Assembly: GCF_017349295.1 (NCBI RefSeq)
Contig: NZ_JAFMPK010000026.1
Span: 621-64,620, forward strand
DNA length: 64,000 bases
Origin: Myceligenerans salitolerans
Lineage (GTDB): Bacteria; Actinomycetota; Actinomycetes; Actinomycetales; Cellulomonadaceae
Direction of reading: 5' to 3'
The translations under genes were made by a program, and so were the position numbers. Every line of letters starts with the position of its first letter. Position 1 is the first letter of the stretch. The notes under the pieces were generated by a model. It had not been told where the DNA came from. It did no database searches and worked only from the letters and a program-made list of their open reading frames with translations. Positions 1 through 64,000 of the stretch are shown in pieces.

Positions 1-36
1 CGCGGCCCGTTCCTCGCCCGGTCGGAAGACGCCCCG

Positions 37-1020
37 TCAGCACCTCGGGGCACGCAGGTCGAGCATGCGCTCGGCGCTGCGCGCCGCATTGCCCAGCGAG
101 TCGAGCGGGTGCGGCGGTTCGGCCACCTGGGCGGCGTTGTCCTGCTCCCAGATGGGATGGTGTCGGCCGCTTCCCGCGAGCGCCCCGAGGAAGGCCTGGT
201 AGTCGATGTCACCCGCCCCGAACTCGACGATGCCGTAGCCGGACTCCGTCTCCGGCTCCGCGCGGCCGTCCTTGATGTGGAACAGGGGGTAGCGGTGCCG
301 GTTGGCGAGCACGTAGTCCACGGGCTCGAAGCCCGGGTACCGGTGTTTGCCGACGAAGGCCCAGTACACGTCCATCTCGAGGAAGACGTACCGCGGGTCG
401 GTGTGCTCCAGGAACACGTCGTAGAGCCGCACGTCGGGGCGGTCGGTGGCGAACCCGAACTCGCCGTCGTGGTTGTGCTGGTAGAACTTCAGGCCCCGTG
501 CGGCGGCGGCCTCGCCGAATCCGTTGAACTGCTCGGCAGCCGCGAGGTAGCCGTCCACGGTGCGGTCGCTCGTGGGTGCGTTGGCCGTGCCGAGGTGCGC
601 CATGCCGAGTGTCTGGGCGATGTCGAGCTCCGCCTCCATGTTCGCCGCGAAGTCCCCGATCCCGCGGTGCGCGCCGATGGCGGTCAGTCCGTTGTCGTCC
701 AGGAGCGTACGGATCTCCTCGGGGGTGATGGGCCCGGTGCCCTGGCTGTAGCCGGCGAACTCGATCTCCCGGTAACCCATCTCGGAGAGCCGCTCGAACA
801 CGGTGCGGAAGCCGAGGGACTGCACCTTGTCACGGATCGTGTAGAGCTGGATGCCCAGGTGCCCGGGCGGCACCAGCCTCCGGCCGTGGCCGCGGCCGGA
901 TGCCTGCGCCGCCGCCGCGGGCGCGGTGGTCGCGGCGGCGAGCGCGCCCGCGCCGATGGCGACGCTCGATGCCGCGAGCCGCATGAAGGTCCGACGCTTG
1001 ACATCAGCGGATGTGGTCAT
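37..1020 (-). CDS. Tat-exported sugar phosphate isomerase/epimerase-like TIM-barrel protein
   Basis: The protein has 327 residues. The N-terminus carries a twin-arginine signal (KRRTFMRLAASS) followed by an Ala-rich hydrophobic stretch, so a folded and probably metal-loaded protein is exported. The mature part is an AP-endonuclease-2/xylose-isomerase-like barrel. Likely metal and active-site segments are QHNHDGEFGF, LEMDVYWAF, FHIKDG and IWEQDN. The ATG at 1020 is chosen because the signal peptide starts there; the frame runs on upstream only as out-of-frame overlap with the next gene. It is the last gene of the leftward sugar operon, 23 bp after a cytoplasmic paralogue. Family members isomerise sugars or act on 3-keto-glycosides (family knowledge). 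The exact substrate is unknown; export suggests work on an extracellular keto-sugar, which is inference. Confidence 0.88.
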   Translation of the reverse strand: MTTSADVKRRTFMRLAASSVAIGAGALAAATTAPAAAAQASGRGHGRRLVPPGHLGIQLYTIRDKVQSLGFRTVFERLSEMGYREIEFAGYSQGTGPITPEEIRTLLDDNGLTAIGAHRGIGDFAANMEAELDIAQTLGMAHLGTANAPTSDRTVDGYLAAAEQFNGFGEAAAARGLKFYQHNHDGEFGFATDRPDVRLYDVFLEHTDPRYVFLEMDVYWAFVGKHRYPGFEPVDYVLANRHRYPLFHIKDGRAEPETESGYGIVEFGAGDIDYQAFLGALAGSGRHHPIWEQDNAAQVAEPPHPLDSLGNAARSAERMLDLRAPRC

Positions 1021-1043
1021 GAGGTGCTCCTTCGCTCGGGCGT

Positions 1044-2051
1044 CTATTCCGTGCTGCTGCTGAACGCCGCGTCGAAGGCGGCGTCGGGGGCGTCGAAGGC
1101 GAGGCGGCGCACCAGTTCGAGCGCCTCGGGAGCGCCGACGAGGCGGTCCATGCCCGCGTCCTCCCATTCCACGGAGATCGGGCCGTCGTAGCCGATCGTG
1201 TTGAGCATCCGGAAGGCGTCCTCCCAGGGCACGTCGCCGTGCCCGGTGGAGATGAAGTCCCAGCCGCGACGGGGGTCGGCCCACGGCAGGTGGGACCCGA
1301 GGCGGCCGTTGCGCCCGTTGCTCATGCGCTTCTTGGTGTCCTTGCAGTCCACGTGATAGATGCGGTCGCGGAAGTCCCACAGGAACGAGACGGGGTCCAG
1401 GTCCTGCCACACCATGTGCGACGGGTCCCAGTTGAGGCCGAACGCCTCGCGGTGCCCGATGGCTTCGAGGGCGGCGACGGTGGTCCAGTAGTCGTAGGCG
1501 ATCTCGCTGGGGTGCACCTCGTGCGCGAACCGCACGCCCACCTCGTCGAAGACATCGAGGATCGGGTTCCAGCGGTCCGCGAAGTCCTGGTAGCCGGCCT
1601 CGATCATGGCGGCCGAGGCCGGCGGGAACATGGCGACGTACTTCCAGATCGACGACCCGGTGAACCCGACGACGGTCTTCACGCCCAGCTTCGCGGCGAG
1701 CCGGGCGGTGCACTTCATCTCCTCCGCCGCGCGCTGCCGGACACCCTCGGGATCTCCGTCGCCCCACACGCGGTCGGAGAGGATGTCGCGGTGCCGCTGG
1801 TCGATGGGGTCGTCGCAGACGGCCTGTCCCTTGAGGTGGTTGCTGATCGCCCAGACCTTCAGCCCGTGGCGTTCCAGCAGCTCGAGCCGGCCGGCCACGT
1901 ACTCGTCGTCGTCCCATCGCCACGGGTCGAGGTGGTCGCCCCAGCAGGCCAGCTCCAGGCCGTCGTAGCCCCAGCCCGCGGCGAGCCCGGCCACCTCCTC
2001 CAGAGGCAGGTCGGCCCACTGGCCCGTGAACAGCGTGATCGGTCGTGTCAT
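1044..2051 (-). CDS. sugar phosphate isomerase/epimerase (xylose-isomerase-like TIM barrel)
   Basis: The protein has 335 residues, no signal peptide, and is cytoplasmic. It is a TIM-barrel protein of the xylose isomerase-like superfamily. Acidic and histidine segments expected to bind a divalent metal are visible: [30 protein letters not shown] and ISVEWED. The N-terminal half carries [16 protein letters not shown], typical of the family. An AGGAGGAAAG Shine-Dalgarno lies just before the ATG at 2051. It precedes the Tat-exported paralogue by 23 bp and follows the small secreted protein by 80 bp, so it is likely co-transcribed with both. Relatives act as sugar epimerases or isomerases, or as deglycosylation enzymes on 3-keto-glycosides. 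The position in this cluster favours a role after C3 oxidation of an imported sugar, which is inference. Confidence 0.9.
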
Positions 2052-2131
2052 CGTGCTTTCCTCCTGTTACGTGTCCTGCACGCGTCCCGCACGGGGCGCT
2101 CCGGCGTCGGCGGTTCGCCGTCGGTCTTCGG

Positions 2132-2722
2132 TCATGTCCTGCGCCTGCGGAGCACGGCGGCGGTCGTGATCACCCCGGCGACGACGAGCGCGCCCGCCGT
2201 CCAGCCGGCCACGCCCGGGCCTCGCACGGCCGTGCCGGTGGCCACGTCGGGTCGGCCGCCGGACGGGTCGGTCCCCGCCGTGCCGCCGGTGGCCGGGTCC
2301 GAGGAGGCCGTCGGCTCCGGTTCCGACGGTGCGGGCGCCGGTGGCGCCGCCACGTCGAGCTCCGTCTTCGCCGTCGCCTTCCTCGGTTCCTTCACGCGGG
2401 CCGTGACCGTCCAGTGCCCCTCGTCGAGCAGTGCGGTCTCCGAGCGGTACCAGCCGACGCCTTCCGACGCGGAGACGAGCGTGACCGGGCCGACTTCCTC
2501 CCCGGCGTCGGAGACCGCCCGCACCACCACGACGGCCGACTCCTCGACGGGATGTCCGTCACCCGCCCAGGTCACCGCCACGGAGAGGCCACCGGCCCCG
2601 TCCGTGCCGAGGTCGACGTCGATCGCGCCGCCGTGAGCGGCCACGGGAGCCGTGGCGGCGGGCCCGACGACGAGCCCGAGCGCGAGCCCGAGCGCCGCGC
2701 CGAGGCGTGTGAACCGTCGCAT
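2132..2722 (-). CDS. small secreted, C-terminally membrane-anchored protein
   Basis: The protein has 196 residues. It has a Sec signal (MRRFTRLGAALGLALGLVV, cleavage near APVAA-HGG) and one beta-rich domain of about 110 residues (roughly 32-130). A Pro/Thr/Ser/Glu-rich linker and a C-terminal membrane helix ending in RRRRT follow, a sortase-independent tail anchor topology. The His just after the cleavage site, the size and the position resemble CopC/YtkA-like secreted domains, but I cannot identify the metal ligands, so function is left open. The ATG at 2722 is preceded by GGAAGGAAC and fits the signal peptide; the reading frame opens earlier but encodes no signal there. A 13-bp inverted repeat lies in the leader at 2791-2830. 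It sits between the giant ThuA protein and two isomerases and may be a surface helper. Confidence 0.75.
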   Translation of the reverse strand: MRRFTRLGAALGLALGLVVGPAATAPVAAHGGAIDVDLGTDGAGGLSVAVTWAGDGHPVEESAVVVVRAVSDAGEEVGPVTLVSASEGVGWYRSETALLDEGHWTVTARVKEPRKATAKTELDVAAPPAPAPSEPEPTASSDPATGGTAGTDPSGGRPDVATGTAVRGPGVAGWTAGALVVAGVITTAAVLRRRRT

Positions 2723-2790
2723 GTCCGTTCCTTCCCCACTCCACATCGTCGTACTTCTCCGGCCCGGCGGGAGCCGCCGAGCGCCCCGGA

Positions 2791-2830
2791 CCTCGGCACG
2801 AGGCCGGAGCGCGTCCACCTCGTGCCGAGG
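2791..2830. other. perfect 13-bp inverted repeat in leader of the small secreted protein
   Basis: CCTCGGCACGAGG at 2791-2803 pairs with CCTCGTGCCGAGG at 2818-2830 across a 14-base loop. It lies about 70 bases upstream of the ATG at 2722 and downstream of the terminator-like hairpin at 2940-2971. It could be a second terminator hairpin or an operator for the three following genes. There is no U-tract. Confidence 0.6.
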
Positions 2831-2939
2831 CTGGGCCGGTGTCACCGACCCTGCCGCCGGGCCCCACCGCACCCCGTGACGACCCTGGGCCGAGGTCGCC
2901 GGCGGGGCGTCGAGCGCGATGGTGCCGACGGCGGTCGAC

Positions 2940-2971
2940 GGGGTGTGCACCGGTGAGCCGGTGCACACCCC
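2940..2971 (-). terminator. hairpin terminator after the giant ThuA gene
   Basis: A perfect 14-bp stem (GGGGTGTGCACCGG at 2940-2953, CCGGTGCACACCCC at 2958-2971) with a TGAG loop lies 7 bases past the stop codon at 2979. There is no T-run, which is normal for G+C-rich actinobacteria. It may end or attenuate the operon before the small secreted protein. Confidence 0.75.
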
Positions 2972-2978
2972 GGGTCTG

Positions 2979-5900
2979 TCAGTCGCACCTCTCCTCGACG
3001 GTCACGATCACCCGCGCCTTGCCGGACGGGCTGAGTTCCCAGTCCCCGGTCACGGTCAGGTCGGTGCGTGGCGCCGGGGAGGCGATCACGCGGTAGTCGC
3101 CCGGTGCGAGGTCGTCCAGGTCGCGCGGCTTGCCGCGAGGCGAGCCGTCGACCCAGCGGTGGACGACGTAGCTGCGGACGCCCGGCAGCTCCACCGGGTC
3201 GATCGATCCCCCGGCGTCACACGTCGCCGGAGTGACGACGACGTCCGGCGTCGCGGGGTCCGGGCACTCGGGTTCCTCGAGCGTCACGAAGAGCACCGCG
3301 AGCCCGTTGTCCCGGACCTTCCAGTCGCCCTCACCGACGAGGGCGTACCCCTCGGCGGGCCGGGCCGCGACCCGGTACTCCCCCGGGGCCAGGTCGTCCA
3401 GCTCGTACAGCCGGTCACCGGCCCCGCCGTCGGTCCACTCCCGCACCACGTAGGACCGCACGCCGGTGACCTCGGCCGGGACGAGCGCACCTCCCGTGAC
3501 GACCTCGGACCCGGACGTGTCGTACGAGCACGTCGGCTGCACGACGTCGACCGCGGGTGTCGCCTCGGTGAGCGGCGGCTCGGCGATGGTGAACTCGAGG
3601 GTCTCCCCGACGACGGTCTCGCCGTCCGCCGACGCCCGTACCTGCACGGTGTGGGTGCCGGGCTCCGAGATCTCCAGCGGCGCCGTGTACTCGGCCCAGC
3701 CACCGCCGTCGACGTCGACCTCCCGGTACACCTGGGCGCCGTCCGGGCCGCCCGTGGTCTCCACCGTCACGGTGACCGGCCCGAGCCACTGCCCCTCGGG
3801 CCCGTCCGGGTCGGCGGGCGAGATCGTGCCGGCCACCTCGAGCGGCGCGGCGGTGCCCGCCACCCGGAAGTGGTCGAACGACGCCGTGGCGGCCGACTGC
3901 TGGGAGGCGCCGAGCGCGTACAGCCCGACCCGCGCGTCCTCCAGGCCGTCGTGCGTGACGGACTCCGCGAACGGCGTCCAGTCCTCACCGTCCGCGCTGT
4001 ATTCGCCGGTGAAGGTCGACCCTTCCTTCGACAACCGCAGGTGCCACACGCCCGACGTGAGGTCGTTCACGTTCGGCTGCGGATCCTGTACGACGGCGTC
4101 GACCTCGCTGCGCAGTTCGAGGCGCTGCGCGACGGGGTCGCCCGCCGCGTTGTCGGTCACGAGGTCGAGCTTGACGTAGTTGTCGTCGTCGCCGTAGACG
4201 ATCAGGCCGGCCTGCTGGTACTGCTGGTCGAAGTCCGACCCGTCGACCCGTGTCTCGACGGTCCAGTCCTCGTCCGGCAGGGCCTGGACGACGATGTTCG
4301 GCGTGTCCGTGTTGCTGCCGGTGTAGATGTCGGTGGGGGTCGTGTCGATCTCCAGGGCGCCACCGGTCACCCGGTACCCCTCCGGATCCTCGCGCACGAC
4401 GTCCCAGCGGCACCCGTCGAGGGCGTCCCCGTCGAACTCGTCGTCGGGCCCGGGCGTCCCGGCCGTGTCGTCCGGGGTGATGTGGAACCAGTCGAACTGC
4501 GCGTCCACCACCTCCGCGGCCGAACCGGTGCCGGCGAGCGCGACGAGCCCGATCCGCGGGTCGTCGATGCCGGTGAGCGACTTCGTCTCCGGCATGGCCG
4601 TGAAGTCCACGCCGTCCGACGAGTACGACGCCGTCAGGTCCTCGCCGTCGCTGCTGGCCAGCCGCACGTACACCGTGTCCGGGTACGCCTCGCCGAGCGC
4701 CGCGGTGTTGGAGTCCCCGACCTCGTTCGGCGCGCCGTCCTCCTCACGGATGTACTGGAAGATGCGCGTGGCCGGGTCGGCGGGCGCCGAACGGCCCTGG
4801 ATCACCATCTTCGCGTAGTTGTCCGCGTCGCCGTAGATCAGCAGGCCGGCCTGCTGGTACTGCGCGTAGGCAGGGATCGTGACCTTGGCCGTCGCGGTGA
4901 AGGGTCCGTCGGGCAGGTCCTGCAGGACGAGGTTCGGCACGGTGACGTTGCCCGTCCCGTAGAAGTCCGTGGCGGTCGCCGGGACCGTCAGCAGGCCGTC
5001 GGAGACCCGGAGGTCCTGGTTGCGGTCGAGCACGGTCCAGCGCTCGGGGTCGAGCTCGTCACCGAGGAAGTCGTCCGACCTGCCGGACAGGCAGGGCGTC
5101 GGCTCCGGCACCGTGCCGGTGACCTCGACCATGACGTACTCGACGGCGTAGGCGCCGCCCTCGTCGGTGACGCGCACCTGGAGACGGTAGGTGCCCGGCT
5201 CGTCGTAGGTGTGCTCGAACGCCGGGGTGCCGTCGACGAACCCGTCACCGAGACCGGCGTCCCAGGCGTAGGTCAGGTCACCGGACCCGTCCGGGTCGGT
5301 GGCCTCGGCGGTCGCGGTCACGGTCAGCGGGGCGTCGCCCGAGACCGGGTCGACCGACAGCTCGACCCGAGGCCGCTCGTTGTCGGTGACACCGCGGCCG
5401 TCGATCTCCATCCAGTTGACGTTGATGCCGCCGGAGAGCAGCACGAAGTGCAGCGAGCCGGAGCCCGACGGCACATCGGTCAGCTCGGTCGCGACGTCGG
5501 TGTACTCCTGCCAGTCACCGGTGCCGGGGACCGTGACACGACCGATCTCCGGGCCGTCCGGCGCGTCCCAGCGCAGCGACACCTCGCCGCCGGCGCCCGC
5601 CGAGGCGGCACGCAGCGAGATCGCGTCGACGGACGCGAGGCTCACCGGTTCGTGGGCCCAGTAGTCGCCCGGCTCGATGAAGCCGATGTTCTGGCCTCCG
5701 CCGGCGCTGTCGCCCGTCTCCTCGATCTGGACGCCCGGGTCGCCCGCGCCGTCACCGATGCCGTCGACCCGGCCCGTGCCGGTGAAGAACTCCGACTGGA
5801 CCAGCTTCGGCTGCAGCACCTGCAGGTCGGTCGTGGTCAGCGGGACGCCGGCCGCGCCGCCGTCGTCGGTGTAGAACGCCTCGATGACCCAGAAGATGTT

Positions 5901-8585
5901 CGACTCGATGCCGTGGCCCTCGTCGCGGGCGGTCTGGATGACGCCCGAGCAGCCGGTCAGCTCGTCGAACGGGTGGGCGTGCGAGTCGTGTCCGAGCGAC
6001 GTGAACAGGGAGACGTTGTCGCAGTTCACCTCACCGTCGGGGTCGTCGACGTCGATCTCGTAGCGGACCTGGTCGCCCCATTCGAAGAAGCCGCCGTTCT
6101 CCGGGAAGGTGATCGACACCTCCGGGGCGATGTTGCCGACCACGATCGTCACGTTGGCGACGCCGGTCTGGCCGGCGGCGTCCGTGGCGACGAGCTGGGC
6201 GGTGTAGCGGCCGTTCTCGGTGTAGGTGTGGGTCGGGTTCGCCTCGGTGCTCGGCTCGGAGCCGTCGCCGAAGGTCCACTGCAGCGAGATCGGCTCACCG
6301 GCCGGGTGCCGGGTGCCCTCGGAGGAGAACTGCACCGTCAGCGGGGCCAGGCCGTCGGTCACGTCGGCGGAGGCCCGGGCGATCGGCGCCGGGTCGCCCT
6401 CGACGTAGTTGACCTTGTACACGCCGGAGCTGTCGTTGTTGCCGCCGAACCCGGATCCCCAGTCCACGACGTACAGCGCGCCGTCCGGACCGAAGTCGAA
6501 GTCCATCGGACGGTCGAACCCGGCGTCCGGGTCGAAGATCCCGGGCAGGACACGGTTGATGTCCACCAGGTCGTCGCGCTGCTCGCCGGCGAGCTGGAAG
6601 GAGTACATCCGCCCCTGGTTCCACTCGCCGAACAGCGCCTTGCCGTCCCAGTAGGCGGGCCACTTAACGTCGGACTCCAGCTCCGGGTCGTAGGTGTAGA
6701 CCGGGCCTCCCATGGGCGCACCACCGCCGCCGATCTCCGGGAACAGCGGGTTGGTCGCGTACCCGTACCAGACCTCGGCCTCCACGGCCGGCGGGAGCTG
6801 GGTGATGCCGGTGTTGTTCGGCGAGTCGTTCACCGGGCCGCCCGCGCAGTCGTACGCCGCGCCGGACTGGCCGGTGGCGAAGTCGTACTCGCGGTAGGCG
6901 TTGTTCGCGCCGGTGCAGTACGGCCAGCCGTAGAAGCCCGGCTCGCTGACGACGTTCCACTCGACCGTGCCGGCAGGACCGCGGTCCGGGTCGGCCGACC
7001 CCGCGTCCGGCCCGTAGTCGGCGACCAGGACGTTCCCGTTCGCCGGGTCGACACCGATCCGGAACGGGTTGCGGAAGCCCATCGCGTAGATCTCGGGCAG
7101 GGTGTCCGCCGTGCCGGGGGCGAACATGTTGCCCTCGGGGACGGTGTACGAGCCGTCGTCCTGCGGTGTGATCCGCAGGATCTTGCCCCGCAGGTCGTTG
7201 CTGTTGGCCGACGTGCGCTGGGAGTCGAAGTTCGCGCGGCCGTTCCGCTCGTCCAGCGGCGCGTAGCCCTGCGACTCGAACGGGTTCGTGTTGTCGCCGG
7301 TGGCCACGTAGAGGTTGCCGTCGGCGTCGAAGACCATGTCACCGCCCGCGTGGCAGCACGTCTCGCGCTGCGTCGGGATGACCAGCACGGTCTCCTCGGT
7401 GGCCGGGTCGATCGTGCCGGAGGCCGCGTCGTAGTCGAAGCGCGAGACGCGGTTGTGCGGGCCGTCGTCGCCGACGTCCTCCGGGGACCAGAACAGATAG
7501 ATCCAGCCGTTGGCGGCGAAGTCCGGGTCGAGGACGACGCCGGTCAGCCCGTCCTCGTTGGACTGCGTGACCGACAGCGTCATCGCGGTGCTGGTGGTGT
7601 TCGACGCGGGGTCGATCACCTGGACGCGCCCGTCCCGCTCGACGTAGAAGACGGTGCCGTCGGGGGCCACGTCCAGCATCATCGGGTTGGCCGTGTCCTC
7701 GTCGAGGGAGACCATCTCGTAGCTGTCGCTCTGCGTCGCGGAGCAGTCGGAGTCGACGACGCCGGCCGCGGTCTGCAGGCCGCCCAGCAGGTGCTCGAGG
7801 AACTCCGGCTCGGAGTAGGACTCGTCGGTGTGCCCGCCGCCCGTGTACCAGGAGCGGCCGCCGTCGTACACCTGGCACCAGGCGATCGGGTGCTCGGCGC
7901 CCATCGCGCCCGTCCCGGCGTCGTAGGTGGACTCGTCCAGGGACGCCAGCACGTGCACCTCGTCGCGCGGGTTCTCGCGGTAGTTGTACCACTCGTCGAA
8001 CCGCTCCCAGCGCTGCGGCAGGTGCTCGGTCGAGGCGTGGTCGTGGTCCTCGACCTTGATCGTGGCGTCCTGGTTCTGCGGGTGGGAGTTGAAGTAGGCC
8101 CCCACCAGCTCCCCGTACCACGGCCAGTCGTACTCCGTGTCGGACGCCGCGTGGATCCCGGCGTAGCCGCCGCCGTTCTGGATGTAGCGCTCGAACGCGG
8201 CCTGCTGCTCGTCGTCGAGGACGTCGCCGGTCGTGGAGAGCCACGCGACGACGTCGTAGTTCGCGAGGTTCTCGTCCGTGAACGCCGCGGCGTCCTCGGT
8301 GGCGTCCACGGTGAAACCGTGGTCGGCACCGAGCTGTTCGATGGCGGCGATCCCCGCGGGGATCGACCCGTGCCGGAATCCCGCCGTCTTGGAGAAGACG
8401 AGCACGGTGAACGGGTCGGCCTCGGCCGGTGCCGCCGCGAGTCGTCCGGTCGAGGGGGCAGCCTGCACGGCTGCCTGCGCCGGCGTCGCGCCGGCCAGTG
8501 TCATGGGAGCGGCGACCGCGATCGCTGCGGCGACGGCGATCAGCCACCGGCCCGCACGCGGTGCTCCCCAGAGCAAGTTTCTCAC
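2979..8585 (-). CDS. giant secreted ThuA / sugar dehydrogenase-like propeller / PKD / CBM6 / LamG protein
   Basis: The protein has 1,868 residues and is secreted. The GTG at 8585 is chosen because AAGGAG lies six bases upstream and the Sec signal peptide begins there (RWLIAVAAAIAVAAPMTLAG). Domains in order, approximate: ThuA-like 58-275 (KTAGFRHGSI, GGGYAGIHAASD, WYTGGGHTDES); glucose/sorbosone-dehydrogenase-like beta-propeller 286-720; PKD 728-815; a beta domain 815-925; CBM6-like 932-1062; PKD 1067-1153; two concanavalin/DUF1349-like modules 1168-1370 and 1381-1578; a chitobiase-like beta domain to 1675; then two copies of a C-terminal module with GVRSYVV and LDDLAPGEYRV signatures. No sortase motif or membrane anchor is visible. 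It follows the oxidoreductase in the sugar operon. Likely it binds and processes an oxidised glycan outside the cell. The substrate is unknown, and the propeller may not bind PQQ. Confidence 0.88.
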   Translation of the reverse strand: MRNLLWGAPRAGRWLIAVAAAIAVAAPMTLAGATPAQAAVQAAPSTGRLAAAPAEADPFTVLVFSKTAGFRHGSIPAGIAAIEQLGADHGFTVDATEDAAAFTDENLANYDVVAWLSTTGDVLDDEQQAAFERYIQNGGGYAGIHAASDTEYDWPWYGELVGAYFNSHPQNQDATIKVEDHDHASTEHLPQRWERFDEWYNYRENPRDEVHVLASLDESTYDAGTGAMGAEHPIAWCQVYDGGRSWYTGGGHTDESYSEPEFLEHLLGGLQTAAGVVDSDCSATQSDSYEMVSLDEDTANPMMLDVAPDGTVFYVERDGRVQVIDPASNTTSTAMTLSVTQSNEDGLTGVVLDPDFAANGWIYLFWSPEDVGDDGPHNRVSRFDYDAASGTIDPATEETVLVIPTQRETCCHAGGDMVFDADGNLYVATGDNTNPFESQGYAPLDERNGRANFDSQRTSANSNDLRGKILRITPQDDGSYTVPEGNMFAPGTADTLPEIYAMGFRNPFRIGVDPANGNVLVADYGPDAGSADPDRGPAGTVEWNVVSEPGFYGWPYCTGANNAYREYDFATGQSGAAYDCAGGPVNDSPNNTGITQLPPAVEAEVWYGYATNPLFPEIGGGGAPMGGPVYTYDPELESDVKWPAYWDGKALFGEWNQGRMYSFQLAGEQRDDLVDINRVLPGIFDPDAGFDRPMDFDFGPDGALYVVDWGSGFGGNNDSSGVYKVNYVEGDPAPIARASADVTDGLAPLTVQFSSEGTRHPAGEPISLQWTFGDGSEPSTEANPTHTYTENGRYTAQLVATDAAGQTGVANVTIVVGNIAPEVSITFPENGGFFEWGDQVRYEIDVDDPDGEVNCDNVSLFTSLGHDSHAHPFDELTGCSGVIQTARDEGHGIESNIFWVIEAFYTDDGGAAGVPLTTTDLQVLQPKLVQSEFFTGTGRVDGIGDGAGDPGVQIEETGDSAGGGQNIGFIEPGDYWAHEPVSLASVDAISLRAASAGAGGEVSLRWDAPDGPEIGRVTVPGTGDWQEYTDVATELTDVPSGSGSLHFVLLSGGINVNWMEIDGRGVTDNERPRVELSVDPVSGDAPLTVTATAEATDPDGSGDLTYAWDAGLGDGFVDGTPAFEHTYDEPGTYRLQVRVTDEGGAYAVEYVMVEVTGTVPEPTPCLSGRSDDFLGDELDPERWTVLDRNQDLRVSDGLLTVPATATDFYGTGNVTVPNLVLQDLPDGPFTATAKVTIPAYAQYQQAGLLIYGDADNYAKMVIQGRSAPADPATRIFQYIREEDGAPNEVGDSNTAALGEAYPDTVYVRLASSDGEDLTASYSSDGVDFTAMPETKSLTGIDDPRIGLVALAGTGSAAEVVDAQFDWFHITPDDTAGTPGPDDEFDGDALDGCRWDVVREDPEGYRVTGGALEIDTTPTDIYTGSNTDTPNIVVQALPDEDWTVETRVDGSDFDQQYQQAGLIVYGDDDNYVKLDLVTDNAAGDPVAQRLELRSEVDAVVQDPQPNVNDLTSGVWHLRLSKEGSTFTGEYSADGEDWTPFAESVTHDGLEDARVGLYALGASQQSAATASFDHFRVAGTAAPLEVAGTISPADPDGPEGQWLGPVTVTVETTGGPDGAQVYREVDVDGGGWAEYTAPLEISEPGTHTVQVRASADGETVVGETLEFTIAEPPLTEATPAVDVVQPTCSYDTSGSEVVTGGALVPAEVTGVRSYVVREWTDGGAGDRLYELDDLAPGEYRVAARPAEGYALVGEGDWKVRDNGLAVLFVTLEEPECPDPATPDVVVTPATCDAGGSIDPVELPGVRSYVVHRWVDGSPRGKPRDLDDLAPGDYRVIASPAPRTDLTVTGDWELSPSGKARVIVTVEERCD

Positions 8586-8591
8586 CAAGAA

Positions 8592-8597
8592 CTCCTT
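8592..8597 (-). promoter_or_regulatory. ribosome binding site that fixes the start of the giant ThuA protein
   Basis: AAGGAG on the minus strand stands six bases before a GTG at 8585. The codons upstream of this GTG (back to an ATG at 8660) encode a polar, Asp/Arg-rich stretch that would bury the signal peptide, so the downstream GTG is preferred. Confidence 0.65.
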
Positions 8598-8727
8598 CGT
8601 CGTCGAACGGTCCTGTCGCGCTCCGGGGTCCCGATCCGTCGGCCCTGACGGCATCGTCACCGGTGTGGTCGTGTCTGTCGGGCACCGTGCGTGCCCGCTC
8701 CTCCTCTCGTCGGACGGGTCGGAGCCG

Positions 8728-9906
8728 TCAGGACAGCTCCACCCAGCCGCTGCCCTGCTGCCAGCTCCGCTCGACGGCGTCGAGCACGCGCTGGACGGCC
8801 AGGCCGTCGGCGAACGACGGCCGCGGCTGGCGGGCGGCCGCGAGATCTCCGACCAGGTCCACCACCTGGTGGGTGAACCCGTGCTCGTAGCCGAGCCCGT
8901 GGCCGGGCGGCCACCAGGCCGCGATGTACGGGTGGTCCGGCTCGGTCACCATGATGCGGCGGAAGCCGGCCGTGCCGGCGTCCTCGCCGTCGTCGAAGAA
9001 GTGCAGCACGTTCATGTCCTCGAAGTCGAACGCCAGCGAGCCGCGCGACCCGTTGATCTCGAGCCGGATGGCGTTCTTGCGGCCCGCGGCGAACCGCGTG
9101 GCCTCGAAGCTCGCCAGGCCTCCGCCGGAAAGCCGACCGAAGAACAGCGCGGCGTCGTCCACGGTGACCGCGCCGGTGCCCTCGCCCGCCTGGCCGGACA
9201 GGCCGGACGACGACGACGCCACCGGGCGCTCACGGACGAACGTCTCGAGAAGTCCGCTGACCCCCACGACCGACTCACCGGTGATGAACTGGGCCAGGTC
9301 GACCACGTGCGCCCCGATGTCACCCAGGGCACCGGAGCCGGCCTTGTCCTTGTCCAGCCGCCACGAGAGCGGCGCCGCCGGGTCCGTCAGCCAGTCCTGC
9401 AGGTACTGCGCCCGCACGTGGCGCACCTCGCCGATGCGGCCGTCGGCCACCAGCCGGCGGGCCAGCTGGATGGCCGGGACCCGGCGATACGTGAAGCCGA
9501 CCATCGCCAGGACCCCCCGCTCGGCCGCCCGCTCGGCCGCCGCGGCCATCTGCTCGGCCTCGGCGACCGTGTTGGCCAGCGGCTTCTCGCACAGCACGTG
9601 CTTGCCGGCCTCCAGGGCGGCGACGGCGATCTCGGCGTGCGTGTCACCCGGCGTGCAGATGTCGACCAGGTCGACGTCGTCGCGCTCGAGCAGGGTGCGC
9701 CACTGGGTGGTCGAGTCCTGCCAGCCGAGCCGGTCGGCGGCGGCTCGGACGCCGTCCGCGGATCGTCCGGCGACGACACGCATGTCGAGCCGCATCGGGA
9801 GGTCGAAGAAGCGCGGGGCGGTACGCCAGGCCTGGGAGTGAGCGGCGCCCATGAACGAGTAGCCGACCATGCCGACGCCTAGCTGATCGCGGGGCGCGTC
9901 ACCCAT
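8728..9906 (-). CDS. Gfo/Idh/MocA family NAD(P)-dependent sugar oxidoreductase
   Basis: The protein has 392 residues and is cytoplasmic. The N-terminal Rossmann fold starts with GMVGYSFMGAAH and carries the family catalytic-lysine motif (CEKPLANT, near residue 100). The C-terminal alpha/beta domain holds the GDIGAHVVDLAQF histidine segment and the TYRR region. An AAGGA Shine-Dalgarno precedes the ATG at 9906. It sits between the ABC binding protein and the secreted ThuA protein in one leftward operon. Members of this family oxidise hydroxyls of sugars, inositols or glycosides; in trehalose (ThuB) and glycoside systems they make 3-keto sugars. I propose C3 oxidation of the sugar brought in by the neighbouring transporter. 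Cofactor preference (NAD or NADP) cannot be told from what I see. Confidence 0.92.
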   Translation of the reverse strand: MGDAPRDQLGVGMVGYSFMGAAHSQAWRTAPRFFDLPMRLDMRVVAGRSADGVRAAADRLGWQDSTTQWRTLLERDDVDLVDICTPGDTHAEIAVAALEAGKHVLCEKPLANTVAEAEQMAAAAERAAERGVLAMVGFTYRRVPAIQLARRLVADGRIGEVRHVRAQYLQDWLTDPAAPLSWRLDKDKAGSGALGDIGAHVVDLAQFITGESVVGVSGLLETFVRERPVASSSSGLSGQAGEGTGAVTVDDAALFFGRLSGGGLASFEATRFAAGRKNAIRLEINGSRGSLAFDFEDMNVLHFFDDGEDAGTAGFRRIMVTEPDHPYIAAWWPPGHGLGYEHGFTHQVVDLVGDLAAARQPRPSFADGLAVQRVLDAVERSWQQGSGWVELS

Positions 9907-9960
9907 GAGTGTGGTCCTTCCGTCGTCGGGACCGGCGGCCTTCGCGGCAGCCGGGAGGGC

Positions 9961-9989
9961 GGTGGCGAGGCTCTGGCCGCCTCGCCACC
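9961..9989 (-). terminator. intra-operon hairpin after the sugar-binding protein gene
   Basis: A perfect 11-bp stem (GGTGGCGAGGC at 9961-9971, GCCTCGCCACC at 9979-9989) with a seven-base loop lies 18 bases past the stop of the binding-protein gene and before the oxidoreductase gene. Such hairpins commonly stabilise the binding-protein message or partly terminate the operon. Which applies here is not known. Confidence 0.65.
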
Positions 9990-10006
9990 GTCGGTGGCGT
10001 CCGTCG

Positions 10007-11065
10007 TCAGGAACGGAAGCCGAGGTCCATGTACTGGTCGACGTTGTCGGCCGTCACCACCGGCGCGTGGAGCTGGATGGTGCGCGGCACGCCCGCGGAG
10101 ACCAGGTCGGACATGCTCTTGTCCTGGGCGACCAGGCGGGCCAGCTTGATGCCGTCGGCCGCCTGGGTGGACGGGTAGACGACGGTCGCCTGCAGGACGG
10201 AGTCGCCGGCCTGGATGTGCTCCATCACGTCGAGCGAGCCGGCGCCGCCGACCATGAAGAACTCGTCACGGCCGGCGTTCTCGATGGCCGCCAGGACGCC
10301 GACGCCCTGGTCGTCGTCGTGGTTCCAGATGGCGTCGATCTCGGGCTCCGCCTGGAGGAGGTTCGACGTCGCCGTCTCCCCGCCCTGGATGGTGAAGTCG
10401 GCGGCCACCTGGGTGGAGACCTCCAGGCCGCAGTCGCTCAGGGCGTCGGCGAAGCCCTGGGACCGGTCCTGCGTCAGCGGGAGGTTGGCGATGCCCTGGA
10501 TCTCGGCGACGACGGCGTCGGGCTGGTCGCCGAGCTGCTCGCAGATGTAGGTGCCGGCCGAGACGCCCATCCCGTAGTTGTCGCCGAGGATGGTGGCACG
10601 GGAGGCGAACGGGCTGGACAGCTCACGGTCCACGTTGATGACCGGGATCCCGGCCTCCATCGCGTCGAGGGCGACCTCGGTCAGCGCGTCGCCGTCGAAC
10701 GGGAGGAGCACGATGGCGTCGACGCCGTCGTTGATGAACTGCTCGATGTGGCTGATCTGCATGTTGACGTCGTTGGTGGCCTCGGCCTGGCGCAGTTCGA
10801 CGTCCTCGTACTGCTCGGCGGTGTCGAGCGCGGCCTGGGTGATGGCACCCATCCAGCCGTGGTCGGCCGCCGGGGCGGAGAACCCGATCGTCACGGTCTC
10901 TCCGGGCTCGTCGTTGGCGGTGCCGCCGGAGCCGTCGTCCTGGCTCACGGAGTCGTTCTCCTCCTCGGGCGGTTCGTTGCTGACACAACCGGCGACCAGC
11001 AGGGCGGAGGCGGCCAGCGCGGCGGGGATGCCCAGCATCCGGCGGAGGTTCTTCCTAGCGGACAT
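10007..11065 (-). CDS. ABC sugar transporter substrate-binding lipoprotein (RbsB-like)
   Basis: The protein has 352 residues. It has a lipoprotein signal peptide (MSARKNLRRM, hydrophobic core, lipobox LLVAGC), an acidic linker, then a periplasmic-binding-protein type 1 fold of the ribose/galactose class (VTIGFSAPAADHGWMG, followed by HIEQFINDGVDAIVLLP and VINVDREL). It would be anchored outside the membrane and deliver a sugar to the permease and ATPase encoded upstream. GAGGAAG precedes the ATG. The gene order ATPase-permease-binding protein with 79 bp before this gene indicates one operon. The acidic Asp/Asn segment (about residues 28-50) after the lipid-anchored Cys is a flexible tether. 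The ligand is not predictable; the cluster suggests a disaccharide or glycoside product. Confidence 0.93.
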   Translation of the reverse strand: MSARKNLRRMLGIPAALAASALLVAGCVSNEPPEEENDSVSQDDGSGGTANDEPGETVTIGFSAPAADHGWMGAITQAALDTAEQYEDVELRQAEATNDVNMQISHIEQFINDGVDAIVLLPFDGDALTEVALDAMEAGIPVINVDRELSSPFASRATILGDNYGMGVSAGTYICEQLGDQPDAVVAEIQGIANLPLTQDRSQGFADALSDCGLEVSTQVAADFTIQGGETATSNLLQAEPEIDAIWNHDDDQGVGVLAAIENAGRDEFFMVGGAGSLDVMEHIQAGDSVLQATVVYPSTQAADGIKLARLVAQDKSMSDLVSAGVPRTIQLHAPVVTADNVDQYMDLGFRS

Positions 11066-11144
11066 GAGATCTTCCTCGATTCGGTCCGGTACTTGCGGGG
11101 GGGATGAGGTCAGGTTGCTGTGGGAGTGGGCCCCGTGGGGCCGG

Positions 11145-12173
11145 TCAGGTCGATTTCGACCGGTTGGCGAAACGCTGCTGCAGAAGGACGGCCGCCACGA
11201 TGATGGCGCCCTTGGCGACGAGCTGCGCCGAGGTCGACATGTTGTTGATGGTGAACACGTTGGTCAGCACGGTGAAGATGAGCACGCCCACCACGGTGCC
11301 GACGATCGTGCCGCGGCCGCCGATGAGCAGGGTGCCGCCGACGACGACGGCGGCGATGGCCTCGAGCTCCCAGAGCATGCCGTGGGTGGAGGTGCCGGCG
11401 GTGGTACGGCCGAGCATCATCGCGCCGGCGATCCCGGCGGTCAGGCCGGCCAGGCCGTAGATGTACAGGGTGTGGCGCTGCACCTTGATGCCGGCGAGGC
11501 GCGACGCCTCCGCGTTGCCGCCGATCGCGACGGTCCGCCGCCCGAACGTGGTCCGGTTGAGCAGGAACCAGCCGGCCACCGACACGGCCGCGAAGATCCA
11601 CACGAGGATCGGCACCCCGAGCGGCTCCAGCCGGAAGAACTCGATGAAGGCGTCGCTCTGGACCCGCTGGGTCTGCCGGTTCGAGATCATCTCCGCCAGC
11701 CCGCGGGCGCTCGCGAGCATCGCGAGCGTGGTGATGAACGGAACGACTCGCCCGTAGGCGATGATCGCCCCGTTCACGAGGCCCGCGACCGTACCGACGG
11801 CCATGGCCGTGAAGACCATCACCACCCAGTGGAGGTCGTCGGCCATGGCCTGCGTCGCCCACGTGGTGGCCCAGACGGTCGTCAGGCCCATGACGGAGCC
11901 GACCGAGAGGTCGATGCCTCCGGAGGTGATGACGAACGTCATCCCGATCGCGAGGACACCGATGACGGACGCCAGCCGCAGGACGACCATGAGGTTGTCG
12001 ATGCTGGCGAACCGTTCACCGCCCGTGATGACGCCCACCACGCAGATCAGCGCCAGGGCGAGCACGAGCCCGACGTTGCGGCCGGCGGGGCCGGAGAGCA
12101 GCGACGGGAGCCGGGTCCTGCCCTCCTTCTTGGTCTCCATGTCGGCCGGCGGGACGGCCGTGGGTTCGGTCAC
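11145..12173 (-). CDS. ABC sugar transporter permease (RbsC-like)
   Basis: The protein has 342 residues with about eight to ten hydrophobic segments, of the branched-chain/ribose permease superfamily. Family signatures visible are GGIDLSVGSVMGL and the EAA-like GGNAEASRLAGIKV, plus the GGTLLIGGRGTIVGTVVG stretch. It starts with GTG at 12173 inside the stop of the ATPase gene (4-base overlap), so translation is coupled. It forms the transmembrane channel for the ATPase (12170-13690) and binding lipoprotein (10007-11065). Confidence 0.94.
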   Translation of the reverse strand: MTEPTAVPPADMETKKEGRTRLPSLLSGPAGRNVGLVLALALICVVGVITGGERFASIDNLMVVLRLASVIGVLAIGMTFVITSGGIDLSVGSVMGLTTVWATTWATQAMADDLHWVVMVFTAMAVGTVAGLVNGAIIAYGRVVPFITTLAMLASARGLAEMISNRQTQRVQSDAFIEFFRLEPLGVPILVWIFAAVSVAGWFLLNRTTFGRRTVAIGGNAEASRLAGIKVQRHTLYIYGLAGLTAGIAGAMMLGRTTAGTSTHGMLWELEAIAAVVVGGTLLIGGRGTIVGTVVGVLIFTVLTNVFTINNMSTSAQLVAKGAIIVAAVLLQQRFANRSKST

Positions 12174-13690
12174 GCGCTTGTTCCTTCCATGACGAGGTCG
12201 AGCACCTGGTGCTCGTCGATCTCCTGCGCGGGTGCGCTGTGCACGACCCGTCCGTCGGACACGACCAGAACCTGGTCCGCCAGTCCCAGCACCTCGGGGA
12301 TCTCGCTCGAGACGACGAGGACGGCGGTCCCCGCGTCGGCAAGGCGACGGACGAGTGCGTAGATCTCCGACCGCGCGCCGACGTCGACGCCCCGGGTGGG
12401 CTCGTCGAGCAGCAGCACGTCGCAGCCGTGCACGAGCCAGCGGGCGAGCATCGCCTTCTGCTGGTTGCCTCCCGACAACGTACGGATCGAGCGCTCGACG
12501 TCGCGGGGGCGGAGGTCCAGAGCGGCGGCCTGCTCCTGCGAGGCCTTCCTCTCCGCACGCTCGTCGAGCCAGCCGGCCCGCGCCATGCGGGCGAAGCTGG
12601 CGAGGGTCACGTTGCGGTAGACGGGTTCGTCGAGCACCAGGCCCTGGCTCTTGCGCTCCTCCGGGGCGAGGCCGATCCCGGCGGAGACCGCTGCGGCCAC
12701 GGATCCGCGGCGCAGGGTTCGCCCGTCGAGGGTGACCGTCCCCGCCGTGGCGCGGCGCGCGCCGTAGACCGTCTCGAGGATCTCCGAGCGGCCGGAACCC
12801 ACGAGTCCGGCCAGGCCGACGATCTCGCCGGCCCGGACGGTCAGCGAGACGTCGCGGAAGGTGTCCCCGAGACCGAGCCCGTCCACCTCCAGCCGGACCG
12901 GGGCGTCCTGAGGGACACCTGGCCGCTCCGGGAACGCGTACTCGACGTCCTTACCGGTCATGAGCTTGATGAGCTCGTCCGTGGACGTCGAGGCGACCGG
13001 AAGGTTCCGGCCCACGGTCATGCCGTCCTTGAGCACCGTGATGCGGTCGCCGATGCGGCGGATCTCCTCGAGGCGGTGGGAGATGTAGATGATCGCGATG
13101 CCCTGGGCGGTGAGCTCCTCGACCACTCGGAAGAGGTTGTCCACCTCGCCGGAGTCCAGGACCGCCGACGGTTCGTCCATGACGATCACCCGCGCGTCGC
13201 GGGACAGGGCGCGGGCCATCGAGACGACCTGCTTGCCGGCCGCCGACAGCGCACCGACCTCCTGGTGGGGACCGATCTCCGGGTGCCCGAGTCGCTCCAT
13301 CAGGCGGCGGGTACGGGCCGCGGCCTGTCGCCGCTGGGTGAAGCCCGCCGACGCGAGCTCGTGCCCGAGGTAGATGTTCTCGGCGACGGTGAGCCCGTCG
13401 ACGACGTCGAGCTCCTGGTACATCGTCGCGATGCCGTGCTCGAGGGCCGCGACCGGGTGCGGGATCCGGATCTGCTCGCCGTCCAGCCGGATCGTGCCGG
13501 CGGTGGGCTGGTGGGCACCGGCGAGGACCTTGATGAGGGTCGACTTCCCGGCCCCGTTCTGACCGAGGAGGCAGTGCACCTCGCCGGGCACCACGTCGAG
13601 GTCGACGCCGTCGAGCGCCTTGGCGCCCGGGAAGTGCTTGACGATGCCTTGCATCTCCAGCAGCGGTGCTGTTGGGTCTCCAGTGACCAT
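12170..13690 (-). CDS. ABC sugar transporter duplicated ATPase (RbsA/MglA-like)
   Basis: The protein has 506 residues with two fused ATP-binding halves, the usual length for this family. The N-half has Walker A GQNGAGKST, an atypical signature (LSAAGKQVVSMARAL) and Walker B VIVMDEPSA. The C-half has a degenerate P-loop (GLVGSGRSEI), signature LSGGNQQKAMLARWL and LLLDEPTRG. It is the first gene of the leftward sugar operon. The ATG at 13690 lies six bases from a perfect -10 box (TAGGGT), so the message is probably leaderless. The operator-like inverted repeat at 13709-13734 overlaps this promoter. It powers uptake of the sugar feeding the oxidoreductase and isomerases. Confidence 0.95.
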   Translation of the reverse strand: MVTGDPTAPLLEMQGIVKHFPGAKALDGVDLDVVPGEVHCLLGQNGAGKSTLIKVLAGAHQPTAGTIRLDGEQIRIPHPVAALEHGIATMYQELDVVDGLTVAENIYLGHELASAGFTQRRQAAARTRRLMERLGHPEIGPHQEVGALSAAGKQVVSMARALSRDARVIVMDEPSAVLDSGEVDNLFRVVEELTAQGIAIIYISHRLEEIRRIGDRITVLKDGMTVGRNLPVASTSTDELIKLMTGKDVEYAFPERPGVPQDAPVRLEVDGLGLGDTFRDVSLTVRAGEIVGLAGLVGSGRSEILETVYGARRATAGTVTLDGRTLRRGSVAAAVSAGIGLAPEERKSQGLVLDEPVYRNVTLASFARMARAGWLDERAERKASQEQAAALDLRPRDVERSIRTLSGGNQQKAMLARWLVHGCDVLLLDEPTRGVDVGARSEIYALVRRLADAGTAVLVVSSEIPEVLGLADQVLVVSDGRVVHSAPAQEIDEHQVLDLVMEGTSA

Positions 13691-13696
13691 ACGCCG

Positions 13697-13726
13697 ACCC
13701 TAGGGGCGACTTCTGCGCACTGTCAA
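13697..13726 (-). promoter_or_regulatory. promoter of the ABC sugar operon, leaderless
   Basis: Reading leftwards, TTGACA (13726-13721), an 18-base spacer and TAGGGT (13702-13697) form a near-consensus housekeeping promoter. Six bases separate the -10 box from the ATG at 13690, so transcription should start at or beside the start codon. Confidence 0.8.
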
Positions 13727-13734
13727 TCATAAGT
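13709..13734. promoter_or_regulatory. operator candidate, copy 1: ACTTCTG-N12-CATAAGT
   Basis: This inverted repeat (arms 13709-13715 and 13728-13734, 12-base spacer) encloses the -35 box of the ABC operon. The same repeat with the same spacer encloses the -35 box of the DUF1080 gene at 18863-18888. Arm centres are about two helical turns apart, as for a dimeric repressor. The divergent ROK regulator gene is the nearest candidate for the binding protein. Confidence 0.7.
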
Positions 13735-13744
13735 TCCGGTACTT
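13731..13744. promoter_or_regulatory. 14-bp near-perfect palindrome beside operator copy 1
   Basis: AAGTTCCGGTACTT is palindromic except for one mismatched pair (positions 5 and 10). It shares its left end with the ACTTCTG/CATAAGT repeat and lies just upstream of the ABC-operon -35 box, on the side facing the ROK gene. It may be a second regulator site. This is a weaker call because only one copy exists. Confidence 0.45.
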
Positions 13745-13821
13745 TGGGAACGTTACCTTCCCGTGATCGGGATCAGCAGACGACAAAGTGGCGACGAAAG
13801 GTGGCATGGTTCACTGTGCTC

Positions 13822-15018
13822 ATGGAAGGGCTGGCGAAATTCCCGCCGCGACCGACGGGAGCGGGTGACATGTTCCAACTGTTCCGGAACGGCGCACCGC
13901 GGACGCGTGCCTCACTCGTTGCCGAGACCGGGCAGTCACGGTCGACCGTCGCCGCGCGCATCGACGCGCTCCGGTCCGTCGGGCTGTTGGCACCCGCGGG
14001 TGAGGCGACCAGTACCGGAGGGCGGCCGCCGTCGACCTTCGCCTTCGACCCCGGGTCACGGATCGCGCTGGGCGTCGACCTGGGGGCGACGCACGCCCGC
14101 ATCGCCGTCACGGATCTCGCCGCCGAGCCGCTCGCACAGGTCGACGAGCCGCTCGCGATCGCGGACGGCCCCGACCGCGTGCTGACCTGGGTCGCGGAGA
14201 CCGGCAAGAAGCTCGTCACGCAGGCCGGGCGTCACATGGACGAGCTCGCCGGCGTCGGCATCGGACTGCCCGGCCCCGTCGACCACGGCACGGGCCGGCC
14301 CGTCAACCCGCCGATCATGCCGGGCTGGGGCGGTGCCGACGTCCCCGCCGAGCTGTACGCGCGGCTCGGGGCCCCGGTGATGGTGGACAACGACGTCAAC
14401 ATCATGGCGCTCGGCGAGCACCGCACGATGACGCCCGAGGCGGACGACCTGCTGTTCGTCAAGGTGGCGACCGGCATCGGGGCCGGCGTCATCATGGACG
14501 GCCACCTGCGCCGGGGAGCGCAGGGCGCCGCCGGTGACCTCGGGCACGTCACCGTACCCGGCGCGGGCGACATCCCCTGCCGGTGCGGCAACAGCGGCTG
14601 CCTCGAGGCGGTCGCCGGGGGCGCCGCCATCGTGACCCGGCTGCGCGACTCGGGCGCGGCCGTGGAGACCACCCAGGACATCGTCGACCTCGTCCGGTCC
14701 GGAGACGTCGCCGCGGGACAGGCGGTCCGCCAGGCAGGGCGCGACATCGGCAGCGTGCTGGCCGCGTCCGTCAGCCTGCTGAACCCCGCGCGGATCGTCG
14801 TCGGCGGCATCCTCGCCGGAGCCGGCGAGCATCTCATGGCCGGGATCCGGGAGGTCGTCTACCAGCGGTCGCTCCCACTGGCCACGCGAGACCTGCGGAT
14901 CACGCCGTCCGAGGCGGGCGCGCAGGCCGGCGTCGTCGGAGCCGCGACCCTTGTCATCGAGCAGTACCTCGCGCCATCGTCGGTCGACACGCTCATCGCC
15001 GCCAAGGAGGTCTCGTGA
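13822..15018 (+). CDS. ROK-family transcriptional regulator
   Basis: The protein has 398 residues from the ATG at 13822. Its N-terminal winged helix is about residues 17-60 (LFRNGAPRTRASLVAETGQS, then STVAARIDALRSVGLL). The sugar-kinase-like ROK domain follows, with DLGATHARIAV, GIGLPGPVD, DNDVN, the zinc motif CRCGNSGCLE and GHVTVPG. In-frame alternatives are GTG 13801 and ATG 13870 (the latter with GGGAG upstream); homologous HTH spacing favours 13822 but does not prove it. It is transcribed divergently from the ABC sugar operon and overlaps the ThuA gene by three bases, so it is the obvious regulator of both. ROK repressors usually respond to a sugar or sugar phosphate. It probably binds the inverted repeats at 13709-13734 and 18863-18888, which is inference. 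Confidence 0.9.
   Translation: MEGLAKFPPRPTGAGDMFQLFRNGAPRTRASLVAETGQSRSTVAARIDALRSVGLLAPAGEATSTGGRPPSTFAFDPGSRIALGVDLGATHARIAVTDLAAEPLAQVDEPLAIADGPDRVLTWVAETGKKLVTQAGRHMDELAGVGIGLPGPVDHGTGRPVNPPIMPGWGGADVPAELYARLGAPVMVDNDVNIMALGEHRTMTPEADDLLFVKVATGIGAGVIMDGHLRRGAQGAAGDLGHVTVPGAGDIPCRCGNSGCLEAVAGGAAIVTRLRDSGAAVETTQDIVDLVRSGDVAAGQAVRQAGRDIGSVLAASVSLLNPARIVVGGILAGAGEHLMAGIREVVYQRSLPLATRDLRITPSEAGAQAGVVGAATLVIEQYLAPSSVDTLIAAKEVS
15004..15010 (+). promoter_or_regulatory. ribosome binding site for the overlapping ThuA gene
   Basis: AAGGAGG, four bases before a GTG at 15015 that overlaps the TGA of the ROK gene. This fixes the start and implies translational coupling. Confidence 0.75.
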
Positions 15019-15686
15019 CCACGCGTACCGCACTCGTCGTCCGGGGAGGGTGGGACGGGCACGACCCCGTGGAAACCACCGACCTGTTCGTCCCGGTCCT
15101 CGAGGACGCCGGATTCGACGTCACCGTCGAGGACTCGCTCGAGATCTACGCCGACGAGGAGGCGATGGCCAGGACCGACCTCGTCGTCCAGTCCTGGACG
15201 ATGGGCGACATCCTCGTCGAGGAGATGCACGGTCTGCGGATCGCGGTGGAGAACGGCACCGGCCTCGCCGGCTGGCACGGCGGCATCCTCGACGCCTTCC
15301 GCAACGCCACCGACTTCCAGCACATCGTCGGCGGCCAGTTCGTCGCCCACCCCGGCGACTTCGTCGACCACGAGATCGTCGTCCGTCCCGAGCGCGCCGG
15401 CCACCCGGTCGTCGAGGGCCTCGAGTCGCCGATCCGGCTGCACACCGAGCAGTACTGGGTGCAGCACGACCCGGCGTGCGACGTCCTCATGACGACCACG
15501 CACCGGCCCGGGCCGGACACGCCCTGGCACGAGCCCGTCACCGTCCCCGTGACGTGGACCAGGAACTGGGGCAAGGGGCGGGTCTTCGCCTGCACCGTCG
15601 GCCACTCGACCGCCGAGCTCGAGCATCCGTCGATCCGCCGGATCATCACGCGCGGGCTCCTCTGGGCGGCGCGTCCGGCACCGTAG
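15015..15686 (+). CDS. cytoplasmic ThuA-like (trehalose utilisation) protein
   Basis: The protein has 223 residues, one ThuA-like domain with a class-I glutamine-amidotransferase-like fold, and no signal peptide. Typical segments are ALVVRGGWDGHDPVETT at the start, the GLAGWHGGILDAF turn, GGQFVAHPGDF and the terminal TRNWGKGRVFACTVGHS. It starts with GTG inside the ROK stop codon and ends before a strong bidirectional terminator. ThuA proteins take part in catabolism of 3-keto-trehalose and similar keto-glycosides (known from Agrobacterium/Sinorhizobium thuAB). Here it is the intracellular counterpart of the ThuA domain in the giant secreted protein, suggesting the same chemistry is run on both sides of the membrane (inference). 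Confidence 0.88.
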   Translation: MTTRTALVVRGGWDGHDPVETTDLFVPVLEDAGFDVTVEDSLEIYADEEAMARTDLVVQSWTMGDILVEEMHGLRIAVENGTGLAGWHGGILDAFRNATDFQHIVGGQFVAHPGDFVDHEIVVRPERAGHPVVEGLESPIRLHTEQYWVQHDPACDVLMTTTHRPGPDTPWHEPVTVPVTWTRNWGKGRVFACTVGHSTAELEHPSIRRIITRGLLWAARPAP

Positions 15687-15709
15687 CCGCTGCCGGCACC
15701 GCACGACGC

Positions 15710-15744
15710 GATGACGCCCGGGACGGCACGTCCCGGGCGTCATC
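15710..15744. terminator. bidirectional terminator between convergent ThuA and DUF1080 genes
   Basis: A perfect 16-bp stem (GATGACGCCCGGGACG at 15710-15725 with its complement at 15729-15744) and a three-base loop sit between two convergent stop codons (15686 and 15768). Thirty-two paired bases around a tight loop make it the strongest hairpin in the window. Confidence 0.88.
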
Positions 15745-15767
15745 TCGGCTCTGTCAGGCGTCAGGCG

Positions 15768-18700
15768 TCAGCCGGCGTCCGACAGGTCCTTCACCCGCAC
15801 GTCGCGGTAGTAGATGGTCTCCCCACCCCCGTGGTTCTGGAGGCCCACGTACCCCTGAGCGAGGTCACGAGCGGGATCGGTGCTGACGAAGTCGTTCACC
15901 AGCACCCCGTTGAGGAACACCGTGATGGTCTGGCCGACGACGCGGATCTCGTAGGAGTTCCACGACCCCGGCGGGTTCAGCGCCTGGTCGACGGCGGCCT
16001 GGTCCGCACCCTGGAAGGTGTAGATCGACCCGGTCGTGCGGTCGGGCTCGTCGCTGGCGTCGATCTGGATCTCGTAGCCCTCGTTCACCGCGACCCACGG
16101 GTCGTTGCCGGGGTCGGGGAATCCGACGAAGACACCGCCGTTGTCGTCCTTCACCAGCTTCCAGTCGAGCTTGAGGCTGTACTCCCCCAGCTCCTCACCG
16201 GTGTGCCAGAGCAGGCCCATGCCCCCCGTGCTGCGGATCGAGCAGTCGCTCTGCCTGCCGAACGACCCGGCACCCGCCAGGCGCCAGCCGTCCAGCGACT
16301 CCAGGGTGCCGTCGAACAGGGCCTCGTACCCCTGCTTGTACCGTTCCGGGCGGCAGATGTCCGTGTGCCGGCCGACCGTGAGGACGTCGAGGTTGACGTT
16401 GCCGTCGTCCTCCTCGTCGTAACGCAGCGTGATGGTGTTGGTGCCTCGCTCCAGCGGCAGCTCGCGGGTCGCCGTCGCCCAGGTCTTCCAGTCACCGGTC
16501 GACTCGAGCGCCCATGGCTCGAGCTCTTCGCCGTTGACCAGTACCGAGACCGTCTTGGTGCCTTCGAACGGGTTGGGCCCGTTCGAGTAGCGCAGACTCA
16601 CCGGCCACGTGCCGCCGTGACGAACGTCCGTGGTGAACGTCGCCGACGCGCCCACCTCCCCGAGCCCGTCCACGAACCCGGAACCGGAATAGCCGCTGTG
16701 CTCGGTGTCGACGTTCGCCGACCCCCGGAGCGTCGCCTCCTCCGCCTCGTGGTAGCCACGCTCGGCTGGCGCCCGGTAGCCCGGGACGGCGTTCAGCGTG
16801 TACCAGGCCTCCGTGTTCCACAGCTCCTGGCCCTCGGCGTCGGTGAAGGGGCGCGGGCTGCGCAGGTGCACCACACGTCCCGGTTCGAGGCCGTCGACGG
16901 TGAGCGACACCTTCGTGCCGTTCCGCGACACGCGGGCGTCCGAGACGAACAGCGGTCGCTCGTCGACCTTCGGCCCGCCGTAGGCGCGGGTGGGCACGTA
17001 GCGCCAGTGGTCCATGCGGAACGCCTGGTTCGGGTCCTCGGCGATCTTCGCCACCGTCTCCTCGGACAGCGGCTCGGTGTACTCGATCGTGAAGCCCTTC
17101 CTGGTGGCGCGCATCTCGGTCATGTCGAACGTGCCCTCGCCGTTCGGCATCAGCTTCTGCAGGCCGTACCGGAGCTTGCCCGGCTCGCTCCAGTTGCCGC
17201 CCTCACCGATGCCGCCGACGTACAACGCTCCGTCGGGCCCGACGACGGTGCGGTTCACACCGGCCTCCAGCCCGGCAGAGTGCCGGAACACGGCACCCTG
17301 GTACTCGCCGTCGACCTTCTCGAGGAAGCCGCGCTGCAGGCCGCCGTAGGTGACGTCGCCGAACACGAGCTGGCCCGCGTAGGGTCCCTCCTCGAGGCGC
17401 ACCGGGGAACTCGGCGAGTTGCCGATCTCGTTCTGCGGCACCCACAGTGCGGGGGCGCTCACCGGCTGCTCGTCGAACGGACCCGCGGGGTTGGTGAAGT
17501 GGTTGAAGAACTTGCCCTCCTCGATGTGGACGAGCTTCGAGCTGGGCAGCCAGGCACCCTGGTTGTCCATCACGAACAGTTCCCCGTCCGGCCCCTCGAC
17601 CATGCCGTTGGGCGTCCGCAGGCCGCCGGCCACGTACTCGACCTCGCCGGTCTCCCGGTCGACCCGCACGGTGGTACCGCGGTTCGGCGCGGGCTGCGGG
17701 TCGGTGGTGGCACCGCCGTTGTTGATGGCGACCGACAGGTTGACGTAGAAGTAGTCCTCGTCGTGCAGCAGGCCGAAGGCGAACTCGTGGAAGTTCTCGC
17801 CGAAGGGCCACTGCGCCACCGTACGGTGCTCGTCGTAGAAGCCGTCCCCGTCCGGGTCCGTCAGCTCCGTCAGGCGGTCACGCTCGGAGACGTAGATCGA
17901 GTCGCCGATCACCGCCACACCCATCGGGTTGAACAGGTCCGTGGCGACCTTCTCGACGGTGACCTGGTCCCGCGACGTCTCGCCGGTCACGTTGTCCAGC
18001 AGGAAGACCTCGCCGGGTTCCGGGTCCTCGACCCAGCCACCGGGGCTGACCGAACCCGACGTGGCCACGACGAGGCGGTCGTCGGCGGTCCAGTCGAGCG
18101 CCGCGACCATCGGTTCGAAGCCCTCCGGGCGCAGGTCCGTGAGCGTGTAACCGGGGTGGACGGAGTCCAGGCGCATACCGTCGCCCGCCGTGTCGTCCTG
18201 CCCCTCGCAGTACTTGGTGCCCGGCGCGGTCACGCGCACCACGCCCGCCTCCGTGCTGAGCGCGGTCGAGGGCACGACCTCGAAGCCGGTGGCCCCCGGC
18301 GGGCGCCACTCGAGCTTGAGGACCTGGTCGCCGGTGTTCTCGAAGTACTCCACCCGCAGGTCGTGGTAGCCGGAGGTGAGAGCGACCGAGCCGTCGGCGG
18401 GCTCCGCCCCGTGCAGGCCGTCGTGGTCGACGACAACGCTGTCGTCGATGACCAGGCGCGAGCCGTCGTCGCTCGTGAGCCGGAACTCGTAGGTACCGTC
18501 AGCCGGCACCGACAGGTTCGCCAGGGCGTGGGCGATGAAGCGGTCGCCCATCCCGAAGTCCGCCTCGGTGGCGTAGTCGATGGTCGGTTTGAGCTGGTCC
18601 ACGTTCGGCGTCTGGCCCGAGCGGAGCGTGCACAGCTCGCTGATGTCCCGCGCCACGTCATAGGTTCTCAGGGTGACGCCGGGCTCCTGCGGGGGCAGGT

Positions 18701-18815
18701 CGTCGGCGGCCGCGGCGACGGGGACGGCCCCCGCGAGCACGGCGCCTGTCGTTGCGGTGGCGGCGACGAGCGCGACCGCCTGTCTGGTACGGGTAGTGGA
18801 TCCTCGCGAGCGCAT
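15768..18815 (-). CDS. secreted PA14 / beta-propeller / CBM6 / DUF1080 (3-keto-disaccharide hydrolase-like) protein
   Basis: The protein has 1,015 residues. It has a Sec signal (TRQAVALVAATATTGAVLAGA). Domains, approximate: PA14 48-188 (LTSDDGSRLVIDDSVV); soluble dehydrogenase-like beta-propeller 212-618 (FNPMGVAVIGDSIYVSERD, LRTPNGMVEGPDGELFVMDN); CBM6 685-815; DUF1080 823-1010 (LFDGTLESLDGWRL, DDNGGVFVGFPDPG, SWNSYEIRVVGQTITVFLNG). DUF1080 proteins are lectin-fold enzymes now linked to hydrolysis of 3-keto-disaccharides (family knowledge). GAGGAGG precedes the ATG. It has its own promoter with the same operator-like repeat as the ABC operon, so it is very likely co-regulated with it. It would act outside the cell on oxidised oligosaccharides; PA14 and CBM6 should bind the glycan. 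No cell-wall anchor is seen. Confidence 0.9.
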   Translation of the reverse strand: MRSRGSTTRTRQAVALVAATATTGAVLAGAVPVAAAADDLPPQEPGVTLRTYDVARDISELCTLRSGQTPNVDQLKPTIDYATEADFGMGDRFIAHALANLSVPADGTYEFRLTSDDGSRLVIDDSVVVDHDGLHGAEPADGSVALTSGYHDLRVEYFENTGDQVLKLEWRPPGATGFEVVPSTALSTEAGVVRVTAPGTKYCEGQDDTAGDGMRLDSVHPGYTLTDLRPEGFEPMVAALDWTADDRLVVATSGSVSPGGWVEDPEPGEVFLLDNVTGETSRDQVTVEKVATDLFNPMGVAVIGDSIYVSERDRLTELTDPDGDGFYDEHRTVAQWPFGENFHEFAFGLLHDEDYFYVNLSVAINNGGATTDPQPAPNRGTTVRVDRETGEVEYVAGGLRTPNGMVEGPDGELFVMDNQGAWLPSSKLVHIEEGKFFNHFTNPAGPFDEQPVSAPALWVPQNEIGNSPSSPVRLEEGPYAGQLVFGDVTYGGLQRGFLEKVDGEYQGAVFRHSAGLEAGVNRTVVGPDGALYVGGIGEGGNWSEPGKLRYGLQKLMPNGEGTFDMTEMRATRKGFTIEYTEPLSEETVAKIAEDPNQAFRMDHWRYVPTRAYGGPKVDERPLFVSDARVSRNGTKVSLTVDGLEPGRVVHLRSPRPFTDAEGQELWNTEAWYTLNAVPGYRAPAERGYHEAEEATLRGSANVDTEHSGYSGSGFVDGLGEVGASATFTTDVRHGGTWPVSLRYSNGPNPFEGTKTVSVLVNGEELEPWALESTGDWKTWATATRELPLERGTNTITLRYDEEDDGNVNLDVLTVGRHTDICRPERYKQGYEALFDGTLESLDGWRLAGAGSFGRQSDCSIRSTGGMGLLWHTGEELGEYSLKLDWKLVKDDNGGVFVGFPDPGNDPWVAVNEGYEIQIDASDEPDRTTGSIYTFQGADQAAVDQALNPPGSWNSYEIRVVGQTITVFLNGVLVNDFVSTDPARDLAQGYVGLQNHGGGETIYYRDVRVKDLSDAG

Positions 18816-18851
18816 GCGCCCTCCTCGGTCGGCTTTGACCTTTCGGAGCCG

Positions 18852-18880
18852 AACCTATGAGGACTTCTGTCGATCGTCAA
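18852..18880 (-). promoter_or_regulatory. promoter of the DUF1080 gene
   Basis: Reading leftwards, TTGACG (18880-18875), a 17-base spacer and TAGGTT (18857-18852) form a good housekeeping promoter. The leader is about 30-40 bases and includes a GAGGAGG ribosome site. Confidence 0.78.
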
Positions 18881-18888
18881 GCAGAAGA
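18863..18888. promoter_or_regulatory. operator candidate, copy 2: ACTTCTG-N12-CAGAAGA
   Basis: Arms at 18863-18869 and 18882-18888 enclose the -35 box. The left arm, the spacer length and the distance to the -35 box (five bases) are identical to copy 1 at 13709-13734, although the spacer sequences differ. Confidence 0.7.
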
Positions 18889-18904
18889 CGTCAACTCATC
18901 GACA

Positions 18905-23088
<4,184 letters not shown>

Positions 23089-23229
23089 TGTTTCCCCTGC
23101 TCCTTCGTCTGGAAAGAATTTTCCTTGTGGCAATCCGGTCGAATGCTAACGCCACATCACCTGTCGGGAACAGGGGGTATAGGAGAAATGTTCAACCTGC
23201 GGCGCGGGCCAGAGCGAGTACGTCCCGCG

Positions 23230-24486
23230 TCACCAGCGGCTGGCCTGGAGCGGCTCGGTGAACCGCACGGGCAGGGCCGCCGGATACCGGGTCCACAACG
23301 AGCGCGCCATGCGGATGTCCTCCGGCGCCACGTCGAGCCGCATCTGGGGGATACGGTGGACCACGGCGGAGATCGCCGTCCGCCCGATGATGGACGCCAC
23401 CCGCTGCGCGGGGCAGCTGTGCGGCCCCACGCCCCAGGTCAGGTGGTACCGACCGCCCGCGTCGGACAGGGGGTCGTCGATGGCCAGCGCCGGGTCGGCG
23501 TTCGCCGCCGCGATCGCCGGGATCAGCGCGTCGCCCGCCGCCACCACGCGGCCCCCGAGCTCGCAGTCCTGACGCGCGAACCGCGGCAGGACGTTGACCA
23601 CCGGCGGCCGGATCCGGGACGCCTCGTCCACCGCGCCCGTGACGTCGAGCCGCCCGCCGTACAACCGGGCGGCGAAGCGGTCGTCGGTGAGCAGCATGTG
23701 CAGCGCACCGGCCACCCAGGCGACCTCGGCGTCGTGGGCGATGACGAACATCTCGGCGAGCGTGGTCATCACCTCGACGTCGTTCTCCATCGCGGAGTGG
23801 TCGAGCATCGCCGTGGTCAGGTCTTCCCCCGGCTCCAGCCGGTGGGCGGCCACATGCTCCAGCATGATCTGCATGATCTCCTCCGACGCGGACACGGCCG
23901 CGTCGGTCGCCGCGTAGATGTCGCGGGTGAGAATGCTCATCCGCTGCGCGTCGGAGTGGCTCAGGCCCAGCAGTTCGGCGAGCAGGTGCACGCACAGCGG
24001 CACCGTGAAGTCGTGGATCAGGTCCGCCTCGCCCCGGTTGGCCAGTCCGTCGAGGATCGCGTCGCAGGCCACCTCCACCGACACCCGCAGGCGTGTCTCG
24101 TCGATCGTCGTGAACGCGTCGTCGATCGGGGCCCGCAGCCGGCGGTGGCGCGGCCCGTCCACGTAGTACGCGTTCTCCCGCGGCGCCATGACCGCGAGCA
24201 GCCCCGGAGGGAGCGCGCGCCGCCGCACGTACGTCCAGTTGCGAGGATCGCGCGAGAACATGATCTCGCTGCGCAGCATCGACGCCGCCTCCTCGTAACC
24301 CAGCACCAGCCAGGCCGGGACGCCGGAAACGATGTCCACGGGCGCGACGGGGCCCCACTTCTCGCGCAGGCGCTCGTAGTCGGAGTACGGGTCGAGCACG
24401 TCGTGCTCGCCGAGCAGCACCGGCCGGTAGGGCACGTTCTCCAGCCTGGTCCGGTCGGGGCCCACGTTCAGCCTCCTGGGTTGCAT
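23230..24486 (-). CDS. cytochrome P450 of a conservon (CvnE-like)
   Basis: The protein has 418 residues. The heme-thiolate loop is WGVGPHSCPAQRVA (Cys present; the usual Gly after Cys is Pro). The K-helix EASR satisfies ExxR. The I-helix reads VIAHDAEVAWVAG and lacks the usual acid-threonine pair, so proton delivery for oxygen activation may be altered. It is the last gene of a five-gene set (kinase, roadblock, DUF742, GTPase, P450), 22 bp after the GTPase. This is the order of Streptomyces conservons that include a P450. Conservon P450s are known to be unusual and mostly have no known substrate. A redox-signal or ligand-sensing role is as plausible as catalysis (inference). Confidence 0.93.
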   Translation of the reverse strand: MQPRRLNVGPDRTRLENVPYRPVLLGEHDVLDPYSDYERLREKWGPVAPVDIVSGVPAWLVLGYEEAASMLRSEIMFSRDPRNWTYVRRRALPPGLLAVMAPRENAYYVDGPRHRRLRAPIDDAFTTIDETRLRVSVEVACDAILDGLANRGEADLIHDFTVPLCVHLLAELLGLSHSDAQRMSILTRDIYAATDAAVSASEEIMQIMLEHVAAHRLEPGEDLTTAMLDHSAMENDVEVMTTLAEMFVIAHDAEVAWVAGALHMLLTDDRFAARLYGGRLDVTGAVDEASRIRPPVVNVLPRFARQDCELGGRVVAAGDALIPAIAAANADPALAIDDPLSDAGGRYHLTWGVGPHSCPAQRVASIIGRTAISAVVHRIPQMRLDVAPEDIRMARSLWTRYPAALPVRFTEPLQASRW

Positions 24487-24508
24487 GTGCGGCTCCCGGC
24501 CGCCCGCG

Positions 24509-25117
24509 TCACGCGGGCGCCTTCTGGAAGGCAGGGAAGGTCAGGGCGTGCTCGACCAACTGGATCAGCGCCTGCGCCGACGACGTCCGGTTGCGCGCGT
24601 CGCACCGCACGATCGGCGTGGTCGGCAGCAGGTCGAGCGCGGCCCGGATGCGTTCCACCGGGTACTGCGGCGAGTCGGGGAACTGGTTGATCACCACGGC
24701 GAACGGCATCTTGGTGCGAAGTTCGAGCTGGTCCAGCACCTCGAACGAGGCCTCGATGCTGCGGGTGTCCACCATGACGAGCGCGCCCACGGCGCCGTCG
24801 GCCAGGCCGGCCCACAGGTCCCAGAAGCGCCGCTGTCCGGGCGTGCCGAACATGTACAGCGCGATCTCCTCCGAGACCGTGAGCCGCCCGAAGTCGAGCG
24901 CCACGGTCGTCGTCTGCTTCTCCGGATGGTTGGGGTCGATACCCACGCTCGCCGTCGTGATCTGCTCCTCGGTGCGCAGCGGCTCGATCTCGCTCACGGA
25001 GTCGATCAGGGTCGTCTTGCCCACGCCGAACGCGCCTACCACGAGCACCTTCACCGATCGCGCCACCGAAGGCGCGAGGTGCTGGCCTGCCGTCGGTTCA
25101 GATGTTGCGGAGTCCAT
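24509..25117 (-). CDS. conservon GTP-binding protein (CvnD-like)
   Basis: The protein has 202 residues. It is a small Ras-like/ATP-GTP-binding protein with P-loop GAFGVGKTT (residues 28-36), switch region DFGRLTVSEEIALYMFGTPGQ and VVINQFPDS in place of NKxD. It overlaps the DUF742 gene by 20 bases, so the two are translated together. Conservon GTPases associate with the roadblock and DUF742 partners at the membrane and resemble eukaryotic G-protein modules (family knowledge). The input is probably the sensor kinase-like CvnA encoded upstream. Confidence 0.93.
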   Translation of the reverse strand: MDSATSEPTAGQHLAPSVARSVKVLVVGAFGVGKTTLIDSVSEIEPLRTEEQITTASVGIDPNHPEKQTTTVALDFGRLTVSEEIALYMFGTPGQRRFWDLWAGLADGAVGALVMVDTRSIEASFEVLDQLELRTKMPFAVVINQFPDSPQYPVERIRAALDLLPTTPIVRCDARNRTSSAQALIQLVEHALTFPAFQKAPA

Positions 25118-25454
25118 CGAGCACCTTCTCCAGGATGTCCCGCCCGGGCAGGACGTGTGCCTGGTGGTTGGAACGGATCGTGAGATGGCCGGAGTCGACC
25201 AGGTCGGACACCAGCACCGCGACCAGACTGACCGGGAGGGCCAGGTAGGCGGCGACCTCGGCGAGCGCGAGCGTTCCCCGGCAGAGGCGCACCAGGTCCC
25301 GCTGCTGGCGGGTCGCCGTGGTCGGAGCGGGCCGACCGTCGACGGCGACCAGCAGCGTCTCCGGGCGCAGGGTGTTGCGGGTCGGGTGTGCGCGCCCGGA
25401 CGTCAGAACATACGAACGGACCGGATGGTCCCGATATTCGTCCCCCTGTGACAT
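25098..25454 (-). CDS. DUF742 conservon protein (CvnC-like)
   Basis: The protein has 118 residues. The DUF742 domain has the typical RSYVLTSGR start, ETLLVA, then a winged-helix-like LALAEVAAYLALPVSLVAVL segment with VSDLVDSGHL. It lies 28 bp after the roadblock gene and overlaps the GTPase gene. It is predicted to form a complex with CvnB and CvnD. Confidence 0.93.
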   Translation of the reverse strand: MSQGDEYRDHPVRSYVLTSGRAHPTRNTLRPETLLVAVDGRPAPTTATRQQRDLVRLCRGTLALAEVAAYLALPVSLVAVLVSDLVDSGHLTIRSNHQAHVLPGRDILEKVLDGLRNI

Positions 25455-25482
25455 ATAGAGCTACCGCCTCTCCTCGATGAGG

Positions 25483-25896
25483 TCAGTTCTCCCTGGCCTC
25501 GGTACCCAGGGTGCGTTCCCCGATCATGAGCACCTGCGCCTGCATCTGCTGTGCGACCAGAGCCGGGTCGATGTTCGACTCGGTGATCACCGCGAGCCGC
25601 GAGCCGTCGCCGGCTCCGCGGACGAACAGGAAGCCGCCGTCGAACTCCACGACGATCTGGCGGATCGAGTCGCTCGTGCCGAACTCCCTGCTCATACCGA
25701 TTCCCAGTGCGGCTAGTCCGGCGCAGGCGGCCGAGACCTTGTCCGCTACGTCCAGCGGAGTCTGGTCGGTCCGCACCTTCATCAGGCCGTCGGATGTGAG
25801 CACCACGACGTGGAGCACTCCACGTACGCCACTGATGAGCTCGAGCATCCAGCTGTTCTCGTCGGCCTGTGTCATGCCTTCGGCCTGCGTGGTCAT
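25483..25896 (-). CDS. roadblock/LC7 domain protein (CvnB-like)
   Basis: The protein has 137 residues. The roadblock/LC7 fold is seen in NSWMLELISGVRGVLHVVVL, SDGLMKVRT, then FDGGFLFVRGAGDGSRLAVI. Such proteins regulate GTPases, as MglB does for MglA. It overlaps the kinase gene by four bases, so it is translationally coupled. With DUF742 and the GTPase it makes the core of the conservon. Confidence 0.94.
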   Translation of the reverse strand: MTTQAEGMTQADENSWMLELISGVRGVLHVVVLTSDGLMKVRTDQTPLDVADKVSAACAGLAALGIGMSREFGTSDSIRQIVVEFDGGFLFVRGAGDGSRLAVITESNIDPALVAQQMQAQVLMIGERTLGTEAREN

Positions 25897-27776
25897 CGGT
25901 CCTCCGAAGTCGCGCCGGCATCCGCCGACGGATCGCTGCTGTCAATTGCGTTCCCAGGCGTCTTGTCCACGCTGAAGAAGGCGCCCATCCACTGGCCGGC
26001 CTCCTCGGCCGTCTGCTGCCGGACGGACCTGGTGTGCTTGCCGTTGGACTCCCCGGACACCGTGGGAGCGATGGCTTCGGCCTCCTCACGACGGGAGCGC
26101 CGCTGCGGCAGGGCAATCGGCTCTGGGAACTCGTCGTCGTCCGGACCGCGGCGGGTCGGACGAGTCTCTGCGGCCGGGGAGCCCGGCGATGTGGTGGTGG
26201 TCGTGTCGGGCCCCTCCAGACGCTCGTGGCCGCGCGGCGGCCGGTCGGTGACGGTCGCCGACGGCGGCGTCGACGGGGATGACCATGGTTCGTCGCTCAG
26301 CGTGGACTCCTTCTCGTCGACGGCGTCCGCGAGCCCGGCGGGCTCCGCGAGGGAGCCGGTCCGCTCGCGCGGCGCCGCCTCCGGTGCGGCGGTGACCGCC
26401 GGCACCGCTCCCGAGAAGGGCGTGACCGGCTCCGTGGGCTCGGCCGCCTTCCGGCGGGGCTCCGCGGCCTCGGCCGGGTCGGAGAACTCGGCCGGGGCCG
26501 ACACGTCCGCGATCGCGGTCGCCGCCGACGACGTCCCGCGCGTCGGCAGGCTGGGGGTGGTGGGCACGGACGGGACCCGCACGGCCTCACCGCCGCCGGA
26601 GCCACCGAGGTCGGACGGCGCGACGGGCTCCGTCAGCTCTCCCGGGATCATCACGATCGCGCGCAGACCACCGTAGACCGACTCGGTGATGTCGACGCGG
26701 AAGCCGTGCCGGCGCGCGTAGGTGCCCACGACGGCGAGGCCGGTCTGCGGGATCTCGCCGAGATCCGTGATGCTGACCTGCTTCTTGCCGGAGGCGATGT
26801 CGCGCGCCTGGTCGAGCTGCTTGGCGTCGAGCCCGACACCGCAGTCGTCGATCTCGATGACGGCGCCGCGCTGCACCTGCCGCAGCGCGACCAGCACCTG
26901 CGTGGTGGGCGGGGAGGACTGGGTGGCGTTCGCGAGCAGCTCGGCCACGAGGTGGATGAGCGGCTCGACGATCCGCGCGGACACGGCGACACCGGGGTCG
27001 CCCGAGACCTCGACACGGTGGAAGGCGGTGATGCGCCCGGCCGCGCCCTGTACGACGTCGGGCAGCGCCAGCGGCTCGTTCCACTGCTGCCCGGGCCACT
27101 CGCCGCACAGCGCGGCAAGGCTCTGGGCCTGGCGCGCCTGCTGCGCGGCGGCGTGGTCGACGCGCATCGACGTCTGCAGGATGTCCGGGTCGGTGGGGTG
27201 GCGCTGCACCATGCGCGACGCCTCCTCCTGGATGCGGTGCGCGGACGCCTGCACCTTGCGCCCCAGCGACACCACCGCCACCTGGACGGCGTCGCGCCGG
27301 GCGACGCGCTCCTCCTGGACCTGCGTCAGCGCGATCCCGGCTTCCTCCAGCCGCTTGAGCGACTGGTCGTCGTCGATCCGCGGGAGCGGCGGCACCGGGT
27401 CGTTCGCGAGGAATGCCGGCAGCTGCTGCGTCACGAGCGCGTCGAGGGCCGCGCGGCGCTCCTCGGCGATCTTCTCGAACACGCGCGCCCGGTGCACGTA
27501 CATCCGGCTCTCGGCCACGTCGGTGGTGGCGCTGCGCTGCGCGACGATCGCGGCGACCACGGCGAGGAGGATCGCGGCGATCCCCACGATCCAGCCGAGG
27601 GTCTTGCCGCCCCACTGCGACGTGTAGAGAGCGGGCGCCACCAGGACGAAGGCGGCGACGCCGACGACACTGACCCAGGGCGCGACCTGGCGCAGCCTGC
27701 TCGGCGGAGTAGAAGACGTCGAGCTCACAGAGCCGGTCCCCCCATGTTGGAATTCATCGTCGGAGCCACGCGGCAC
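25893..27776 (-). CDS. conservon sensor histidine kinase-like protein (CvnA-like)
   Basis: The protein has 627 residues. Two membrane helices (about 33-75) leave almost no extracellular loop. A coiled region follows, with a likely phospho-acceptor segment MRVDHAAAQQARQAQ (about 208). The HATPase domain has an N-box (ELLANATQ), G1 DDCGVGLD and G2 GLAVVGTYARRHGF. The last about 250 residues are a disordered Pro/Glu/Ala/Thr-rich tail. No response regulator is adjacent, as usual for conservons, where output goes to the GTPase module. The start at GTG 27776 lacks a good ribosome site; a GTG 15 codons further in, preceded by GGGGGGA, is an alternative. It is the first gene of the leftward conservon. 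Confidence 0.92.
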   Translation of the reverse strand: MPRGSDDEFQHGGTGSVSSTSSTPPSRLRQVAPWVSVVGVAAFVLVAPALYTSQWGGKTLGWIVGIAAILLAVVAAIVAQRSATTDVAESRMYVHRARVFEKIAEERRAALDALVTQQLPAFLANDPVPPLPRIDDDQSLKRLEEAGIALTQVQEERVARRDAVQVAVVSLGRKVQASAHRIQEEASRMVQRHPTDPDILQTSMRVDHAAAQQARQAQSLAALCGEWPGQQWNEPLALPDVVQGAAGRITAFHRVEVSGDPGVAVSARIVEPLIHLVAELLANATQSSPPTTQVLVALRQVQRGAVIEIDDCGVGLDAKQLDQARDIASGKKQVSITDLGEIPQTGLAVVGTYARRHGFRVDITESVYGGLRAIVMIPGELTEPVAPSDLGGSGGGEAVRVPSVPTTPSLPTRGTSSAATAIADVSAPAEFSDPAEAAEPRRKAAEPTEPVTPFSGAVPAVTAAPEAAPRERTGSLAEPAGLADAVDEKESTLSDEPWSSPSTPPSATVTDRPPRGHERLEGPDTTTTTSPGSPAAETRPTRRGPDDDEFPEPIALPQRRSRREEAEAIAPTVSGESNGKHTRSVRQQTAEEAGQWMGAFFSVDKTPGNAIDSSDPSADAGATSEDR

Positions 27777-27961
27777 GAGAAGGGCACTCCAGGGCCTTCC
27801 TCCTCGGCGCGGCGCGACGAGGGCGAGGAGCCCTCATCAGGGTCGAGTTCTACCACAGGAGGAAATCCGGCGGTACCCCTCAATCGTGGTGTGAACAGGA
27901 ATTTTCCCCCGGAACGGCCATCTCCCGCCGCGCAGGCAAGCCCGGTCCACGTGTGAAAAGT

Positions 27962-27967
27962 TAGTGT
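27962..27967 (+). promoter_or_regulatory. leaderless -10 box of the prolyl oligopeptidase gene
   Basis: TAGTGT, six bases (TCCCTC) before the ATG at 27974, with no Shine-Dalgarno in between. The -35 region is not recognisable. Confidence 0.5.
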
Positions 27968-27973
27968 TCCCTC

Positions 27974-30139
27974 ATGACTGCCGTACCCAGCACTCCGCTC
28001 GCCCCGAGCGACGACCCGTACACCTGGCTCGAGGACGTGTCCGGCGACGACGCCCTGGGCTGGGTCCGCGACCGCAACGCGGACATGTCGGCCCGGCTCG
28101 GTGGCGAGCTGTTCGACGAGATCGAGAAGCAGGTGCGGGAGGTGCTCGACGCGGAGGACAAGATCCCGCACGTCTCCCAGATCGGCGAGTACTACTACAA
28201 CTTCTGGCGCGACGCGCGGCACGTGCGCGGGGTGTGGCGGCGCACGACGCCGTCGTCGTACGTGACCGACCACCCCGAGTGGGAGACGGTCCTCGACCTG
28301 GACGCCCTGGCCGAGGAGGAAGGGGAGAGCTGGGTGTGGCACGGCGCCTCGGTGCTGCGGCCCGCTCCCGACCGGCTCGCCGCCGGGGAACCGTGGCGTC
28401 ACGCGCTGGTGGACCTCTCCCCCGGCGGGTCCGACACGGACGTCACCCGGGAGTTCGACCTCGTCGACAAGCGGTTCGTGCCGGCCGCGGAGGGCGGGTT
28501 CGTCCGGTCGGCCGCCAAGGGCAGCCTGGGCTGGGTCGACGCCGACACGGTGTACCTGTCGACGGACTTCGGTGAGGGCACGACGACCACGTCCGGGTAC
28601 CCCCGGATCGCGAAGCTGTGGCGCCGGGGGACACCGCCCGAGGAGGCGGTGACCGTGTTCGAGGGCGAGGCGACCGATGTGGCGGTGTCCGCGCGACGGT
28701 CCCGGACCCCGGGGTTCGAACGCGATCTCGTGGTCCGGGCGCCGTCCTTCTTCACGAGCGAGACCTGGCTGGTCCGCCACGTCGGCACACCGGAGCAGGA
28801 GCTGGTGCGGATCGACGTGCCGGGCTCGGCGAACGTCGGGCTGCATCGCGAGTGGCTGCTCGTACGGCTGCGCGAGGACTGGGAGGTCACCGGGGACGAC
28901 GGACCGAGGACGTACCCGGCCGGATCTCTGCTCGCCGCACCCCTCGACGCGTTCCTGGCCGGCCGGCGGCGGATGACGGTACTGTTCGAGCCGACCCCCA
29001 CGCGCTCCCTCGCCGGGACCACGTGGACCCGGCACCACCTGGTCGTCAACGTGCTCGACGACGTCACCAACCAGCCCTACGTCCTGACGCCGCCGGACGT
29101 GCCGGACGGCCCCGGCGCCGCCGACGTGCTGGGGAGGCCGTGGGCGCGGTCGGAGTTCCCGGTCGCGGGCGATCTGCTGTCCGTCGGCGTGAGCGCGGTC
29201 GACGCGGTCGACTCCGACGACGTCTGGGTGACGACGACGGGCTTCCTGACCCCGCCGACGCTCGCACGCGGGACCGTCGTCGGCCCCGGCGACGAACAGG
29301 CTCCGCCCGCGCCGCTCAAGTCGGCGCCGGACCGCTTCGACGCCGGAGGTCTCGCCGCACGGCAACGGTTCACCACGTCCGACGACGGCACCCGGGTGCC
29401 GTACTTCCTCGTGGGTCCGGCCGCCGTGCTCGACGGGGACGCGACGGCGCCGGCGCTGCTGTGGGGCTACGGCGGCTTCGAGATCGCGCTGCAGCCGGCC
29501 TACTCGGGGACGATCGGCCGGGCATGGCTCGAACGGGGCGGCGTGTACGCGGTCGCGAACATCCGTGGTGGCGGGGAGTACGGCCCGGCCTGGCATCAGG
29601 CCGCGCTCCGGGAGAAGCGGCACAGGGCGTACGAGGACTTCGCGGCCGTGGCGCGCGACATCGTCCGCACCGGGATCACCGAGCCCGGGCGCCTGGGCAT
29701 GGAGGGCCGGTCGAACGGCGGCCTGCTCGCGGGGAACATGCTCACGCAGTACCCGGACCTGTTCGGCGCCGTGATCGTGGGCGTGCCGCTGCTCGACATG
29801 AAGCGGTACTCCCACCTGCTCGCCGGGGCCTCGTGGATGGCGGAGTACGGCGACCCCGACACGGACGACTGGGAGTTCCTCCAGGGCTTCTCCCCCTACC
29901 ACCTGTTCTCGCAGGACCGGGACTATCCGCCCGTGCTGTTCACGACGTCGACCAAGGACGACCGCGTGCATCCGGGCCATGCCCGCAAGCTGGCGGCGCT
30001 CATGCTCGCGCACGGCAAGGACGTGACCTACTACGAGAACATCGAGGGAGGCCACGGCGGCGCCGCGGACAACGGCCAGGCGGCCTACATGGCGGCCACC
30101 CACTGGACGTTCCTCTGGAAGCGCCTGGGCGGCGCCTGA
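27974..30139 (+). CDS. prolyl oligopeptidase family serine peptidase (S9A)
   Basis: The protein has 721 residues. The N-terminal beta-propeller region begins with DDPYTWLEDVSGDDALGW, a family hallmark. The C-terminal alpha/beta-hydrolase holds the triad: Ser in MEGRSNGGLL, Asp in STKDDRVHPGH, His in EGGHGGAAD. No signal peptide is seen, so it is cytoplasmic and trims short Pro-containing (or basic, oligopeptidase B-like) peptides. The segment GYGGFEIALQP and the NIRGGGEYGPAWHQAALREK loop are typical of the prolyl oligopeptidase branch. It is divergent from the conservon with 197 bp between starts and has its own leaderless-type promoter. Confidence 0.95.
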   Translation: MTAVPSTPLAPSDDPYTWLEDVSGDDALGWVRDRNADMSARLGGELFDEIEKQVREVLDAEDKIPHVSQIGEYYYNFWRDARHVRGVWRRTTPSSYVTDHPEWETVLDLDALAEEEGESWVWHGASVLRPAPDRLAAGEPWRHALVDLSPGGSDTDVTREFDLVDKRFVPAAEGGFVRSAAKGSLGWVDADTVYLSTDFGEGTTTTSGYPRIAKLWRRGTPPEEAVTVFEGEATDVAVSARRSRTPGFERDLVVRAPSFFTSETWLVRHVGTPEQELVRIDVPGSANVGLHREWLLVRLREDWEVTGDDGPRTYPAGSLLAAPLDAFLAGRRRMTVLFEPTPTRSLAGTTWTRHHLVVNVLDDVTNQPYVLTPPDVPDGPGAADVLGRPWARSEFPVAGDLLSVGVSAVDAVDSDDVWVTTTGFLTPPTLARGTVVGPGDEQAPPAPLKSAPDRFDAGGLAARQRFTTSDDGTRVPYFLVGPAAVLDGDATAPALLWGYGGFEIALQPAYSGTIGRAWLERGGVYAVANIRGGGEYGPAWHQAALREKRHRAYEDFAAVARDIVRTGITEPGRLGMEGRSNGGLLAGNMLTQYPDLFGAVIVGVPLLDMKRYSHLLAGASWMAEYGDPDTDDWEFLQGFSPYHLFSQDRDYPPVLFTTSTKDDRVHPGHARKLAALMLAHGKDVTYYENIEGGHGGAADNGQAAYMAATHWTFLWKRLGGA

Positions 30140-30173
30140 CCGGCTGTCGGCCCTCTGCCGATTACGTCCTGGC

Positions 30174-30225
30174 GTGCCGACCACGCCGTCGCGTGCCGAC
30201 CACGCCATGATGTGCCGACCACGCC
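30174..30225. repeat. three copies of a 14-bp repeat, inverted relative to the next repeat block
   Basis: GTGCCGACCACGCC occurs at 30174-30187, 30193-30206 and 30212-30225 (about 19-base period). The reverse complement matches the core GGCGTGGTCGGCAC found at the right end of the block at 30263-30356, so the two blocks can fold onto each other. Confidence 0.85.
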
Positions 30226-30262
30226 ATTCCTGCGGTGTGGTCACGCTTCCACGGCCCGAAAC

Positions 30263-30356
30263 GGCGTGGTCGTGACGGGATGGCGTGGTGGTGACGGGAT
30301 GGCGTGGTCGTGACGGGTGGCGTGGTCGTGAGGGGATGGCGTGGTCGGCGACCCGG
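30263..30356. repeat. five tandem copies of a 19-bp repeat
   Basis: Units GGCGTGGTCGTGACGGGAT start at 30263, 30282, 30301, 30319 and 30338. The third is 18 bases and the last diverges after ten bases. With the inverted 14-bp units at 30174-30225 they fill the gap between two convergent genes (stops at 30139 and 30365) and can form several competing hairpins. A termination role is possible. The region has no open reading frame of its own. Confidence 0.85.
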
Positions 30357-30364
30357 GGAGGGGG

Positions 30365-31759
30365 TCAGGCGCGCCAGGCGGCGGCGACCGTGGCCTGGCC
30401 CAGGACCCGCGTGCCGCGGTAGGCGACGATCGACTGTCCCGCGGCGACGCCGCGCAACGGCTCACCGGTCAGCTCGATCTCCATGGCGCCGCCCGGTGCC
30501 GCTGCCGCGGCCGACGGTGCCGCTGCCGACGGCGGGGTGCCCGACGGCGAGTCGTCCGACCGCAGGGCGTCCGACCGCGGGACGTCCGACGGCGAGGCGG
30601 CCGACCGCGGGGCGTCCGACGGCGTCGCGGCCGACGACGTCCCGGCGGGAACCGGCCCGGCGGACGCCGGCAGGGCGCGAACCCGCGCGGGGACGGGGGT
30701 GCCGTGGGCCCGCACCTGAACCTCGGCGTCGAACCAGCCGCCGGCGTCGGTCGGCACGGCGGAGTCCGCCGAGGACGAGCCGCCCGGGGTGGTGGCCAGT
30801 ACCCCGTCGAACCAGATGGCCTTCTCCCCCGCGATCCGGTTCACGCTCAACAGCTCGGCCGGTCCCACCACGACCGTGTTGGTCGAGGTCTGCACGTCGA
30901 CGACGTAGCGGGCCCTCCCGTCCCCGGCGGGGCGGCCGAGGCCGAGGCCCTTGCGCTGGCCCACCGTGAACGCGTACGCGCCGTCGTGCTCGCCGACGAC
31001 CTCGCCGTCCGTGTCGACGACGGCGCCCGGCCGGGAACCGAGCCGGTCGCGCAGGAAGCCGCGGGTGTCGCCGTCGGCGACGAAGCAGATGTCGTAGGAG
31101 TCCGGCTTGGCGGAGACGGACAGGCCGCGCTTCGCGGCCTCGGCGCGGACCTCGTCCTTGGACGCGAAGCCCCCGAGCGGGAACATGGCGCGCGCCAGGC
31201 GCTCGGGCCCCATCACCGCGAGGACGTAGGACTGGTCCTTCGCCGTGTTCGGGGAGCGGTGCAGCTCTCGGACCAGGAGGGCGGGGCTCGCGCCGGGCCC
31301 GTCGGGAGCGTGTGCGCCGGCGGGCCCGGGAACGCGGCCGCGGGTGTCGGCCGTGACCTCACGGGTCTCGATCCGCGCGTAGTGCCCCGTCGCGACGGCG
31401 TCGAAGCCGAGCGCCGTCGCCTTGTCGAGCAGGGCCTCGAACTTGATGTGCTCGTTGCAGCGCACGCAGGGGTTGGGCGTGCGGCCGGCCTCGTACTCGC
31501 TGAGGAAGTCGGCCACGACCGTCTCCTCGAACGTCTCCGACAGGTCCCACACGTAGTACGGGATGCCGAGCACGTCGGCGGCGCGTCGCGCGTCGCCCGC
31601 GTCCTCGATGGAGCAGCAGCCGCGCGAGCCGTTGCGGAACTGGTCGCGGTTGCGCGACAGGGCCATGTGCACGCCGACGACGTCGTGCCCCGCCTCCACC
31701 GCGAGAGCCGCGGCGACGGCGGAGTCGACGCCGCCGGACATCGCTGCGAGGACCTTCAT
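30365..31759 (-). CDS. mnmA: tRNA-specific 2-thiouridylase MnmA
   Basis: The protein has 464 residues. It thiolates U34 of Glu, Gln and Lys tRNAs using sulfur passed from a cysteine desulfurase. Visible: ATP pyrophosphatase loop SGGVDS (8-13), [14 protein letters not shown], catalytic Cys in [13 protein letters not shown], second Cys in [11 protein letters not shown], and [10 protein letters not shown]. The C-terminal beta-barrel is split by an Ala/Pro/Ser/Asp-rich repeat (about residues 368-425, DNA 30485-30655) made of variants of PSDAPRS. Most MnmA proteins lack it and are about 360-380 residues. The gene overlaps the cysteine desulfurase by four bases, so sulfur donor and acceptor enzymes are made together. 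Confidence 0.95.
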
Positions 31760-33021
31760 GCGTGACCACCTCCGACGAGCCCGGCCGCCCGGGCGCGTTC
31801 GACCACCTGCGGGAGGGCGGCGGCGAGTCGTTCGACGTCGGCCGGTGTGGACGTGGCGCCGAGCGAGAACCGCAGGGCGCCGCGTGCGGCGGTCTCGGGA
31901 ACTCCCATGGCGAGCAGGACGTGCGAGGGCTGGGGCACGCCGGCCTGGCAGGCGGAGCCGGTGGAGGCCTGGATGCCCGCGGAGTCCAGGAGGTAGAGCA
32001 GGGAGTCGCCCTCGGCGCCGGGGAACGCGAAGTGCGCGTTGCCGGGCAGGCGGCCGCCGGGATCGGTGCGCGGGTCGGGCCCGCAGAGCATGGCGTCGGG
32101 GACGACGTCGCGGACGTGGGCGACGAGGGAGTCGCGGAGGGCGGCGACGCGTGCGGCGTGGCTCTCCCGCCTGGCGACGGCGTCGCGCACGGCGACGGCG
32201 AACGAGGCGATCGCGGGCACGTCGAGCGTTCCGGAGCGGACGCCACGTTCCTGGCCGCCCCCGTGCAGGACCGCGTCGAGCGGGAGGTCGCGGCGGGCGA
32301 GCAGGGCGCCGACCCCTGCGGGGCCGCCGAGCTTGTGGCCGCTGACGGTCATGGCGTCCGCGCCGGACGCGGTGAAGTCCACGGGAAGCTGGCCGACGGC
32401 CTGGACGGCGTCGACGTGGACGGGGATGCCGTGGTGGCGGGCGATGCGGACGACGTCGTGGATCGGCTGAACGGTTCCGACCTCGTTGTTCGCCCACATG
32501 ACCGACACGAGTGCGGTCTCGGCGTGGTGCGCGGCGAGTTCGGCGCGCAGGGCGTCGAGGTCGAGCCGGCCCTCGGTGTCGACCGGGAGGAGGACCACCT
32601 GGGCGCCGGCGTGCCCGGCCAGCCAGAAGGCGGGGTCGAGCACCGCGTGGTGTTCGACGGCGGACACCAGGATGCGGGTGCGGCGCCGGTCCTCGGCGCG
32701 GCGCCCCCAGAACATGCCCTTGATCGCGAGGTTGTCGGCCTCGGTGCCGCTCGCGGTGAAGATGATTTCGCTGGGGCGGGCGCCGAGGGCTCCGGCGACG
32801 ATCTCGCGGGCCTCCTCGGCGGTGCGCCGGGCGGCCCGGCCGGCCGAGTGCAGGGAGGAGGCGTTGCCGGTGTGGCGGGCGTGCTCGACGAACGCCGCCA
32901 GGGCGGCCGAGGTCATCGGCGTGGTGGCGGCGTGGTCGAGGTAGGCACCGGCGTCCGGCGGCGGCTCGGGGCCGTCCGGGTGCCCGGTGACGGGCTCGGT
33001 CAGGGAGGCGGTCACGTCCAT
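31756..33021 (-). CDS. cysteine desulfurase (NifS/IscS family)
   Basis: The protein has 421 residues. This PLP enzyme frees sulfur from cysteine. The PLP lysine is in [15 protein letters not shown]. The persulfide cysteine is in [17 protein letters not shown], the group-I style loop. It starts [10 protein letters not shown] as usual. ATG 33021 is preferred to the adjacent TTG at 33024. It couples to mnmA by a four-base overlap, so the likely job is to supply sulfur for tRNA 2-thiouridine; Fe-S cluster assembly cannot be excluded. A TAGACT box lies just upstream, so the start could also be the GTG at 33015 (leaderless). Confidence 0.94.
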
Positions 33022-33114
33022 CAAGTCTACGAACCGCGAAGGAGTGCTTTTGCTTCCCGCGGCGGTGCCGGTCCCGGCGAGGAGGTCGGCCTGCCGGGCA
33101 TCCGGCCGGACGGA

Positions 33115-33157
33115 GCGCGAGCCGGCGTCGTGGACGGGCCACGGCGCCGGCTCGCGC
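33115..33157. terminator. second hairpin downstream of the PhoX gene
   Basis: A perfect 13-bp inverted repeat (GCGCGAGCCGGCG at 33115-33127, CGCCGGCTCGCGC at 33145-33157) with a 17-base loop. It lies in line with the hairpin at 33175-33209 and before the cysteine desulfurase start. Confidence 0.6.
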
Positions 33158-33174
33158 GAGGGTGGTGCCGGGTG

Positions 33175-33209
33175 GGTGCCGTGGCGGGACCTGTTCCCGC
33201 CACGGCACC
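33175..33209 (-). terminator. terminator of the PhoX gene
   Basis: A perfect 15-bp stem (GGTGCCGTGGCGGGA with TCCCGCCACGGCACC) and a five-base loop, 25 bases past the stop codon at 33235. No U-tract. Confidence 0.8.
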
Positions 33210-33234
33210 GGCTCGGCGGACCCGCTGCCGGATG

Positions 33235-35358
33235 TCAGCGGCGGCCGCGCTTCTTGTAGACCTGCACGGTGGACGGGCGGGGACCGCGCCACGAGCCCAC
33301 GGGCCCGCGTTCTCCGGCGTCGAGGTAGTCCGGGAACAGCGACGTCGGCTCGGCGAACGAGCCGTCGTCACCGGGGTGCTGGACGTTGACGTAGACCATC
33401 TCGTCACGCAGGTCGATCAGGGGGCCGCAGGCCTCCGCCGAGCGGGGCACCGAGAGGAACTGCTCCACGTTGCCGCGCTTGCGGCCCGTGAGGGTGACCC
33501 GGAAGATGCCGTCGCATCGCCCGATGGCCGAGGGCTGCCCGTCGGTGGAGATCCAGAGGTTGCCCTGCTGGTCGAACGCCACGTTGTCGGGGCAGGAGAT
33601 GGGCGAGACCTTGTCGGCGGGGAAGCCCGAGAAGTACGTGGAGTCGTTCTGGCTCGGGTCGCCGGCGACGAGGAGCAGGTTCCAGCGGAAGTCGGTGGAG
33701 GTCTGGTCGCCCTCGACGATCTCCACGACGTGGCCGTCGCGGTTCTGGTTGCGCGGGTTCGGCTCGGTCGCGCCCTCCCGGCCGCTCGAACCGCGGCTCG
33801 AGTTGTTGGTGCAGGCGACGTAGACGTTCCCGGTGAACGGGTTGGGCTCCACGTCCTCCGGACGGTCCATCTTCGTGGCGCCGACGGTGTCCGCCGCGAC
33901 GCGCGTGAAGAGGAGGACCTCCTCGACCGACATGCCGGGCACCGCCGAGGCACCGTCGACGACCAGCGGCAGCCACTCACCGGTGCCGTCGAACGCGCCG
34001 TCGGAGGGCAGGGCGCCGGTGCCGTCGATCTCCGCGGCCGGGGAGTCGCCCGTGAACTTCGCGACGTACAGGTCGCCCTCGCTCAGGAGGGTCTTGTTGT
34101 GGGCGCGCGCCCAGTGGCTGTGGCCGTTGCGCATCGCGTTCTTCGACACGAACTTGTACACGTAGTCGAACTGCTCGTCGTCGCCCATGTAGGCCACGAC
34201 CCGCTTGTCCGGCGCGACGATGACGTTCGCGCCCTCGTGCTTGAACCGGCCGAGGGCGGTGTGCTTGACCGGGGCGGCCGTCGGGTCGTACGGGTCGATC
34301 TCGACCACCCAGCCGAAGCGGTGGTGCTCGTTCTCGTAGCCGGGGTTCGAGGTGTCGAAGCGCGGGTCGTCCAGCTCCCAGCCGTACCGGGTGGGGCTCG
34401 AGGAGAGGCCGTAGCGGGCGTCGCGGGGGTCGCCGCCGGCCACCTTGAAGTAGCCGTGCCAGTTCTCCTCGCCCGACAGCACGGTGCCCCACGGCGTCGT
34501 GCCGCCGGCGCAGTTGTTCAGGGTGCCGCGGACCGTCGTACCGGTGGGGTCCTCGACCGTCTTCATGAGGTCGTGGCCGGCCACCGGGCCGTCGATCGTG
34601 AACTCGGTGTCCATGTGGACACGGCGGTTCTTCGGGGCGACGCGCAGGTAGGTCCACGGATCGCCGGTGCGGCGGCGGACCACCTCTACCACGGACATGC
34701 CGTGGGCGGCGCGCTGCACCGCACGCTTGGTCGCCTCGTCGTAGGACTCGTCGAACATGATGTCCGGGTTGGTGTACTCGTGGTTCGTCACGAGCAGGCC
34801 GCGCCGGCCACGGCGGGTCTCGACCATCGACCGGATGTCGCGGGGGTGCTCGGGGAGGATGTCGAGGTAGTCGACGTTGTAGCCGAACTGCAGCTTCTGC
34901 TGCGCCTCGGACTGGGCGGTCACGTCGAAGGCGTGGCCGCCGGGCAGGATCGGGTCGCCCCAGCGGATGATCGTCGACCACTCGTAGCCCCGGGGGACGA
35001 CGACATCGTCGACGAGCCGGTCCTGGGTCTCGATCGGGCCGAACGACAGGCCCTTGCCGTGTCCGTGCCCGTGTCCGCGGCCCGTGAGCGTGGCGGCCTG
35101 GGCCGGCTCCGCGCCCAGCGCCTCGGCGCCCACCACCACCGCGCCCGCCGCGACGGCCATGCCGCCGAGCATGACGCGGCGCGACAGGGCCCTGGAGGCG
35201 ACGTCACGGAAGTACTCGTTGGCGCTCACGTTCGGCGCCGGGTGTGCGCACTGGTCGGCGCACTTCCAGTAGCAGGTGGCGGCGACGCGCTTGCCGCGGG
35301 CGTAGTGAGGTGTGGTCGCGACGGGCAGCAACGGGCGCGACTCGGGAGCGATCGTCAT
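33235..35358 (-). CDS. Tat-exported PhoX/DUF839 family phosphatase-like protein
   Basis: The protein has 707 residues. The N-terminus has a long n-region, then a twin-arginine signal ([24 protein letters not shown], about residues 57-80) as in PhoX alkaline phosphatases. These are calcium/iron enzymes exported folded. The body is the DUF839 beta-propeller ([65 protein letters not shown]). The ATG at 35358 is preceded by GGAG. The presence of [15 protein letters not shown] near the N-terminus is typical of actinobacterial members. It probably releases phosphate from organic phosphomonoesters outside the cell. No phosphate-control site was recognised. Confidence 0.9.
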
Positions 35359-35447
35359 CGTGGTGACTCCGGTCTGGCGGGGAGGGGGGACGGTCGCCGC
35401 CGACGCTAGGAGCGGGCCGTGACCTCGTCCCGACCGGGCAGGGACGC

Positions 35448-36638
35448 TCAGGTGAACAGGAGGTGACCTGCGGGCGTGACGTCGCGCCAGCCCAGGTCGG
35501 TGAGCAACATGGCGGCGCCCCGTGACCGCAGGCCTTGCTCGCACACGACGACGATCGGGGCGTCGGGCGGGTGGTCGGCCAGCATCGTGGGCAGGTCCCC
35601 GGCGGCGAGCGCCTCCAGCCCTGCCCGGACGGCGGGGGTCCCGGCGGGGAGCCGAGCGGGCAGGCGTCCGACGTCGACGACGAGCACGCCGTCGGGCAGG
35701 CGCACGGCGGCGGCCGCCTCAGCGGTGCCGGCGCCGGTGGTAGCGGCCCCGGGCGGGCCGGGCCGGCCGGCGCCGGTGGCGGCAGGCGGACGGCCGTCGT
35801 CCGGCACGGATGCCGGTTCCGGCGCGAGAGCCGGTTCCGGCGCGGACGCCGGTCGGGGCCCGGATGCCGGTTCGGGCGCGGTGAGCGGGATCGTGTCCCA
35901 GCCGGACGTGCGCGCGTCGTACACGAGGATGCGCCCGAGGGCGACGTCGCCCGTACCGGTGAGAAGTTTGACCGCCTCGACCGCCATGGCCGAGCCGACC
36001 GCGCCGCACGCCGGGCCGAGCACGCCGACCGTCTCGCAGGACTCGCCCTCGGGTGGCTGCGGCCCGAACACGTCGGGGTAGGTGATGGCGCGGCCGTCCG
36101 GCGCGGCGGACCACCAGACCGCGACCTGGCCGTCCCAACCCAGCACCGTCCCCCACACGACGGGCATGCCGAGCGCGGCGGCGGCGTCGGACACGGCGTA
36201 CCGGGTGGCGAACGTGTCGGAGCCGTCCACGACCAGGTCGTAGCCGGCCAGGAGCTCGCGCGCGTTCGCCTCGTCGAGGCGCAGCCGGTGCTCGGTGACC
36301 TTCAGGCCGGGTCCGCGCAGCACGCGCAGGGCGTCGGCGGCCGAGGTCGTCTTGGGGCGGTCCGCGTCGCCGTCCCCGTGCAGCACCTGGCGTTGCAGGT
36401 TCGACGGCGCGACCACGTCGTCGTCCACGATCCCCAGCGTGCCGACGCCGGCGGCGGCCAGGTACTGGAGCACGGGCGACCCCAGCCCGCCGGCACCGAT
36501 CACGACGACGCGTGCCCCCGCGAGCCGGGCCTGCGCATCGGGCCCGAAACCGTCCAGGAGCAGGTGCCGGGCGGCGCGGCGGCGCTCCTCGGGCGGCAAC
36601 GGACCCCGGAGGGGCACCAGCGGCGGCAGGGACGTCAT
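35448..36638 (-). CDS. ThiF/MoeB-like adenylyltransferase fused to a rhodanese domain
   Basis: The protein has 396 residues. The N-terminal E1-like domain (about 1-250) has the nucleotide loop VVIGAGGLGSPVLQYLAAAG, DDDVVAPSNLQRQ, DGSDTFATRYAVSDAA and ESCETVGVLGPACG. A C-terminal rhodanese domain (about 310-396) carries the catalytic loop VVVCEQGLRSRGAA. This is the MoeZ/MoeBR layout: adenylation and thiocarboxylation of small sulfur carriers for molybdopterin, thiamin or cysteine synthesis. A low-complexity linker of repeated Glu-Pro/Ala units (PEPASGPRPASAPEPALAPE) joins the domains. No carrier protein gene is adjacent. A CAGAAT box six bases before the ATG suggests a leaderless message. Confidence 0.9.
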   Translation of the reverse strand: MTSLPPLVPLRGPLPPEERRRAARHLLLDGFGPDAQARLAGARVVVIGAGGLGSPVLQYLAAAGVGTLGIVDDDVVAPSNLQRQVLHGDGDADRPKTTSAADALRVLRGPGLKVTEHRLRLDEANARELLAGYDLVVDGSDTFATRYAVSDAAAALGMPVVWGTVLGWDGQVAVWWSAAPDGRAITYPDVFGPQPPEGESCETVGVLGPACGAVGSAMAVEAVKLLTGTGDVALGRILVYDARTSGWDTIPLTAPEPASGPRPASAPEPALAPEPASVPDDGRPPAATGAGRPGPPGAATTGAGTAEAAAAVRLPDGVLVVDVGRLPARLPAGTPAVRAGLEALAAGDLPTMLADHPPDAPIVVVCEQGLRSRGAAMLLTDLGWRDVTPAGHLLFT

Positions 36639-36644
36639 GGCTCC

Positions 36645-36650
36645 ATTCTG
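36645..36650 (-). promoter_or_regulatory. leaderless -10 candidate for the ThiF-rhodanese gene
   Basis: CAGAAT on the minus strand, six bases (GGAGCC) before the ATG at 36638. GGAGCC could also act as a weak ribosome site, so the call is tentative. Confidence 0.35.
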
Positions 36651-36717
36651 CGCGCCCGCGGCGCCCGCCGTGCCGCTCGGTTTCTCGGTTCGATCACGAA
36701 CGTGCCCGCCCGTGGCC

Positions 36718-37572
36718 TCAGCCCTGCTTCGTGCGCAGCAACGAGCCGCGTGCGGGCAGGTCCACCGAGGCCAGGAGGTCCAGCTTGTCCGCGGCATCCG
36801 ATGCGGGGTCCGGGTGGAAGACGACGAGGTTCAGGCTCTCGGCCCCGCCGACGCTCAGCCGCTCCCTGTTGAGAGTGAGTTCTCCGACCCGCGGGTGATC
36901 GAGCCGGATCGGCGTCCCGCTCTGCCCGCGGACCTCATGGCGGGCCCAGAGTCGGCGGAACAGAGGGCTCGCCAGCGAAAGCTCTCCGACCAGCTCGACG
37001 AAGCGGGCATCGTCGGTGTCCTTGCCGACCGCCTGCCGCAGGTTGGCGACGAGGCACTCCGTGACGTTCTCCCACTCCGGGTACAGCCCCTGTTGTCCAG
37101 TGTCCAGGAACATGTCCCTCAGCTGGTTGCGGCCCACGACGAGACCGGGATCGAGAGCCCTGGCGAGCGTGTTCGAGGCAAGGACGTCGAAGTACCTCCC
37201 TTCGACGAAGGCAGGCTGCACGAGGGAGTCAAGAAGCGTGAGCACGCCGGATGGCACGGTCTCCTTGCGCGGTCGGCGCCTGCGCCGACGGGGCACGTCC
37301 GACACCAAGGTCAGCAGGTGGGCGAAATGATCCTCGTCGAGCTGCAGCACGCGCGCGATCGACTCGAGCACCTGCACCGACGGCTTTCGATCGCGCCCGC
37401 GCTCCAGCCGCAGGTAGTAGTCGGCGCTGATGCCGGCGAGCATGGCGACCTCCTCCCTCCGCAGGCCAGGCACCCGCCGCACGCCGTGGTCGGGGATGCC
37501 TGCCTGTTCGGGCGTCACCAGCTCGCGCCGGGCGCGCAGGTACGTGCCGAGGGCGTTCGGCTTCTCGCTCAT
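36718..37572 (-). CDS. XRE-family regulator with MmyB-like ligand domain
   Basis: The protein has 284 residues. The N-terminal helix-turn-helix (residues 10-75; RVPGLRREEVAMLAGISADY, then YLRLERGRD) is followed by an MmyB-like sensor domain (about 110-265; FDVLASNTLARAL, YPEWENVTECLVANLRQAV, HEVRGQSGTPIRLDHPRVG). This family sits beside short-chain dehydrogenase genes throughout actinobacteria and is thought to control them; here an SDR gene lies divergent at 37712. TACGCT lies six bases before the ATG, so the message looks leaderless. An inverted repeat at 37598-37619 in the shared promoter region is the likely binding site. Confidence 0.92.
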   Translation of the reverse strand: MSEKPNALGTYLRARRELVTPEQAGIPDHGVRRVPGLRREEVAMLAGISADYYLRLERGRDRKPSVQVLESIARVLQLDEDHFAHLLTLVSDVPRRRRRRPRKETVPSGVLTLLDSLVQPAFVEGRYFDVLASNTLARALDPGLVVGRNQLRDMFLDTGQQGLYPEWENVTECLVANLRQAVGKDTDDARFVELVGELSLASPLFRRLWARHEVRGQSGTPIRLDHPRVGELTLNRERLSVGGAESLNLVVFHPDPASDAADKLDLLASVDLPARGSLLRTKQG

Positions 37573-37578
37573 GCGACG

Positions 37579-37584
37579 AGCGTA
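37579..37584 (-). promoter_or_regulatory. leaderless -10 box of the MmyB-type regulator gene
   Basis: TACGCT on the minus strand, six bases (CGTCGC) before the ATG at 37572, with no Shine-Dalgarno. Confidence 0.55.
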
Positions 37585-37597
37585 GGTCGCCGTGACG

Positions 37598-37619
37598 CCG
37601 GCAGGGAGGGTCCTGCCGG
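37598..37619. promoter_or_regulatory. operator candidate between MmyB-type regulator and SDR gene
   Basis: A perfect inverted repeat CCGGCAGG-N6-CCTGCCGG lies between the divergent starts (37572 and 37712), over the expected -35 region of the regulator gene. It is suited to autoregulation plus control of the SDR gene. Confidence 0.5.
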
Positions 37620-37711
37620 ACCCCCGGCTCGACAGGGCTCTGGGAGCACAGGACGGCCCGGCCTAGCGTCACCATCGGCCGCTCGGCCCAGACACCGAGG
37701 AAGGGAAAACC

Positions 37712-38398
37712 ATGACCGTCACACTGATCACCGGAGCCAACAAGGGCATCGGTCTCGAGACCGCCAAGCAGTTGCTCGAGCTGGGGCACGTCGTCTACGT
37801 CGGCGCGCGCGACGTCGGGCGCGGGAGGTCGGCGGCGGCAGCGATCGGCGCGCGGTTCGTACACCTCGACGTGACCGACGACGCGTCGGTGAACGACGCG
37901 CTGGCGACGATCGGTGCGGCCGAGGGCCGCTTGGACGTGTTGGTGAACAACGCGGGGATCCTGCCGGCCGGAGACATCGACGGCCCGTCGGCGCTGCGCG
38001 CCTTCGACACCAACGCGGTGGGGATCGTGCGAGTCACGGAGGCGGCGCTCCCCCTGCTGCGCCGTTCCGCGAACCCCACCGTCGTCAACGTCTCGAGCAG
38101 CGCCGGGTCGTTCTGGGCGGTGACCAACCCCGACCGGCCGGAGTTCCACCTGCCCATCACCCTCTACGCCGCGTCCAAGGCGGCCGCCACCATGCTCACG
38201 GTGCAGTACGCCAAGGCCCATCCGGGCATCACGTTCAACGCGCTGGAGCCCGGCACCACCGCCACGGACATGACCGCGGGCCTCGGGATCGGGAGGCCGC
38301 CCGAGGTGAGCGCGAGGACCGTCGTGGGCCTGGCGACCCGAGGCGCGGACGGGCCGACCGGAACCCTCCAGGACGAGCACGGGGTGATGCCCTGGTAG
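37712..38398 (+). CDS. short-chain dehydrogenase/reductase
   Basis: The protein has 228 residues. It is a classical SDR with the cofactor loop TGANKGIGLETA, NNAG (LVNNAGILPAG), catalytic Ser region VNVSSSAGSF and YAASK. The Arg/Asp context after strand 2 (GARDVGRG) fits NADP use, by family rule. GGAAGGGAAAA precedes the ATG and TAGCGT at 37664-37669 is a likely -10 box. It is divergent from its presumed MmyB-type regulator. Substrate unknown; relatives reduce carbonyls under stress or xenobiotic exposure. Confidence 0.92.
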   Translation: MTVTLITGANKGIGLETAKQLLELGHVVYVGARDVGRGRSAAAAIGARFVHLDVTDDASVNDALATIGAAEGRLDVLVNNAGILPAGDIDGPSALRAFDTNAVGIVRVTEAALPLLRRSANPTVVNVSSSAGSFWAVTNPDRPEFHLPITLYAASKAAATMLTVQYAKAHPGITFNALEPGTTATDMTAGLGIGRPPEVSARTVVGLATRGADGPTGTLQDEHGVMPW

Positions 38399-38427
38399 CC
38401 GTGCCGGAATTCCGGGCGAGGCCGCCC

Positions 38428-38466
38428 GGCCGCGGATCGACGACGCGTGGATGACCGTCCGCGGCC
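38428..38466. terminator. hairpin between convergent SDR and etfA genes
   Basis: GGCCGCGGA (38428-38436) pairs with TCCGCGGCC (38458-38466). An alternative pairing, GGCGAGGCCGC (38415-38425) with GCGGCCTCGCC (38461-38471), competes with it. It probably serves as the terminator for both genes. Confidence 0.55.
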
Positions 38467-38495
38467 TCGCCGAAGGCCCCGGGCCGCTCCGGTGC

Positions 38496-39479
38496 TCAGC
38501 CCTTGTGCCTGCGGATCTCTTCCGCCGCCTGGGGAAGGACGTCCGCCAGCTCGCCGATGACCGCGAAGTCGCAGATCTCGAAGATCGGTGCCTCCGGGTC
38601 GCTGTTCACCGCGACGATGTGCTGCGACGCCTGCATGCCGCCCCGGTGGTGCGGCGCTCCGGAGATGCCGGCGCCGATGTAGACCCGCGGTGCGACGGTG
38701 ACGCCGGTCTGCCCCACGTAGGTGTCCCACCAGCCCTCGAAGACCGCGTCGCGGGACGCGCCGACGGCCGCGCCGAGTGCGTCGGCCAGGTCCACCACGG
38801 GCGCGAAGTCGCCGTCGGTCCCCCGCCCGCCCGCGACGACGATCGCCGCCTCCTCCAGCGGGGGACGGTCGCCCGAGCGAGCCTTCACCTCCCGCGACGC
38901 GAGCGTCACGCCCAGCTCCGGCACCTCGACGGGCAGCGGTTCGGTCTGCGTGTTCACGGGCGCCGCGGCGGGGGCGGGGACGACGGCGTTGGCGCGCACG
39001 GTCAGCACCGCGACGTCGGTGGTCACCTCGCACGACGTGTCCCACGACCCGGCGAAGACGCGCTTCGACCCCACGATGCGGCCGTCGTCGCCCTCGGACA
39101 CCCCGGCGGCGTCGATGATCAGGCCCGCGTCCAGCGCGCGGGCGGTCAGTGCCGCGGCTTCCTTCGCCGCGAAGCTGCTCGGGAGCAGCACGACGTCGGC
39201 GTCCGCGCGGCGCACGGCCGCGGCCAGGGCCGCCGCGACGACGGCGGGCAGGTGGCGCTCGTCACCTGTCACCACGTGACCGGCGGCGTCGGAGAACTCC
39301 GCCTGGTGCACGGACTCGACGCCGTACGCCTCGAGCTGGGCGAGCACCTCGACGCCTACGCCCTCCAGGGCGACCGCCTCGACGGTGCCGAGGGCACGGG
39401 CGATCGTGAAGAGTTCCAGGGCACTGGTGCGGATCTCGGTGGCCGGGTCGAGCAGGACCAGGACCGTGCGGTTCGTCAT
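38496..39479 (-). CDS. etfA: electron transfer flavoprotein alpha subunit
   Basis: The protein has 327 residues. The C-terminal FAD-binding part is clear: GSKRVFAGSWDTSC is offset in this lineage, then VYIGAGISGAPHHRGGMQAS, VAVNSDPEAPIFEICDFAVIG. With EtfB it carries electrons from acyl-CoA and other dehydrogenases to the respiratory chain. It lies 13 bp after etfB in the same operon. The alternative Arg/Gly loop at about 220-235 differs from the usual pattern (V-S-R), so the exact FAD contacts should be read with care. Confidence 0.95.
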   Translation of the reverse strand: MTNRTVLVLLDPATEIRTSALELFTIARALGTVEAVALEGVGVEVLAQLEAYGVESVHQAEFSDAAGHVVTGDERHLPAVVAAALAAAVRRADADVVLLPSSFAAKEAAALTARALDAGLIIDAAGVSEGDDGRIVGSKRVFAGSWDTSCEVTTDVAVLTVRANAVVPAPAAAPVNTQTEPLPVEVPELGVTLASREVKARSGDRPPLEEAAIVVAGGRGTDGDFAPVVDLADALGAAVGASRDAVFEGWWDTYVGQTGVTVAPRVYIGAGISGAPHHRGGMQASQHIVAVNSDPEAPIFEICDFAVIGELADVLPQAAEEIRRHKG

Positions 39480-39492
39480 CTCGGGTCCCCTC

Positions 39493-40269
39493 TCAGACCA
39501 GGTCGTTCGTGATCAGGTACGCGGCCAGGGCCTTGCCGCCCTCGCCCTTGTCCGTGACGAGCTCCGCCTCGGGCCGCTCGGGGCGCGGAGCGGCGTTCAG
39601 CGCCCGGGTACGCACGGCGGGTGCGGAGTCCAGCCCGATGTCCGACGCCGTCCACGCCTCGACCTGCTTGCCGCGCGCGGCCATGATGCGCTTGAAGTTG
39701 GGCAGCCGAGGCTGGTTCGCGGTGTCCGTCACCGACAGCACCGCGGGCAGCGGCGCGGAGAGCTCCTCGGTGACGTCGTCGTGCTCGCGGGTCACGGACA
39801 GGACGCCGTCGGACACGCCGACCTTCTTGGCGAGCGTGAGCGCGGGGCGGCCGAGTTCTGCCCCGAGCAGCGTGGGGACCACGGAGCCGAGGCCGTCGAG
39901 CGCTGCCATGCCGGTGATCACCAGGTCGACGGGGCCCTCGGACTCGAGCTTCCGGACGGCGGCGGCCAGGGCCGCGGCGGTCGCGAAGTAGTCGGCGCCG
40001 GCAAGGATGTCGTCGGACACCCGGACGCCGCGGTCGACGCCGAGCTGGAACGCCTTGCGCAGCGCGGGGTCGCCGTCGGGCGGCGCCACCGTCAGGGCGA
40101 CGACCTCGCCGGAGCCTGCCGCCTCGACGATCTGCAGGGCGGCCTCGACGGCGTTCTCGTCGAGCTCGTTGAGGGTGCCCTCGTCGGGCGTGCGGCGGAC
40201 GCGACAGTCCTCGAAGCCCCGGTCCGTGTTGATGTCGGGGACGTACTTGACCGTGACGACGATGCGCAT
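39493..40269 (-). CDS. etfB: electron transfer flavoprotein beta subunit
   Basis: The protein has 258 residues. It begins MRIVVTVKYVPD as usual. It contains NELDENAVEAALQI, VALTVAPPDGDPALRKAF and a PAVLSVTDTANQPRLPNFKR signature, with AMP-binding residues of the family. It pairs with EtfA (13 bp downstream). TAGGGT lies exactly six bases before the ATG, so the transcript looks leaderless. Confidence 0.95.
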   Translation of the reverse strand: MRIVVTVKYVPDINTDRGFEDCRVRRTPDEGTLNELDENAVEAALQIVEAAGSGEVVALTVAPPDGDPALRKAFQLGVDRGVRVSDDILAGADYFATAAALAAAVRKLESEGPVDLVITGMAALDGLGSVVPTLLGAELGRPALTLAKKVGVSDGVLSVTREHDDVTEELSAPLPAVLSVTDTANQPRLPNFKRIMAARGKQVEAWTASDIGLDSAPAVRTRALNAAPRPERPEAELVTDKGEGGKALAAYLITNDLV

Positions 40270-40275
40270 GGCAGA

Positions 40276-40281
40276 ACCCTA
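40276..40281 (-). promoter_or_regulatory. leaderless -10 box of etfBA
   Basis: TAGGGT on the minus strand, six bases (TCTGCC) before the ATG at 40269. It is identical in sequence and spacing to the -10 box of the ABC sugar operon at 13697-13702. Confidence 0.6.
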
Positions 40282-40362
40282 ACCGGGCGGACCGGACGGC
40301 ATGCGCCCGGTGTCGCCAGTCGGGACGCACCGGCGGAGCGGACGCCGAGCGGTCGGTCCGAT

Positions 40363-40420
40363 GTCGAGCGGTCGGTCCCCCGAGCGACCGACCGCACGGA
40401 CAGGGGACCGACCGCTCGAC
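40363..40420. terminator. perfect 18-bp inverted repeat between glgX and etfB
   Basis: The left arm 40363-40380 and right arm 40403-40420 are exact complements (GTCGAGCGGTCGGTCCCC) with a 22-base loop. The loop and flanks hold further CGAGCGACCGACC and CGACCGACCGACC variants, so alternative foldings exist. It lies 50-107 bases past the glgX stop, where a terminator is expected. The etfB start follows 94 bases further on. The rest of the 200-base gap shows nothing else. Confidence 0.65.
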
Positions 40421-40469
40421 GACCGACCGACCGCATCCGCGACGGCGTGCGGGCCGTCCTGCGGAGGAG

Positions 40470-42791
40470 TCAGGACCGTGCGGCGAGGAACACCTGGACG
40501 CTCAGCGCGTCGAGCGTCGTCGTGGCGTCGCAGTGGCGTTCCTCCTCGTCCGGGGGTTCGGGGCGGTCCCAGGCGGAGTCCCAGACCCGGTCCCAGCACT
40601 TCTCCCGGACGGCTTCCGAGCCGGCCCCCTCCTCGCCGGCGGCCTTCGACGCGCCGGGGACCGGCGGCAGGGTCACGTCGACGTCGGACAGGCCCCCGTT
40701 GATCACCAGCAGGACGTCCGCGTCGTCGTCACCCGGGCCCGATCGAAGCATCTGCAGCACACGCCGGCCCGGTGTGTCCCAGGCGGCCACGTCCATGAGC
40801 CGACCGCTCTCGGCGAACCACAGCAGGTCGGGTTCGGGCTCGTGGGGCCGCGGGGTGCCGAGGAAGAACGAGTCGGCGCGCAGGGCGGGGTGCTCCTGGC
40901 GCAGGTTCGCCAGGAAGCGTGTGGTCGCGAGGAGGTCCTCGCTCGCGGCGTCCAGCTTCCATGACACCCAGGACACCTCGTTGTCCTGCACGTACGCGTT
41001 GTTGTTCCCTGCCTGCGAGCGCCCGGACTCGTCGCCGGCGGTGATCATGGGCGTGCCCGCCCCGAGCAGGAGCATCGCGAGCAGGTTCCGCTGCGAGCGC
41101 CGCCGCAGCGGCACGATCGCCTCCCAGTGCTCGGTGGTGGCGTCGTCGCCCCGCGGCGAGTGGCCTTCGAGGCCGTGGTTCCACGAGAGGTTGTTGTCGG
41201 TGCCGTCGCGGTTGTCCTCGCCGTTGGCGTGGTTGCGTTTGTGCTCGTAGGCGACCAGGTCGGCGAGGGTGAAGCCGTCATGGGCGGTGACGTAGTTCAC
41301 CGAGGCCACCGGGCCCCGCACCAGCGGCGGGTCGCCGGGGCCGAACAGGTCGGCCGACCCTGCCAGGCGTGTCGCGAGTTCCCGCAGACCGCTCATCGGG
41401 CCGCCGTGCGAGCCGTGCTTGGGGGCGTCCAGCCAGAACCCGCGGACGGCGTCGCGGAACCGGTCGTTCCACTCGGCGAGCGGCGGGGGGAACTGCCCGG
41501 TCTGCCAGCCTCCGGGGCCCACGTCCCACGGCTCGGCGACGAGCTTGAGCCCCGACAGGACGGGATCGGTCTGCAGTGCGACGAGGAAGGGGTGGTCCGG
41601 GTCGAACCCGAAGGAGCCGCGGGCGAGGGTCACCGCCAGGTCGAACCGGAACCCGTCCACGCCGATGGTCTGCGCCCAGTAGCGCAGGGAGTCGAGGGCC
41701 AGCTGGATGACACGCGGCCGCCGGAAGTCGAGCGAGTTGCCGGTGCCGGTGACGTCGGCGAGCGCGGCCGGGGAGGCGCCGTCGTGCAGGTAGTAGACGG
41801 GGTTGTCGAGGCCGCGCCAGGACAGGTGGAGGCCGTCGTCGCCGCCTTCGCAGGTGTGGTTGTAGACGACGTCGAGCAGCACCTCGATGCCGGCGGCGTG
41901 CAGGAGGTGGACCATGCCGCGCACCTCGTCGAGCACCGCCTCGGCGCCGCGCTCCTGTGCGGCGCGGGTGGCGTAGGAGCTGTTGGGGGCGAAGAAGCCG
42001 AGCGTGTTGTAGCCCCAGTAGTTGGTCAGGCCCTGCGTGGCGAGGCGGGCCTCGGTGGCGGAGGCGTGGATCGGCAGGAGTTCCAGGGTGGTGACGCCGA
42101 GCGAGGTGAGGTGCTCGATGGTGGCGGGGTGGGCGAGCCCGGCGTAGGTGCCGCGCAGGTCCTCGGGGATCCGTTCGTCGAGGAGGGTCAGGCCGCGTAC
42201 GTGGGCCTCGTAGATGACGGTGTCGGCCCAGGGCACCCGTGGCCGGGTGAGCGGCTGGGGCGGGGTCAGCGGTCCGACGACGACGCCGTGCGGTACGTGC
42301 GGCATCGAGTCGCGGTCGTCGGGTGGGCCGTAGGGGTCTGCCCGGAGGGTGCCGTCGTCGCCGACCTGTGGTGATCCGAGCACCTCGGGCACGTGGTGGA
42401 GTTCTCCGACCAGACCGCGGGCGTAGGGGTCCACGAGGAGCTTGGCCGGGTTGTGGCGGAGTCCGGCCCGGGGGTCCCAGGGCCCGTACGCGCGGAAGCC
42501 GTAGCGCTGGCCCGGGGCGACGTCGGGTACGTGGGTGTGCCAGACGCCGTAGACGGGCCCTTCGAGCTCGATGCGGCGTTCCCGGAAACCGCCGGAGCCG
42601 TCGGCGTCGATGAGGCAGAGGTCCATGGCCGTGGCGTGGGACGCGAGGACGGCGACGTCGATGCCTCCGTCGGGGGTGGGGTGGACGCCGAGCGGCGGCA
42701 CGTGGCTGCGGTGCCGGGTGGGCTGTTTCAGGGGCCGGACGACCGGCCGCGGCTCGGGGTCTCCGGGGACGCGCTGCGGAGTCACGGTCAT
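40470..42791 (-). CDS. glgX: glycogen debranching enzyme GlgX (GH13_11)
   Basis: The protein has 773 residues. It hydrolyses alpha-1,6 branches of phosphorylase-limit glycogen. An N-terminal CBM48-like domain (GVWHTHVPDVAPGQRYGFRA) precedes the GH13 barrel. Catalytic residues: nucleophile Asp in GVDGFRFDLAVT, acid Glu in LVAEPWDVG, third Asp in VTAHDGFTLADL. Other family marks are VIYEAHVRGLT, NYWGYNTLGFFAP and DNNLSWNHG. It is longer than typical (about 650-720), with a gap-filling insert near the C-terminus (SKAAGEEGAGSEAVREKCW). Its start is 37 bp from the divergent FAD dehydrogenase, and both look leaderless (CACGAT six bases before this ATG). Confidence 0.95.
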   Translation of the reverse strand: MTVTPQRVPGDPEPRPVVRPLKQPTRHRSHVPPLGVHPTPDGGIDVAVLASHATAMDLCLIDADGSGGFRERRIELEGPVYGVWHTHVPDVAPGQRYGFRAYGPWDPRAGLRHNPAKLLVDPYARGLVGELHHVPEVLGSPQVGDDGTLRADPYGPPDDRDSMPHVPHGVVVGPLTPPQPLTRPRVPWADTVIYEAHVRGLTLLDERIPEDLRGTYAGLAHPATIEHLTSLGVTTLELLPIHASATEARLATQGLTNYWGYNTLGFFAPNSSYATRAAQERGAEAVLDEVRGMVHLLHAAGIEVLLDVVYNHTCEGGDDGLHLSWRGLDNPVYYLHDGASPAALADVTGTGNSLDFRRPRVIQLALDSLRYWAQTIGVDGFRFDLAVTLARGSFGFDPDHPFLVALQTDPVLSGLKLVAEPWDVGPGGWQTGQFPPPLAEWNDRFRDAVRGFWLDAPKHGSHGGPMSGLRELATRLAGSADLFGPGDPPLVRGPVASVNYVTAHDGFTLADLVAYEHKRNHANGEDNRDGTDNNLSWNHGLEGHSPRGDDATTEHWEAIVPLRRRSQRNLLAMLLLGAGTPMITAGDESGRSQAGNNNAYVQDNEVSWVSWKLDAASEDLLATTRFLANLRQEHPALRADSFFLGTPRPHEPEPDLLWFAESGRLMDVAAWDTPGRRVLQMLRSGPGDDDADVLLVINGGLSDVDVTLPPVPGASKAAGEEGAGSEAVREKCWDRVWDSAWDRPEPPDEEERHCDATTTLDALSVQVFLAARS

Positions 42792-42797
42792 GGCCCC

Positions 42798-42822
42798 ATC
42801 GTGGCACGTCTACCGCTACGCT
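42798..42822. promoter_or_regulatory. divergent leaderless promoters of glgX and the FAD dehydrogenase
   Basis: CACGAT (minus strand, 42803-42798) stands six bases before the glgX ATG at 42791. TACGCT (plus strand, 42817-42822) stands six bases before the ATG at 42829. The two -10 boxes are only 13 bases apart, so the two polymerases would exclude each other. Confidence 0.5.
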
Positions 42823-42828
42823 TCCGTC

Positions 42829-44598
42829 ATGTCTGACGCCGTCTCCAACAACGGTCCCGCGATCAGCGACGACGCGGTCGCCACGGACGTCATCGTGGTC
42901 GGCGGGGGCCTGTCCGGCCTGGTCACGGCAACGGAGCTGGCCGCGGCCGGGAAACGGGTGGTCGTCGTCGACCAGGAGCCGGCCCGCTCGCTGGGCGGCC
43001 AGGCGTGGTGGTCGTTCGGCGGCCTGTTCCTCGTCGGTTCCCCGGAGCAGCGGCGTGTCGGCGTGCGCGACGACGCCGATCTCGCGTTCGCCGACTGGCT
43101 CGGTTCGGCGCGGTTCACCCCTGGTGCGGACCGTGGCGAGGGCCCCGACCGGCACGGCTACGCCTGGGCGAAGGGTTTCGTCGAGTTCGCGGCGGGCGAG
43201 ATGCGTCCGTGGCTGCACGGCAAGGGCGTGCGCTGGTTCCCGCTCGTGCAGTGGGCCGAGCGCGGCGGCTATCCCGTGACGGGCGGGGGCGACGGGGGCG
43301 TCGAGCACGGCAACTCCGTCCCTCGCTTCCACGTCACGTGGGGCACGGGGCCTGGCCTTCTGGAACCGTTCGTGCGTGCCGCCCGTGAGGCGGTGCGCGC
43401 CGGTCTGCTCGACCTGAGGTTCCGTCACCGTGTCGTCGAGGTGCTGCGCTCCGGTGGTGTCGTGACCGGGGTGCGCGCGGAGGTGCTGGCCGACGACGGC
43501 GCCCCGGCCGGGGCGCCGTTCTCGGGGCGGGGCACGCCGTCGTCGCGCGACGTCACGGGTGAGGTGGAGCTGCACGCCCAGGCCGTCGTGATCGCCTCGG
43601 GCGGCATCGGCGCCAACCACGACCTCGCCCGTGCCCGCTGGCCCCGGGAGGCGGGCACCCTGCCCGCACGCATGCTGTCCGGTGTGCCCGACTCGACGGA
43701 CGGGCTCATGCTGGGCGTCGCGCGCGAGGCCGGGGCGGCGCTGGTCCACGAGGACCGCATGTGGCACTACCCGGAGGGCATCGCGAACCACTCCCCCGTC
43801 TGGACCGACCACGGCATCCGGATCCTGCCGGGCCCGTCGTCGCTCTGGCTCGACGCCGACGGCGGGCGCCTGCCCGCGCCGCTCTACCCGGGATTCGACG
43901 CGCTGGGCGCGCTGCGGCACCTCACGAGCCGCGGCGACGACCACTCCTGGTTCGTGCTGAACACGACGATCATGGAGAAGGAGTTCGCGCTGTCGGGCTC
44001 CGAGCAGAACCCGGACCTGACGGGGAAGTCGGTGCCGCAGCTCATCGAGCGCGTGCGCGGCAAGGCGGTACCGGTGCGGACGTTCGCGGAGCAGTCCCCC
44101 GAGTTCGTCTGGGGCGCGACGCCGGCCGAGCTCGCCGCCGGCATGAACGCCCTCACCGAGGCGACGCCGGGCTCGACGGGCCACATCGACGCCGCCGCGC
44201 TCGCGCGGGTCGTCGCGGCCCGGGACGCGCAGGTGCTGTCCGGCCTCGGGAAGGACCCGCAGGTCGTGGCGACCCGGGCCGCGCGGTCGTTCTGGGTGGA
44301 CCGGCGCATCCGCGTCGCACCGGCGCGTGCGCTCACCGACCCGGCCGACGGCCCCATGCTCGCCGTGCGGCTGAGCGTGCTGACCCGCAAGACGCTGGGC
44401 GGCCTCTGGTGCGACCCGGCGGGGAGGGTCCTCGACCCGGCGGGTGAGGTGGTCGAGGGGCTGTGGGCGGTCGGCGAGGCGGCGGGCTTCGGCGGCGGCG
44501 GCGTGCACGGCCATCGCGCGCTGGAGGGCACGTTCCTGGGCGGGTGCGTGTTCACCGGGCGGACCACCGGACGGGCGGTGGCGGGACAGCTCGCGTGA
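42829..44598 (+). CDS. FAD-binding dehydrogenase (KstD/fumarate reductase-like)
   Basis: The protein has 589 residues. The FAD site is VIVVGGGLSGLVTATELAAAG (residues 21-41), with the partner motif at the C-terminus GLWAVGEAAGFGGGGVHGHRALEGTFLGG. The body resembles the COG3573 group of predicted flavoproteins related to 3-ketosteroid-1-dehydrogenase and fumarate reductase (QAWWSFGGLFLVGSPEQRR, LWLDADGGRLPAPLYPGFD). No transit signal is seen, so it is cytoplasmic. The start ATG at 42829 has no ribosome site but a TACGCT box six bases upstream. It stands alone, divergent from glgX. Substrate unknown; a steroid role is not implied by the context. Confidence 0.9.
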   Translation: MSDAVSNNGPAISDDAVATDVIVVGGGLSGLVTATELAAAGKRVVVVDQEPARSLGGQAWWSFGGLFLVGSPEQRRVGVRDDADLAFADWLGSARFTPGADRGEGPDRHGYAWAKGFVEFAAGEMRPWLHGKGVRWFPLVQWAERGGYPVTGGGDGGVEHGNSVPRFHVTWGTGPGLLEPFVRAAREAVRAGLLDLRFRHRVVEVLRSGGVVTGVRAEVLADDGAPAGAPFSGRGTPSSRDVTGEVELHAQAVVIASGGIGANHDLARARWPREAGTLPARMLSGVPDSTDGLMLGVAREAGAALVHEDRMWHYPEGIANHSPVWTDHGIRILPGPSSLWLDADGGRLPAPLYPGFDALGALRHLTSRGDDHSWFVLNTTIMEKEFALSGSEQNPDLTGKSVPQLIERVRGKAVPVRTFAEQSPEFVWGATPAELAAGMNALTEATPGSTGHIDAAALARVVAARDAQVLSGLGKDPQVVATRAARSFWVDRRIRVAPARALTDPADGPMLAVRLSVLTRKTLGGLWCDPAGRVLDPAGEVVEGLWAVGEAAGFGGGGVHGHRALEGTFLGGCVFTGRTTGRAVAGQLA

Positions 44599-44666
44599 GT
44601 GGTGGCCGTGCTCGTCCGAGCGCTGCCGACCGGCGGACAGATGACGCGAAAGCCCGCCCGGCGCAG

Positions 44667-44672
44667 TAGGTT
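44667..44672 (+). promoter_or_regulatory. leaderless -10 candidate upstream of the ACT-like ORF
   Basis: TAGGTT, seven bases (CGGTGCC) before the ATG at 44680. It supports this ATG over an in-frame ATG at 44641. Confidence 0.45.
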
Positions 44673-44679
44673 CGGTGCC

Positions 44680-45534
44680 ATGCTGGGACGCGACGAACGA
44701 GAGTCCTCCGCGCACGCGCTGCTCGCGGCGCGCGCGCAGGGGTGGTCCACCGAACCCGTCGAACTGCTGGACCTGGGTACCACGGCCGACACGCTGGCCA
44801 CCGTCGCGAGCATCGCCGACCTCGCGGCGGTCGTGCACCTCGGCCACCCGGAACAGCCCTCGCCGGGGCTGGAACGCGCGCTGCTGGAGGGCTCCCCGTC
44901 GCTCGTCGTGACCGCGGCCGTGCCGGTCGAGCCGCAGTGGGTCTGGGTGGGCGCCGGCGGCAGCTCCGGCGGCCAGGTCGTGGTCGACGAGGCCGGGCTG
45001 CGTGACTGCGCCGCCGTCCTGCGCGGGCTGGGCGTGCACCCGCGCCTGGTTCCCACCCGTACCCCGGTGGCCGAGCGCGTCGCACTCGCCGGGCCGGACG
45101 GCTCGCTCGTCGTGGAGAGGTCCCGCGTGCCCGCGGGCTTCACCGAGCTGCCGGACAGCGCCGTCCTCGCCGACCGGGGACCGGTCTGGTACGGCCTGCT
45201 CCGGGCGCGCGACGTCGTGCCCGCGTTCACCGCGCCCGCCCAGGTGTGGCTGGCGTTCGGCCCGTACGACGACCACCGCGGATCTCTCCAGCCCACGCTC
45301 GCCGTCATCGCCGACGCCGGGATCGACCTGCAGCACCTGCGCAGCCAGGCGTCCCTCACCGGGCCGCACGTGTTCTTCACGTCGTTCTCCTGCCCGACGT
45401 CGGCGGTGCTGTCCGCTCTCGTCGACGAGCTCGACACCCGCGGGATCGCGCACCGTACCCTCGCCGTCCTGCCGGGTGCGACGTTCGAGCCCGGCCCCGA
45501 CCGCGCCGCGCCGCAGTGGGCGGGCGAGCTGTGA
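44680..45534 (+). CDS. uncharacterised protein with C-terminal ACT-like domain, operon leader of pheA-tyrA
   Basis: The protein has 284 residues and I recognise no full-length family. Residues about 190-265 (FGPYDDHRGSLQPTLAVIAD, then GIDLQHLRSQASLTGPHVFF) look like an ACT ligand-binding domain of the prephenate-dehydratase type (start of helix with DAGIDLQHL, then beta strands). The N-terminal 180 residues are alpha/beta-like with no catalytic motif seen. The gene overlaps pheA by four bases (GTGA) and pheA overlaps tyrA likewise, so the three form one unit. A regulatory subunit sensing Phe or Tyr is the simplest reading, which is inference. The frame extends upstream, but the TAGGTT box argues for the ATG at 44680. 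Confidence 0.65.
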   Translation: MLGRDERESSAHALLAARAQGWSTEPVELLDLGTTADTLATVASIADLAAVVHLGHPEQPSPGLERALLEGSPSLVVTAAVPVEPQWVWVGAGGSSGGQVVVDEAGLRDCAAVLRGLGVHPRLVPTRTPVAERVALAGPDGSLVVERSRVPAGFTELPDSAVLADRGPVWYGLLRARDVVPAFTAPAQVWLAFGPYDDHRGSLQPTLAVIADAGIDLQHLRSQASLTGPHVFFTSFSCPTSAVLSALVDELDTRGIAHRTLAVLPGATFEPGPDRAAPQWAGEL

Positions 45535-46535
45535 GCGGCGCGCTGCGCGCCGCGTACCTCGGCCCGGAGGGCACGTTCACGCACCAGGCGGTCCGTGAGT
45601 GGCTCGCGCTCCGCGCCAAGGGGGACGACGGAGGGCTCGTGTCCGCCGCGTCGGGCACTGCGGCGGCCGGCGGGCGGTCCGATGCGGCCCAGCCGCGCAC
45701 CACGGTGGCGGACGTGCACGACGCGGTCTCGGCGCGCACCGCCGACGTCGGCGTCGTCGCCATCGAGAGCTCGGTCGAGGGCTACGTGGTGCCGTCACTG
45801 GACGCGCTGATCGGAAGCCCCGACGTCGTGGCCGTCGACGAGGTCGTGCTGGACGTCTCGTTCGACGCGTTCGTGCGCCCGGACCACGCCGAGCTGCGTG
45901 AGGTGAGCGCCCACCCCCACGGACTGGCGCAGTGCTCGCGGTTCGTCGCGGACAGCGGGCTGCGTCCGACACCGTCGTCGTCCAACGCGGCCGCCTGCCG
46001 CGACGCCGGCCCGCACACCGTCGCCCTCGGCCCGCCCCTCTGCGGCGAGCTGTACGGGCTGGACACTCATGCCCGCGCCGTCGAGGACTTCCGGGGCGGG
46101 CGCACGCGCTTCCTCGTGCTCGCCCCGCGGGACGCCGCCCGGGGACACCTGGACTCGGCGCTCGCCCGGGGTACCTCGGCGTGGCGCACGATGCTCGCGG
46201 TCACGCCCCACCTGGTGGGCCCGGGCGTGCTCGCGCGGATCACCGAGACGTTCGCCCGTGCGGGCGTCAACATGTCCAGCCTGATCACCCGCCCGCTGAA
46301 GGCGCGGCAGGGCCAGTACGTCTTCGTCATCACGCTGGACGAGGCGGCCTGGGAGTCCGGCGCGCGCACCGTGCTGAGCGATCTCCTGGCTGCGGGCGAC
46401 GCGCTCAAGACCCTCGGCGTGTTCCCCGCGCCGGACCTCGACGTCGACGGCACGCTCGACCCCGACCACGTCCCGGTCGGCTCGGTGACCGTGGACGCGG
46501 GCACCGACGAGATCAGCCGGGGACTGCTGTGGTGA
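45531..46535 (+). CDS. pheA: prephenate dehydratase
   Basis: The protein has 334 residues. It converts prephenate to phenylpyruvate in phenylalanine synthesis. The catalytic domain has AYLGPEGTFTHQAV at the start, EVSAHPHGLAQCSRF and the GRTRFLVLAPRD segment with the conserved Thr-Arg-Phe. The C-terminal ACT domain has ITETFARAGVNMSSLITRPLK. The usual ESRP phenylalanine-binding motif is replaced by ITRP, so feedback may differ. GTG at 45531 overlaps the stop of the ACT-like gene. It is followed directly by tyrA in the same overlapping unit. No chorismate mutase domain is fused. Confidence 0.95.
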   Translation: MSGALRAAYLGPEGTFTHQAVREWLALRAKGDDGGLVSAASGTAAAGGRSDAAQPRTTVADVHDAVSARTADVGVVAIESSVEGYVVPSLDALIGSPDVVAVDEVVLDVSFDAFVRPDHAELREVSAHPHGLAQCSRFVADSGLRPTPSSSNAAACRDAGPHTVALGPPLCGELYGLDTHARAVEDFRGGRTRFLVLAPRDAARGHLDSALARGTSAWRTMLAVTPHLVGPGVLARITETFARAGVNMSSLITRPLKARQGQYVFVITLDEAAWESGARTVLSDLLAAGDALKTLGVFPAPDLDVDGTLDPDHVPVGSVTVDAGTDEISRGLLW

Positions 46536-47605
46536 CCTCGGTGGGCGTCGTCGGCCTCGGCCTGATCGGCGGGTCGCTCGCCCGGGCCCTCGTGGGAGCC
46601 GGTGTCCCGGTGATCGCCACCGACCCGTCCGACGGCGCGCGCTCGGCGGCCCGGTCGGCCGGCATGCAGATCGCCGACGACGTCGCGACGCTGTGCGGAA
46701 ACCGTCCGGAGACGGTCGTGCTGGCCGTGCCGCTACGGGCCATGCGGGCGGTCGCCGGCGAGGTGGCCGAGGCGCTCGGCCGGGAGCCGGGCTGGGACCC
46801 CACCGTCGTCGACGTCGGCTCGGTGAAGGGCCCGGTGCGCGAGGCGATCCGGGACGCCGGACTGGCCGGGCACTACGTCGGAGCGCACCCGATGGCGGGA
46901 ACCGAGCACAGCGGCTTCGACGCCTCGTTCCCGGACCTGCTGCGCGGTATCCGGTGGGCGGTGACCGTCGACATGACCGCGGAGCCGGCCGCCGTCCGGC
47001 CCGGGAACGACGGGCCGGTGCCGGTCACCGTGACCGACCCCGACCGGCTGGCGGGCGTGCTGCGCCTGATCACCGCGCAGCTCGGCGGCACGGCCGCCGT
47101 CCTGACCGACGACGCCCACGACGAGGCCGCGGCGCTCGTGTCCCACGTGCCGCACGTGCTGGCGGGCGAACTGCTCGGCCTGGTGGCCGGCGCGCCGGTG
47201 CGCGACGTGGCGCTCGGCCTCGCGGCAGGGTCGTTCCGCGACGGGACGCGCGTGGCCTACGGCGACCCCCGGCGCACGGAGGCGATGGTGACGCAGAACG
47301 CGGCATGGGTGGGACCCGCGCTGCGGCTCGCGGCACGGGACCTGGAGATGCTGGCCGACGCGCTCGACTCGAACGCGCCCACGGGCTGGTTCTTCGACCG
47401 GCCCGAGCCGTTGCGCGGCCGGCGCGCCGGGCACGTGCCCGGCCGGGGCGCGAACGGCGTGGCCGAGATCCCGCTCCGCGAGACCGACCCGCCACCCGAG
47501 CAGCGTGTCCCGCTGGAGGGCGACTGGCCGGCGGTGCTGGTGGACCGGTGCGCGGCGGGCGCCGTCGTCGTCCTGATGGAGCCGACGACGGCGGTCCTCA
47601 CCTGA
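46532..47605 (+). CDS. tyrA: prephenate dehydrogenase
   Basis: The protein has 357 residues. It makes 4-hydroxyphenylpyruvate from prephenate with NAD(P), or arogenate with NADP. The Rossmann start is VGVVGLGLIGGSLARAL. Family marks are VVDVGSVKGPVREAI and YVGAHPMAGTEHSGFDAS, which includes the catalytic His. GTG at 46532 overlaps the pheA stop. The last about 70 residues (RPEPLRGRRAGHVPGRG onwards) extend past the usual end without an ACT domain, so feedback by Tyr may run through the upstream ACT-like protein (inference). Confidence 0.94.
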   Translation: MTSVGVVGLGLIGGSLARALVGAGVPVIATDPSDGARSAARSAGMQIADDVATLCGNRPETVVLAVPLRAMRAVAGEVAEALGREPGWDPTVVDVGSVKGPVREAIRDAGLAGHYVGAHPMAGTEHSGFDASFPDLLRGIRWAVTVDMTAEPAAVRPGNDGPVPVTVTDPDRLAGVLRLITAQLGGTAAVLTDDAHDEAAALVSHVPHVLAGELLGLVAGAPVRDVALGLAAGSFRDGTRVAYGDPRRTEAMVTQNAAWVGPALRLAARDLEMLADALDSNAPTGWFFDRPEPLRGRRAGHVPGRGANGVAEIPLRETDPPPEQRVPLEGDWPAVLVDRCAAGAVVVLMEPTTAVLT

Positions 47606-47611
47606 CAGGCG

Positions 47612-50600
47612 TCAGCCGCCGTTCCCGCCCCCGCCCGTGCACTCGACCGGGTTGTCGGGCTTGTAGGTCCACGTGTACGTCTCGTCCTTCACGAGGTCCC
47701 CGTCCAGGTAGACCTTGCGGTAGTTCGAGATCGTGAACCCGTCCTCACCGCCGGGGTAGGCCACGCACTCGGAGTCGTTGCTCTTCACCGTGGAGGTCTC
47801 CACGACGTTCTGGTGACCGCTGTCGCTGGTCTCGACCTCGTAGTGCTTGGTGCTCCAGATGCGGACGGTCAGCTGGCCGTTGCTGACGAACGACTGCAGG
47901 ACGGCCCCGTACGGGGTGTCGTTCTTGAACTTCATGTCGAGCGCGCCGACGTAGATCGTCGCCTCACGTCCCGCCGGGTAGCGGGGGAACCAGAAGCTGT
48001 GCTGACGGTGCTCGACGTCGTCGTACCCCGCGAAGTAGCCGGCGTTGTAGCTGGTCGTGGCCATCTGGGAAAGACCGCCCCCGACGCCCTCGACGTGCTG
48101 GCCGTTGCTCACGATGCCCGACGCCACGTACCCGTTGGCCTCGGTGATCGGTGAGAGGGCGTCGATCAGCGAGAACGTCTCACCGGGCTTGACCAGCTCG
48201 CCCGTGACCATCTCCGCGCCGCGGACCAGGTTCTGCGTACGGACGTTGTCGGCGGTGAGCGGCGTCGAGAACTCCGAGACGATCTCCTTGACGCCGAGCT
48301 GCTGGAGCGCCTCCTTGGTGTTCTCCGGGTCCTGTTCGTGCAGCTCCACCGACGCGACCCGGTCGTCGCCCCGTGCCGCGGCGTTGACCGCCTCACCGAC
48401 CTCCTTGGGCCGCAGCGTCGTCCCCGGGCCTCCGCCGACCACCTGCGGCCGGCCGTCCTGGAACACGAAGTGCGCGTCCTCCGGGATGGTGAGGAGGTTC
48501 GCGGTGCGCTCGACGATCGTGTTCACGAGGCCCTCGCGGTCCAACCGGAGGGCGAGCGCACCGTCGTGCCGCTCGAAACTCGCGAAGGTCGCGAGGTCCG
48601 CCGGGGTGAGCTCGACGCTCTGTCCCCCGACCTCGACCGTCACGGGAGCGGACACCACCGTGTTCGCCGTGTCCATCGCGGCGTCGACCTCGGCCTGGGT
48701 GACCTCCGGCTCGATCTCTCGTGTCGGGAGCGTGAACGGCGGTTCGGAGCGCAACCAGCTGGAGGTGATGACGGCTCGCGCGCCTGCCGTGTCCACCGTC
48801 GAGCCGCGCCTGGCGTCCGTGGCCTTCGGTGCGCCGTCCTGGAACGCGACCGCGCCGTTCGCCGCCTTGACCGCCATCGACTCCTCGAGGCCGTCGACGG
48901 CGCTGCCGAGCTTCTTCTCGTCGACGTCGAGGACGAGTTCCGCCTCCGCGCCGCCGAAGAAGTGCTCCCACATGCGTGTGGGGTCGAGAGAGAACCCGGT
49001 GAGGGCGTCGACGGTCGCCTCGGCGTCGTACGCCAGGCCGGCCTTGGCCGGCTTGAGCGTGGACTCCGCCTGGCCTGCGACCAGTGCCACGGGCTTCTCC
49101 GCCCGCGGCGCGAGCGCCTCGTCGAGCGTGGCGACCGCCTCGTCGCGCGACTGGCCGCCGAGGTCGACCCCGGCCACCTCGACGCCGTTCGGCACGGCGC
49201 CTGCCTGGACGCCCGCGATGATCGCGAAGAGACCGAGGAGGGCCACGACGGCCGCACCGACACCCAGCGCGAGCCTGCGGCCCCGGCGGGGTGCGCGGTC
49301 GTCCTGGATGCCCAGGGTCCACGAGCCGCCCTCCGGCGGAGGCGGGAACTGACCCGATCCGCCCGGCCCCCCGGGCGCGGGCGGCCAGCTCGACCCGAGT
49401 CCGCCCGGCCGCGCGGACGGACCGGACGCGTCGGACGCGTCCGGTCCGCCGGGTCCCGCGACACTGCCGAGCGGTACCTGGCCCGGGCGTGTGCCGCCGC
49501 CGTCAGGAGAGCCGGGAGAGCCCTGTGGGGTGTCGTTCGCCGCCGCGGCACCCACCGGAACGGTGCGGCCGGGGTGGCCGGGACCCGCGGGCGGGACGGC
49601 GCCACCGGGAGGCATCGTGCCGGTGCCGGCGGGCGGGACGGTACCCGCGGGCGGGACCGGGCCGACGGGCGGGACCGCGTCCGCCGGCGGAACGTTCCCC
49701 GCCGGCTGAGCCTGCCCCGCGAGCGGGACGGCGTCGACCGGGGGAACACCACCGGCGGGAGGGGTCTCGCCGGCGAGCGGGACGCCGCCGGCCGGCGGGA
49801 CCGCCACGGTCGGCGGGGTCGCGGGCGGTGGGGTCGCGGGCGGCGGGGTCGCGGGGCCGTCGGGGTGCCGCACGGCGTGGGGATTCACGACTCGCGCGAT
49901 CGCACCCGTCAGCGGCTTGAGCTTCGGGATCATGCCGGTGATCGGCCGGATGAACGGGTTGTCGCTGCCCCGGCCCGCGGGAGCGGCGCCCTCGCCCGGG
50001 GCCGCACCCTCGCCCGGCGAGCCGGCAGCCGCGCCCTTGCCCGGCCGCGGCTTCTTGGCCGGCCGCTCGAACGCGAAGACACGAGGCGTGTACCCCACCT
50101 GCTTGGTGGGGCTCGCCGGACGTTCCGGAGTCAGGTTGTCGACCACCGACTGCAGGACCGCGGCCTGGTCGCCGTCCGCGTCCGCCCCGGAAGCCGCGGC
50201 GGACGCCGCCGCCCCGGCCCGCGCCGCGGCCGACGACGAGCCACCCGGCACGGTGGGCCCGGACTGCGCGGCGGGAACCGACGACGAGGCCGTGCCCGAC
50301 GACGAACCGGATGACGTGGCCGAACCGGATGACGTGGCGGGACCGGGCGACGTGGCCGAACCGGACGACGTGGCGGGACCGGACGACGACGACGCGCGCG
50401 GCGCGGCGGGTTCCGGCGCGGCGGCGCCGGACCGTGGCGCGGCGGAGCCTGACGGGCGGGCGGGCACCTGCGGCGCGGCCGGCCCTGCCGGTTCGGCGGA
50501 GGACCGCGGCCCGTCGGGTTGCGGTCCGGCCGGTCCGGACGGCTGAGCGGGAGCCTGCGAGGACGTAGAAGACGATGGCTGCCGGGCCGGCACCGGGGCA

Positions 50601-51373
50601 CCCTGCGCCGGAACGGACGGCGGGGTGCCCGGCGCCGGAGCCGGCGGAGTGGCGGGTGCCGGCCCGGCGCCGGCGGAGGTCGCCGAGGCCGCGGAGGGCG
50701 GCGTGCCGTCCGCGGCACCCTCGGATGCCGCGGACAGAGCCTTGGCACCAGGAGTCACTGCCGGCTCGGGCGTCGATCGCGGAGCGGGAGTGGTCGCGGG
50801 TGAGGGCGAATGGGGCGAGGTCCCGCCGTCGCCGGAGGTCCCACCCTGGCCTGAGGTCCCGCCTTGGCCTGGGGTCCCACCCTGGCCCGAGGTCCCGCCC
50901 TGGCCGGGGACACCGTCCTGGCCCGGCACAGGAGGCCGCGTCGGTCCGTCGGACCGGCCCGGTGCGGGGGCGGGAGCACCGCTCTGCCCGGACGGAGGAA
51001 CCGGCACGGCTGACGAAGGAGCAGGGCCGGAGGCGTCGCTCTGCCCTGACGAGGGAACGGGAGCGCCCCCCGGGGCCTGTGCGGAGCCGGGCGCGGGCGC
51101 CGAACCTGGAACGGGTGGCGCGGGAGCCCGCGGAGGGGTGTTCACCGGGGCGCCGCCGGGCCTCCGGCCGGCGTCGTCCTCGGGGGAACGCCTGGTCGCC
51201 GGGTCCACGGGCGTCGCGCCGGGCTCGTTCGCCGGCGGGACGTCAGGGCGCGCCGGCCCGCCACCCGGACCGGGTCGGCTGGACGAGAGCGGCGGCATCG
51301 GCTGCCGAGCGTCGTTCGCATCGTTCTGACCGGTCGGCTCTGACGGCTTGTCGTTGTCGGTCGGCTGGCCCAT
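47612..51373 (-). CDS. VanW-family membrane protein with giant disordered N-terminus
   Basis: The protein has 1,253 residues. About 690 N-terminal residues are Pro/Gly/Ser/Ala/Thr-rich, with internal repeats (GTSGQGGTPGQ units; SSGSATSPGPATSS units; VPPAG units), and should lie in the cytoplasm. One membrane helix follows (about 699-726), then an extracellular peptidoglycan-binding-4 type domain (VEVAGVDLGGQSRDEAVATL) in two copies and a VanW domain (about 1048-1170: VKPGETFSLID, GGGLSQMATTSYNA). A G5-like C-terminal end closes it. The VanW role in glycopeptide resistance is not defined. The domain set suggests a cell-wall cross-linking or sensing protein, inference only. GGAG precedes the ATG. 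It is convergent with tyrA, six bases apart. Confidence 0.9.
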   Translation of the reverse strand: MGQPTDNDKPSEPTGQNDANDARQPMPPLSSSRPGPGGGPARPDVPPANEPGATPVDPATRRSPEDDAGRRPGGAPVNTPPRAPAPPVPGSAPAPGSAQAPGGAPVPSSGQSDASGPAPSSAVPVPPSGQSGAPAPAPGRSDGPTRPPVPGQDGVPGQGGTSGQGGTPGQGGTSGQGGTSGDGGTSPHSPSPATTPAPRSTPEPAVTPGAKALSAASEGAADGTPPSAASATSAGAGPAPATPPAPAPGTPPSVPAQGAPVPARQPSSSTSSQAPAQPSGPAGPQPDGPRSSAEPAGPAAPQVPARPSGSAAPRSGAAAPEPAAPRASSSSGPATSSGSATSPGPATSSGSATSSGSSSGTASSSVPAAQSGPTVPGGSSSAAARAGAAASAAASGADADGDQAAVLQSVVDNLTPERPASPTKQVGYTPRVFAFERPAKKPRPGKGAAAGSPGEGAAPGEGAAPAGRGSDNPFIRPITGMIPKLKPLTGAIARVVNPHAVRHPDGPATPPPATPPPATPPTVAVPPAGGVPLAGETPPAGGVPPVDAVPLAGQAQPAGNVPPADAVPPVGPVPPAGTVPPAGTGTMPPGGAVPPAGPGHPGRTVPVGAAAANDTPQGSPGSPDGGGTRPGQVPLGSVAGPGGPDASDASGPSARPGGLGSSWPPAPGGPGGSGQFPPPPEGGSWTLGIQDDRAPRRGRRLALGVGAAVVALLGLFAIIAGVQAGAVPNGVEVAGVDLGGQSRDEAVATLDEALAPRAEKPVALVAGQAESTLKPAKAGLAYDAEATVDALTGFSLDPTRMWEHFFGGAEAELVLDVDEKKLGSAVDGLEESMAVKAANGAVAFQDGAPKATDARRGSTVDTAGARAVITSSWLRSEPPFTLPTREIEPEVTQAEVDAAMDTANTVVSAPVTVEVGGQSVELTPADLATFASFERHDGALALRLDREGLVNTIVERTANLLTIPEDAHFVFQDGRPQVVGGGPGTTLRPKEVGEAVNAAARGDDRVASVELHEQDPENTKEALQQLGVKEIVSEFSTPLTADNVRTQNLVRGAEMVTGELVKPGETFSLIDALSPITEANGYVASGIVSNGQHVEGVGGGLSQMATTSYNAGYFAGYDDVEHRQHSFWFPRYPAGREATIYVGALDMKFKNDTPYGAVLQSFVSNGQLTVRIWSTKHYEVETSDSGHQNVVETSTVKSNDSECVAYPGGEDGFTISNYRKVYLDGDLVKDETYTWTYKPDNPVECTGGGGNGG

Positions 51374-51498
51374 TCACATTGCTCCGTGCAACCTGTCGCG
51401 GCGCGGGCTCTCCGCACCGCCAGACACCGTCGCGCACGCACGCGCGGCCGTCCCCGAAGCGCATCCTACTGGCCGGTCAGTGCGCTCCGGACCGGGAT

Positions 51499-51972
51499 TC
51501 ACCCGGCTCCGAGTGGAGGTTCTGTGCTGGTCACAGACGTACCGGCCACCGGGGCGGCCGACTCCTCCGCCGATCGCCGCAGCGGCTCCTCACGGAACCA
51601 CGAGGCCGGCAGGAACGCTGCCACGCCCAGGGTCACGACACCGGCATACGTCCAGACGAGCCCGAGCGTCCCCGCCGGGACGAGGACGTCCCCGCCAGAG
51701 CCGCGCAACGACATCAGCTGCACCGCCACGATCCAGCCACCCGCGAACGCGAGGAGCGCCCCGTACCCGGACCAGGCCCGGCACATGACCGCGGCCGCCC
51801 CGGTGAGCGCGACCGCGAGGGCAGCCCCGGCGTACCAGGACTCGTCGCCGTACCGGTGCACCGCGGTGCCGAGCGCGCCGATGACGAGCCCGAGGGCGAC
51901 CGCGAGCAGCACCCGGACGACGACGGAGCCCAGGCGCGGACGGTTCGGGTGACGCTCGTGCTGTTCTGTCAC
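51499..51972 (-). CDS. small multi-spanning membrane protein (DUF6113-like)
   Basis: The protein has 157 residues with four predicted membrane helices (VVVRVLLAVALGLVIGALG; AGAALAVALTGAAAV; AFAGGWIVAVQLM; YAGVVTLGVAAFL). The GTG at 51972 has GATGAT six bases upstream and GGGCGG adjacent, so it is either leaderless or weakly ribosome-led. The size and the place close to mshB match the actinobacterial DUF6113 proteins as I recall them. Function unknown. The frame opens far upstream, but that part is antisense to the LURP-one gene and not real. Confidence 0.75.
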   Translation of the reverse strand: MTEQHERHPNRPRLGSVVVRVLLAVALGLVIGALGTAVHRYGDESWYAGAALAVALTGAAAVMCRAWSGYGALLAFAGGWIVAVQLMSLRGSGGDVLVPAGTLGLVWTYAGVVTLGVAAFLPASWFREEPLRRSAEESAAPVAGTSVTSTEPPLGAG

Positions 51973-51978
51973 CCGCCC

Positions 51979-51984
51979 ATCATC
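51979..51984 (-). promoter_or_regulatory. leaderless -10 candidate for the small membrane protein gene
   Basis: GATGAT on the minus strand, six bases before the GTG at 51972. Confidence 0.3.
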
Positions 51985-52080
51985 GCGCACTTTGCTGGGT
52001 GGTACCTCGATGGTGTGCCAGACTCCGGACGCGAAGCGCGTCGGCCCTTCACGAAGCGGCGCCCGGAACGGAAGGCAACC

Positions 52081-52659
52081 ATGAACGCCCAGACCCTTCA
52101 GTCGCAGACCACGCTGTACATCCGGCAGCGCGTGCGGCTCATGGTCAACCAGTACGCCGTGCACGCCGCACGGCCCGACGGCTCGGAAGGCGAGCTCCTC
52201 GCCTTCGCCCAGCAGAAGCGCATGGCGATGCGCGAGCAGGTCACGCTGTACACGGACGACACGAAGTCCGTTCCCGTGCTCGGGTTCAAGGCCCGCCAGG
52301 TGATGGACCTCGGCGCCACCTACGACGTCACCGACGCCTCCGGTACGCCGATCGGCCTGTTCCGCAAGGACTTCGGCAAGTCGTTCCTCCGCAGCACGTG
52401 GTACCTGGAGCAGCCGGGGCTCGGTGAGGCGACCGGACAGGAGCGGAGCATGTGGGTGTCGGTGCTCCGCCGGCTCGTGGAGAGCCTGGACTGGCTGCCC
52501 TACCACTTCGACTTCACCATCGGCGGACAGCCGGCGTTCTCGGTCGAGAAGCAGTGGGCGCTCCGCGACAGGTACACGGTGCAGATCCACGATCCGAACC
52601 TGGACCGTCGCCTGGTCGTCGCCATGGCGGTCGCCCTGGACGCGCTCCAGGGGCGCTGA
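52081..52659 (+). CDS. LURP-one-related / tubby C-terminal-like protein
   Basis: The protein has 192 residues. A single twelve-strand barrel-like domain (YIRQRVRLMVNQYAVHAARP, VPVLGFKARQVMDLGATYDV, GTPIGLFRKDFGKSFLRSTW, FDFTIGGQPAFSVEKQWALR) is typical of the LURP-one family, related to phospholipid scramblases and tubby C-domains. Cytoplasmic. GGAAGG precedes the ATG by about nine bases. It is convergent with mshB, 28 bp between stops. Function in bacteria is unknown; membrane-lipid interaction is a fair guess. Confidence 0.88.
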   Translation: MNAQTLQSQTTLYIRQRVRLMVNQYAVHAARPDGSEGELLAFAQQKRMAMREQVTLYTDDTKSVPVLGFKARQVMDLGATYDVTDASGTPIGLFRKDFGKSFLRSTWYLEQPGLGEATGQERSMWVSVLRRLVESLDWLPYHFDFTIGGQPAFSVEKQWALRDRYTVQIHDPNLDRRLVVAMAVALDALQGR

Positions 52660-52687
52660 CCGGCCCGGCCCGATCCGGCCCGGGCGT

Positions 52688-53698
52688 TCAGGCGCGCGGT
52701 GCCACCAGGTAGGTCTCCCGCTCCGGGACGGGCGCGAGCACGCCGTTGCTCAGGGCGTAGAACCCCAGGATGCCCGCTCCCCGGGCGCGGGTGACGTACT
52801 GGATCTGCGTGGCGTGCGCGCGCATCGCCGTGAGGACACGGTCGAGCACGGGCGCCACGTCGACACGCTCCGTCGTCCCGGGCAGGTTCTCCTTGGCGAA
52901 CGGCGGCAAGGGTTCTCCGGGATCGGGCAGGGTCAGTCCGTGTCCGGCGGCGGCCGCGCGGGCCTCCCGGCTCGCGCGGAGGGCCCGCCGGGCGGCTCGG
53001 ACCTCGTCCGCGGGCGCGACCGCCTGCCACAGCTCGGGAACCGCGGGCGCTCCGCCGGCGGCGAGCAGCGCCAACGCGCGGACCGTGACCTCGTGCGCGC
53101 GGACGTGGTCCGGGTGCCCGTACCCGCCGCCTGGCTCGTAGGTCGCCACCACCGCCGGCCGGAGCCTCTCGACGAGACCCGCCAGCCGCAGGGCGGGTCC
53201 GTCGAGCGCCACCCGGGCGAACGCCGTCGGCGGTGAGTCGGCGGACGGTCCGGCCACTCCCGGCCGGACCCATTCCATCCCGGAGTCCTCGTACCGCCGC
53301 GCGCCCGGCGCGCCAGGAGCATCGCGCACGGCACCATCGGCCGCCGCGGGCATGACCTGGTCCAGGAACACCTGGTCCGCCCCGAGGGCCGCCGTCGCCC
53401 GCGCGAGCTCGCGCTCACGCCGGGCGGCCAGCGCCGGACCGTCGCCCTCGAGCGCTGCCAGGCCCTCCGACGTCGTACCGGGGAGCGCGATCACCTCGCC
53501 GCGTTCCCCCCGGGTACACGTCACGACCGTGACGGGCCGCCCGGCCGCCGCCCAGGTGGCGACGAGCGCACCGGTGGACAGCGTCTCGTCGTCCGGGTGT
53601 GCGTGGACCACCACGAGTCCGCCCTCACCGCCGGACGGCGGGAGCGCGGTGCCGGTCGCGTCCTCCGCGGCCGTGGCCGTCCTGTACCCCCGCCTCAC
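52688..53698 (-). CDS. mshB: mycothiol biosynthesis GlcNAc-Ins deacetylase MshB
   Basis: The protein has 336 residues. The PIG-L/LmbE metalloenzyme zinc site is VVVHAHPDDETLSTGAL (His-Pro-Asp-Asp) plus the third ligand in GGGYGHPDHVRAH. It deacetylates 1-O-(2-acetamido-deoxyglucosyl)-inositol, the second committed step of mycothiol, so the cell should use mycothiol as its thiol buffer. The frame starts 22 bp after the typA stop on the same strand, a pairing common in actinobacteria. A mycothiol S-conjugate amidase (Mca) is a close relative and cannot be fully excluded. Confidence 0.9.
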   Translation of the reverse strand: MRRGYRTATAAEDATGTALPPSGGEGGLVVVHAHPDDETLSTGALVATWAAAGRPVTVVTCTRGERGEVIALPGTTSEGLAALEGDGPALAARRERELARATAALGADQVFLDQVMPAAADGAVRDAPGAPGARRYEDSGMEWVRPGVAGPSADSPPTAFARVALDGPALRLAGLVERLRPAVVATYEPGGGYGHPDHVRAHEVTVRALALLAAGGAPAVPELWQAVAPADEVRAARRALRASREARAAAAGHGLTLPDPGEPLPPFAKENLPGTTERVDVAPVLDRVLTAMRAHATQIQYVTRARGAGILGFYALSNGVLAPVPERETYLVAPRA

Positions 53699-53719
53699 GC
53701 GTGGAACCGGGGAACCCGT

Positions 53720-55666
53720 TCAGGCCCGCTTCGCGCGCGCCGCCGCGCGGGCGCGCTCCGTCTGGTTCAGGACGACCTTGCGGATGCGGACGAACTCCGG
53801 CGTCACCTCGACGCACTCGTCCTCCTGCGCGAACTCCAGGGACTCCTCGAGCGTGAGCTTGCGCGGCGGGATCAGGTTCTCGAAGCTGTCCGCGGTCGCC
53901 GACCGCATGTTCGTCAGCTTCTTCTCCTTGGTGATGTTGACGTCCATGTCCTCGTTGCGGGAGTTCTCGCCGACGATCATGCCCTCGTAGACCTCCTGCG
54001 TGGGGTCGACGAAGAACGACCCGCGCTCCTGCAGGTTGATCATCGCGAACGGCGTCACCTTGCCGGCGCGGTCGGCCACGAGGGATCCGGTCGCGCGCGA
54101 CTCGATGGGGCCGTGCCACGGCTCGTAACCCTCCGAGATGGACGCGGCGATGCCGGTGCCGCGGGTCTCGGTGAGGAAGCGGGTACGGAACCCGATGAGG
54201 CCGCGTGCCGGGACCATGAACTCCATGCGCACCCAGCCGGTGCCGTGGTTCGTCATGGTGTCCATCCGGCCCTTGCGCGCCGCGAGCAGCTGCGTGACGG
54301 CGCCCAGGTACTCCTCGGGCACGTCGATGGTCATGCGCTCCATCGGCTCGTGCCGCTTGCCGTCGATCTCCTTGGTGACCACCTGAGGCTTGCCGACGGT
54401 GAGCTCGAAGCCCTCGCGGCGCATCTGCTCGACCAGGATGGCCAGCGCCAGCTCACCGCGGCCCTGTACCTCCCACGCGTCGGGACGCTCGGTCGGCAGC
54501 ACGCGGAGCGAGACGTTGCCGATCAGCTCGGCGTCGAGCCGGTCCTTGACCTGACGCGCGGTGACCTTGTGGCCCTTGCCACCCTTGCCCGCGAGCGGCG
54601 AGGTGTTGATCCCGATGGTCATGGAGATCGCCGGGTCGTCCACGGTGATCACCGGAAGCGGACGGGGGTCGTCGATGTCGGTCAGCGTCTCGCCGATCAT
54701 GATGTCGGCGATGCCCGCCACGGCGACGATGTCTCCCGGGCCCGCCTTCTCGGCCGGGACCCGGTCGAGCGCCTTCGTCTCGAGCAGCTCGGTGATCTTC
54801 ACGGTCTCGACGGTGCCGTCGTGTCGCGCCCAGGCGACCTGCGCGCCCTTGCGCAGCTCGCCGTTGTGGATGCGCAGCAGCGCGAGGCGGCCGAGGAACG
54901 GCGAGGCGTCGAGGTTCGTGACGTGTGCCTGCAAGGGCATGTCCTCGGCATAGGTGGGGGCCGGGATCTTGCCCAGGATGGTGGCGAACAGCGGCTCGAG
55001 GTCCTCGTTGGCGGGCAGGGCGCCGTCGGCGGGCTGCTCCGTGTCCGCGCGACCCGCCTTCGCGGAGGCGTAGACGACGGGCACGTCGAGGATCGCGTCC
55101 AGGTCGAGGTCGGGGACCTCGTCCGAAAGATCGGAGGCGAGCCCGAGCAGAAGATCCGTGGTCTCCCCGACGACCTCCTCGATGCGGGAGTCGGGACGGT
55201 CGACCTTGTTCACCACGACGATCACGGGCAGCTTCGCTGCCAGCGCCTTGCGCAGCACGAACCGGGTCTGGGGCAGCGGGCCCTCGGACGCGTCCACCAG
55301 CAGGACCACGCCGTCGACCATCGACAGGCCGCGTTCGACCTCGCCGCCGAAGTCGGCGTGGCCCGGGGTGTCGATCACGTTGATGGTGACGCCGTCCGGC
55401 TCGCCGGCGGCCGCCGCGGCGGGACCGGCGTACCGGATCGCCGTGTTCTTCGCGAGGATCGTGATGCCCTTCTCACGCTCCAGGTCACCCGAGTCCATGA
55501 CCCGGTCGTCGACCTGCTGATGCGCGTCGAAGGCACCGGCCTGCCGGAGCATGGCGTCGACCAGGGTGGTCTTGCCGTGGTCGACGTGGGCGACGATCGC
55601 CACGTTGCGCAGGTCGGAGCGGACGGCAAGGGACGTCGCAGCGGAGTTGGGCACGGCTGAACTCAT
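53720..55666 (-). CDS. typA: translational GTPase TypA/BipA
   Basis: The protein has 648 residues. It is a ribosome-associated EF-G-like GTPase. G motifs: AHVDHGKTTLVDAM, DTPGHADFGGEVERGL and NKVDRPDSR. Domain V and the C-terminal domain carry NHGTGWVRMEFMVPARGLIG, GRGELALAILVEQMRREGFE and TNMRSATADSFENL. The ATG at 55666 is chosen because the protein then begins close to the G1 loop; the earlier GTG at 55702 adds 12 unlikely residues. It is the first gene of typA-mshB, with the dpp terminator just upstream. Confidence 0.95.
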   Translation of the reverse strand: MSSAVPNSAATSLAVRSDLRNVAIVAHVDHGKTTLVDAMLRQAGAFDAHQQVDDRVMDSGDLEREKGITILAKNTAIRYAGPAAAAAGEPDGVTINVIDTPGHADFGGEVERGLSMVDGVVLLVDASEGPLPQTRFVLRKALAAKLPVIVVVNKVDRPDSRIEEVVGETTDLLLGLASDLSDEVPDLDLDAILDVPVVYASAKAGRADTEQPADGALPANEDLEPLFATILGKIPAPTYAEDMPLQAHVTNLDASPFLGRLALLRIHNGELRKGAQVAWARHDGTVETVKITELLETKALDRVPAEKAGPGDIVAVAGIADIMIGETLTDIDDPRPLPVITVDDPAISMTIGINTSPLAGKGGKGHKVTARQVKDRLDAELIGNVSLRVLPTERPDAWEVQGRGELALAILVEQMRREGFELTVGKPQVVTKEIDGKRHEPMERMTIDVPEEYLGAVTQLLAARKGRMDTMTNHGTGWVRMEFMVPARGLIGFRTRFLTETRGTGIAASISEGYEPWHGPIESRATGSLVADRAGKVTPFAMINLQERGSFFVDPTQEVYEGMIVGENSRNEDMDVNITKEKKLTNMRSATADSFENLIPPRKLTLEESLEFAQEDECVEVTPEFVRIRKVVLNQTERARAAARAKRA

Positions 55667-55734
55667 TTCCGAAAAGTCGAGGTGGGGGCGCGGACGCAAC
55701 ACCGTCGACGCGCCGGCACCATTCTACCCGTGCC

Positions 55735-55766
55735 CGACGGAGCCCGGCCTTCGCCGGGCCCCGTCG
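55735..55766 (-). terminator. terminator of the dpp operon
   Basis: A stem CGACGG-A-GCCCGGC / GCCGGGC-C-CCGTCG with a CTTC tetraloop and one mismatch lies 6 bases past the stop of the fused ATPase gene (55773) and upstream of typA. Confidence 0.82.
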
Positions 55767-55772
55767 TCAGAC

Positions 55773-57512
55773 CTATGCCGCGCCGATCTCCAGGCTTCCG
55801 CCCGGGATCGCCGCGAGCAGCTCCTTCGTGTAGTCCTGCTGCGGGTCGTCGAACACCTCGTCGGTGGTGGCGTGCTCCACGATCCGCCCGTCCTTCATGA
55901 CCGCGACCAGGTCGGCGATCTGCCGCACGACCGCGAGGTCGTGCGTGATGAACAGGTAGGACAGTCCCAGCTCGCCCTGCAGGTCACCGAGCAGCTGCAG
56001 GATCTGCGCCTGCACCAGCACGTCGAGCGCGGACACGGCCTCGTCCAGGACGATGACCTCGGGCTCGAGCGCCAGCGCGCGGGCGACGGCGATACGCTGC
56101 CGCTGTCCGCCGGACAGCTCGTTCGGGAAGCGCCGCATGGTCGACGCCGGCAGCGCCACCATCTCGAGCAGGTCACGGACGCGCTGTTCACGCTGCTTCC
56201 TGGTGCCCACCTTGTGCAGCCGCAGGGGTTCCTCGATGGAGTTGAACACCGAGTACATGGGGTCCAGCGACCCGTACGGGTTCTGGAACACGGGCTGCAC
56301 CCGGCGCCGCATCGCGAACTGCTCGCGGCCGGAGAGGGTGGCGGTGTCCTGGCCGTCGAACACCACGGACCCCGATGTCGGCTCCAGCAGCCCCAGCACC
56401 ATGTTGGCGGCGGTGGACTTGCCGGATCCCGACTCCCCCACGAGGGCCAGCGTCTTGCCGCGCGGCAGCACGAAGTCGATGCCGTCCACCGCGGTGAAGT
56501 TGGTGTGGCTGCCCGGCCGGGCGCCGCGGATCCGGAACACCTTGGTGAGGTCCTTGGCGACGACGACGTCCTTCGGCGCGGCGCCGTCGACCTTGACCTC
56601 GTGACCGGCGATCTGCTCCTCCGCCGACCGGCCCGCCTCGTGGGCGGACTGGATACGGCGCGACGCCAGCGACGGCGCCGAGGCCACCAGGCGCCTCGTG
56701 TACTCGTGCTGCGGGTTCTTGAGGATGTCCAGCGCGGGGCCCGACTCCACGACCTTGCCCTTGTACATCACCACGAGGTGCTCGGCACGCTCGGCGGCCA
56801 GGCCCAGGTCGTGGGTGATGAACAGGACGGCCGTGCCGAGTTCGCTCGTGAGGCCCTCGAGGTGGTCGAGGATCTTCTTCTGCACGGTGACGTCGAGGGC
56901 CGACGTCGGCTCGTCGGCGATCAGCAGCTTCGGCCGCGACGCCAGGCCGATCGCGATCAGCGCGCGCTGGCGCATGCCGCCCGAGAACTCGTGCGGGTAC
57001 TGCAGGGCCCGCCGGTCGCCGTCGGGCAGGCCCGCCTCACCGAGCAGCTCGGTGACCCGTGCCCTGCGCTCGGCCTTGGTGCCCTGGAAGCCGTTGGCGA
57101 CCAGGGCCTCCTCGATCTGCGTGCCGATCCGCCACACCGGGTTGAGGTTCGACATCGGGTCCTGGGGAACCAGGCCGATGTCACGCCCGCGCAGGTACTC
57201 GGTCGCCTTGCGGTCCAGTCCGACGAGCTCGCGCCCGTCGAAGGTGATGGAGCCGGCGGTCACCTTGCCGGTTCCGGGCAGCAGGTCGATGACCGCGTGC
57301 GCGGTGGTGGACTTGCCGGACCCGGACTCACCCACGATCGCCACGGACTGTCCCGGATACACGGTCAGATCGACACCGCGGACGGCCTCCACGAGGCCGG
57401 CGCCCGTGGTGAACGAGATCTTCAGGTCCTTGATCTCGAGCAGCGGCGCGTTGTCGTCGCGCTTGGGGGCGCCCTCCGGCGCCTTCTCGGTCAGGTTGAT
57501 CGTCGTCGTCAT
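55773..57512 (-). CDS. dipeptide/oligopeptide ABC transporter fused double ATPase (DppD-DppF)
   Basis: The protein has 579 residues with two full ATP-binding domains in one chain. Domain 1 has GESGSGKSTTAHAV, FSGGMRQRALIAIGLA and LIADEPTSALD. Domain 2 has GESGSGKSTAANMV, LSGGQRQRIAVARALA and VIVLDEAVSALD; here Glu-Ala replaces the usual Glu-Pro. The linker (VASAPSLASRRIQ and the HEVKVDG region) joins the two. It starts with ATG overlapping the DppC stop by four bases. It energises peptide import by the two permeases and binding lipoprotein. Confidence 0.95.
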   Translation of the reverse strand: MTTTINLTEKAPEGAPKRDDNAPLLEIKDLKISFTTGAGLVEAVRGVDLTVYPGQSVAIVGESGSGKSTTAHAVIDLLPGTGKVTAGSITFDGRELVGLDRKATEYLRGRDIGLVPQDPMSNLNPVWRIGTQIEEALVANGFQGTKAERRARVTELLGEAGLPDGDRRALQYPHEFSGGMRQRALIAIGLASRPKLLIADEPTSALDVTVQKKILDHLEGLTSELGTAVLFITHDLGLAAERAEHLVVMYKGKVVESGPALDILKNPQHEYTRRLVASAPSLASRRIQSAHEAGRSAEEQIAGHEVKVDGAAPKDVVVAKDLTKVFRIRGARPGSHTNFTAVDGIDFVLPRGKTLALVGESGSGKSTAANMVLGLLEPTSGSVVFDGQDTATLSGREQFAMRRRVQPVFQNPYGSLDPMYSVFNSIEEPLRLHKVGTRKQREQRVRDLLEMVALPASTMRRFPNELSGGQRQRIAVARALALEPEVIVLDEAVSALDVLVQAQILQLLGDLQGELGLSYLFITHDLAVVRQIADLVAVMKDGRIVEHATTDEVFDDPQQDYTKELLAAIPGGSLEIGAA

Positions 57513-58468
57513 CGCTTACGTGCCTTCGGGTCGAGGGCGTCGCGCACGACGTCGCCCATCATGATGAAGCCGAGCACCGTCGTGCCGAGCGCCACGGCCG
57601 GGTAGATCAGGACCTCGGGGGCCTGGCGGATGATCGTCCGGCCGAGGGAGAGGTCACCACCCCACGAGACGGTGGAGCCGGGAAGACCGATACCGAGGAA
57701 CGTCAGGGTCGCCTCCGCGACCACGAACGTGCCCAGCGCGACCGTGGCGTACACGATGATCGGGGCGGCCGCGTTCGGCAGGGCGTGCTTCACGAGGATG
57801 CCGATGCGGCTCATGCCGAGCGCCTTGGCGGCCGTGACGAACTCGTTGTTCTTCACGCTGAGCACCGAGCCGCGGGTGATGCGCGCGATCGAGGTCCAGC
57901 CGAAGCTCGCGAGCACGACCGCCACGGCGAACGCGTTGCGGTCCGGCAGCAGGCTCAGGATCACGAGCGCGGCGAGGAAGAACGGGATCGCGAAGAAGAT
58001 GTCCGTGATCCGCGACAGGATGGTGTCGATCCAGCCACCGAAGTAGCCGGCGATCGCTCCGACGGTACCGCCGAGGACGACGACGAACGACGTGGCGAGA
58101 ACGCCGACCGTGACCGAGGGACGCGCGCCGTGGATCACGCGCGAGTAGATGTCGCAGCCGTCCTTGGTGGTACCGAAGAAGTGCTCGCCCGACGGCGGGA
58201 GGAGCGACTCGGACAGGTCGCACGTCCGAGGGCCTTGGGTGGCGAAGATGCCGGGGAAGAGAGCGACGACGATCGCGGCGACCATGATCGTGAGTGCCAC
58301 CCAGAACATCGGACGGCGGCGCATCTCACGCCACGCGTCCTGCCACATGCTCGACGGCGCCTCGTCCTCGGCGATCGCGTCGACGACGCCCACCGAGACC
58401 GCCTCCGCGGGTGCCACGTAGCGATCCTGGCCCGGGCGCGGGCCCTTGTCATAGCGGTTCTCAGGCAT
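57509..58468 (-). CDS. dipeptide/oligopeptide ABC transporter permease (DppC-like)
   Basis: The protein has 319 residues. An N-terminal soluble part precedes the first helix (PMFWVALTIMVAAIVVALF). The characteristic EAA loop is GSVLSVKNNEFVTAAKALGM. It ends with VLGFIMMGDVVRDALDPKARKR as usual. The start at 58468 overlaps the DppB stop by 8 bases, so the two are coupled. Confidence 0.94.
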   Translation of the reverse strand: MPENRYDKGPRPGQDRYVAPAEAVSVGVVDAIAEDEAPSSMWQDAWREMRRRPMFWVALTIMVAAIVVALFPGIFATQGPRTCDLSESLLPPSGEHFFGTTKDGCDIYSRVIHGARPSVTVGVLATSFVVVLGGTVGAIAGYFGGWIDTILSRITDIFFAIPFFLAALVILSLLPDRNAFAVAVVLASFGWTSIARITRGSVLSVKNNEFVTAAKALGMSRIGILVKHALPNAAAPIIVYATVALGTFVVAEATLTFLGIGLPGSTVSWGGDLSLGRTIIRQAPEVLIYPAVALGTTVLGFIMMGDVVRDALDPKARKR

Positions 58469-59387
58469 AGCGGATCCTCGGGTCCAGGACCGCGTACAGC
58501 AGGTCCACGAGCAGGTTGGCGGCGATGTAGACGAGCACGAGGATGGTCGCGATGGCGACCACGGTGACGTTCTCGCCGCGGATGATGGATTCGAAGAGCG
58601 TTCCGCCGACCCCGTTGATGTTGAAGATGCCCTCGGTGACGATCGACCCGGCCATCAGGTTGCCCAGGTCCGCACCGATGAAGGTCACGACGGGGATCAG
58701 AGAGTTGCGCAGCACGTGCCGGTTGGTGACCTGGCTCCGCGAGAGGCCCTTCGCACGTGCCGTGCGGACGTGGTCCGCCGTGAGGTTCTCCGCGACCGAC
58801 GTACGGGTCAGACGCAGGATGTATGCCATCGACGTGCCCGCCAGCACCATTGCCGGCATCAGCAGACTCTCGAAGTCGGGGTCACGGCCCGCGGTGACGG
58901 GGAACCACCCGAGCTGGACGCCGAAGACGATCTGCGCCACGAAGCCGAGCACGAAGGTGGGCACGGCGATCAGCAGCAGGGTCCACACCAGCACGGTGGA
59001 GTCGAAGAACTTGCCCTTGCGCATCCCGGCGATCAGGCCGAAGCCGATTCCGAAGATCGTTTCGATGGCGAGTGCCATGAGGGCCAGCTGGAACGTCACC
59101 GGAAAGGCGTTCGCGATGGTCTCGGCAACCGGCCGCCCGGAGAAGTCGGGCCCGAGGTCGAACGTGAAGATGCCCTTGAGGAAGTACAGGTACTGCACGA
59201 AGAACGGATCGTTCAGGTGGAACTGTTCCCGGATCTGGTCCTGCACGGCTTCGGGCAGGCCACGCTCGCCACCGAGCGCGGCGACCGGATCGCCGGGGCG
59301 CAGGAACACCATCCCGTAGATGAGCAGGGTGGCGCCGAGGAACACAGGGATCACCTGCAACAGCCGGCGTCCGATGTACCAGAGCAT
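58461..59387 (-). CDS. dipeptide/oligopeptide ABC transporter permease (DppB-like)
   Basis: The protein has 308 residues. It starts MLWYIGRRLLQVIPVFLGATL, typical of the DppB/OppB family. The EAA-like loop is NLTADHVRTARAKGLSRSQV, and the end is VDLLYAVLDPRIRYA. An intra-operon hairpin (59460-59493) precedes it. It forms the channel with DppC. Confidence 0.94.
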   Translation of the reverse strand: MLWYIGRRLLQVIPVFLGATLLIYGMVFLRPGDPVAALGGERGLPEAVQDQIREQFHLNDPFFVQYLYFLKGIFTFDLGPDFSGRPVAETIANAFPVTFQLALMALAIETIFGIGFGLIAGMRKGKFFDSTVLVWTLLLIAVPTFVLGFVAQIVFGVQLGWFPVTAGRDPDFESLLMPAMVLAGTSMAYILRLTRTSVAENLTADHVRTARAKGLSRSQVTNRHVLRNSLIPVVTFIGADLGNLMAGSIVTEGIFNINGVGGTLFESIIRGENVTVVAIATILVLVYIAANLLVDLLYAVLDPRIRYA

Positions 59388-59459
59388 TGTGGTCTCCTTG
59401 TCAATTTCCGCCGCTCATTCTCCACGATCTCGCCCGGAGTTCATGTCGCGGCACAGGGG

Positions 59460-59493
59460 GAGGCGGGGCACGCACGATCGCGTACCCCGCCTC
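59460..59493 (-). terminator. intra-operon hairpin between peptide-binding protein and permease genes
   Basis: A 9-bp stem GAGGCGGGG / CCCCGCCTC with a 16-base loop, 48 bases past the binding-protein stop. It is likely partial termination that gives more binding protein than permease, as at 9961-9989. Confidence 0.55.
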
Positions 59494-59540
59494 TCACCTG
59501 GAGGGATGCGGTCAGTCCGGCGAACCGGACGTGATCACGC

Positions 59541-61160
59541 TCACTCCGACTTGGTCACCTCGGTCAGGATCGGGTCGCTGTCCCAGCCGAACGCCACGTT
59601 GTCGACGGTCTCGGCATAGCCGGCCGTGACGTTGTAGTACCACAGCGGGATGCCCGGCATGTCCTGGAACAGGATCTCCTGGGCCTCCTTGTACAGCTCG
59701 GTGGCCTCCTCCGGCGTCTCCGCGGCGTTGCCCTCGGCCATCTTCGCGTCGAACTCCTCGGACGAGTAGTCCATGTCGTTCGAGCCCGCGCCCGTGCCGT
59801 AGATCGGCCCGAGGAAGTTGCTCATGGCCGGGTAGTCGGCCTGCCAGCCGCCACGGAACAGCCCCTTGATCTCACGCGCGTCGCGCGCCTCGAGGAACTC
59901 GTCGAACACCGGGTACTGGTCGAACTCGCACTCGATCTCCAGCGCCTCACGGATGGTGTTGCACGCCGGGTCGATCCACGACTGGTGGTCCGAGTCGGCG
60001 TTCGAGGCGATGAACAGGGTGTAGTCGTCGCCCAGCGGGTCCATCTCCTCGGCTTCCTGCCAGAGAGCCGCGGCCTCCTCCGGGTTGTACTCGAGCACCT
60101 CGCTGCCCGGGATGTCGTCGCTCCAGCCGTTGATCACCGGGTTGGTGAAGTCGCTGGCGGGGGTACGGGCGCCGTCGTACACCGTCGAGGTGATGCCCTC
60201 GCGGTCGATGGCCATGGAGATCGCCTTGCGGCGCAGCACGCCCGCCTCGCCCTGGAAGTCCTCGACGTACTCGGGCACGTTGATGACCTGGGTGACGGCC
60301 GCGGGCTGGTTCACCGCACGGTCACCCAGCTCCTCCTCGAACGTCGAGAAGGCCGAGGCCGGGACGTTGGTGACGATGTCCAGGTTGTTGGCGAGGAGGT
60401 CGTTGTACGCCGAGTCCTCGTCGGTGTAGGCGACGAACTCGACCCCGCCGTTCTGCGGCACGCGGTCGCCGGCGTAGTCCGGGTTCGGCTCGACCGTGAT
60501 GGCGGAGTCGTGCTCCCACTCGGTCAGCGTGTACGGGCCGTTGCTCACCGGGTTCTCGCCGAACGCCTCGGGGTCCTCGTAGAACGCCTCGGGCAGCGGG
60601 AAGAACGCCGCGTAGCCCAGCCGGACCGGGAAGTCGGACTCGGGCTGCTTCAGCGTCGCCGTGAACTCGGTGTCGCTGACGACCTCCAGACCGCCCTCGT
60701 CGATGAGCGACGTGTTCTCCTCGAAGGAGAAGCCCACGAACGGCTCGTAGAAGTAGGAGAGGTTGGTCGCGTTGTCGAGCTGGGCGCTCCAGTCCCATGC
60801 CTTCACGAAGCTCTCGGCGGTCACGGGCGTCCCGTCGGTGAACGTCCAGCCGTCCTCGATCGTGATGGTCCACGTCACGTTGTCTTCGGACTCGATCGAC
60901 TCGGCAATCTCGTTCTGTACCGCGCCGTTCTCGTCGTAGTACACGAGGCCGGCGAAGATGTTCCGCACGACGAGGCCGCCGAAGACTTCGTTGGTCATCG
61001 CCGGGATGAGCGGGTTCTGGGGCTCACCGCTGCCGACGGTGATGATCGCTTCCGAGTCGCCCTCAGCCGGGTCCTCACCGCCGCCGCCGCACGCTGACAG
61101 GACCAGGGAGCCGGCCAGCACGGCCGCCCCGACTCCCATGAGTCGCTTACGAGGTGTCAC
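59541..61160 (-). CDS. peptide ABC transporter substrate-binding lipoprotein (DppA/OppA-like)
   Basis: The protein has 539 residues. It has a lipobox LAGSLVLSACGGGG and an acidic linker, then an extracellular solute-binding family 5 domain (ESIESEDNVTWTITIEDGWT, FTDGTPVTAESFVKAWDWSA, AISMAIDREGITSTVYDGA). The GTG at 61160 is chosen because AGGAGGACAC precedes it and the lipoprotein signal starts there; an upstream frame start adds 30 Arg-rich residues. It is the first gene of the operon. Direct repeats at 61328-61344 upstream may be a regulator site. Confidence 0.93.
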   Translation of the reverse strand: MTPRKRLMGVGAAVLAGSLVLSACGGGGEDPAEGDSEAIITVGSGEPQNPLIPAMTNEVFGGLVVRNIFAGLVYYDENGAVQNEIAESIESEDNVTWTITIEDGWTFTDGTPVTAESFVKAWDWSAQLDNATNLSYFYEPFVGFSFEENTSLIDEGGLEVVSDTEFTATLKQPESDFPVRLGYAAFFPLPEAFYEDPEAFGENPVSNGPYTLTEWEHDSAITVEPNPDYAGDRVPQNGGVEFVAYTDEDSAYNDLLANNLDIVTNVPASAFSTFEEELGDRAVNQPAAVTQVINVPEYVEDFQGEAGVLRRKAISMAIDREGITSTVYDGARTPASDFTNPVINGWSDDIPGSEVLEYNPEEAAALWQEAEEMDPLGDDYTLFIASNADSDHQSWIDPACNTIREALEIECEFDQYPVFDEFLEARDAREIKGLFRGGWQADYPAMSNFLGPIYGTGAGSNDMDYSSEEFDAKMAEGNAAETPEEATELYKEAQEILFQDMPGIPLWYYNVTAGYAETVDNVAFGWDSDPILTEVTKSE

Positions 61161-61327
61161 GTGTCCTCCTGGTTCGATGGTCGCGCCGCTTCGCGGATCG
61201 CTGGCGACGCTCGAGCGGGCGCAGCGTCGCGCCCGGTTGTGGGGCGCCACATTACCCGCCCTCGAGACCCCGTCGAGAGTCGCTCACACGAACGTGCCTG
61301 CAGTCGTGACCTTTTCGGTATGCCTTC

Positions 61328-61344
61328 GTAACACCATGTAACAC
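61328..61344. promoter_or_regulatory. direct repeat GTAACAC-N3-GTAACAC upstream of the peptide transporter operon
   Basis: Two exact 7-bp copies at 61328-61334 and 61338-61344 give a 10-bp period (same face of the helix), about 170-185 bases upstream of the GTG at 61160. This is typical geometry for an activator or TetR/LuxR-type site, though the binder is unknown. The rest of this 271-base gap shows nothing recognisable. Confidence 0.4.
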
Positions 61345-61431
61345 GGTCCCCCAGGGATTCTCCCGTCCAATGGTGGTTCGTCACCCGAACGTGATCGGCG
61401 CACGGCGGCAACCCGCCAACCGCCGTGGCGG

Positions 61432-62151
61432 CTACCCGCCAGCCGCCAGCGTCCCGTCGTGGAGCTCGACGACGCGGTCGGCGCGTTCCATGAGGATCGG
61501 ATCGTGGGTCGAGACCACGGCGGCGACGCCACGCTCGTGCACGACGTCACGGATCAGGTCCATGACGACCGCCGCCGTCGCGGAGTCCAGCTGTCCGGTC
61601 GGCTCGTCGGCGATGAGCACCTCGGGCTCGGCCACCAGGGCCCGCGCGATCCCGACACGCTGCTGCTGCCCGCCCGACAGCTCGTACGGTCGCTGCCTCG
61701 CGTGGCCGGCGAGCCCGACGGCTTCGAGCGCCGCGCGCACACGCTCGCCGCGCTCGGCCGCGGGCGTCCTGCGCAGCCGCAGCGGGACCTCGACGTTCTC
61801 CGCCGCCGACAGCACGGGCACGAGTCCGAACGACTGGAAGACGTACCCGATGCGCCGTTGCCGCGCCGCCAGGACCTCCCGCTCACGCATCGCGGTCACC
61901 TCCGCCTCGCTTAGCCAGACCCGTCCCGACGTCGGGTGGTCGAGGCCGCCGAGCAGGTTGAGCAGCGTCGTCTTGCCGGATCCGGACGGACCCCGCACGA
62001 CGAGCAGTTCACCCGGGGCCACCGTGAGGTCGACGCCCTTCAGCGCGTGCACCTGGCCGGCACCCGTGCCGAACACCCGCGTGAGGCCCTCGGCCCGCAG
62101 GATCGCGGTGCCGGCGTCCGCATCCGGACCCGTCTGCGAGACCACGCTCAT
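61432..62151 (-). CDS. ABC transporter ATPase (MacB/LolD-type)
   Basis: The protein has 239 residues, a single ATP-binding domain: GPSGSGKTTLLNLLGGLDHP (Walker A), LSGGQQQRVGIARALV (signature), VLIADEPTGQLDS (Walker B). The length and the LGGLDHPTSG context match the MacB/LolD/FtsE class that drives FtsX-like permeases. It overlaps the stop of the preceding ATPase gene by four bases. With 62148-63173 it forms a two-ATPase, one-permease efflux or lipoprotein-release system. Confidence 0.92.
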   Translation of the reverse strand: MSVVSQTGPDADAGTAILRAEGLTRVFGTGAGQVHALKGVDLTVAPGELLVVRGPSGSGKTTLLNLLGGLDHPTSGRVWLSEAEVTAMREREVLAARQRRIGYVFQSFGLVPVLSAAENVEVPLRLRRTPAAERGERVRAALEAVGLAGHARQRPYELSGGQQQRVGIARALVAEPEVLIADEPTGQLDSATAAVVMDLIRDVVHERGVAAVVSTHDPILMERADRVVELHDGTLAAGG

Positions 62152-63173
62152 CGTTCACTCCTTCCGGAACCGCCGGAACCGGCCGAGCCCGTGTCCCGTC
62201 CCGTCTCCGCCGCACGCGACGGCGTGTCGGGCCACACCCCGACGTGGTCGGGTTCCAGCGCCAGACGCACCCGGTCGCGCAGTCCGAGCGACGCCATGAA
62301 GTCCTCGGGAAGCTGGAGCCGCCCCACCCTGTCGAGGACCGCGAACTCCTCCGAGACGTGCCGTGCCTGCCCGTGCTCGTCGGTCTCCGTGCGCCGCAGC
62401 GTCTCGGTCGAGGTCCGCCCGTCCCGGATCTGCACCGTACGCGCCACGTGCTCCGACACCGTCGGGTCATGGGTCACGACCAGCGTGGTGACGCCGGTCT
62501 CACGGTTCACCCCGCGCATCGCCTCCAGCACCTCGGCGCTCGTGGCCTCGTCGAGCTCGCCTGTCGGCTCGTCGGCCAGCAGCACACGCGGGGAGTTCGC
62601 CATCGCGACCGCGATCGCGACCCGCTGCTGCTGTCCGCCGGACATCTCCGCCGGCCTGCGTTCTGCCACATGGCCGACCTCCAGCAGGTCCAGGAGGTCG
62701 TCGACACGGCGGGCCCGTGCCGCACGTTCGCGGCGGGAGGGCGCCGCCAGCTCCAGGGGCATCAGGACGTTCTCCCGGGCGGTCAGGTAGGGCAGCAGGT
62801 TGCGGGAGGTCTGCTGCCACACGAAGCCGACCGTGTGGCGCTGGTACGCGACCCGCGCCTTCGGCCCCATCGCCAGCAGGTCCGTCCCGGCCACGGTGGC
62901 GGTGCCACCCGTGGGCGTGTCCAGCCCGGAGAGGATGGTCAGGAGCGTCGACTTGCCGGATCCCGACGCCCCCACCACCGCGACGATCTCGCCGGGCTCC
63001 ACCGTGAGGTTCAGTCCTTGCAGTGCCTGTACCTCGACGCCGTCGGTCGCGAAGATGCGCACGAGGTCCCGGCACAGGATCTCGCCCCCGCCCCGCCCGG
63101 AACCACCCTCCGGGCCGCCTCGCCACGAACCCGCGGGCGCTCGGCCGTCGTCCAGGTCGATCACCGTCGTCAT
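62148..63173 (-). CDS. ABC transporter ATPase with C-terminal AbrB-like extension
   Basis: The protein has 341 residues. The ATPase part (about 25-250) has GASGSGKSTLLTILSGLDTP, MSGGQQQRVAIAVAMA and VLLADEPTGELDE. It extends for about 90 residues past the usual end. Residues about 271-313 (EFAVLDRVGRLQLPEDFMAS, then LGLRDRVRLALEPDHVGVWP) resemble a SpoVT/AbrB swapped-hairpin domain, followed by a low-complexity Gly/Ser tail. The ATG at 63173 is chosen because GAGGAG stands nine bases upstream; GTG 63188 is possible. It overlaps the next ATPase start and follows the permease gene by one base. Confidence 0.88.
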   Translation of the reverse strand: MTTVIDLDDGRAPAGSWRGGPEGGSGRGGGEILCRDLVRIFATDGVEVQALQGLNLTVEPGEIVAVVGASGSGKSTLLTILSGLDTPTGGTATVAGTDLLAMGPKARVAYQRHTVGFVWQQTSRNLLPYLTARENVLMPLELAAPSRRERAARARRVDDLLDLLEVGHVAERRPAEMSGGQQQRVAIAVAMANSPRVLLADEPTGELDEATSAEVLEAMRGVNRETGVTTLVVTHDPTVSEHVARTVQIRDGRTSTETLRRTETDEHGQARHVSEEFAVLDRVGRLQLPEDFMASLGLRDRVRLALEPDHVGVWPDTPSRAAETGRDTGSAGSGGSGRSER

Positions 63174-63174
63174 G

Positions 63175-64000
63175 TCATCGCTCCTCACCGATTCGAAGCT
63201 GCCCCGCGATCCCGTGGCGTCGTCCGAGGGCAGCGGCCAGGCCGACCGCCGCCGCGGCCACGACGACGAGACCGGCCGCCAGCCCCGCCGTCAGGGCCGG
63301 GTCCCAGCGCACCGCTGGTGGTTCCGTACCGCCGGTCAGGGCGGTCAGGTCCACCGCCGCGCGGAGCACCACGGGAACGATGCCCCCCAGTGCCGCCCCC
63401 GCGGCCACGGCGACCGCGATCCACGGCCCGATCTCCCATCCGACGAGCCCGCGCCCTTGTCGCGGCGACAGGCCGAGCGTCCGCAGCACCGCGAGGAGCC
63501 GCGCCCGCGCGGGCGCGGCCAGCATGAGCGTCATCACCAGGACGGTTCCCGCCAGCAGTCCGGCGAGTCCGACGGCCACGACGAACGCGGTGACCAGCCC
63601 CGTGGACGCCGGCGATCGGAGGATCTCCCGGGCCTGGGCGGCGGGATCGTCCACGACGGCGTTCGGCAGCACCTCGCGGACGCCGTTCACGACGGCGGTC
63701 GCGGGCGCGCCCCTCTCACCGATGCCCTGCCCGCCGGCGTCGTCGAGCGCCAGGAGGGCGACCCTGGTGGGCGGGGCGGGCAGTACCGGCTCCTCGCCGG
63801 ACGGCGCCTCGTCCGCCTCCTGCGCCTGACGTGCGGCGGCGACCAGCCGGGCGTCGTCGGCCAGGACCAGGACCTCACCGCCCGGGAGTCCGGCGACCTG
63901 GTCGGCCACCTCGACGACCCGGGCGGGCACGACCACGTCCGGCAGCCGGAGCTCGACCTCCTGGCCGACGTCGTACCCCGTCGTCCGGGTGACGATCAGG
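63175..64000 (-). CDS. FtsX/MacB-like ABC transporter permease, 3' part (runs off the right edge)
   Basis: At least 274 codons are in frame with no stop to the window end, so the start lies beyond 64,000. The C-terminal four-fifths is visible: a cytoplasmic/extracellular domain ending in NAVVDDPAAQAREIL, then helices LVTAFVVAVGLAGLLAGTVLVM, IGPWIAVAVAAGAALGGIVPVVL and LTAGLAAGLVVVAAAAVGLAAAL, and the FtsX loop ARARLLAVLRTLGLSPRQGRGLVG. It is coupled to two ATPases (62148-63173 and 61432-62151). The set fits the MacB-type export class; the cargo is unknown. Confidence 0.85.
   Translation of the reverse strand, partial: LIVTRTTGYDVGQEVELRLPDVVVPARVVEVADQVAGLPGGEVLVLADDARLVAAARQAQEADEAPSGEEPVLPAPPTRVALLALDDAGGQGIGERGAPATAVVNGVREVLPNAVVDDPAAQAREILRSPASTGLVTAFVVAVGLAGLLAGTVLVMTLMLAAPARARLLAVLRTLGLSPRQGRGLVGWEIGPWIAVAVAAGAALGGIVPVVLRAAVDLTALTGGTEPPAVRWDPALTAGLAAGLVVVAAAAVGLAAALGRRHGIAGQLRIGEER

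Follow-up and report, generated by a model that had tools for sequence, protein, structure and literature searches.

In rhizobia, the thuAB trehalose genes place ThuA beside an enzyme of the Gfo/Idh/MocA (Gfo) type and an ABC importer. This arrangement resembles the inside version found in relatives of the island described here, whereas the island's own set is mostly secreted and its importer is of the CUT2 class. Soluble PQQ glucose and aldose sugar dehydrogenases (1c9u, 2ism, 3das) have the fold of both secreted propellers of the island, but the latter are fused to ThuA or DUF1080, and the propeller of the giant protein has a Cys-Cys-His motif and keeps the PQQ residues only in part.

According to PMC7676230, the levoglucosan pathway of Bacillus smithii (LgdA-LgdB1-LgdB2-LgdC) runs on two enzymes of the Gfo type and two of the TIM-barrel (sugar phosphate isomerase) type, encoded next to an importer of the ABC sugar class, with oxidation, elimination, hydration and reduction in common with our proposal. 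Compared with these four enzymes and importer, the island has one Gfo, which is LgdA-like, an exported TIM barrel, secreted ThuA, DUF1080 and propellers. The Agrobacterium glycoside operon has a TIM-barrel eliminase (AtOGE), a hydratase (AtHYD) and a Gfo reductase, for which the island has candidate counterparts, but its first oxidase is the flavoenzyme GlycDH, and the parts of PMC10628242 examined do not describe secreted fusion proteins. The LacABC system (PMC9007349, in part) combines outside oxidation and proposed DUF1080 hydrolysis with transporter, epimerase and reductase genes, a combination resembling the one we propose for the island, but differs in its LacABC oxidase, its single-domain DUF1080 protein and its Gram-negative host. 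Finally, the Bacteroides periplasmic glycoside 3-dehydrogenase BT2158 (PMC11300592, in part) oxidizes disaccharides outside the cytoplasm, as we propose for the island.

Gene content and layout of the island

The window, meaning the whole stretch of 64,000 nucleotides analyzed, comes from a soil actinobacterium and contains an island of eleven genes at 37-18815. All classes named in the initial annotation (ABC importer, Gfo, ThuA/propeller giant, two TIM barrels, ROK regulator, second ThuA and DUF1080) were found as open frames whose Pfam matches exceed the cut-off. That inventory had missed a small secreted protein, and its "secreted DUF1080 protein" proved to carry PA14, a second sugar-dehydrogenase-type propeller and CBM35 as well. 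Protein locations, likely from the N-terminal sequences, are included below.

37..1020, minus strand: Tat-exported TIM barrel (Tat-TIM; AP_endonuc_2, PF01261, 51 bits)
1044..2051, minus: cytosolic TIM barrel (TIM2; PDB 2zds, 570 bits), free of a hydrophobic N-terminal stretch
2132..2722, minus: small secreted protein with a hydrophobic C-terminal stretch, matching no Pfam family
2979..8660, minus: giant secreted protein with ThuA, glucose/sorbosone dehydrogenase-type (GSDH) propeller, PKD, CBM6, PKD and two DUF1349/GH43_C2 domains (Pfam); hydrophobic N-terminal stretch
6426..7733, minus: GSDH propeller of the giant (PF07995, 123 bits)
7350..7358, minus: Cys-Cys-His motif in this propeller, invariant in 28/28 aligned homologues
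7773..8405, minus: ThuA domain of the giant (PF06283, 282 bits, residues 86-296)
8728..9906, minus: cytosolic Gfo oxidoreductase, levoglucosan-dehydrogenase-like (NF052479, 362 bits), without signal
10007..11065, minus: substrate-binding lipoprotein (SBP), Peripla_BP_4, CUT2 class (PF13407, 145 bits; lipobox by eye)
11145..12173, minus: ABC permease, BPD_transp_2 (PF02653, 126 bits), overlapping the ATPase gene by 4 bp
12170..13690, minus: ABC ATPase with two ATP-binding cassettes (PF00005, two stretches), AraG/YtfR-like but below their cut-offs
13744..15018, plus: ROK family regulator (PF00480, 203 bits), whose start may instead be 13816 or 13822
15015..15686, plus: small signal-less ThuA protein, ThuAs (PF06283, 158 bits), overlapping the ROK gene by 4 bp
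15707..15747, no strand: hairpin in the gap where the ThuAs and DUF1080 genes converge, 19-nt arms, 95% complementary
15768..18815, minus: secreted protein with PA14, sugar-dehydrogenase-type propeller, CBM35 and DUF1080 (Pfam)
15789..16331, minus: DUF1080 / 3keto-disac_hyd domain (PF06439, 134 bits, cut-off 26.8, residues 829-1009)

The CUT2-type importer spans 10007-13690 on the minus strand. To the left of the window the contig has 620 bp more, of which contig positions 576-620 read N throughout, and the left edge is untraceable. The island is confirmed as real and above chance, since its gene set recurs across many actinobacterial genera and the only DUF1080 match of the whole genome lies inside it. 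The "one leftward set" holds as gene order rather than as a proven transcript, because strong hairpins within it, at 2939-2972 and 9960-9990, call for caution about a single transcript. The hairpin at 15707-15747, outside that set (-38.6 kcal/mol, z about -6 on both strands), is a possible terminator for both the ThuAs and the DUF1080 genes.

Tat-TIM carries, by eye, a twin-arginine motif (KRRTFM), and six listed orthologues also have the twin-arginine pair. In an alignment with 8tcd, the HNH, MDVYW-like and HIKD stretches of Tat-TIM find counterparts, and the motif residues may map onto His132/His134/Asp163/His189 of AtOGE. The name "isomerase" is probably a misnomer. Among the closest solved structures are TIM barrels of the 8tcd type (8tcd/8tcs, 85 bits) and, weakly, 8bvk (37 bits), the 3-keto-O-glucoside beta-eliminase AtOGE (PMC10628242, in part). 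Tat-TIM is thus a candidate secreted 3-keto-glycoside beta-eliminase. TIM2 matches 8ro4, a 2-hydroxy-3-keto-glucal hydratase that is probably AtHYD, at 126 bits over residues 18-333 of 335, with HPxE, DPSH and EWE stretches in common; this near full-length homology and the motifs make it a candidate 2-hydroxy-3-keto-glucal hydratase. We take 2zds to be SCO6571; literature searches by S. coelicolor gene name returned no functional data.

The Gfo scored 362 bits against the curated cut-off of 650 for levoglucosan dehydrogenase membership. In the PDB it matched 4h3v (634 bits), 6a3f (298 bits) and a scyllo-inositol dehydrogenase (208 bits), levoglucosan dehydrogenase being among its closest solved relatives, and the BT_2158_fam model matched it at 53 bits. 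The BT2158 oxidase is an exported Gfo-type enzyme, whereas the island Gfo has no signal. A second Gfo, a feature of the two-Gfo levoglucosan pathway, was not seen among the ten island proteins scanned, and the second Gfo of one relative (L076) used as query found at best 50 bits in this genome. This feature is not universal, as LgdC was also not found nearby in P. phenanthrenivorans and others, according to the available part of PMC10066097.

The AF2 model of the giant's propeller (pLDDT 86) has PQQ glucose dehydrogenase 1c9u as top PDB match (E 2.6e-20), and Hedgehog-interacting protein shares the fold in the same structure comparison. The His of the Cys-Cys-His motif aligns with the His of 1c9u that acts in catalysis in soluble glucose dehydrogenase. 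Among the presumed PQQ-site residues, an alignment read by eye shows counterparts of His144, Arg228 and Asn229 kept and those of Lys377, Arg406 and Arg408 not clearly so. The propeller of the DUF1080 protein (pLDDT 88) is closest to glucose dehydrogenases 7cdy (E 1.6e-10) and 2ism (E 5.9e-10). A CxxCH motif is absent from both secreted proteins, on which ground haem-linked electron transfer within the giants was rejected, and our analysis found no route for the propeller's electrons. We did not find pqqC in this genome; 2 of 148 genomes of the class match, one of them above cut-off. To our knowledge, enzymes of this fold oxidize sugars at C1 rather than C3. The partly kept PQQ residues, the missing pqqC match, the C1 precedent and the lack of a detected electron route count against the outside-in route proposed below. 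Both ThuA matches exceed the family cut-off of 33.4. The DUF1080 domain has also been reported in an endo-xanthanase/lichenase (PMC9007349, in part).

Core and secreted modules in relatives

Relatives were studied in 80 named loci, the best-scoring 80 of at least 593 matching stretches and not a random sample. Among the matches listed, the core (ROK, ATPase, permease, SBP, Gfo and TIM2) recurs in many actinobacterial genera, across Actinomycetes, and the secreted modules (propeller, ThuA, DUF1080 and Tat-exported TIM barrel) occur next to it in varying combinations. Conservation of the gene set, set as a test in the initial annotation, is thus borne out for the core, which is not scattered, while the secreted modules are more variable.

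GSDH, ThuA and DUF1080 lie on one chain in 12 genes of relatives (8+2+1+1), and a GSDH gene adjoins a ThuA-DUF1080 gene in four other loci (L052, L055, L069 and L105). ThuA, DUF1080 or Tat-TIM is found within 6 kb of GSDH at 25 of 30 places in the best 80 of at least 593 loci, Tat-TIM being the sole module at 4 of the 25. The five module-less places (L040, L041, L061, L071 and L081) are all within 6 kb of a locus end, and loci L040 and L041 each contain a further ThuA-bearing giant; as near-end places were set aside only if module-less, the count reads 25/25 evaluable and 25/30 overall. The small secreted protein belongs to a cluster (cluster 23) of five loci, namely the window and L038-L041.

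In favor of the outside-in route, 14 of 28 Tat-TIM places have a Gfo no more than 20 kb away. Tat-TIM is not tied to the core: of the same 28 places, 12 are on another contig or without Gfo and 2 are far away; in 40 hand-picked regions a core gene was within 12 kb for only 13 of 42 copies, and 18 of the 42 had no GSDH within 6 kb. Moreover, 14 of the 54 full-length loci within the best 80 of at least 593 have the importer and TIM2 and none of the modules searched for. The untied Tat-TIM copies and these module-free loci speak against the outside-in route.

Regarding the importer, CUT2 was present in 55 and a second Gfo in 12 of the best 80 of at least 593 loci, with an overlap of 0. The GSDH/giant cluster (28 loci) and the secreted-ThuA cluster (2 more) were accompanied by a CUT2 importer in 30/30 loci, and genes of these clusters occurred alongside a second Gfo in 0/12. 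These counts rest on crude gene calls in 79 named loci plus the window: L115 yielded no calls, the Gfo of L106 was unclustered, and clustering missed a divergent GSDH gene of L096, itself beside a CUT2 importer. In the same best-80 set, 11 of the 12 second-Gfo loci have one signal-less cytosolic cleavage candidate, a ThuA (6) or a TIM barrel (5), and at least 6 of the 12 have an SBP_bac_1/8-type importer. Tree-independent contrasts gave 1-3 informative pairs (sign test p 0.25-1), too few for significance; so few independent events, together with another extracytoplasmic oxidase candidate in the genome, also count against the outside-in route.

None of the 12 second-Gfo loci has a CUT2 importer or a secreted propeller within the stretch fetched around it, which suggests division of labor rather than duplication. 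The pattern points to oxidation and cleavage outside and hydration and reduction inside. Since a single cytosolic ThuA is retained in the window, a side route may run inside, and a small ThuA also occurs in five other CUT2-importer loci of the best 80 (L038, L039, L042, L045 and L083).

A predicted outside-in route and its alternatives

From gene identities, conservation, fusions and co-occurrence, we predict that the island encodes an outside-in route of 3-keto-glycoside degradation, the reading we prefer although we hold it at somewhat less than even confidence. The secreted multidomain proteins would be held on the glycan by CBM6/CBM35, and their propellers would oxidize a ring hydroxyl of the terminal sugar, taken as C3. 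ThuA, DUF1080 or Tat-TIM would then break the labile glycosidic bond by hydrolysis or beta-elimination, as their families suggest, and the CUT2-type importer, judging from its class, would take up a monosaccharide-sized 3-keto-hexose or 2-hydroxy-3-keto-glycal. Inside, by homology, TIM2 would hydrate the glycal and Gfo would reduce the 3-keto sugar to an ordinary hexose; the ROK regulator, given its position, may control the island. The closest solved enzymes of Gfo, TIM2, Tat-TIM and the propeller fit these steps, and those of TIM2, Tat-TIM (8bvk weakly) and Gfo support the earlier idea that a system of the 3-keto-glycoside type has an outer and an inner set of enzymes. Against the route, levoglucosan dehydrogenase, the best characterized relative of Gfo, is an oxidizing first enzyme, although PMC7676230 (in part) gives reduction of 3-keto-levoglucosan by LgdA as faster than levoglucosan oxidation.

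More tentatively still, the secreted proteins may represent a modular actinobacterial redox-glycosidase, with a quinoprotein-type propeller oxidase and ThuA and/or DUF1080 on one secreted chain that would oxidize and cut glycans outside in one complex, so that only keto-monosaccharides are imported. Relatives would have the mirror form inside, where a second Gfo would serve as oxidase, often together with an importer of another class, and the Cys-Cys-His active site would be unusual, its cofactor possibly not PQQ.

The propellers may not be the C3 oxidase at all, which we consider unlikely but the strongest of the alternatives: 3-keto glycosides would be made elsewhere, for example by other organisms or by a GMC flavin dehydrogenase on another contig (C27). 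The role of the secreted proteins would be limited to binding and cleavage, and the steps inside would be as in the outside-in route. On C27, whose genes we assume to be equivalent to LacABC subunits, a Gluconate_2-dh3 subunit (twin-arginine stretch, by eye) adjoins a GMC oxidoreductase as well as paired COX2/cytochrome c and COX1 genes. This set, found by searching GMC and Gluconate_2-dh3 genes in this genome only, resembles subunits of LacABC-like glycoside dehydrogenases (Caulobacter case, PMC9007349, in part), and the partial PQQ site and the pqqC result fit such a source. However, the GMC genes show no linkage with those of the island, and the propellers are fused to ThuA or DUF1080 and keep Cys-Cys-His in 28/28 sequences.

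It is less likely again that the core is an intracellular pathway for an anhydrosugar (levoglucosan-like) or small glycoside, in which CUT2 imports, Gfo oxidizes C3, TIM2 eliminates and hydrates with help from cytosolic ThuA, and the secreted giants serve another purpose. The Gfo scores (362 bits on the model, 298 with 6a3f) and the module-free importer and TIM2 loci (14/54 full-length, best 80 of at least 593) suit it, as do the partly bifunctional LgdB2 of Bacillus smithii (PMC7676230, in part) and the ABC importers and ROK-type regulators among LgdA neighbors (PMC10066097, in part). On the other hand, the Gfo is below 650, the island has no second Gfo (the L076 query reaching at most 50 bits in the genome), and this explanation leaves aside Tat-TIM and why, in these Gfo loci, the secreted propeller goes with CUT2 rather than with a second Gfo. 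Plain levoglucosan catabolism as a full account was rejected, given the score under cut-off, the single Gfo and secreted proteins without a role.

The initial annotation had proposed that the same C3 oxidation and cleavage are complete in both compartments, which we now regard as improbable. Secreted and cytosolic ThuA are both present, Gfo could oxidize inside, and small ThuA recurs in the five further CUT2 loci of the best 80; but in that set the second Gfo tracks the inside form and CUT2 the outside form, with no overlap, and the island lacks a second Gfo. Cyclitol (inositol-type) catabolism, with Gfo as inositol dehydrogenase and TIM2 as inosose dehydratase, is very improbable and was rejected: it has the same ketone-then-elimination chemistry and the 208-bit scyllo-inositol dehydrogenase match, but IolG (107 bits, cut-off 355) and IolE (44 bits, cut-off 290) are far below threshold, levoglucosan dehydrogenase and glucal hydratase outscore the inositol enzymes, and none of five IolD-model matches in the genome is above cut-off.

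Novelty and meaning

The chemistry is known from other bacteria, while the layout, first outside and then inside and with giant fusion enzymes, seems to be new. A 2024 Nature paper reportedly deals with 3-keto-glycoside chemistry and may hold an earlier description. In the open-licence literature searched, we found no paper on ThuA together with a PQQ-dependent sugar dehydrogenase, although an earlier description elsewhere is possible; searches there on ThuA/DUF1080 returned nothing or only PMC9007349, and on the hydratase nothing.

If the outside-in route is right, it would propose a role for ThuA domains and leave a puzzle over the cofactor, the fold being of the PQQ type although no pqqC was found in the genome. 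As relatives supply natural module swaps, the compartment logic is testable gene by gene. Many soil actinobacteria, including Streptomyces, would then join the bacteria that use oxidation, not classical hydrolysis, to break glycosides.

Gene content of the island and predicted location of its products

The stretch at 37-18815 of the window contains 11 genes, arranged as follows.

37-1020, leftward: TIM barrel with a twin-arginine signal (Tat-TIM), last gene of the leftward set
1044-2051, leftward: signal-less TIM barrel (TIM2), next to last in this set
2132-2722, leftward: small secreted protein, no Pfam family matched
2979-8660, leftward: secreted giant of 1893 residues (ThuA, glucose/sorbosone-dehydrogenase-type (GSDH) propeller, PKD, CBM6, PKD, two DUF1349)
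within the leftward set: Gfo/Idh/MocA enzyme (Gfo)
10007-11065, leftward: lipoprotein of the CUT2-type importer
11145-12173, leftward: permease of the importer
12170-13690, leftward: ATPase of the importer
rightward: ROK and small ThuA genes, overlapping by 4 bp
convergent to this pair: secreted PA14-propeller-CBM35-DUF1080 protein

N-terminal hydropathy, together with inspection by eye, suggests an extracellular location for four products (giant, small secreted protein, Tat-TIM and DUF1080 protein) and an intracellular one for Gfo, TIM2 and small ThuA. Strong intergenic hairpins at 2939-2972, 9960-9990 and 15707-15747 are possible terminators or processing sites splitting the leftward set. 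Beyond the Tat-TIM gene the sequence is interrupted by a run of N directly left of the window (contig C21, 576-620).

Secreted propellers and fused modules

The giant's propeller occupies residues 310-745, approximately. Its predicted model (pLDDT 86) matched best the soluble PQQ glucose dehydrogenase 1c9u (E 2.6e-20). Further sugar dehydrogenases come next, among them 3das from S. coelicolor, a structure with PQQ; the model also matched the Hedgehog-interacting protein. Members of the same dehydrogenase group are the best matches of the DUF1080 protein's propeller (pLDDT 88), at a weaker score (E 1.6e-10); paraoxonase-like propellers rank lower. A Cys-Cys-His motif is invariant in the 28 aligned sequences of the giant's propeller family (28/28), and a motif search recovered it in 30 of 31; the one sequence where it was missed, from locus L073, is a shorter match. 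Its His aligned with the catalytic His of 1c9u, and counterparts of Arg228 and Asn229 are retained, the remaining PQQ-site residues not clearly so. A profile search gave no match to pqqC in the window's genome; this model matched 2 of 148 genomes of the class, 1 of them above the cut-off. A sequence search of the giant and the DUF1080 protein found no CxxCH haem motif in either that would offer a route for electrons from the propellers. The small secreted protein may work with the giant, as a partner or as its electron carrier, and its gene is present in 5 loci, window included, among the clusters of the best 80 of 593 stretches matching Gfo.

The 3-keto sugars could also be made outside by another enzyme, and the propellers therefore need not make them. 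On contig C27 of this genome (L220:9364-16152), genes for a GMC oxidoreductase and for a Gluconate_2-dh3 subunit that has a twin-arginine stretch adjoin a COX2-cytochrome c/COX1 pair. Together they suggest a putative extracytoplasmic flavin dehydrogenase served by a terminal oxidase of its own; the set resembles what we take to be the subunits of LacABC-like dehydrogenases. GMC_oxred_N has 4 further matches in this genome. We also observed on contig C33 (L036:3789-18973) a second giant of 1915 residues, with ThuA fused to a galactose-oxidase-like kelch propeller (151 bits to PDB 9g8h), adjoining CopC/CopD, DUF1775, an aldehyde dehydrogenase and a further ABC set with Peripla_BP_4 and BPD_transp_2. 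Judged from its domains, it is a putative combination of ThuA with an oxidase type other than that of the island giant.

In relatives, the GSDH propeller recurs with ThuA, DUF1080 or Tat-TIM (the modules). GSDH, ThuA and DUF1080 are joined in a single chain in 12 genes (8 GSDH-CBM6-ThuA-DUF1080, 2 ThuA-GSDH-CBM6-DUF1080 and 2 without CBM6), and the window's order, ThuA-GSDH-CBM6-DUF1349, was found in 6 genes, window counted. Among the best 80 of 593 loci, a module lies within 6 kb of GSDH at 25 of 30 places; the other 5 places, all no more than 6 kb from the end of their locus, were set aside. Modules were found in 20 of the 22 full-length loci with GSDH and in 7 of the 32 without it (54 loci from the best 80 of 593, small ThuA genes matching the island's left out). 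For two of these seven (L107 and L109) the module is a weak hit on the TIM barrel that lacks a signal.

Distribution of the core and of the importer class

Results showed that the core is widespread: gene clusters of the window and the best 80 of 593 loci comprised Gfo (79), TIM2 (61), permease (54), binding protein (54), ATPase (53) and ROK (52). Isoptericola provided the best-scoring named relatives among the Gfo matches listed. In a separate draw of 148 genomes of the class, Gfo was found at E 1e-40 or better in 58, and at 396 bits or more at 46 places in 40 genomes. TIM2 relatives occurred in 39 of 296 phylum genomes (E 1e-90) and Tat-TIM relatives in 54 of 296 class genomes (E 1e-30). Of 28 Tat-TIM places (at least 145 bits, genomes common to the Gfo draw), 14 have Gfo at a distance of up to 20 kb and 2 share a contig with a more distant Gfo; for the remaining 12, Gfo is on a different contig or missing. 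In 40 hand-picked regions with 42 Tat-TIM copies, GSDH was found within 6 kb of 24 copies. Within 12 kb, 19 copies had ThuA or DUF1080 and 13 had a core gene, while 5 copies had none of these nearby; Tat-TIM is thus bound more to the propeller than to the core, and is often near neither.

A second Gfo (Gfo2) was found in 12 of 80 loci compared (79 of the best 80 of 593, plus the window). The CUT2 importer is present in 55 of these 80 and in none of the 12, and the GSDH/giant cluster (28 loci) and a secreted-ThuA cluster (2 more) are likewise absent from the Gfo2 loci, while all 30 loci carrying either cluster have the CUT2 importer. The small ThuA is present in six Gfo2 loci (L053, L057, L070, L076, L090, L092) and a signal-less TIM barrel in five (L091, L107, L109, L110, L111); L102 yielded no match to either. 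An importer of the SBP_bac_1/8 type was found in at least 6 of the 12 (L053, L057, L070, L076, L110, L111), called for L057 and L076 from a scan of the binding protein, with permeases co-clustering with those of L053; partial scans revealed an MFS gene in L107 and an amino-acid permease gene in L092. Six loci, window included, combine small ThuA and CUT2, which counts against a clean split. Importer and Gfo2 exclude each other with Fisher p 9e-8 if kinship is ignored (the same 80 loci). On the Gfo tree we counted at least 8 changes each for CUT2, Gfo2 and small ThuA, and 14 for GSDH. For CUT2 against Gfo2, only 1-3 of 6 independent pairs on supported branches are informative, and every one of these points the way expected (p 0.25-1 by sign test); the exclusion is therefore exceptionless here but statistically unsecured.

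An ebo-like cluster was also observed downstream of the sugar genes in several relatives (among them L049, L052, L058, L059, L080 and L088), with EboA domain, SCO3242/EboC-type prenyltransferase, TatD-like and inositol-phosphate-synthase-like genes, named by the model match of one representative per gene. They lie near the sugar locus in 14-20 of the best 80 of 593 loci, varying by gene.

A proposed division of labour

Gfo matched PDB 4h3v with 634 bits (function absent from the title) and 6a3f with 298 bits, presumably the levoglucosan dehydrogenase (its table entry reads putative dehydrogenase); on the levoglucosan dehydrogenase model it scored 362 bits, well below the cut-off of 650. TIM2 matched 2zds (570 bits, labelled putative DNA-binding protein) and, with 126 bits, the 2-hydroxy-3-keto-glucal hydratase 8ro4. 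Tat-TIM matched 8tcd/8tcs with 85 bits, from a series (8tcd-8tct) that we take to be that of the 2024 non-classical glycosidase work. Its match to 8bvk, described as the structure of the beta-eliminase AtOGE (PMC10628242), reached 37 bits. For DUF1080, one source proposes 3'-ketolactose hydrolysis by a Caulobacter member, cites BT2157 as a 3-ketotrehalose hydrolase and mentions the domain in an endo-xanthanase (PMC9007349).

On the basis of gene content, we infer a division of labour in which, outside, the secreted propeller would substitute for Gfo2, and secreted ThuA, DUF1080 or Tat-TIM for the cytosolic cleavage enzyme. If so, the shared pair Gfo and TIM2 would form the downstream half inside, performing hydration and reduction. 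That Gfo is related to an oxidising enzyme counts against this division, an objection softened by LgdA, described as faster in the reverse direction (PMC7676230).

The individual steps are already known, partly also as Gram-negative periplasmic routes; in mainly open-access literature we found no published account of this actinobacterial layout. CUT2 systems transport monosaccharides, and the importer class thus fits the proposed division of labour.
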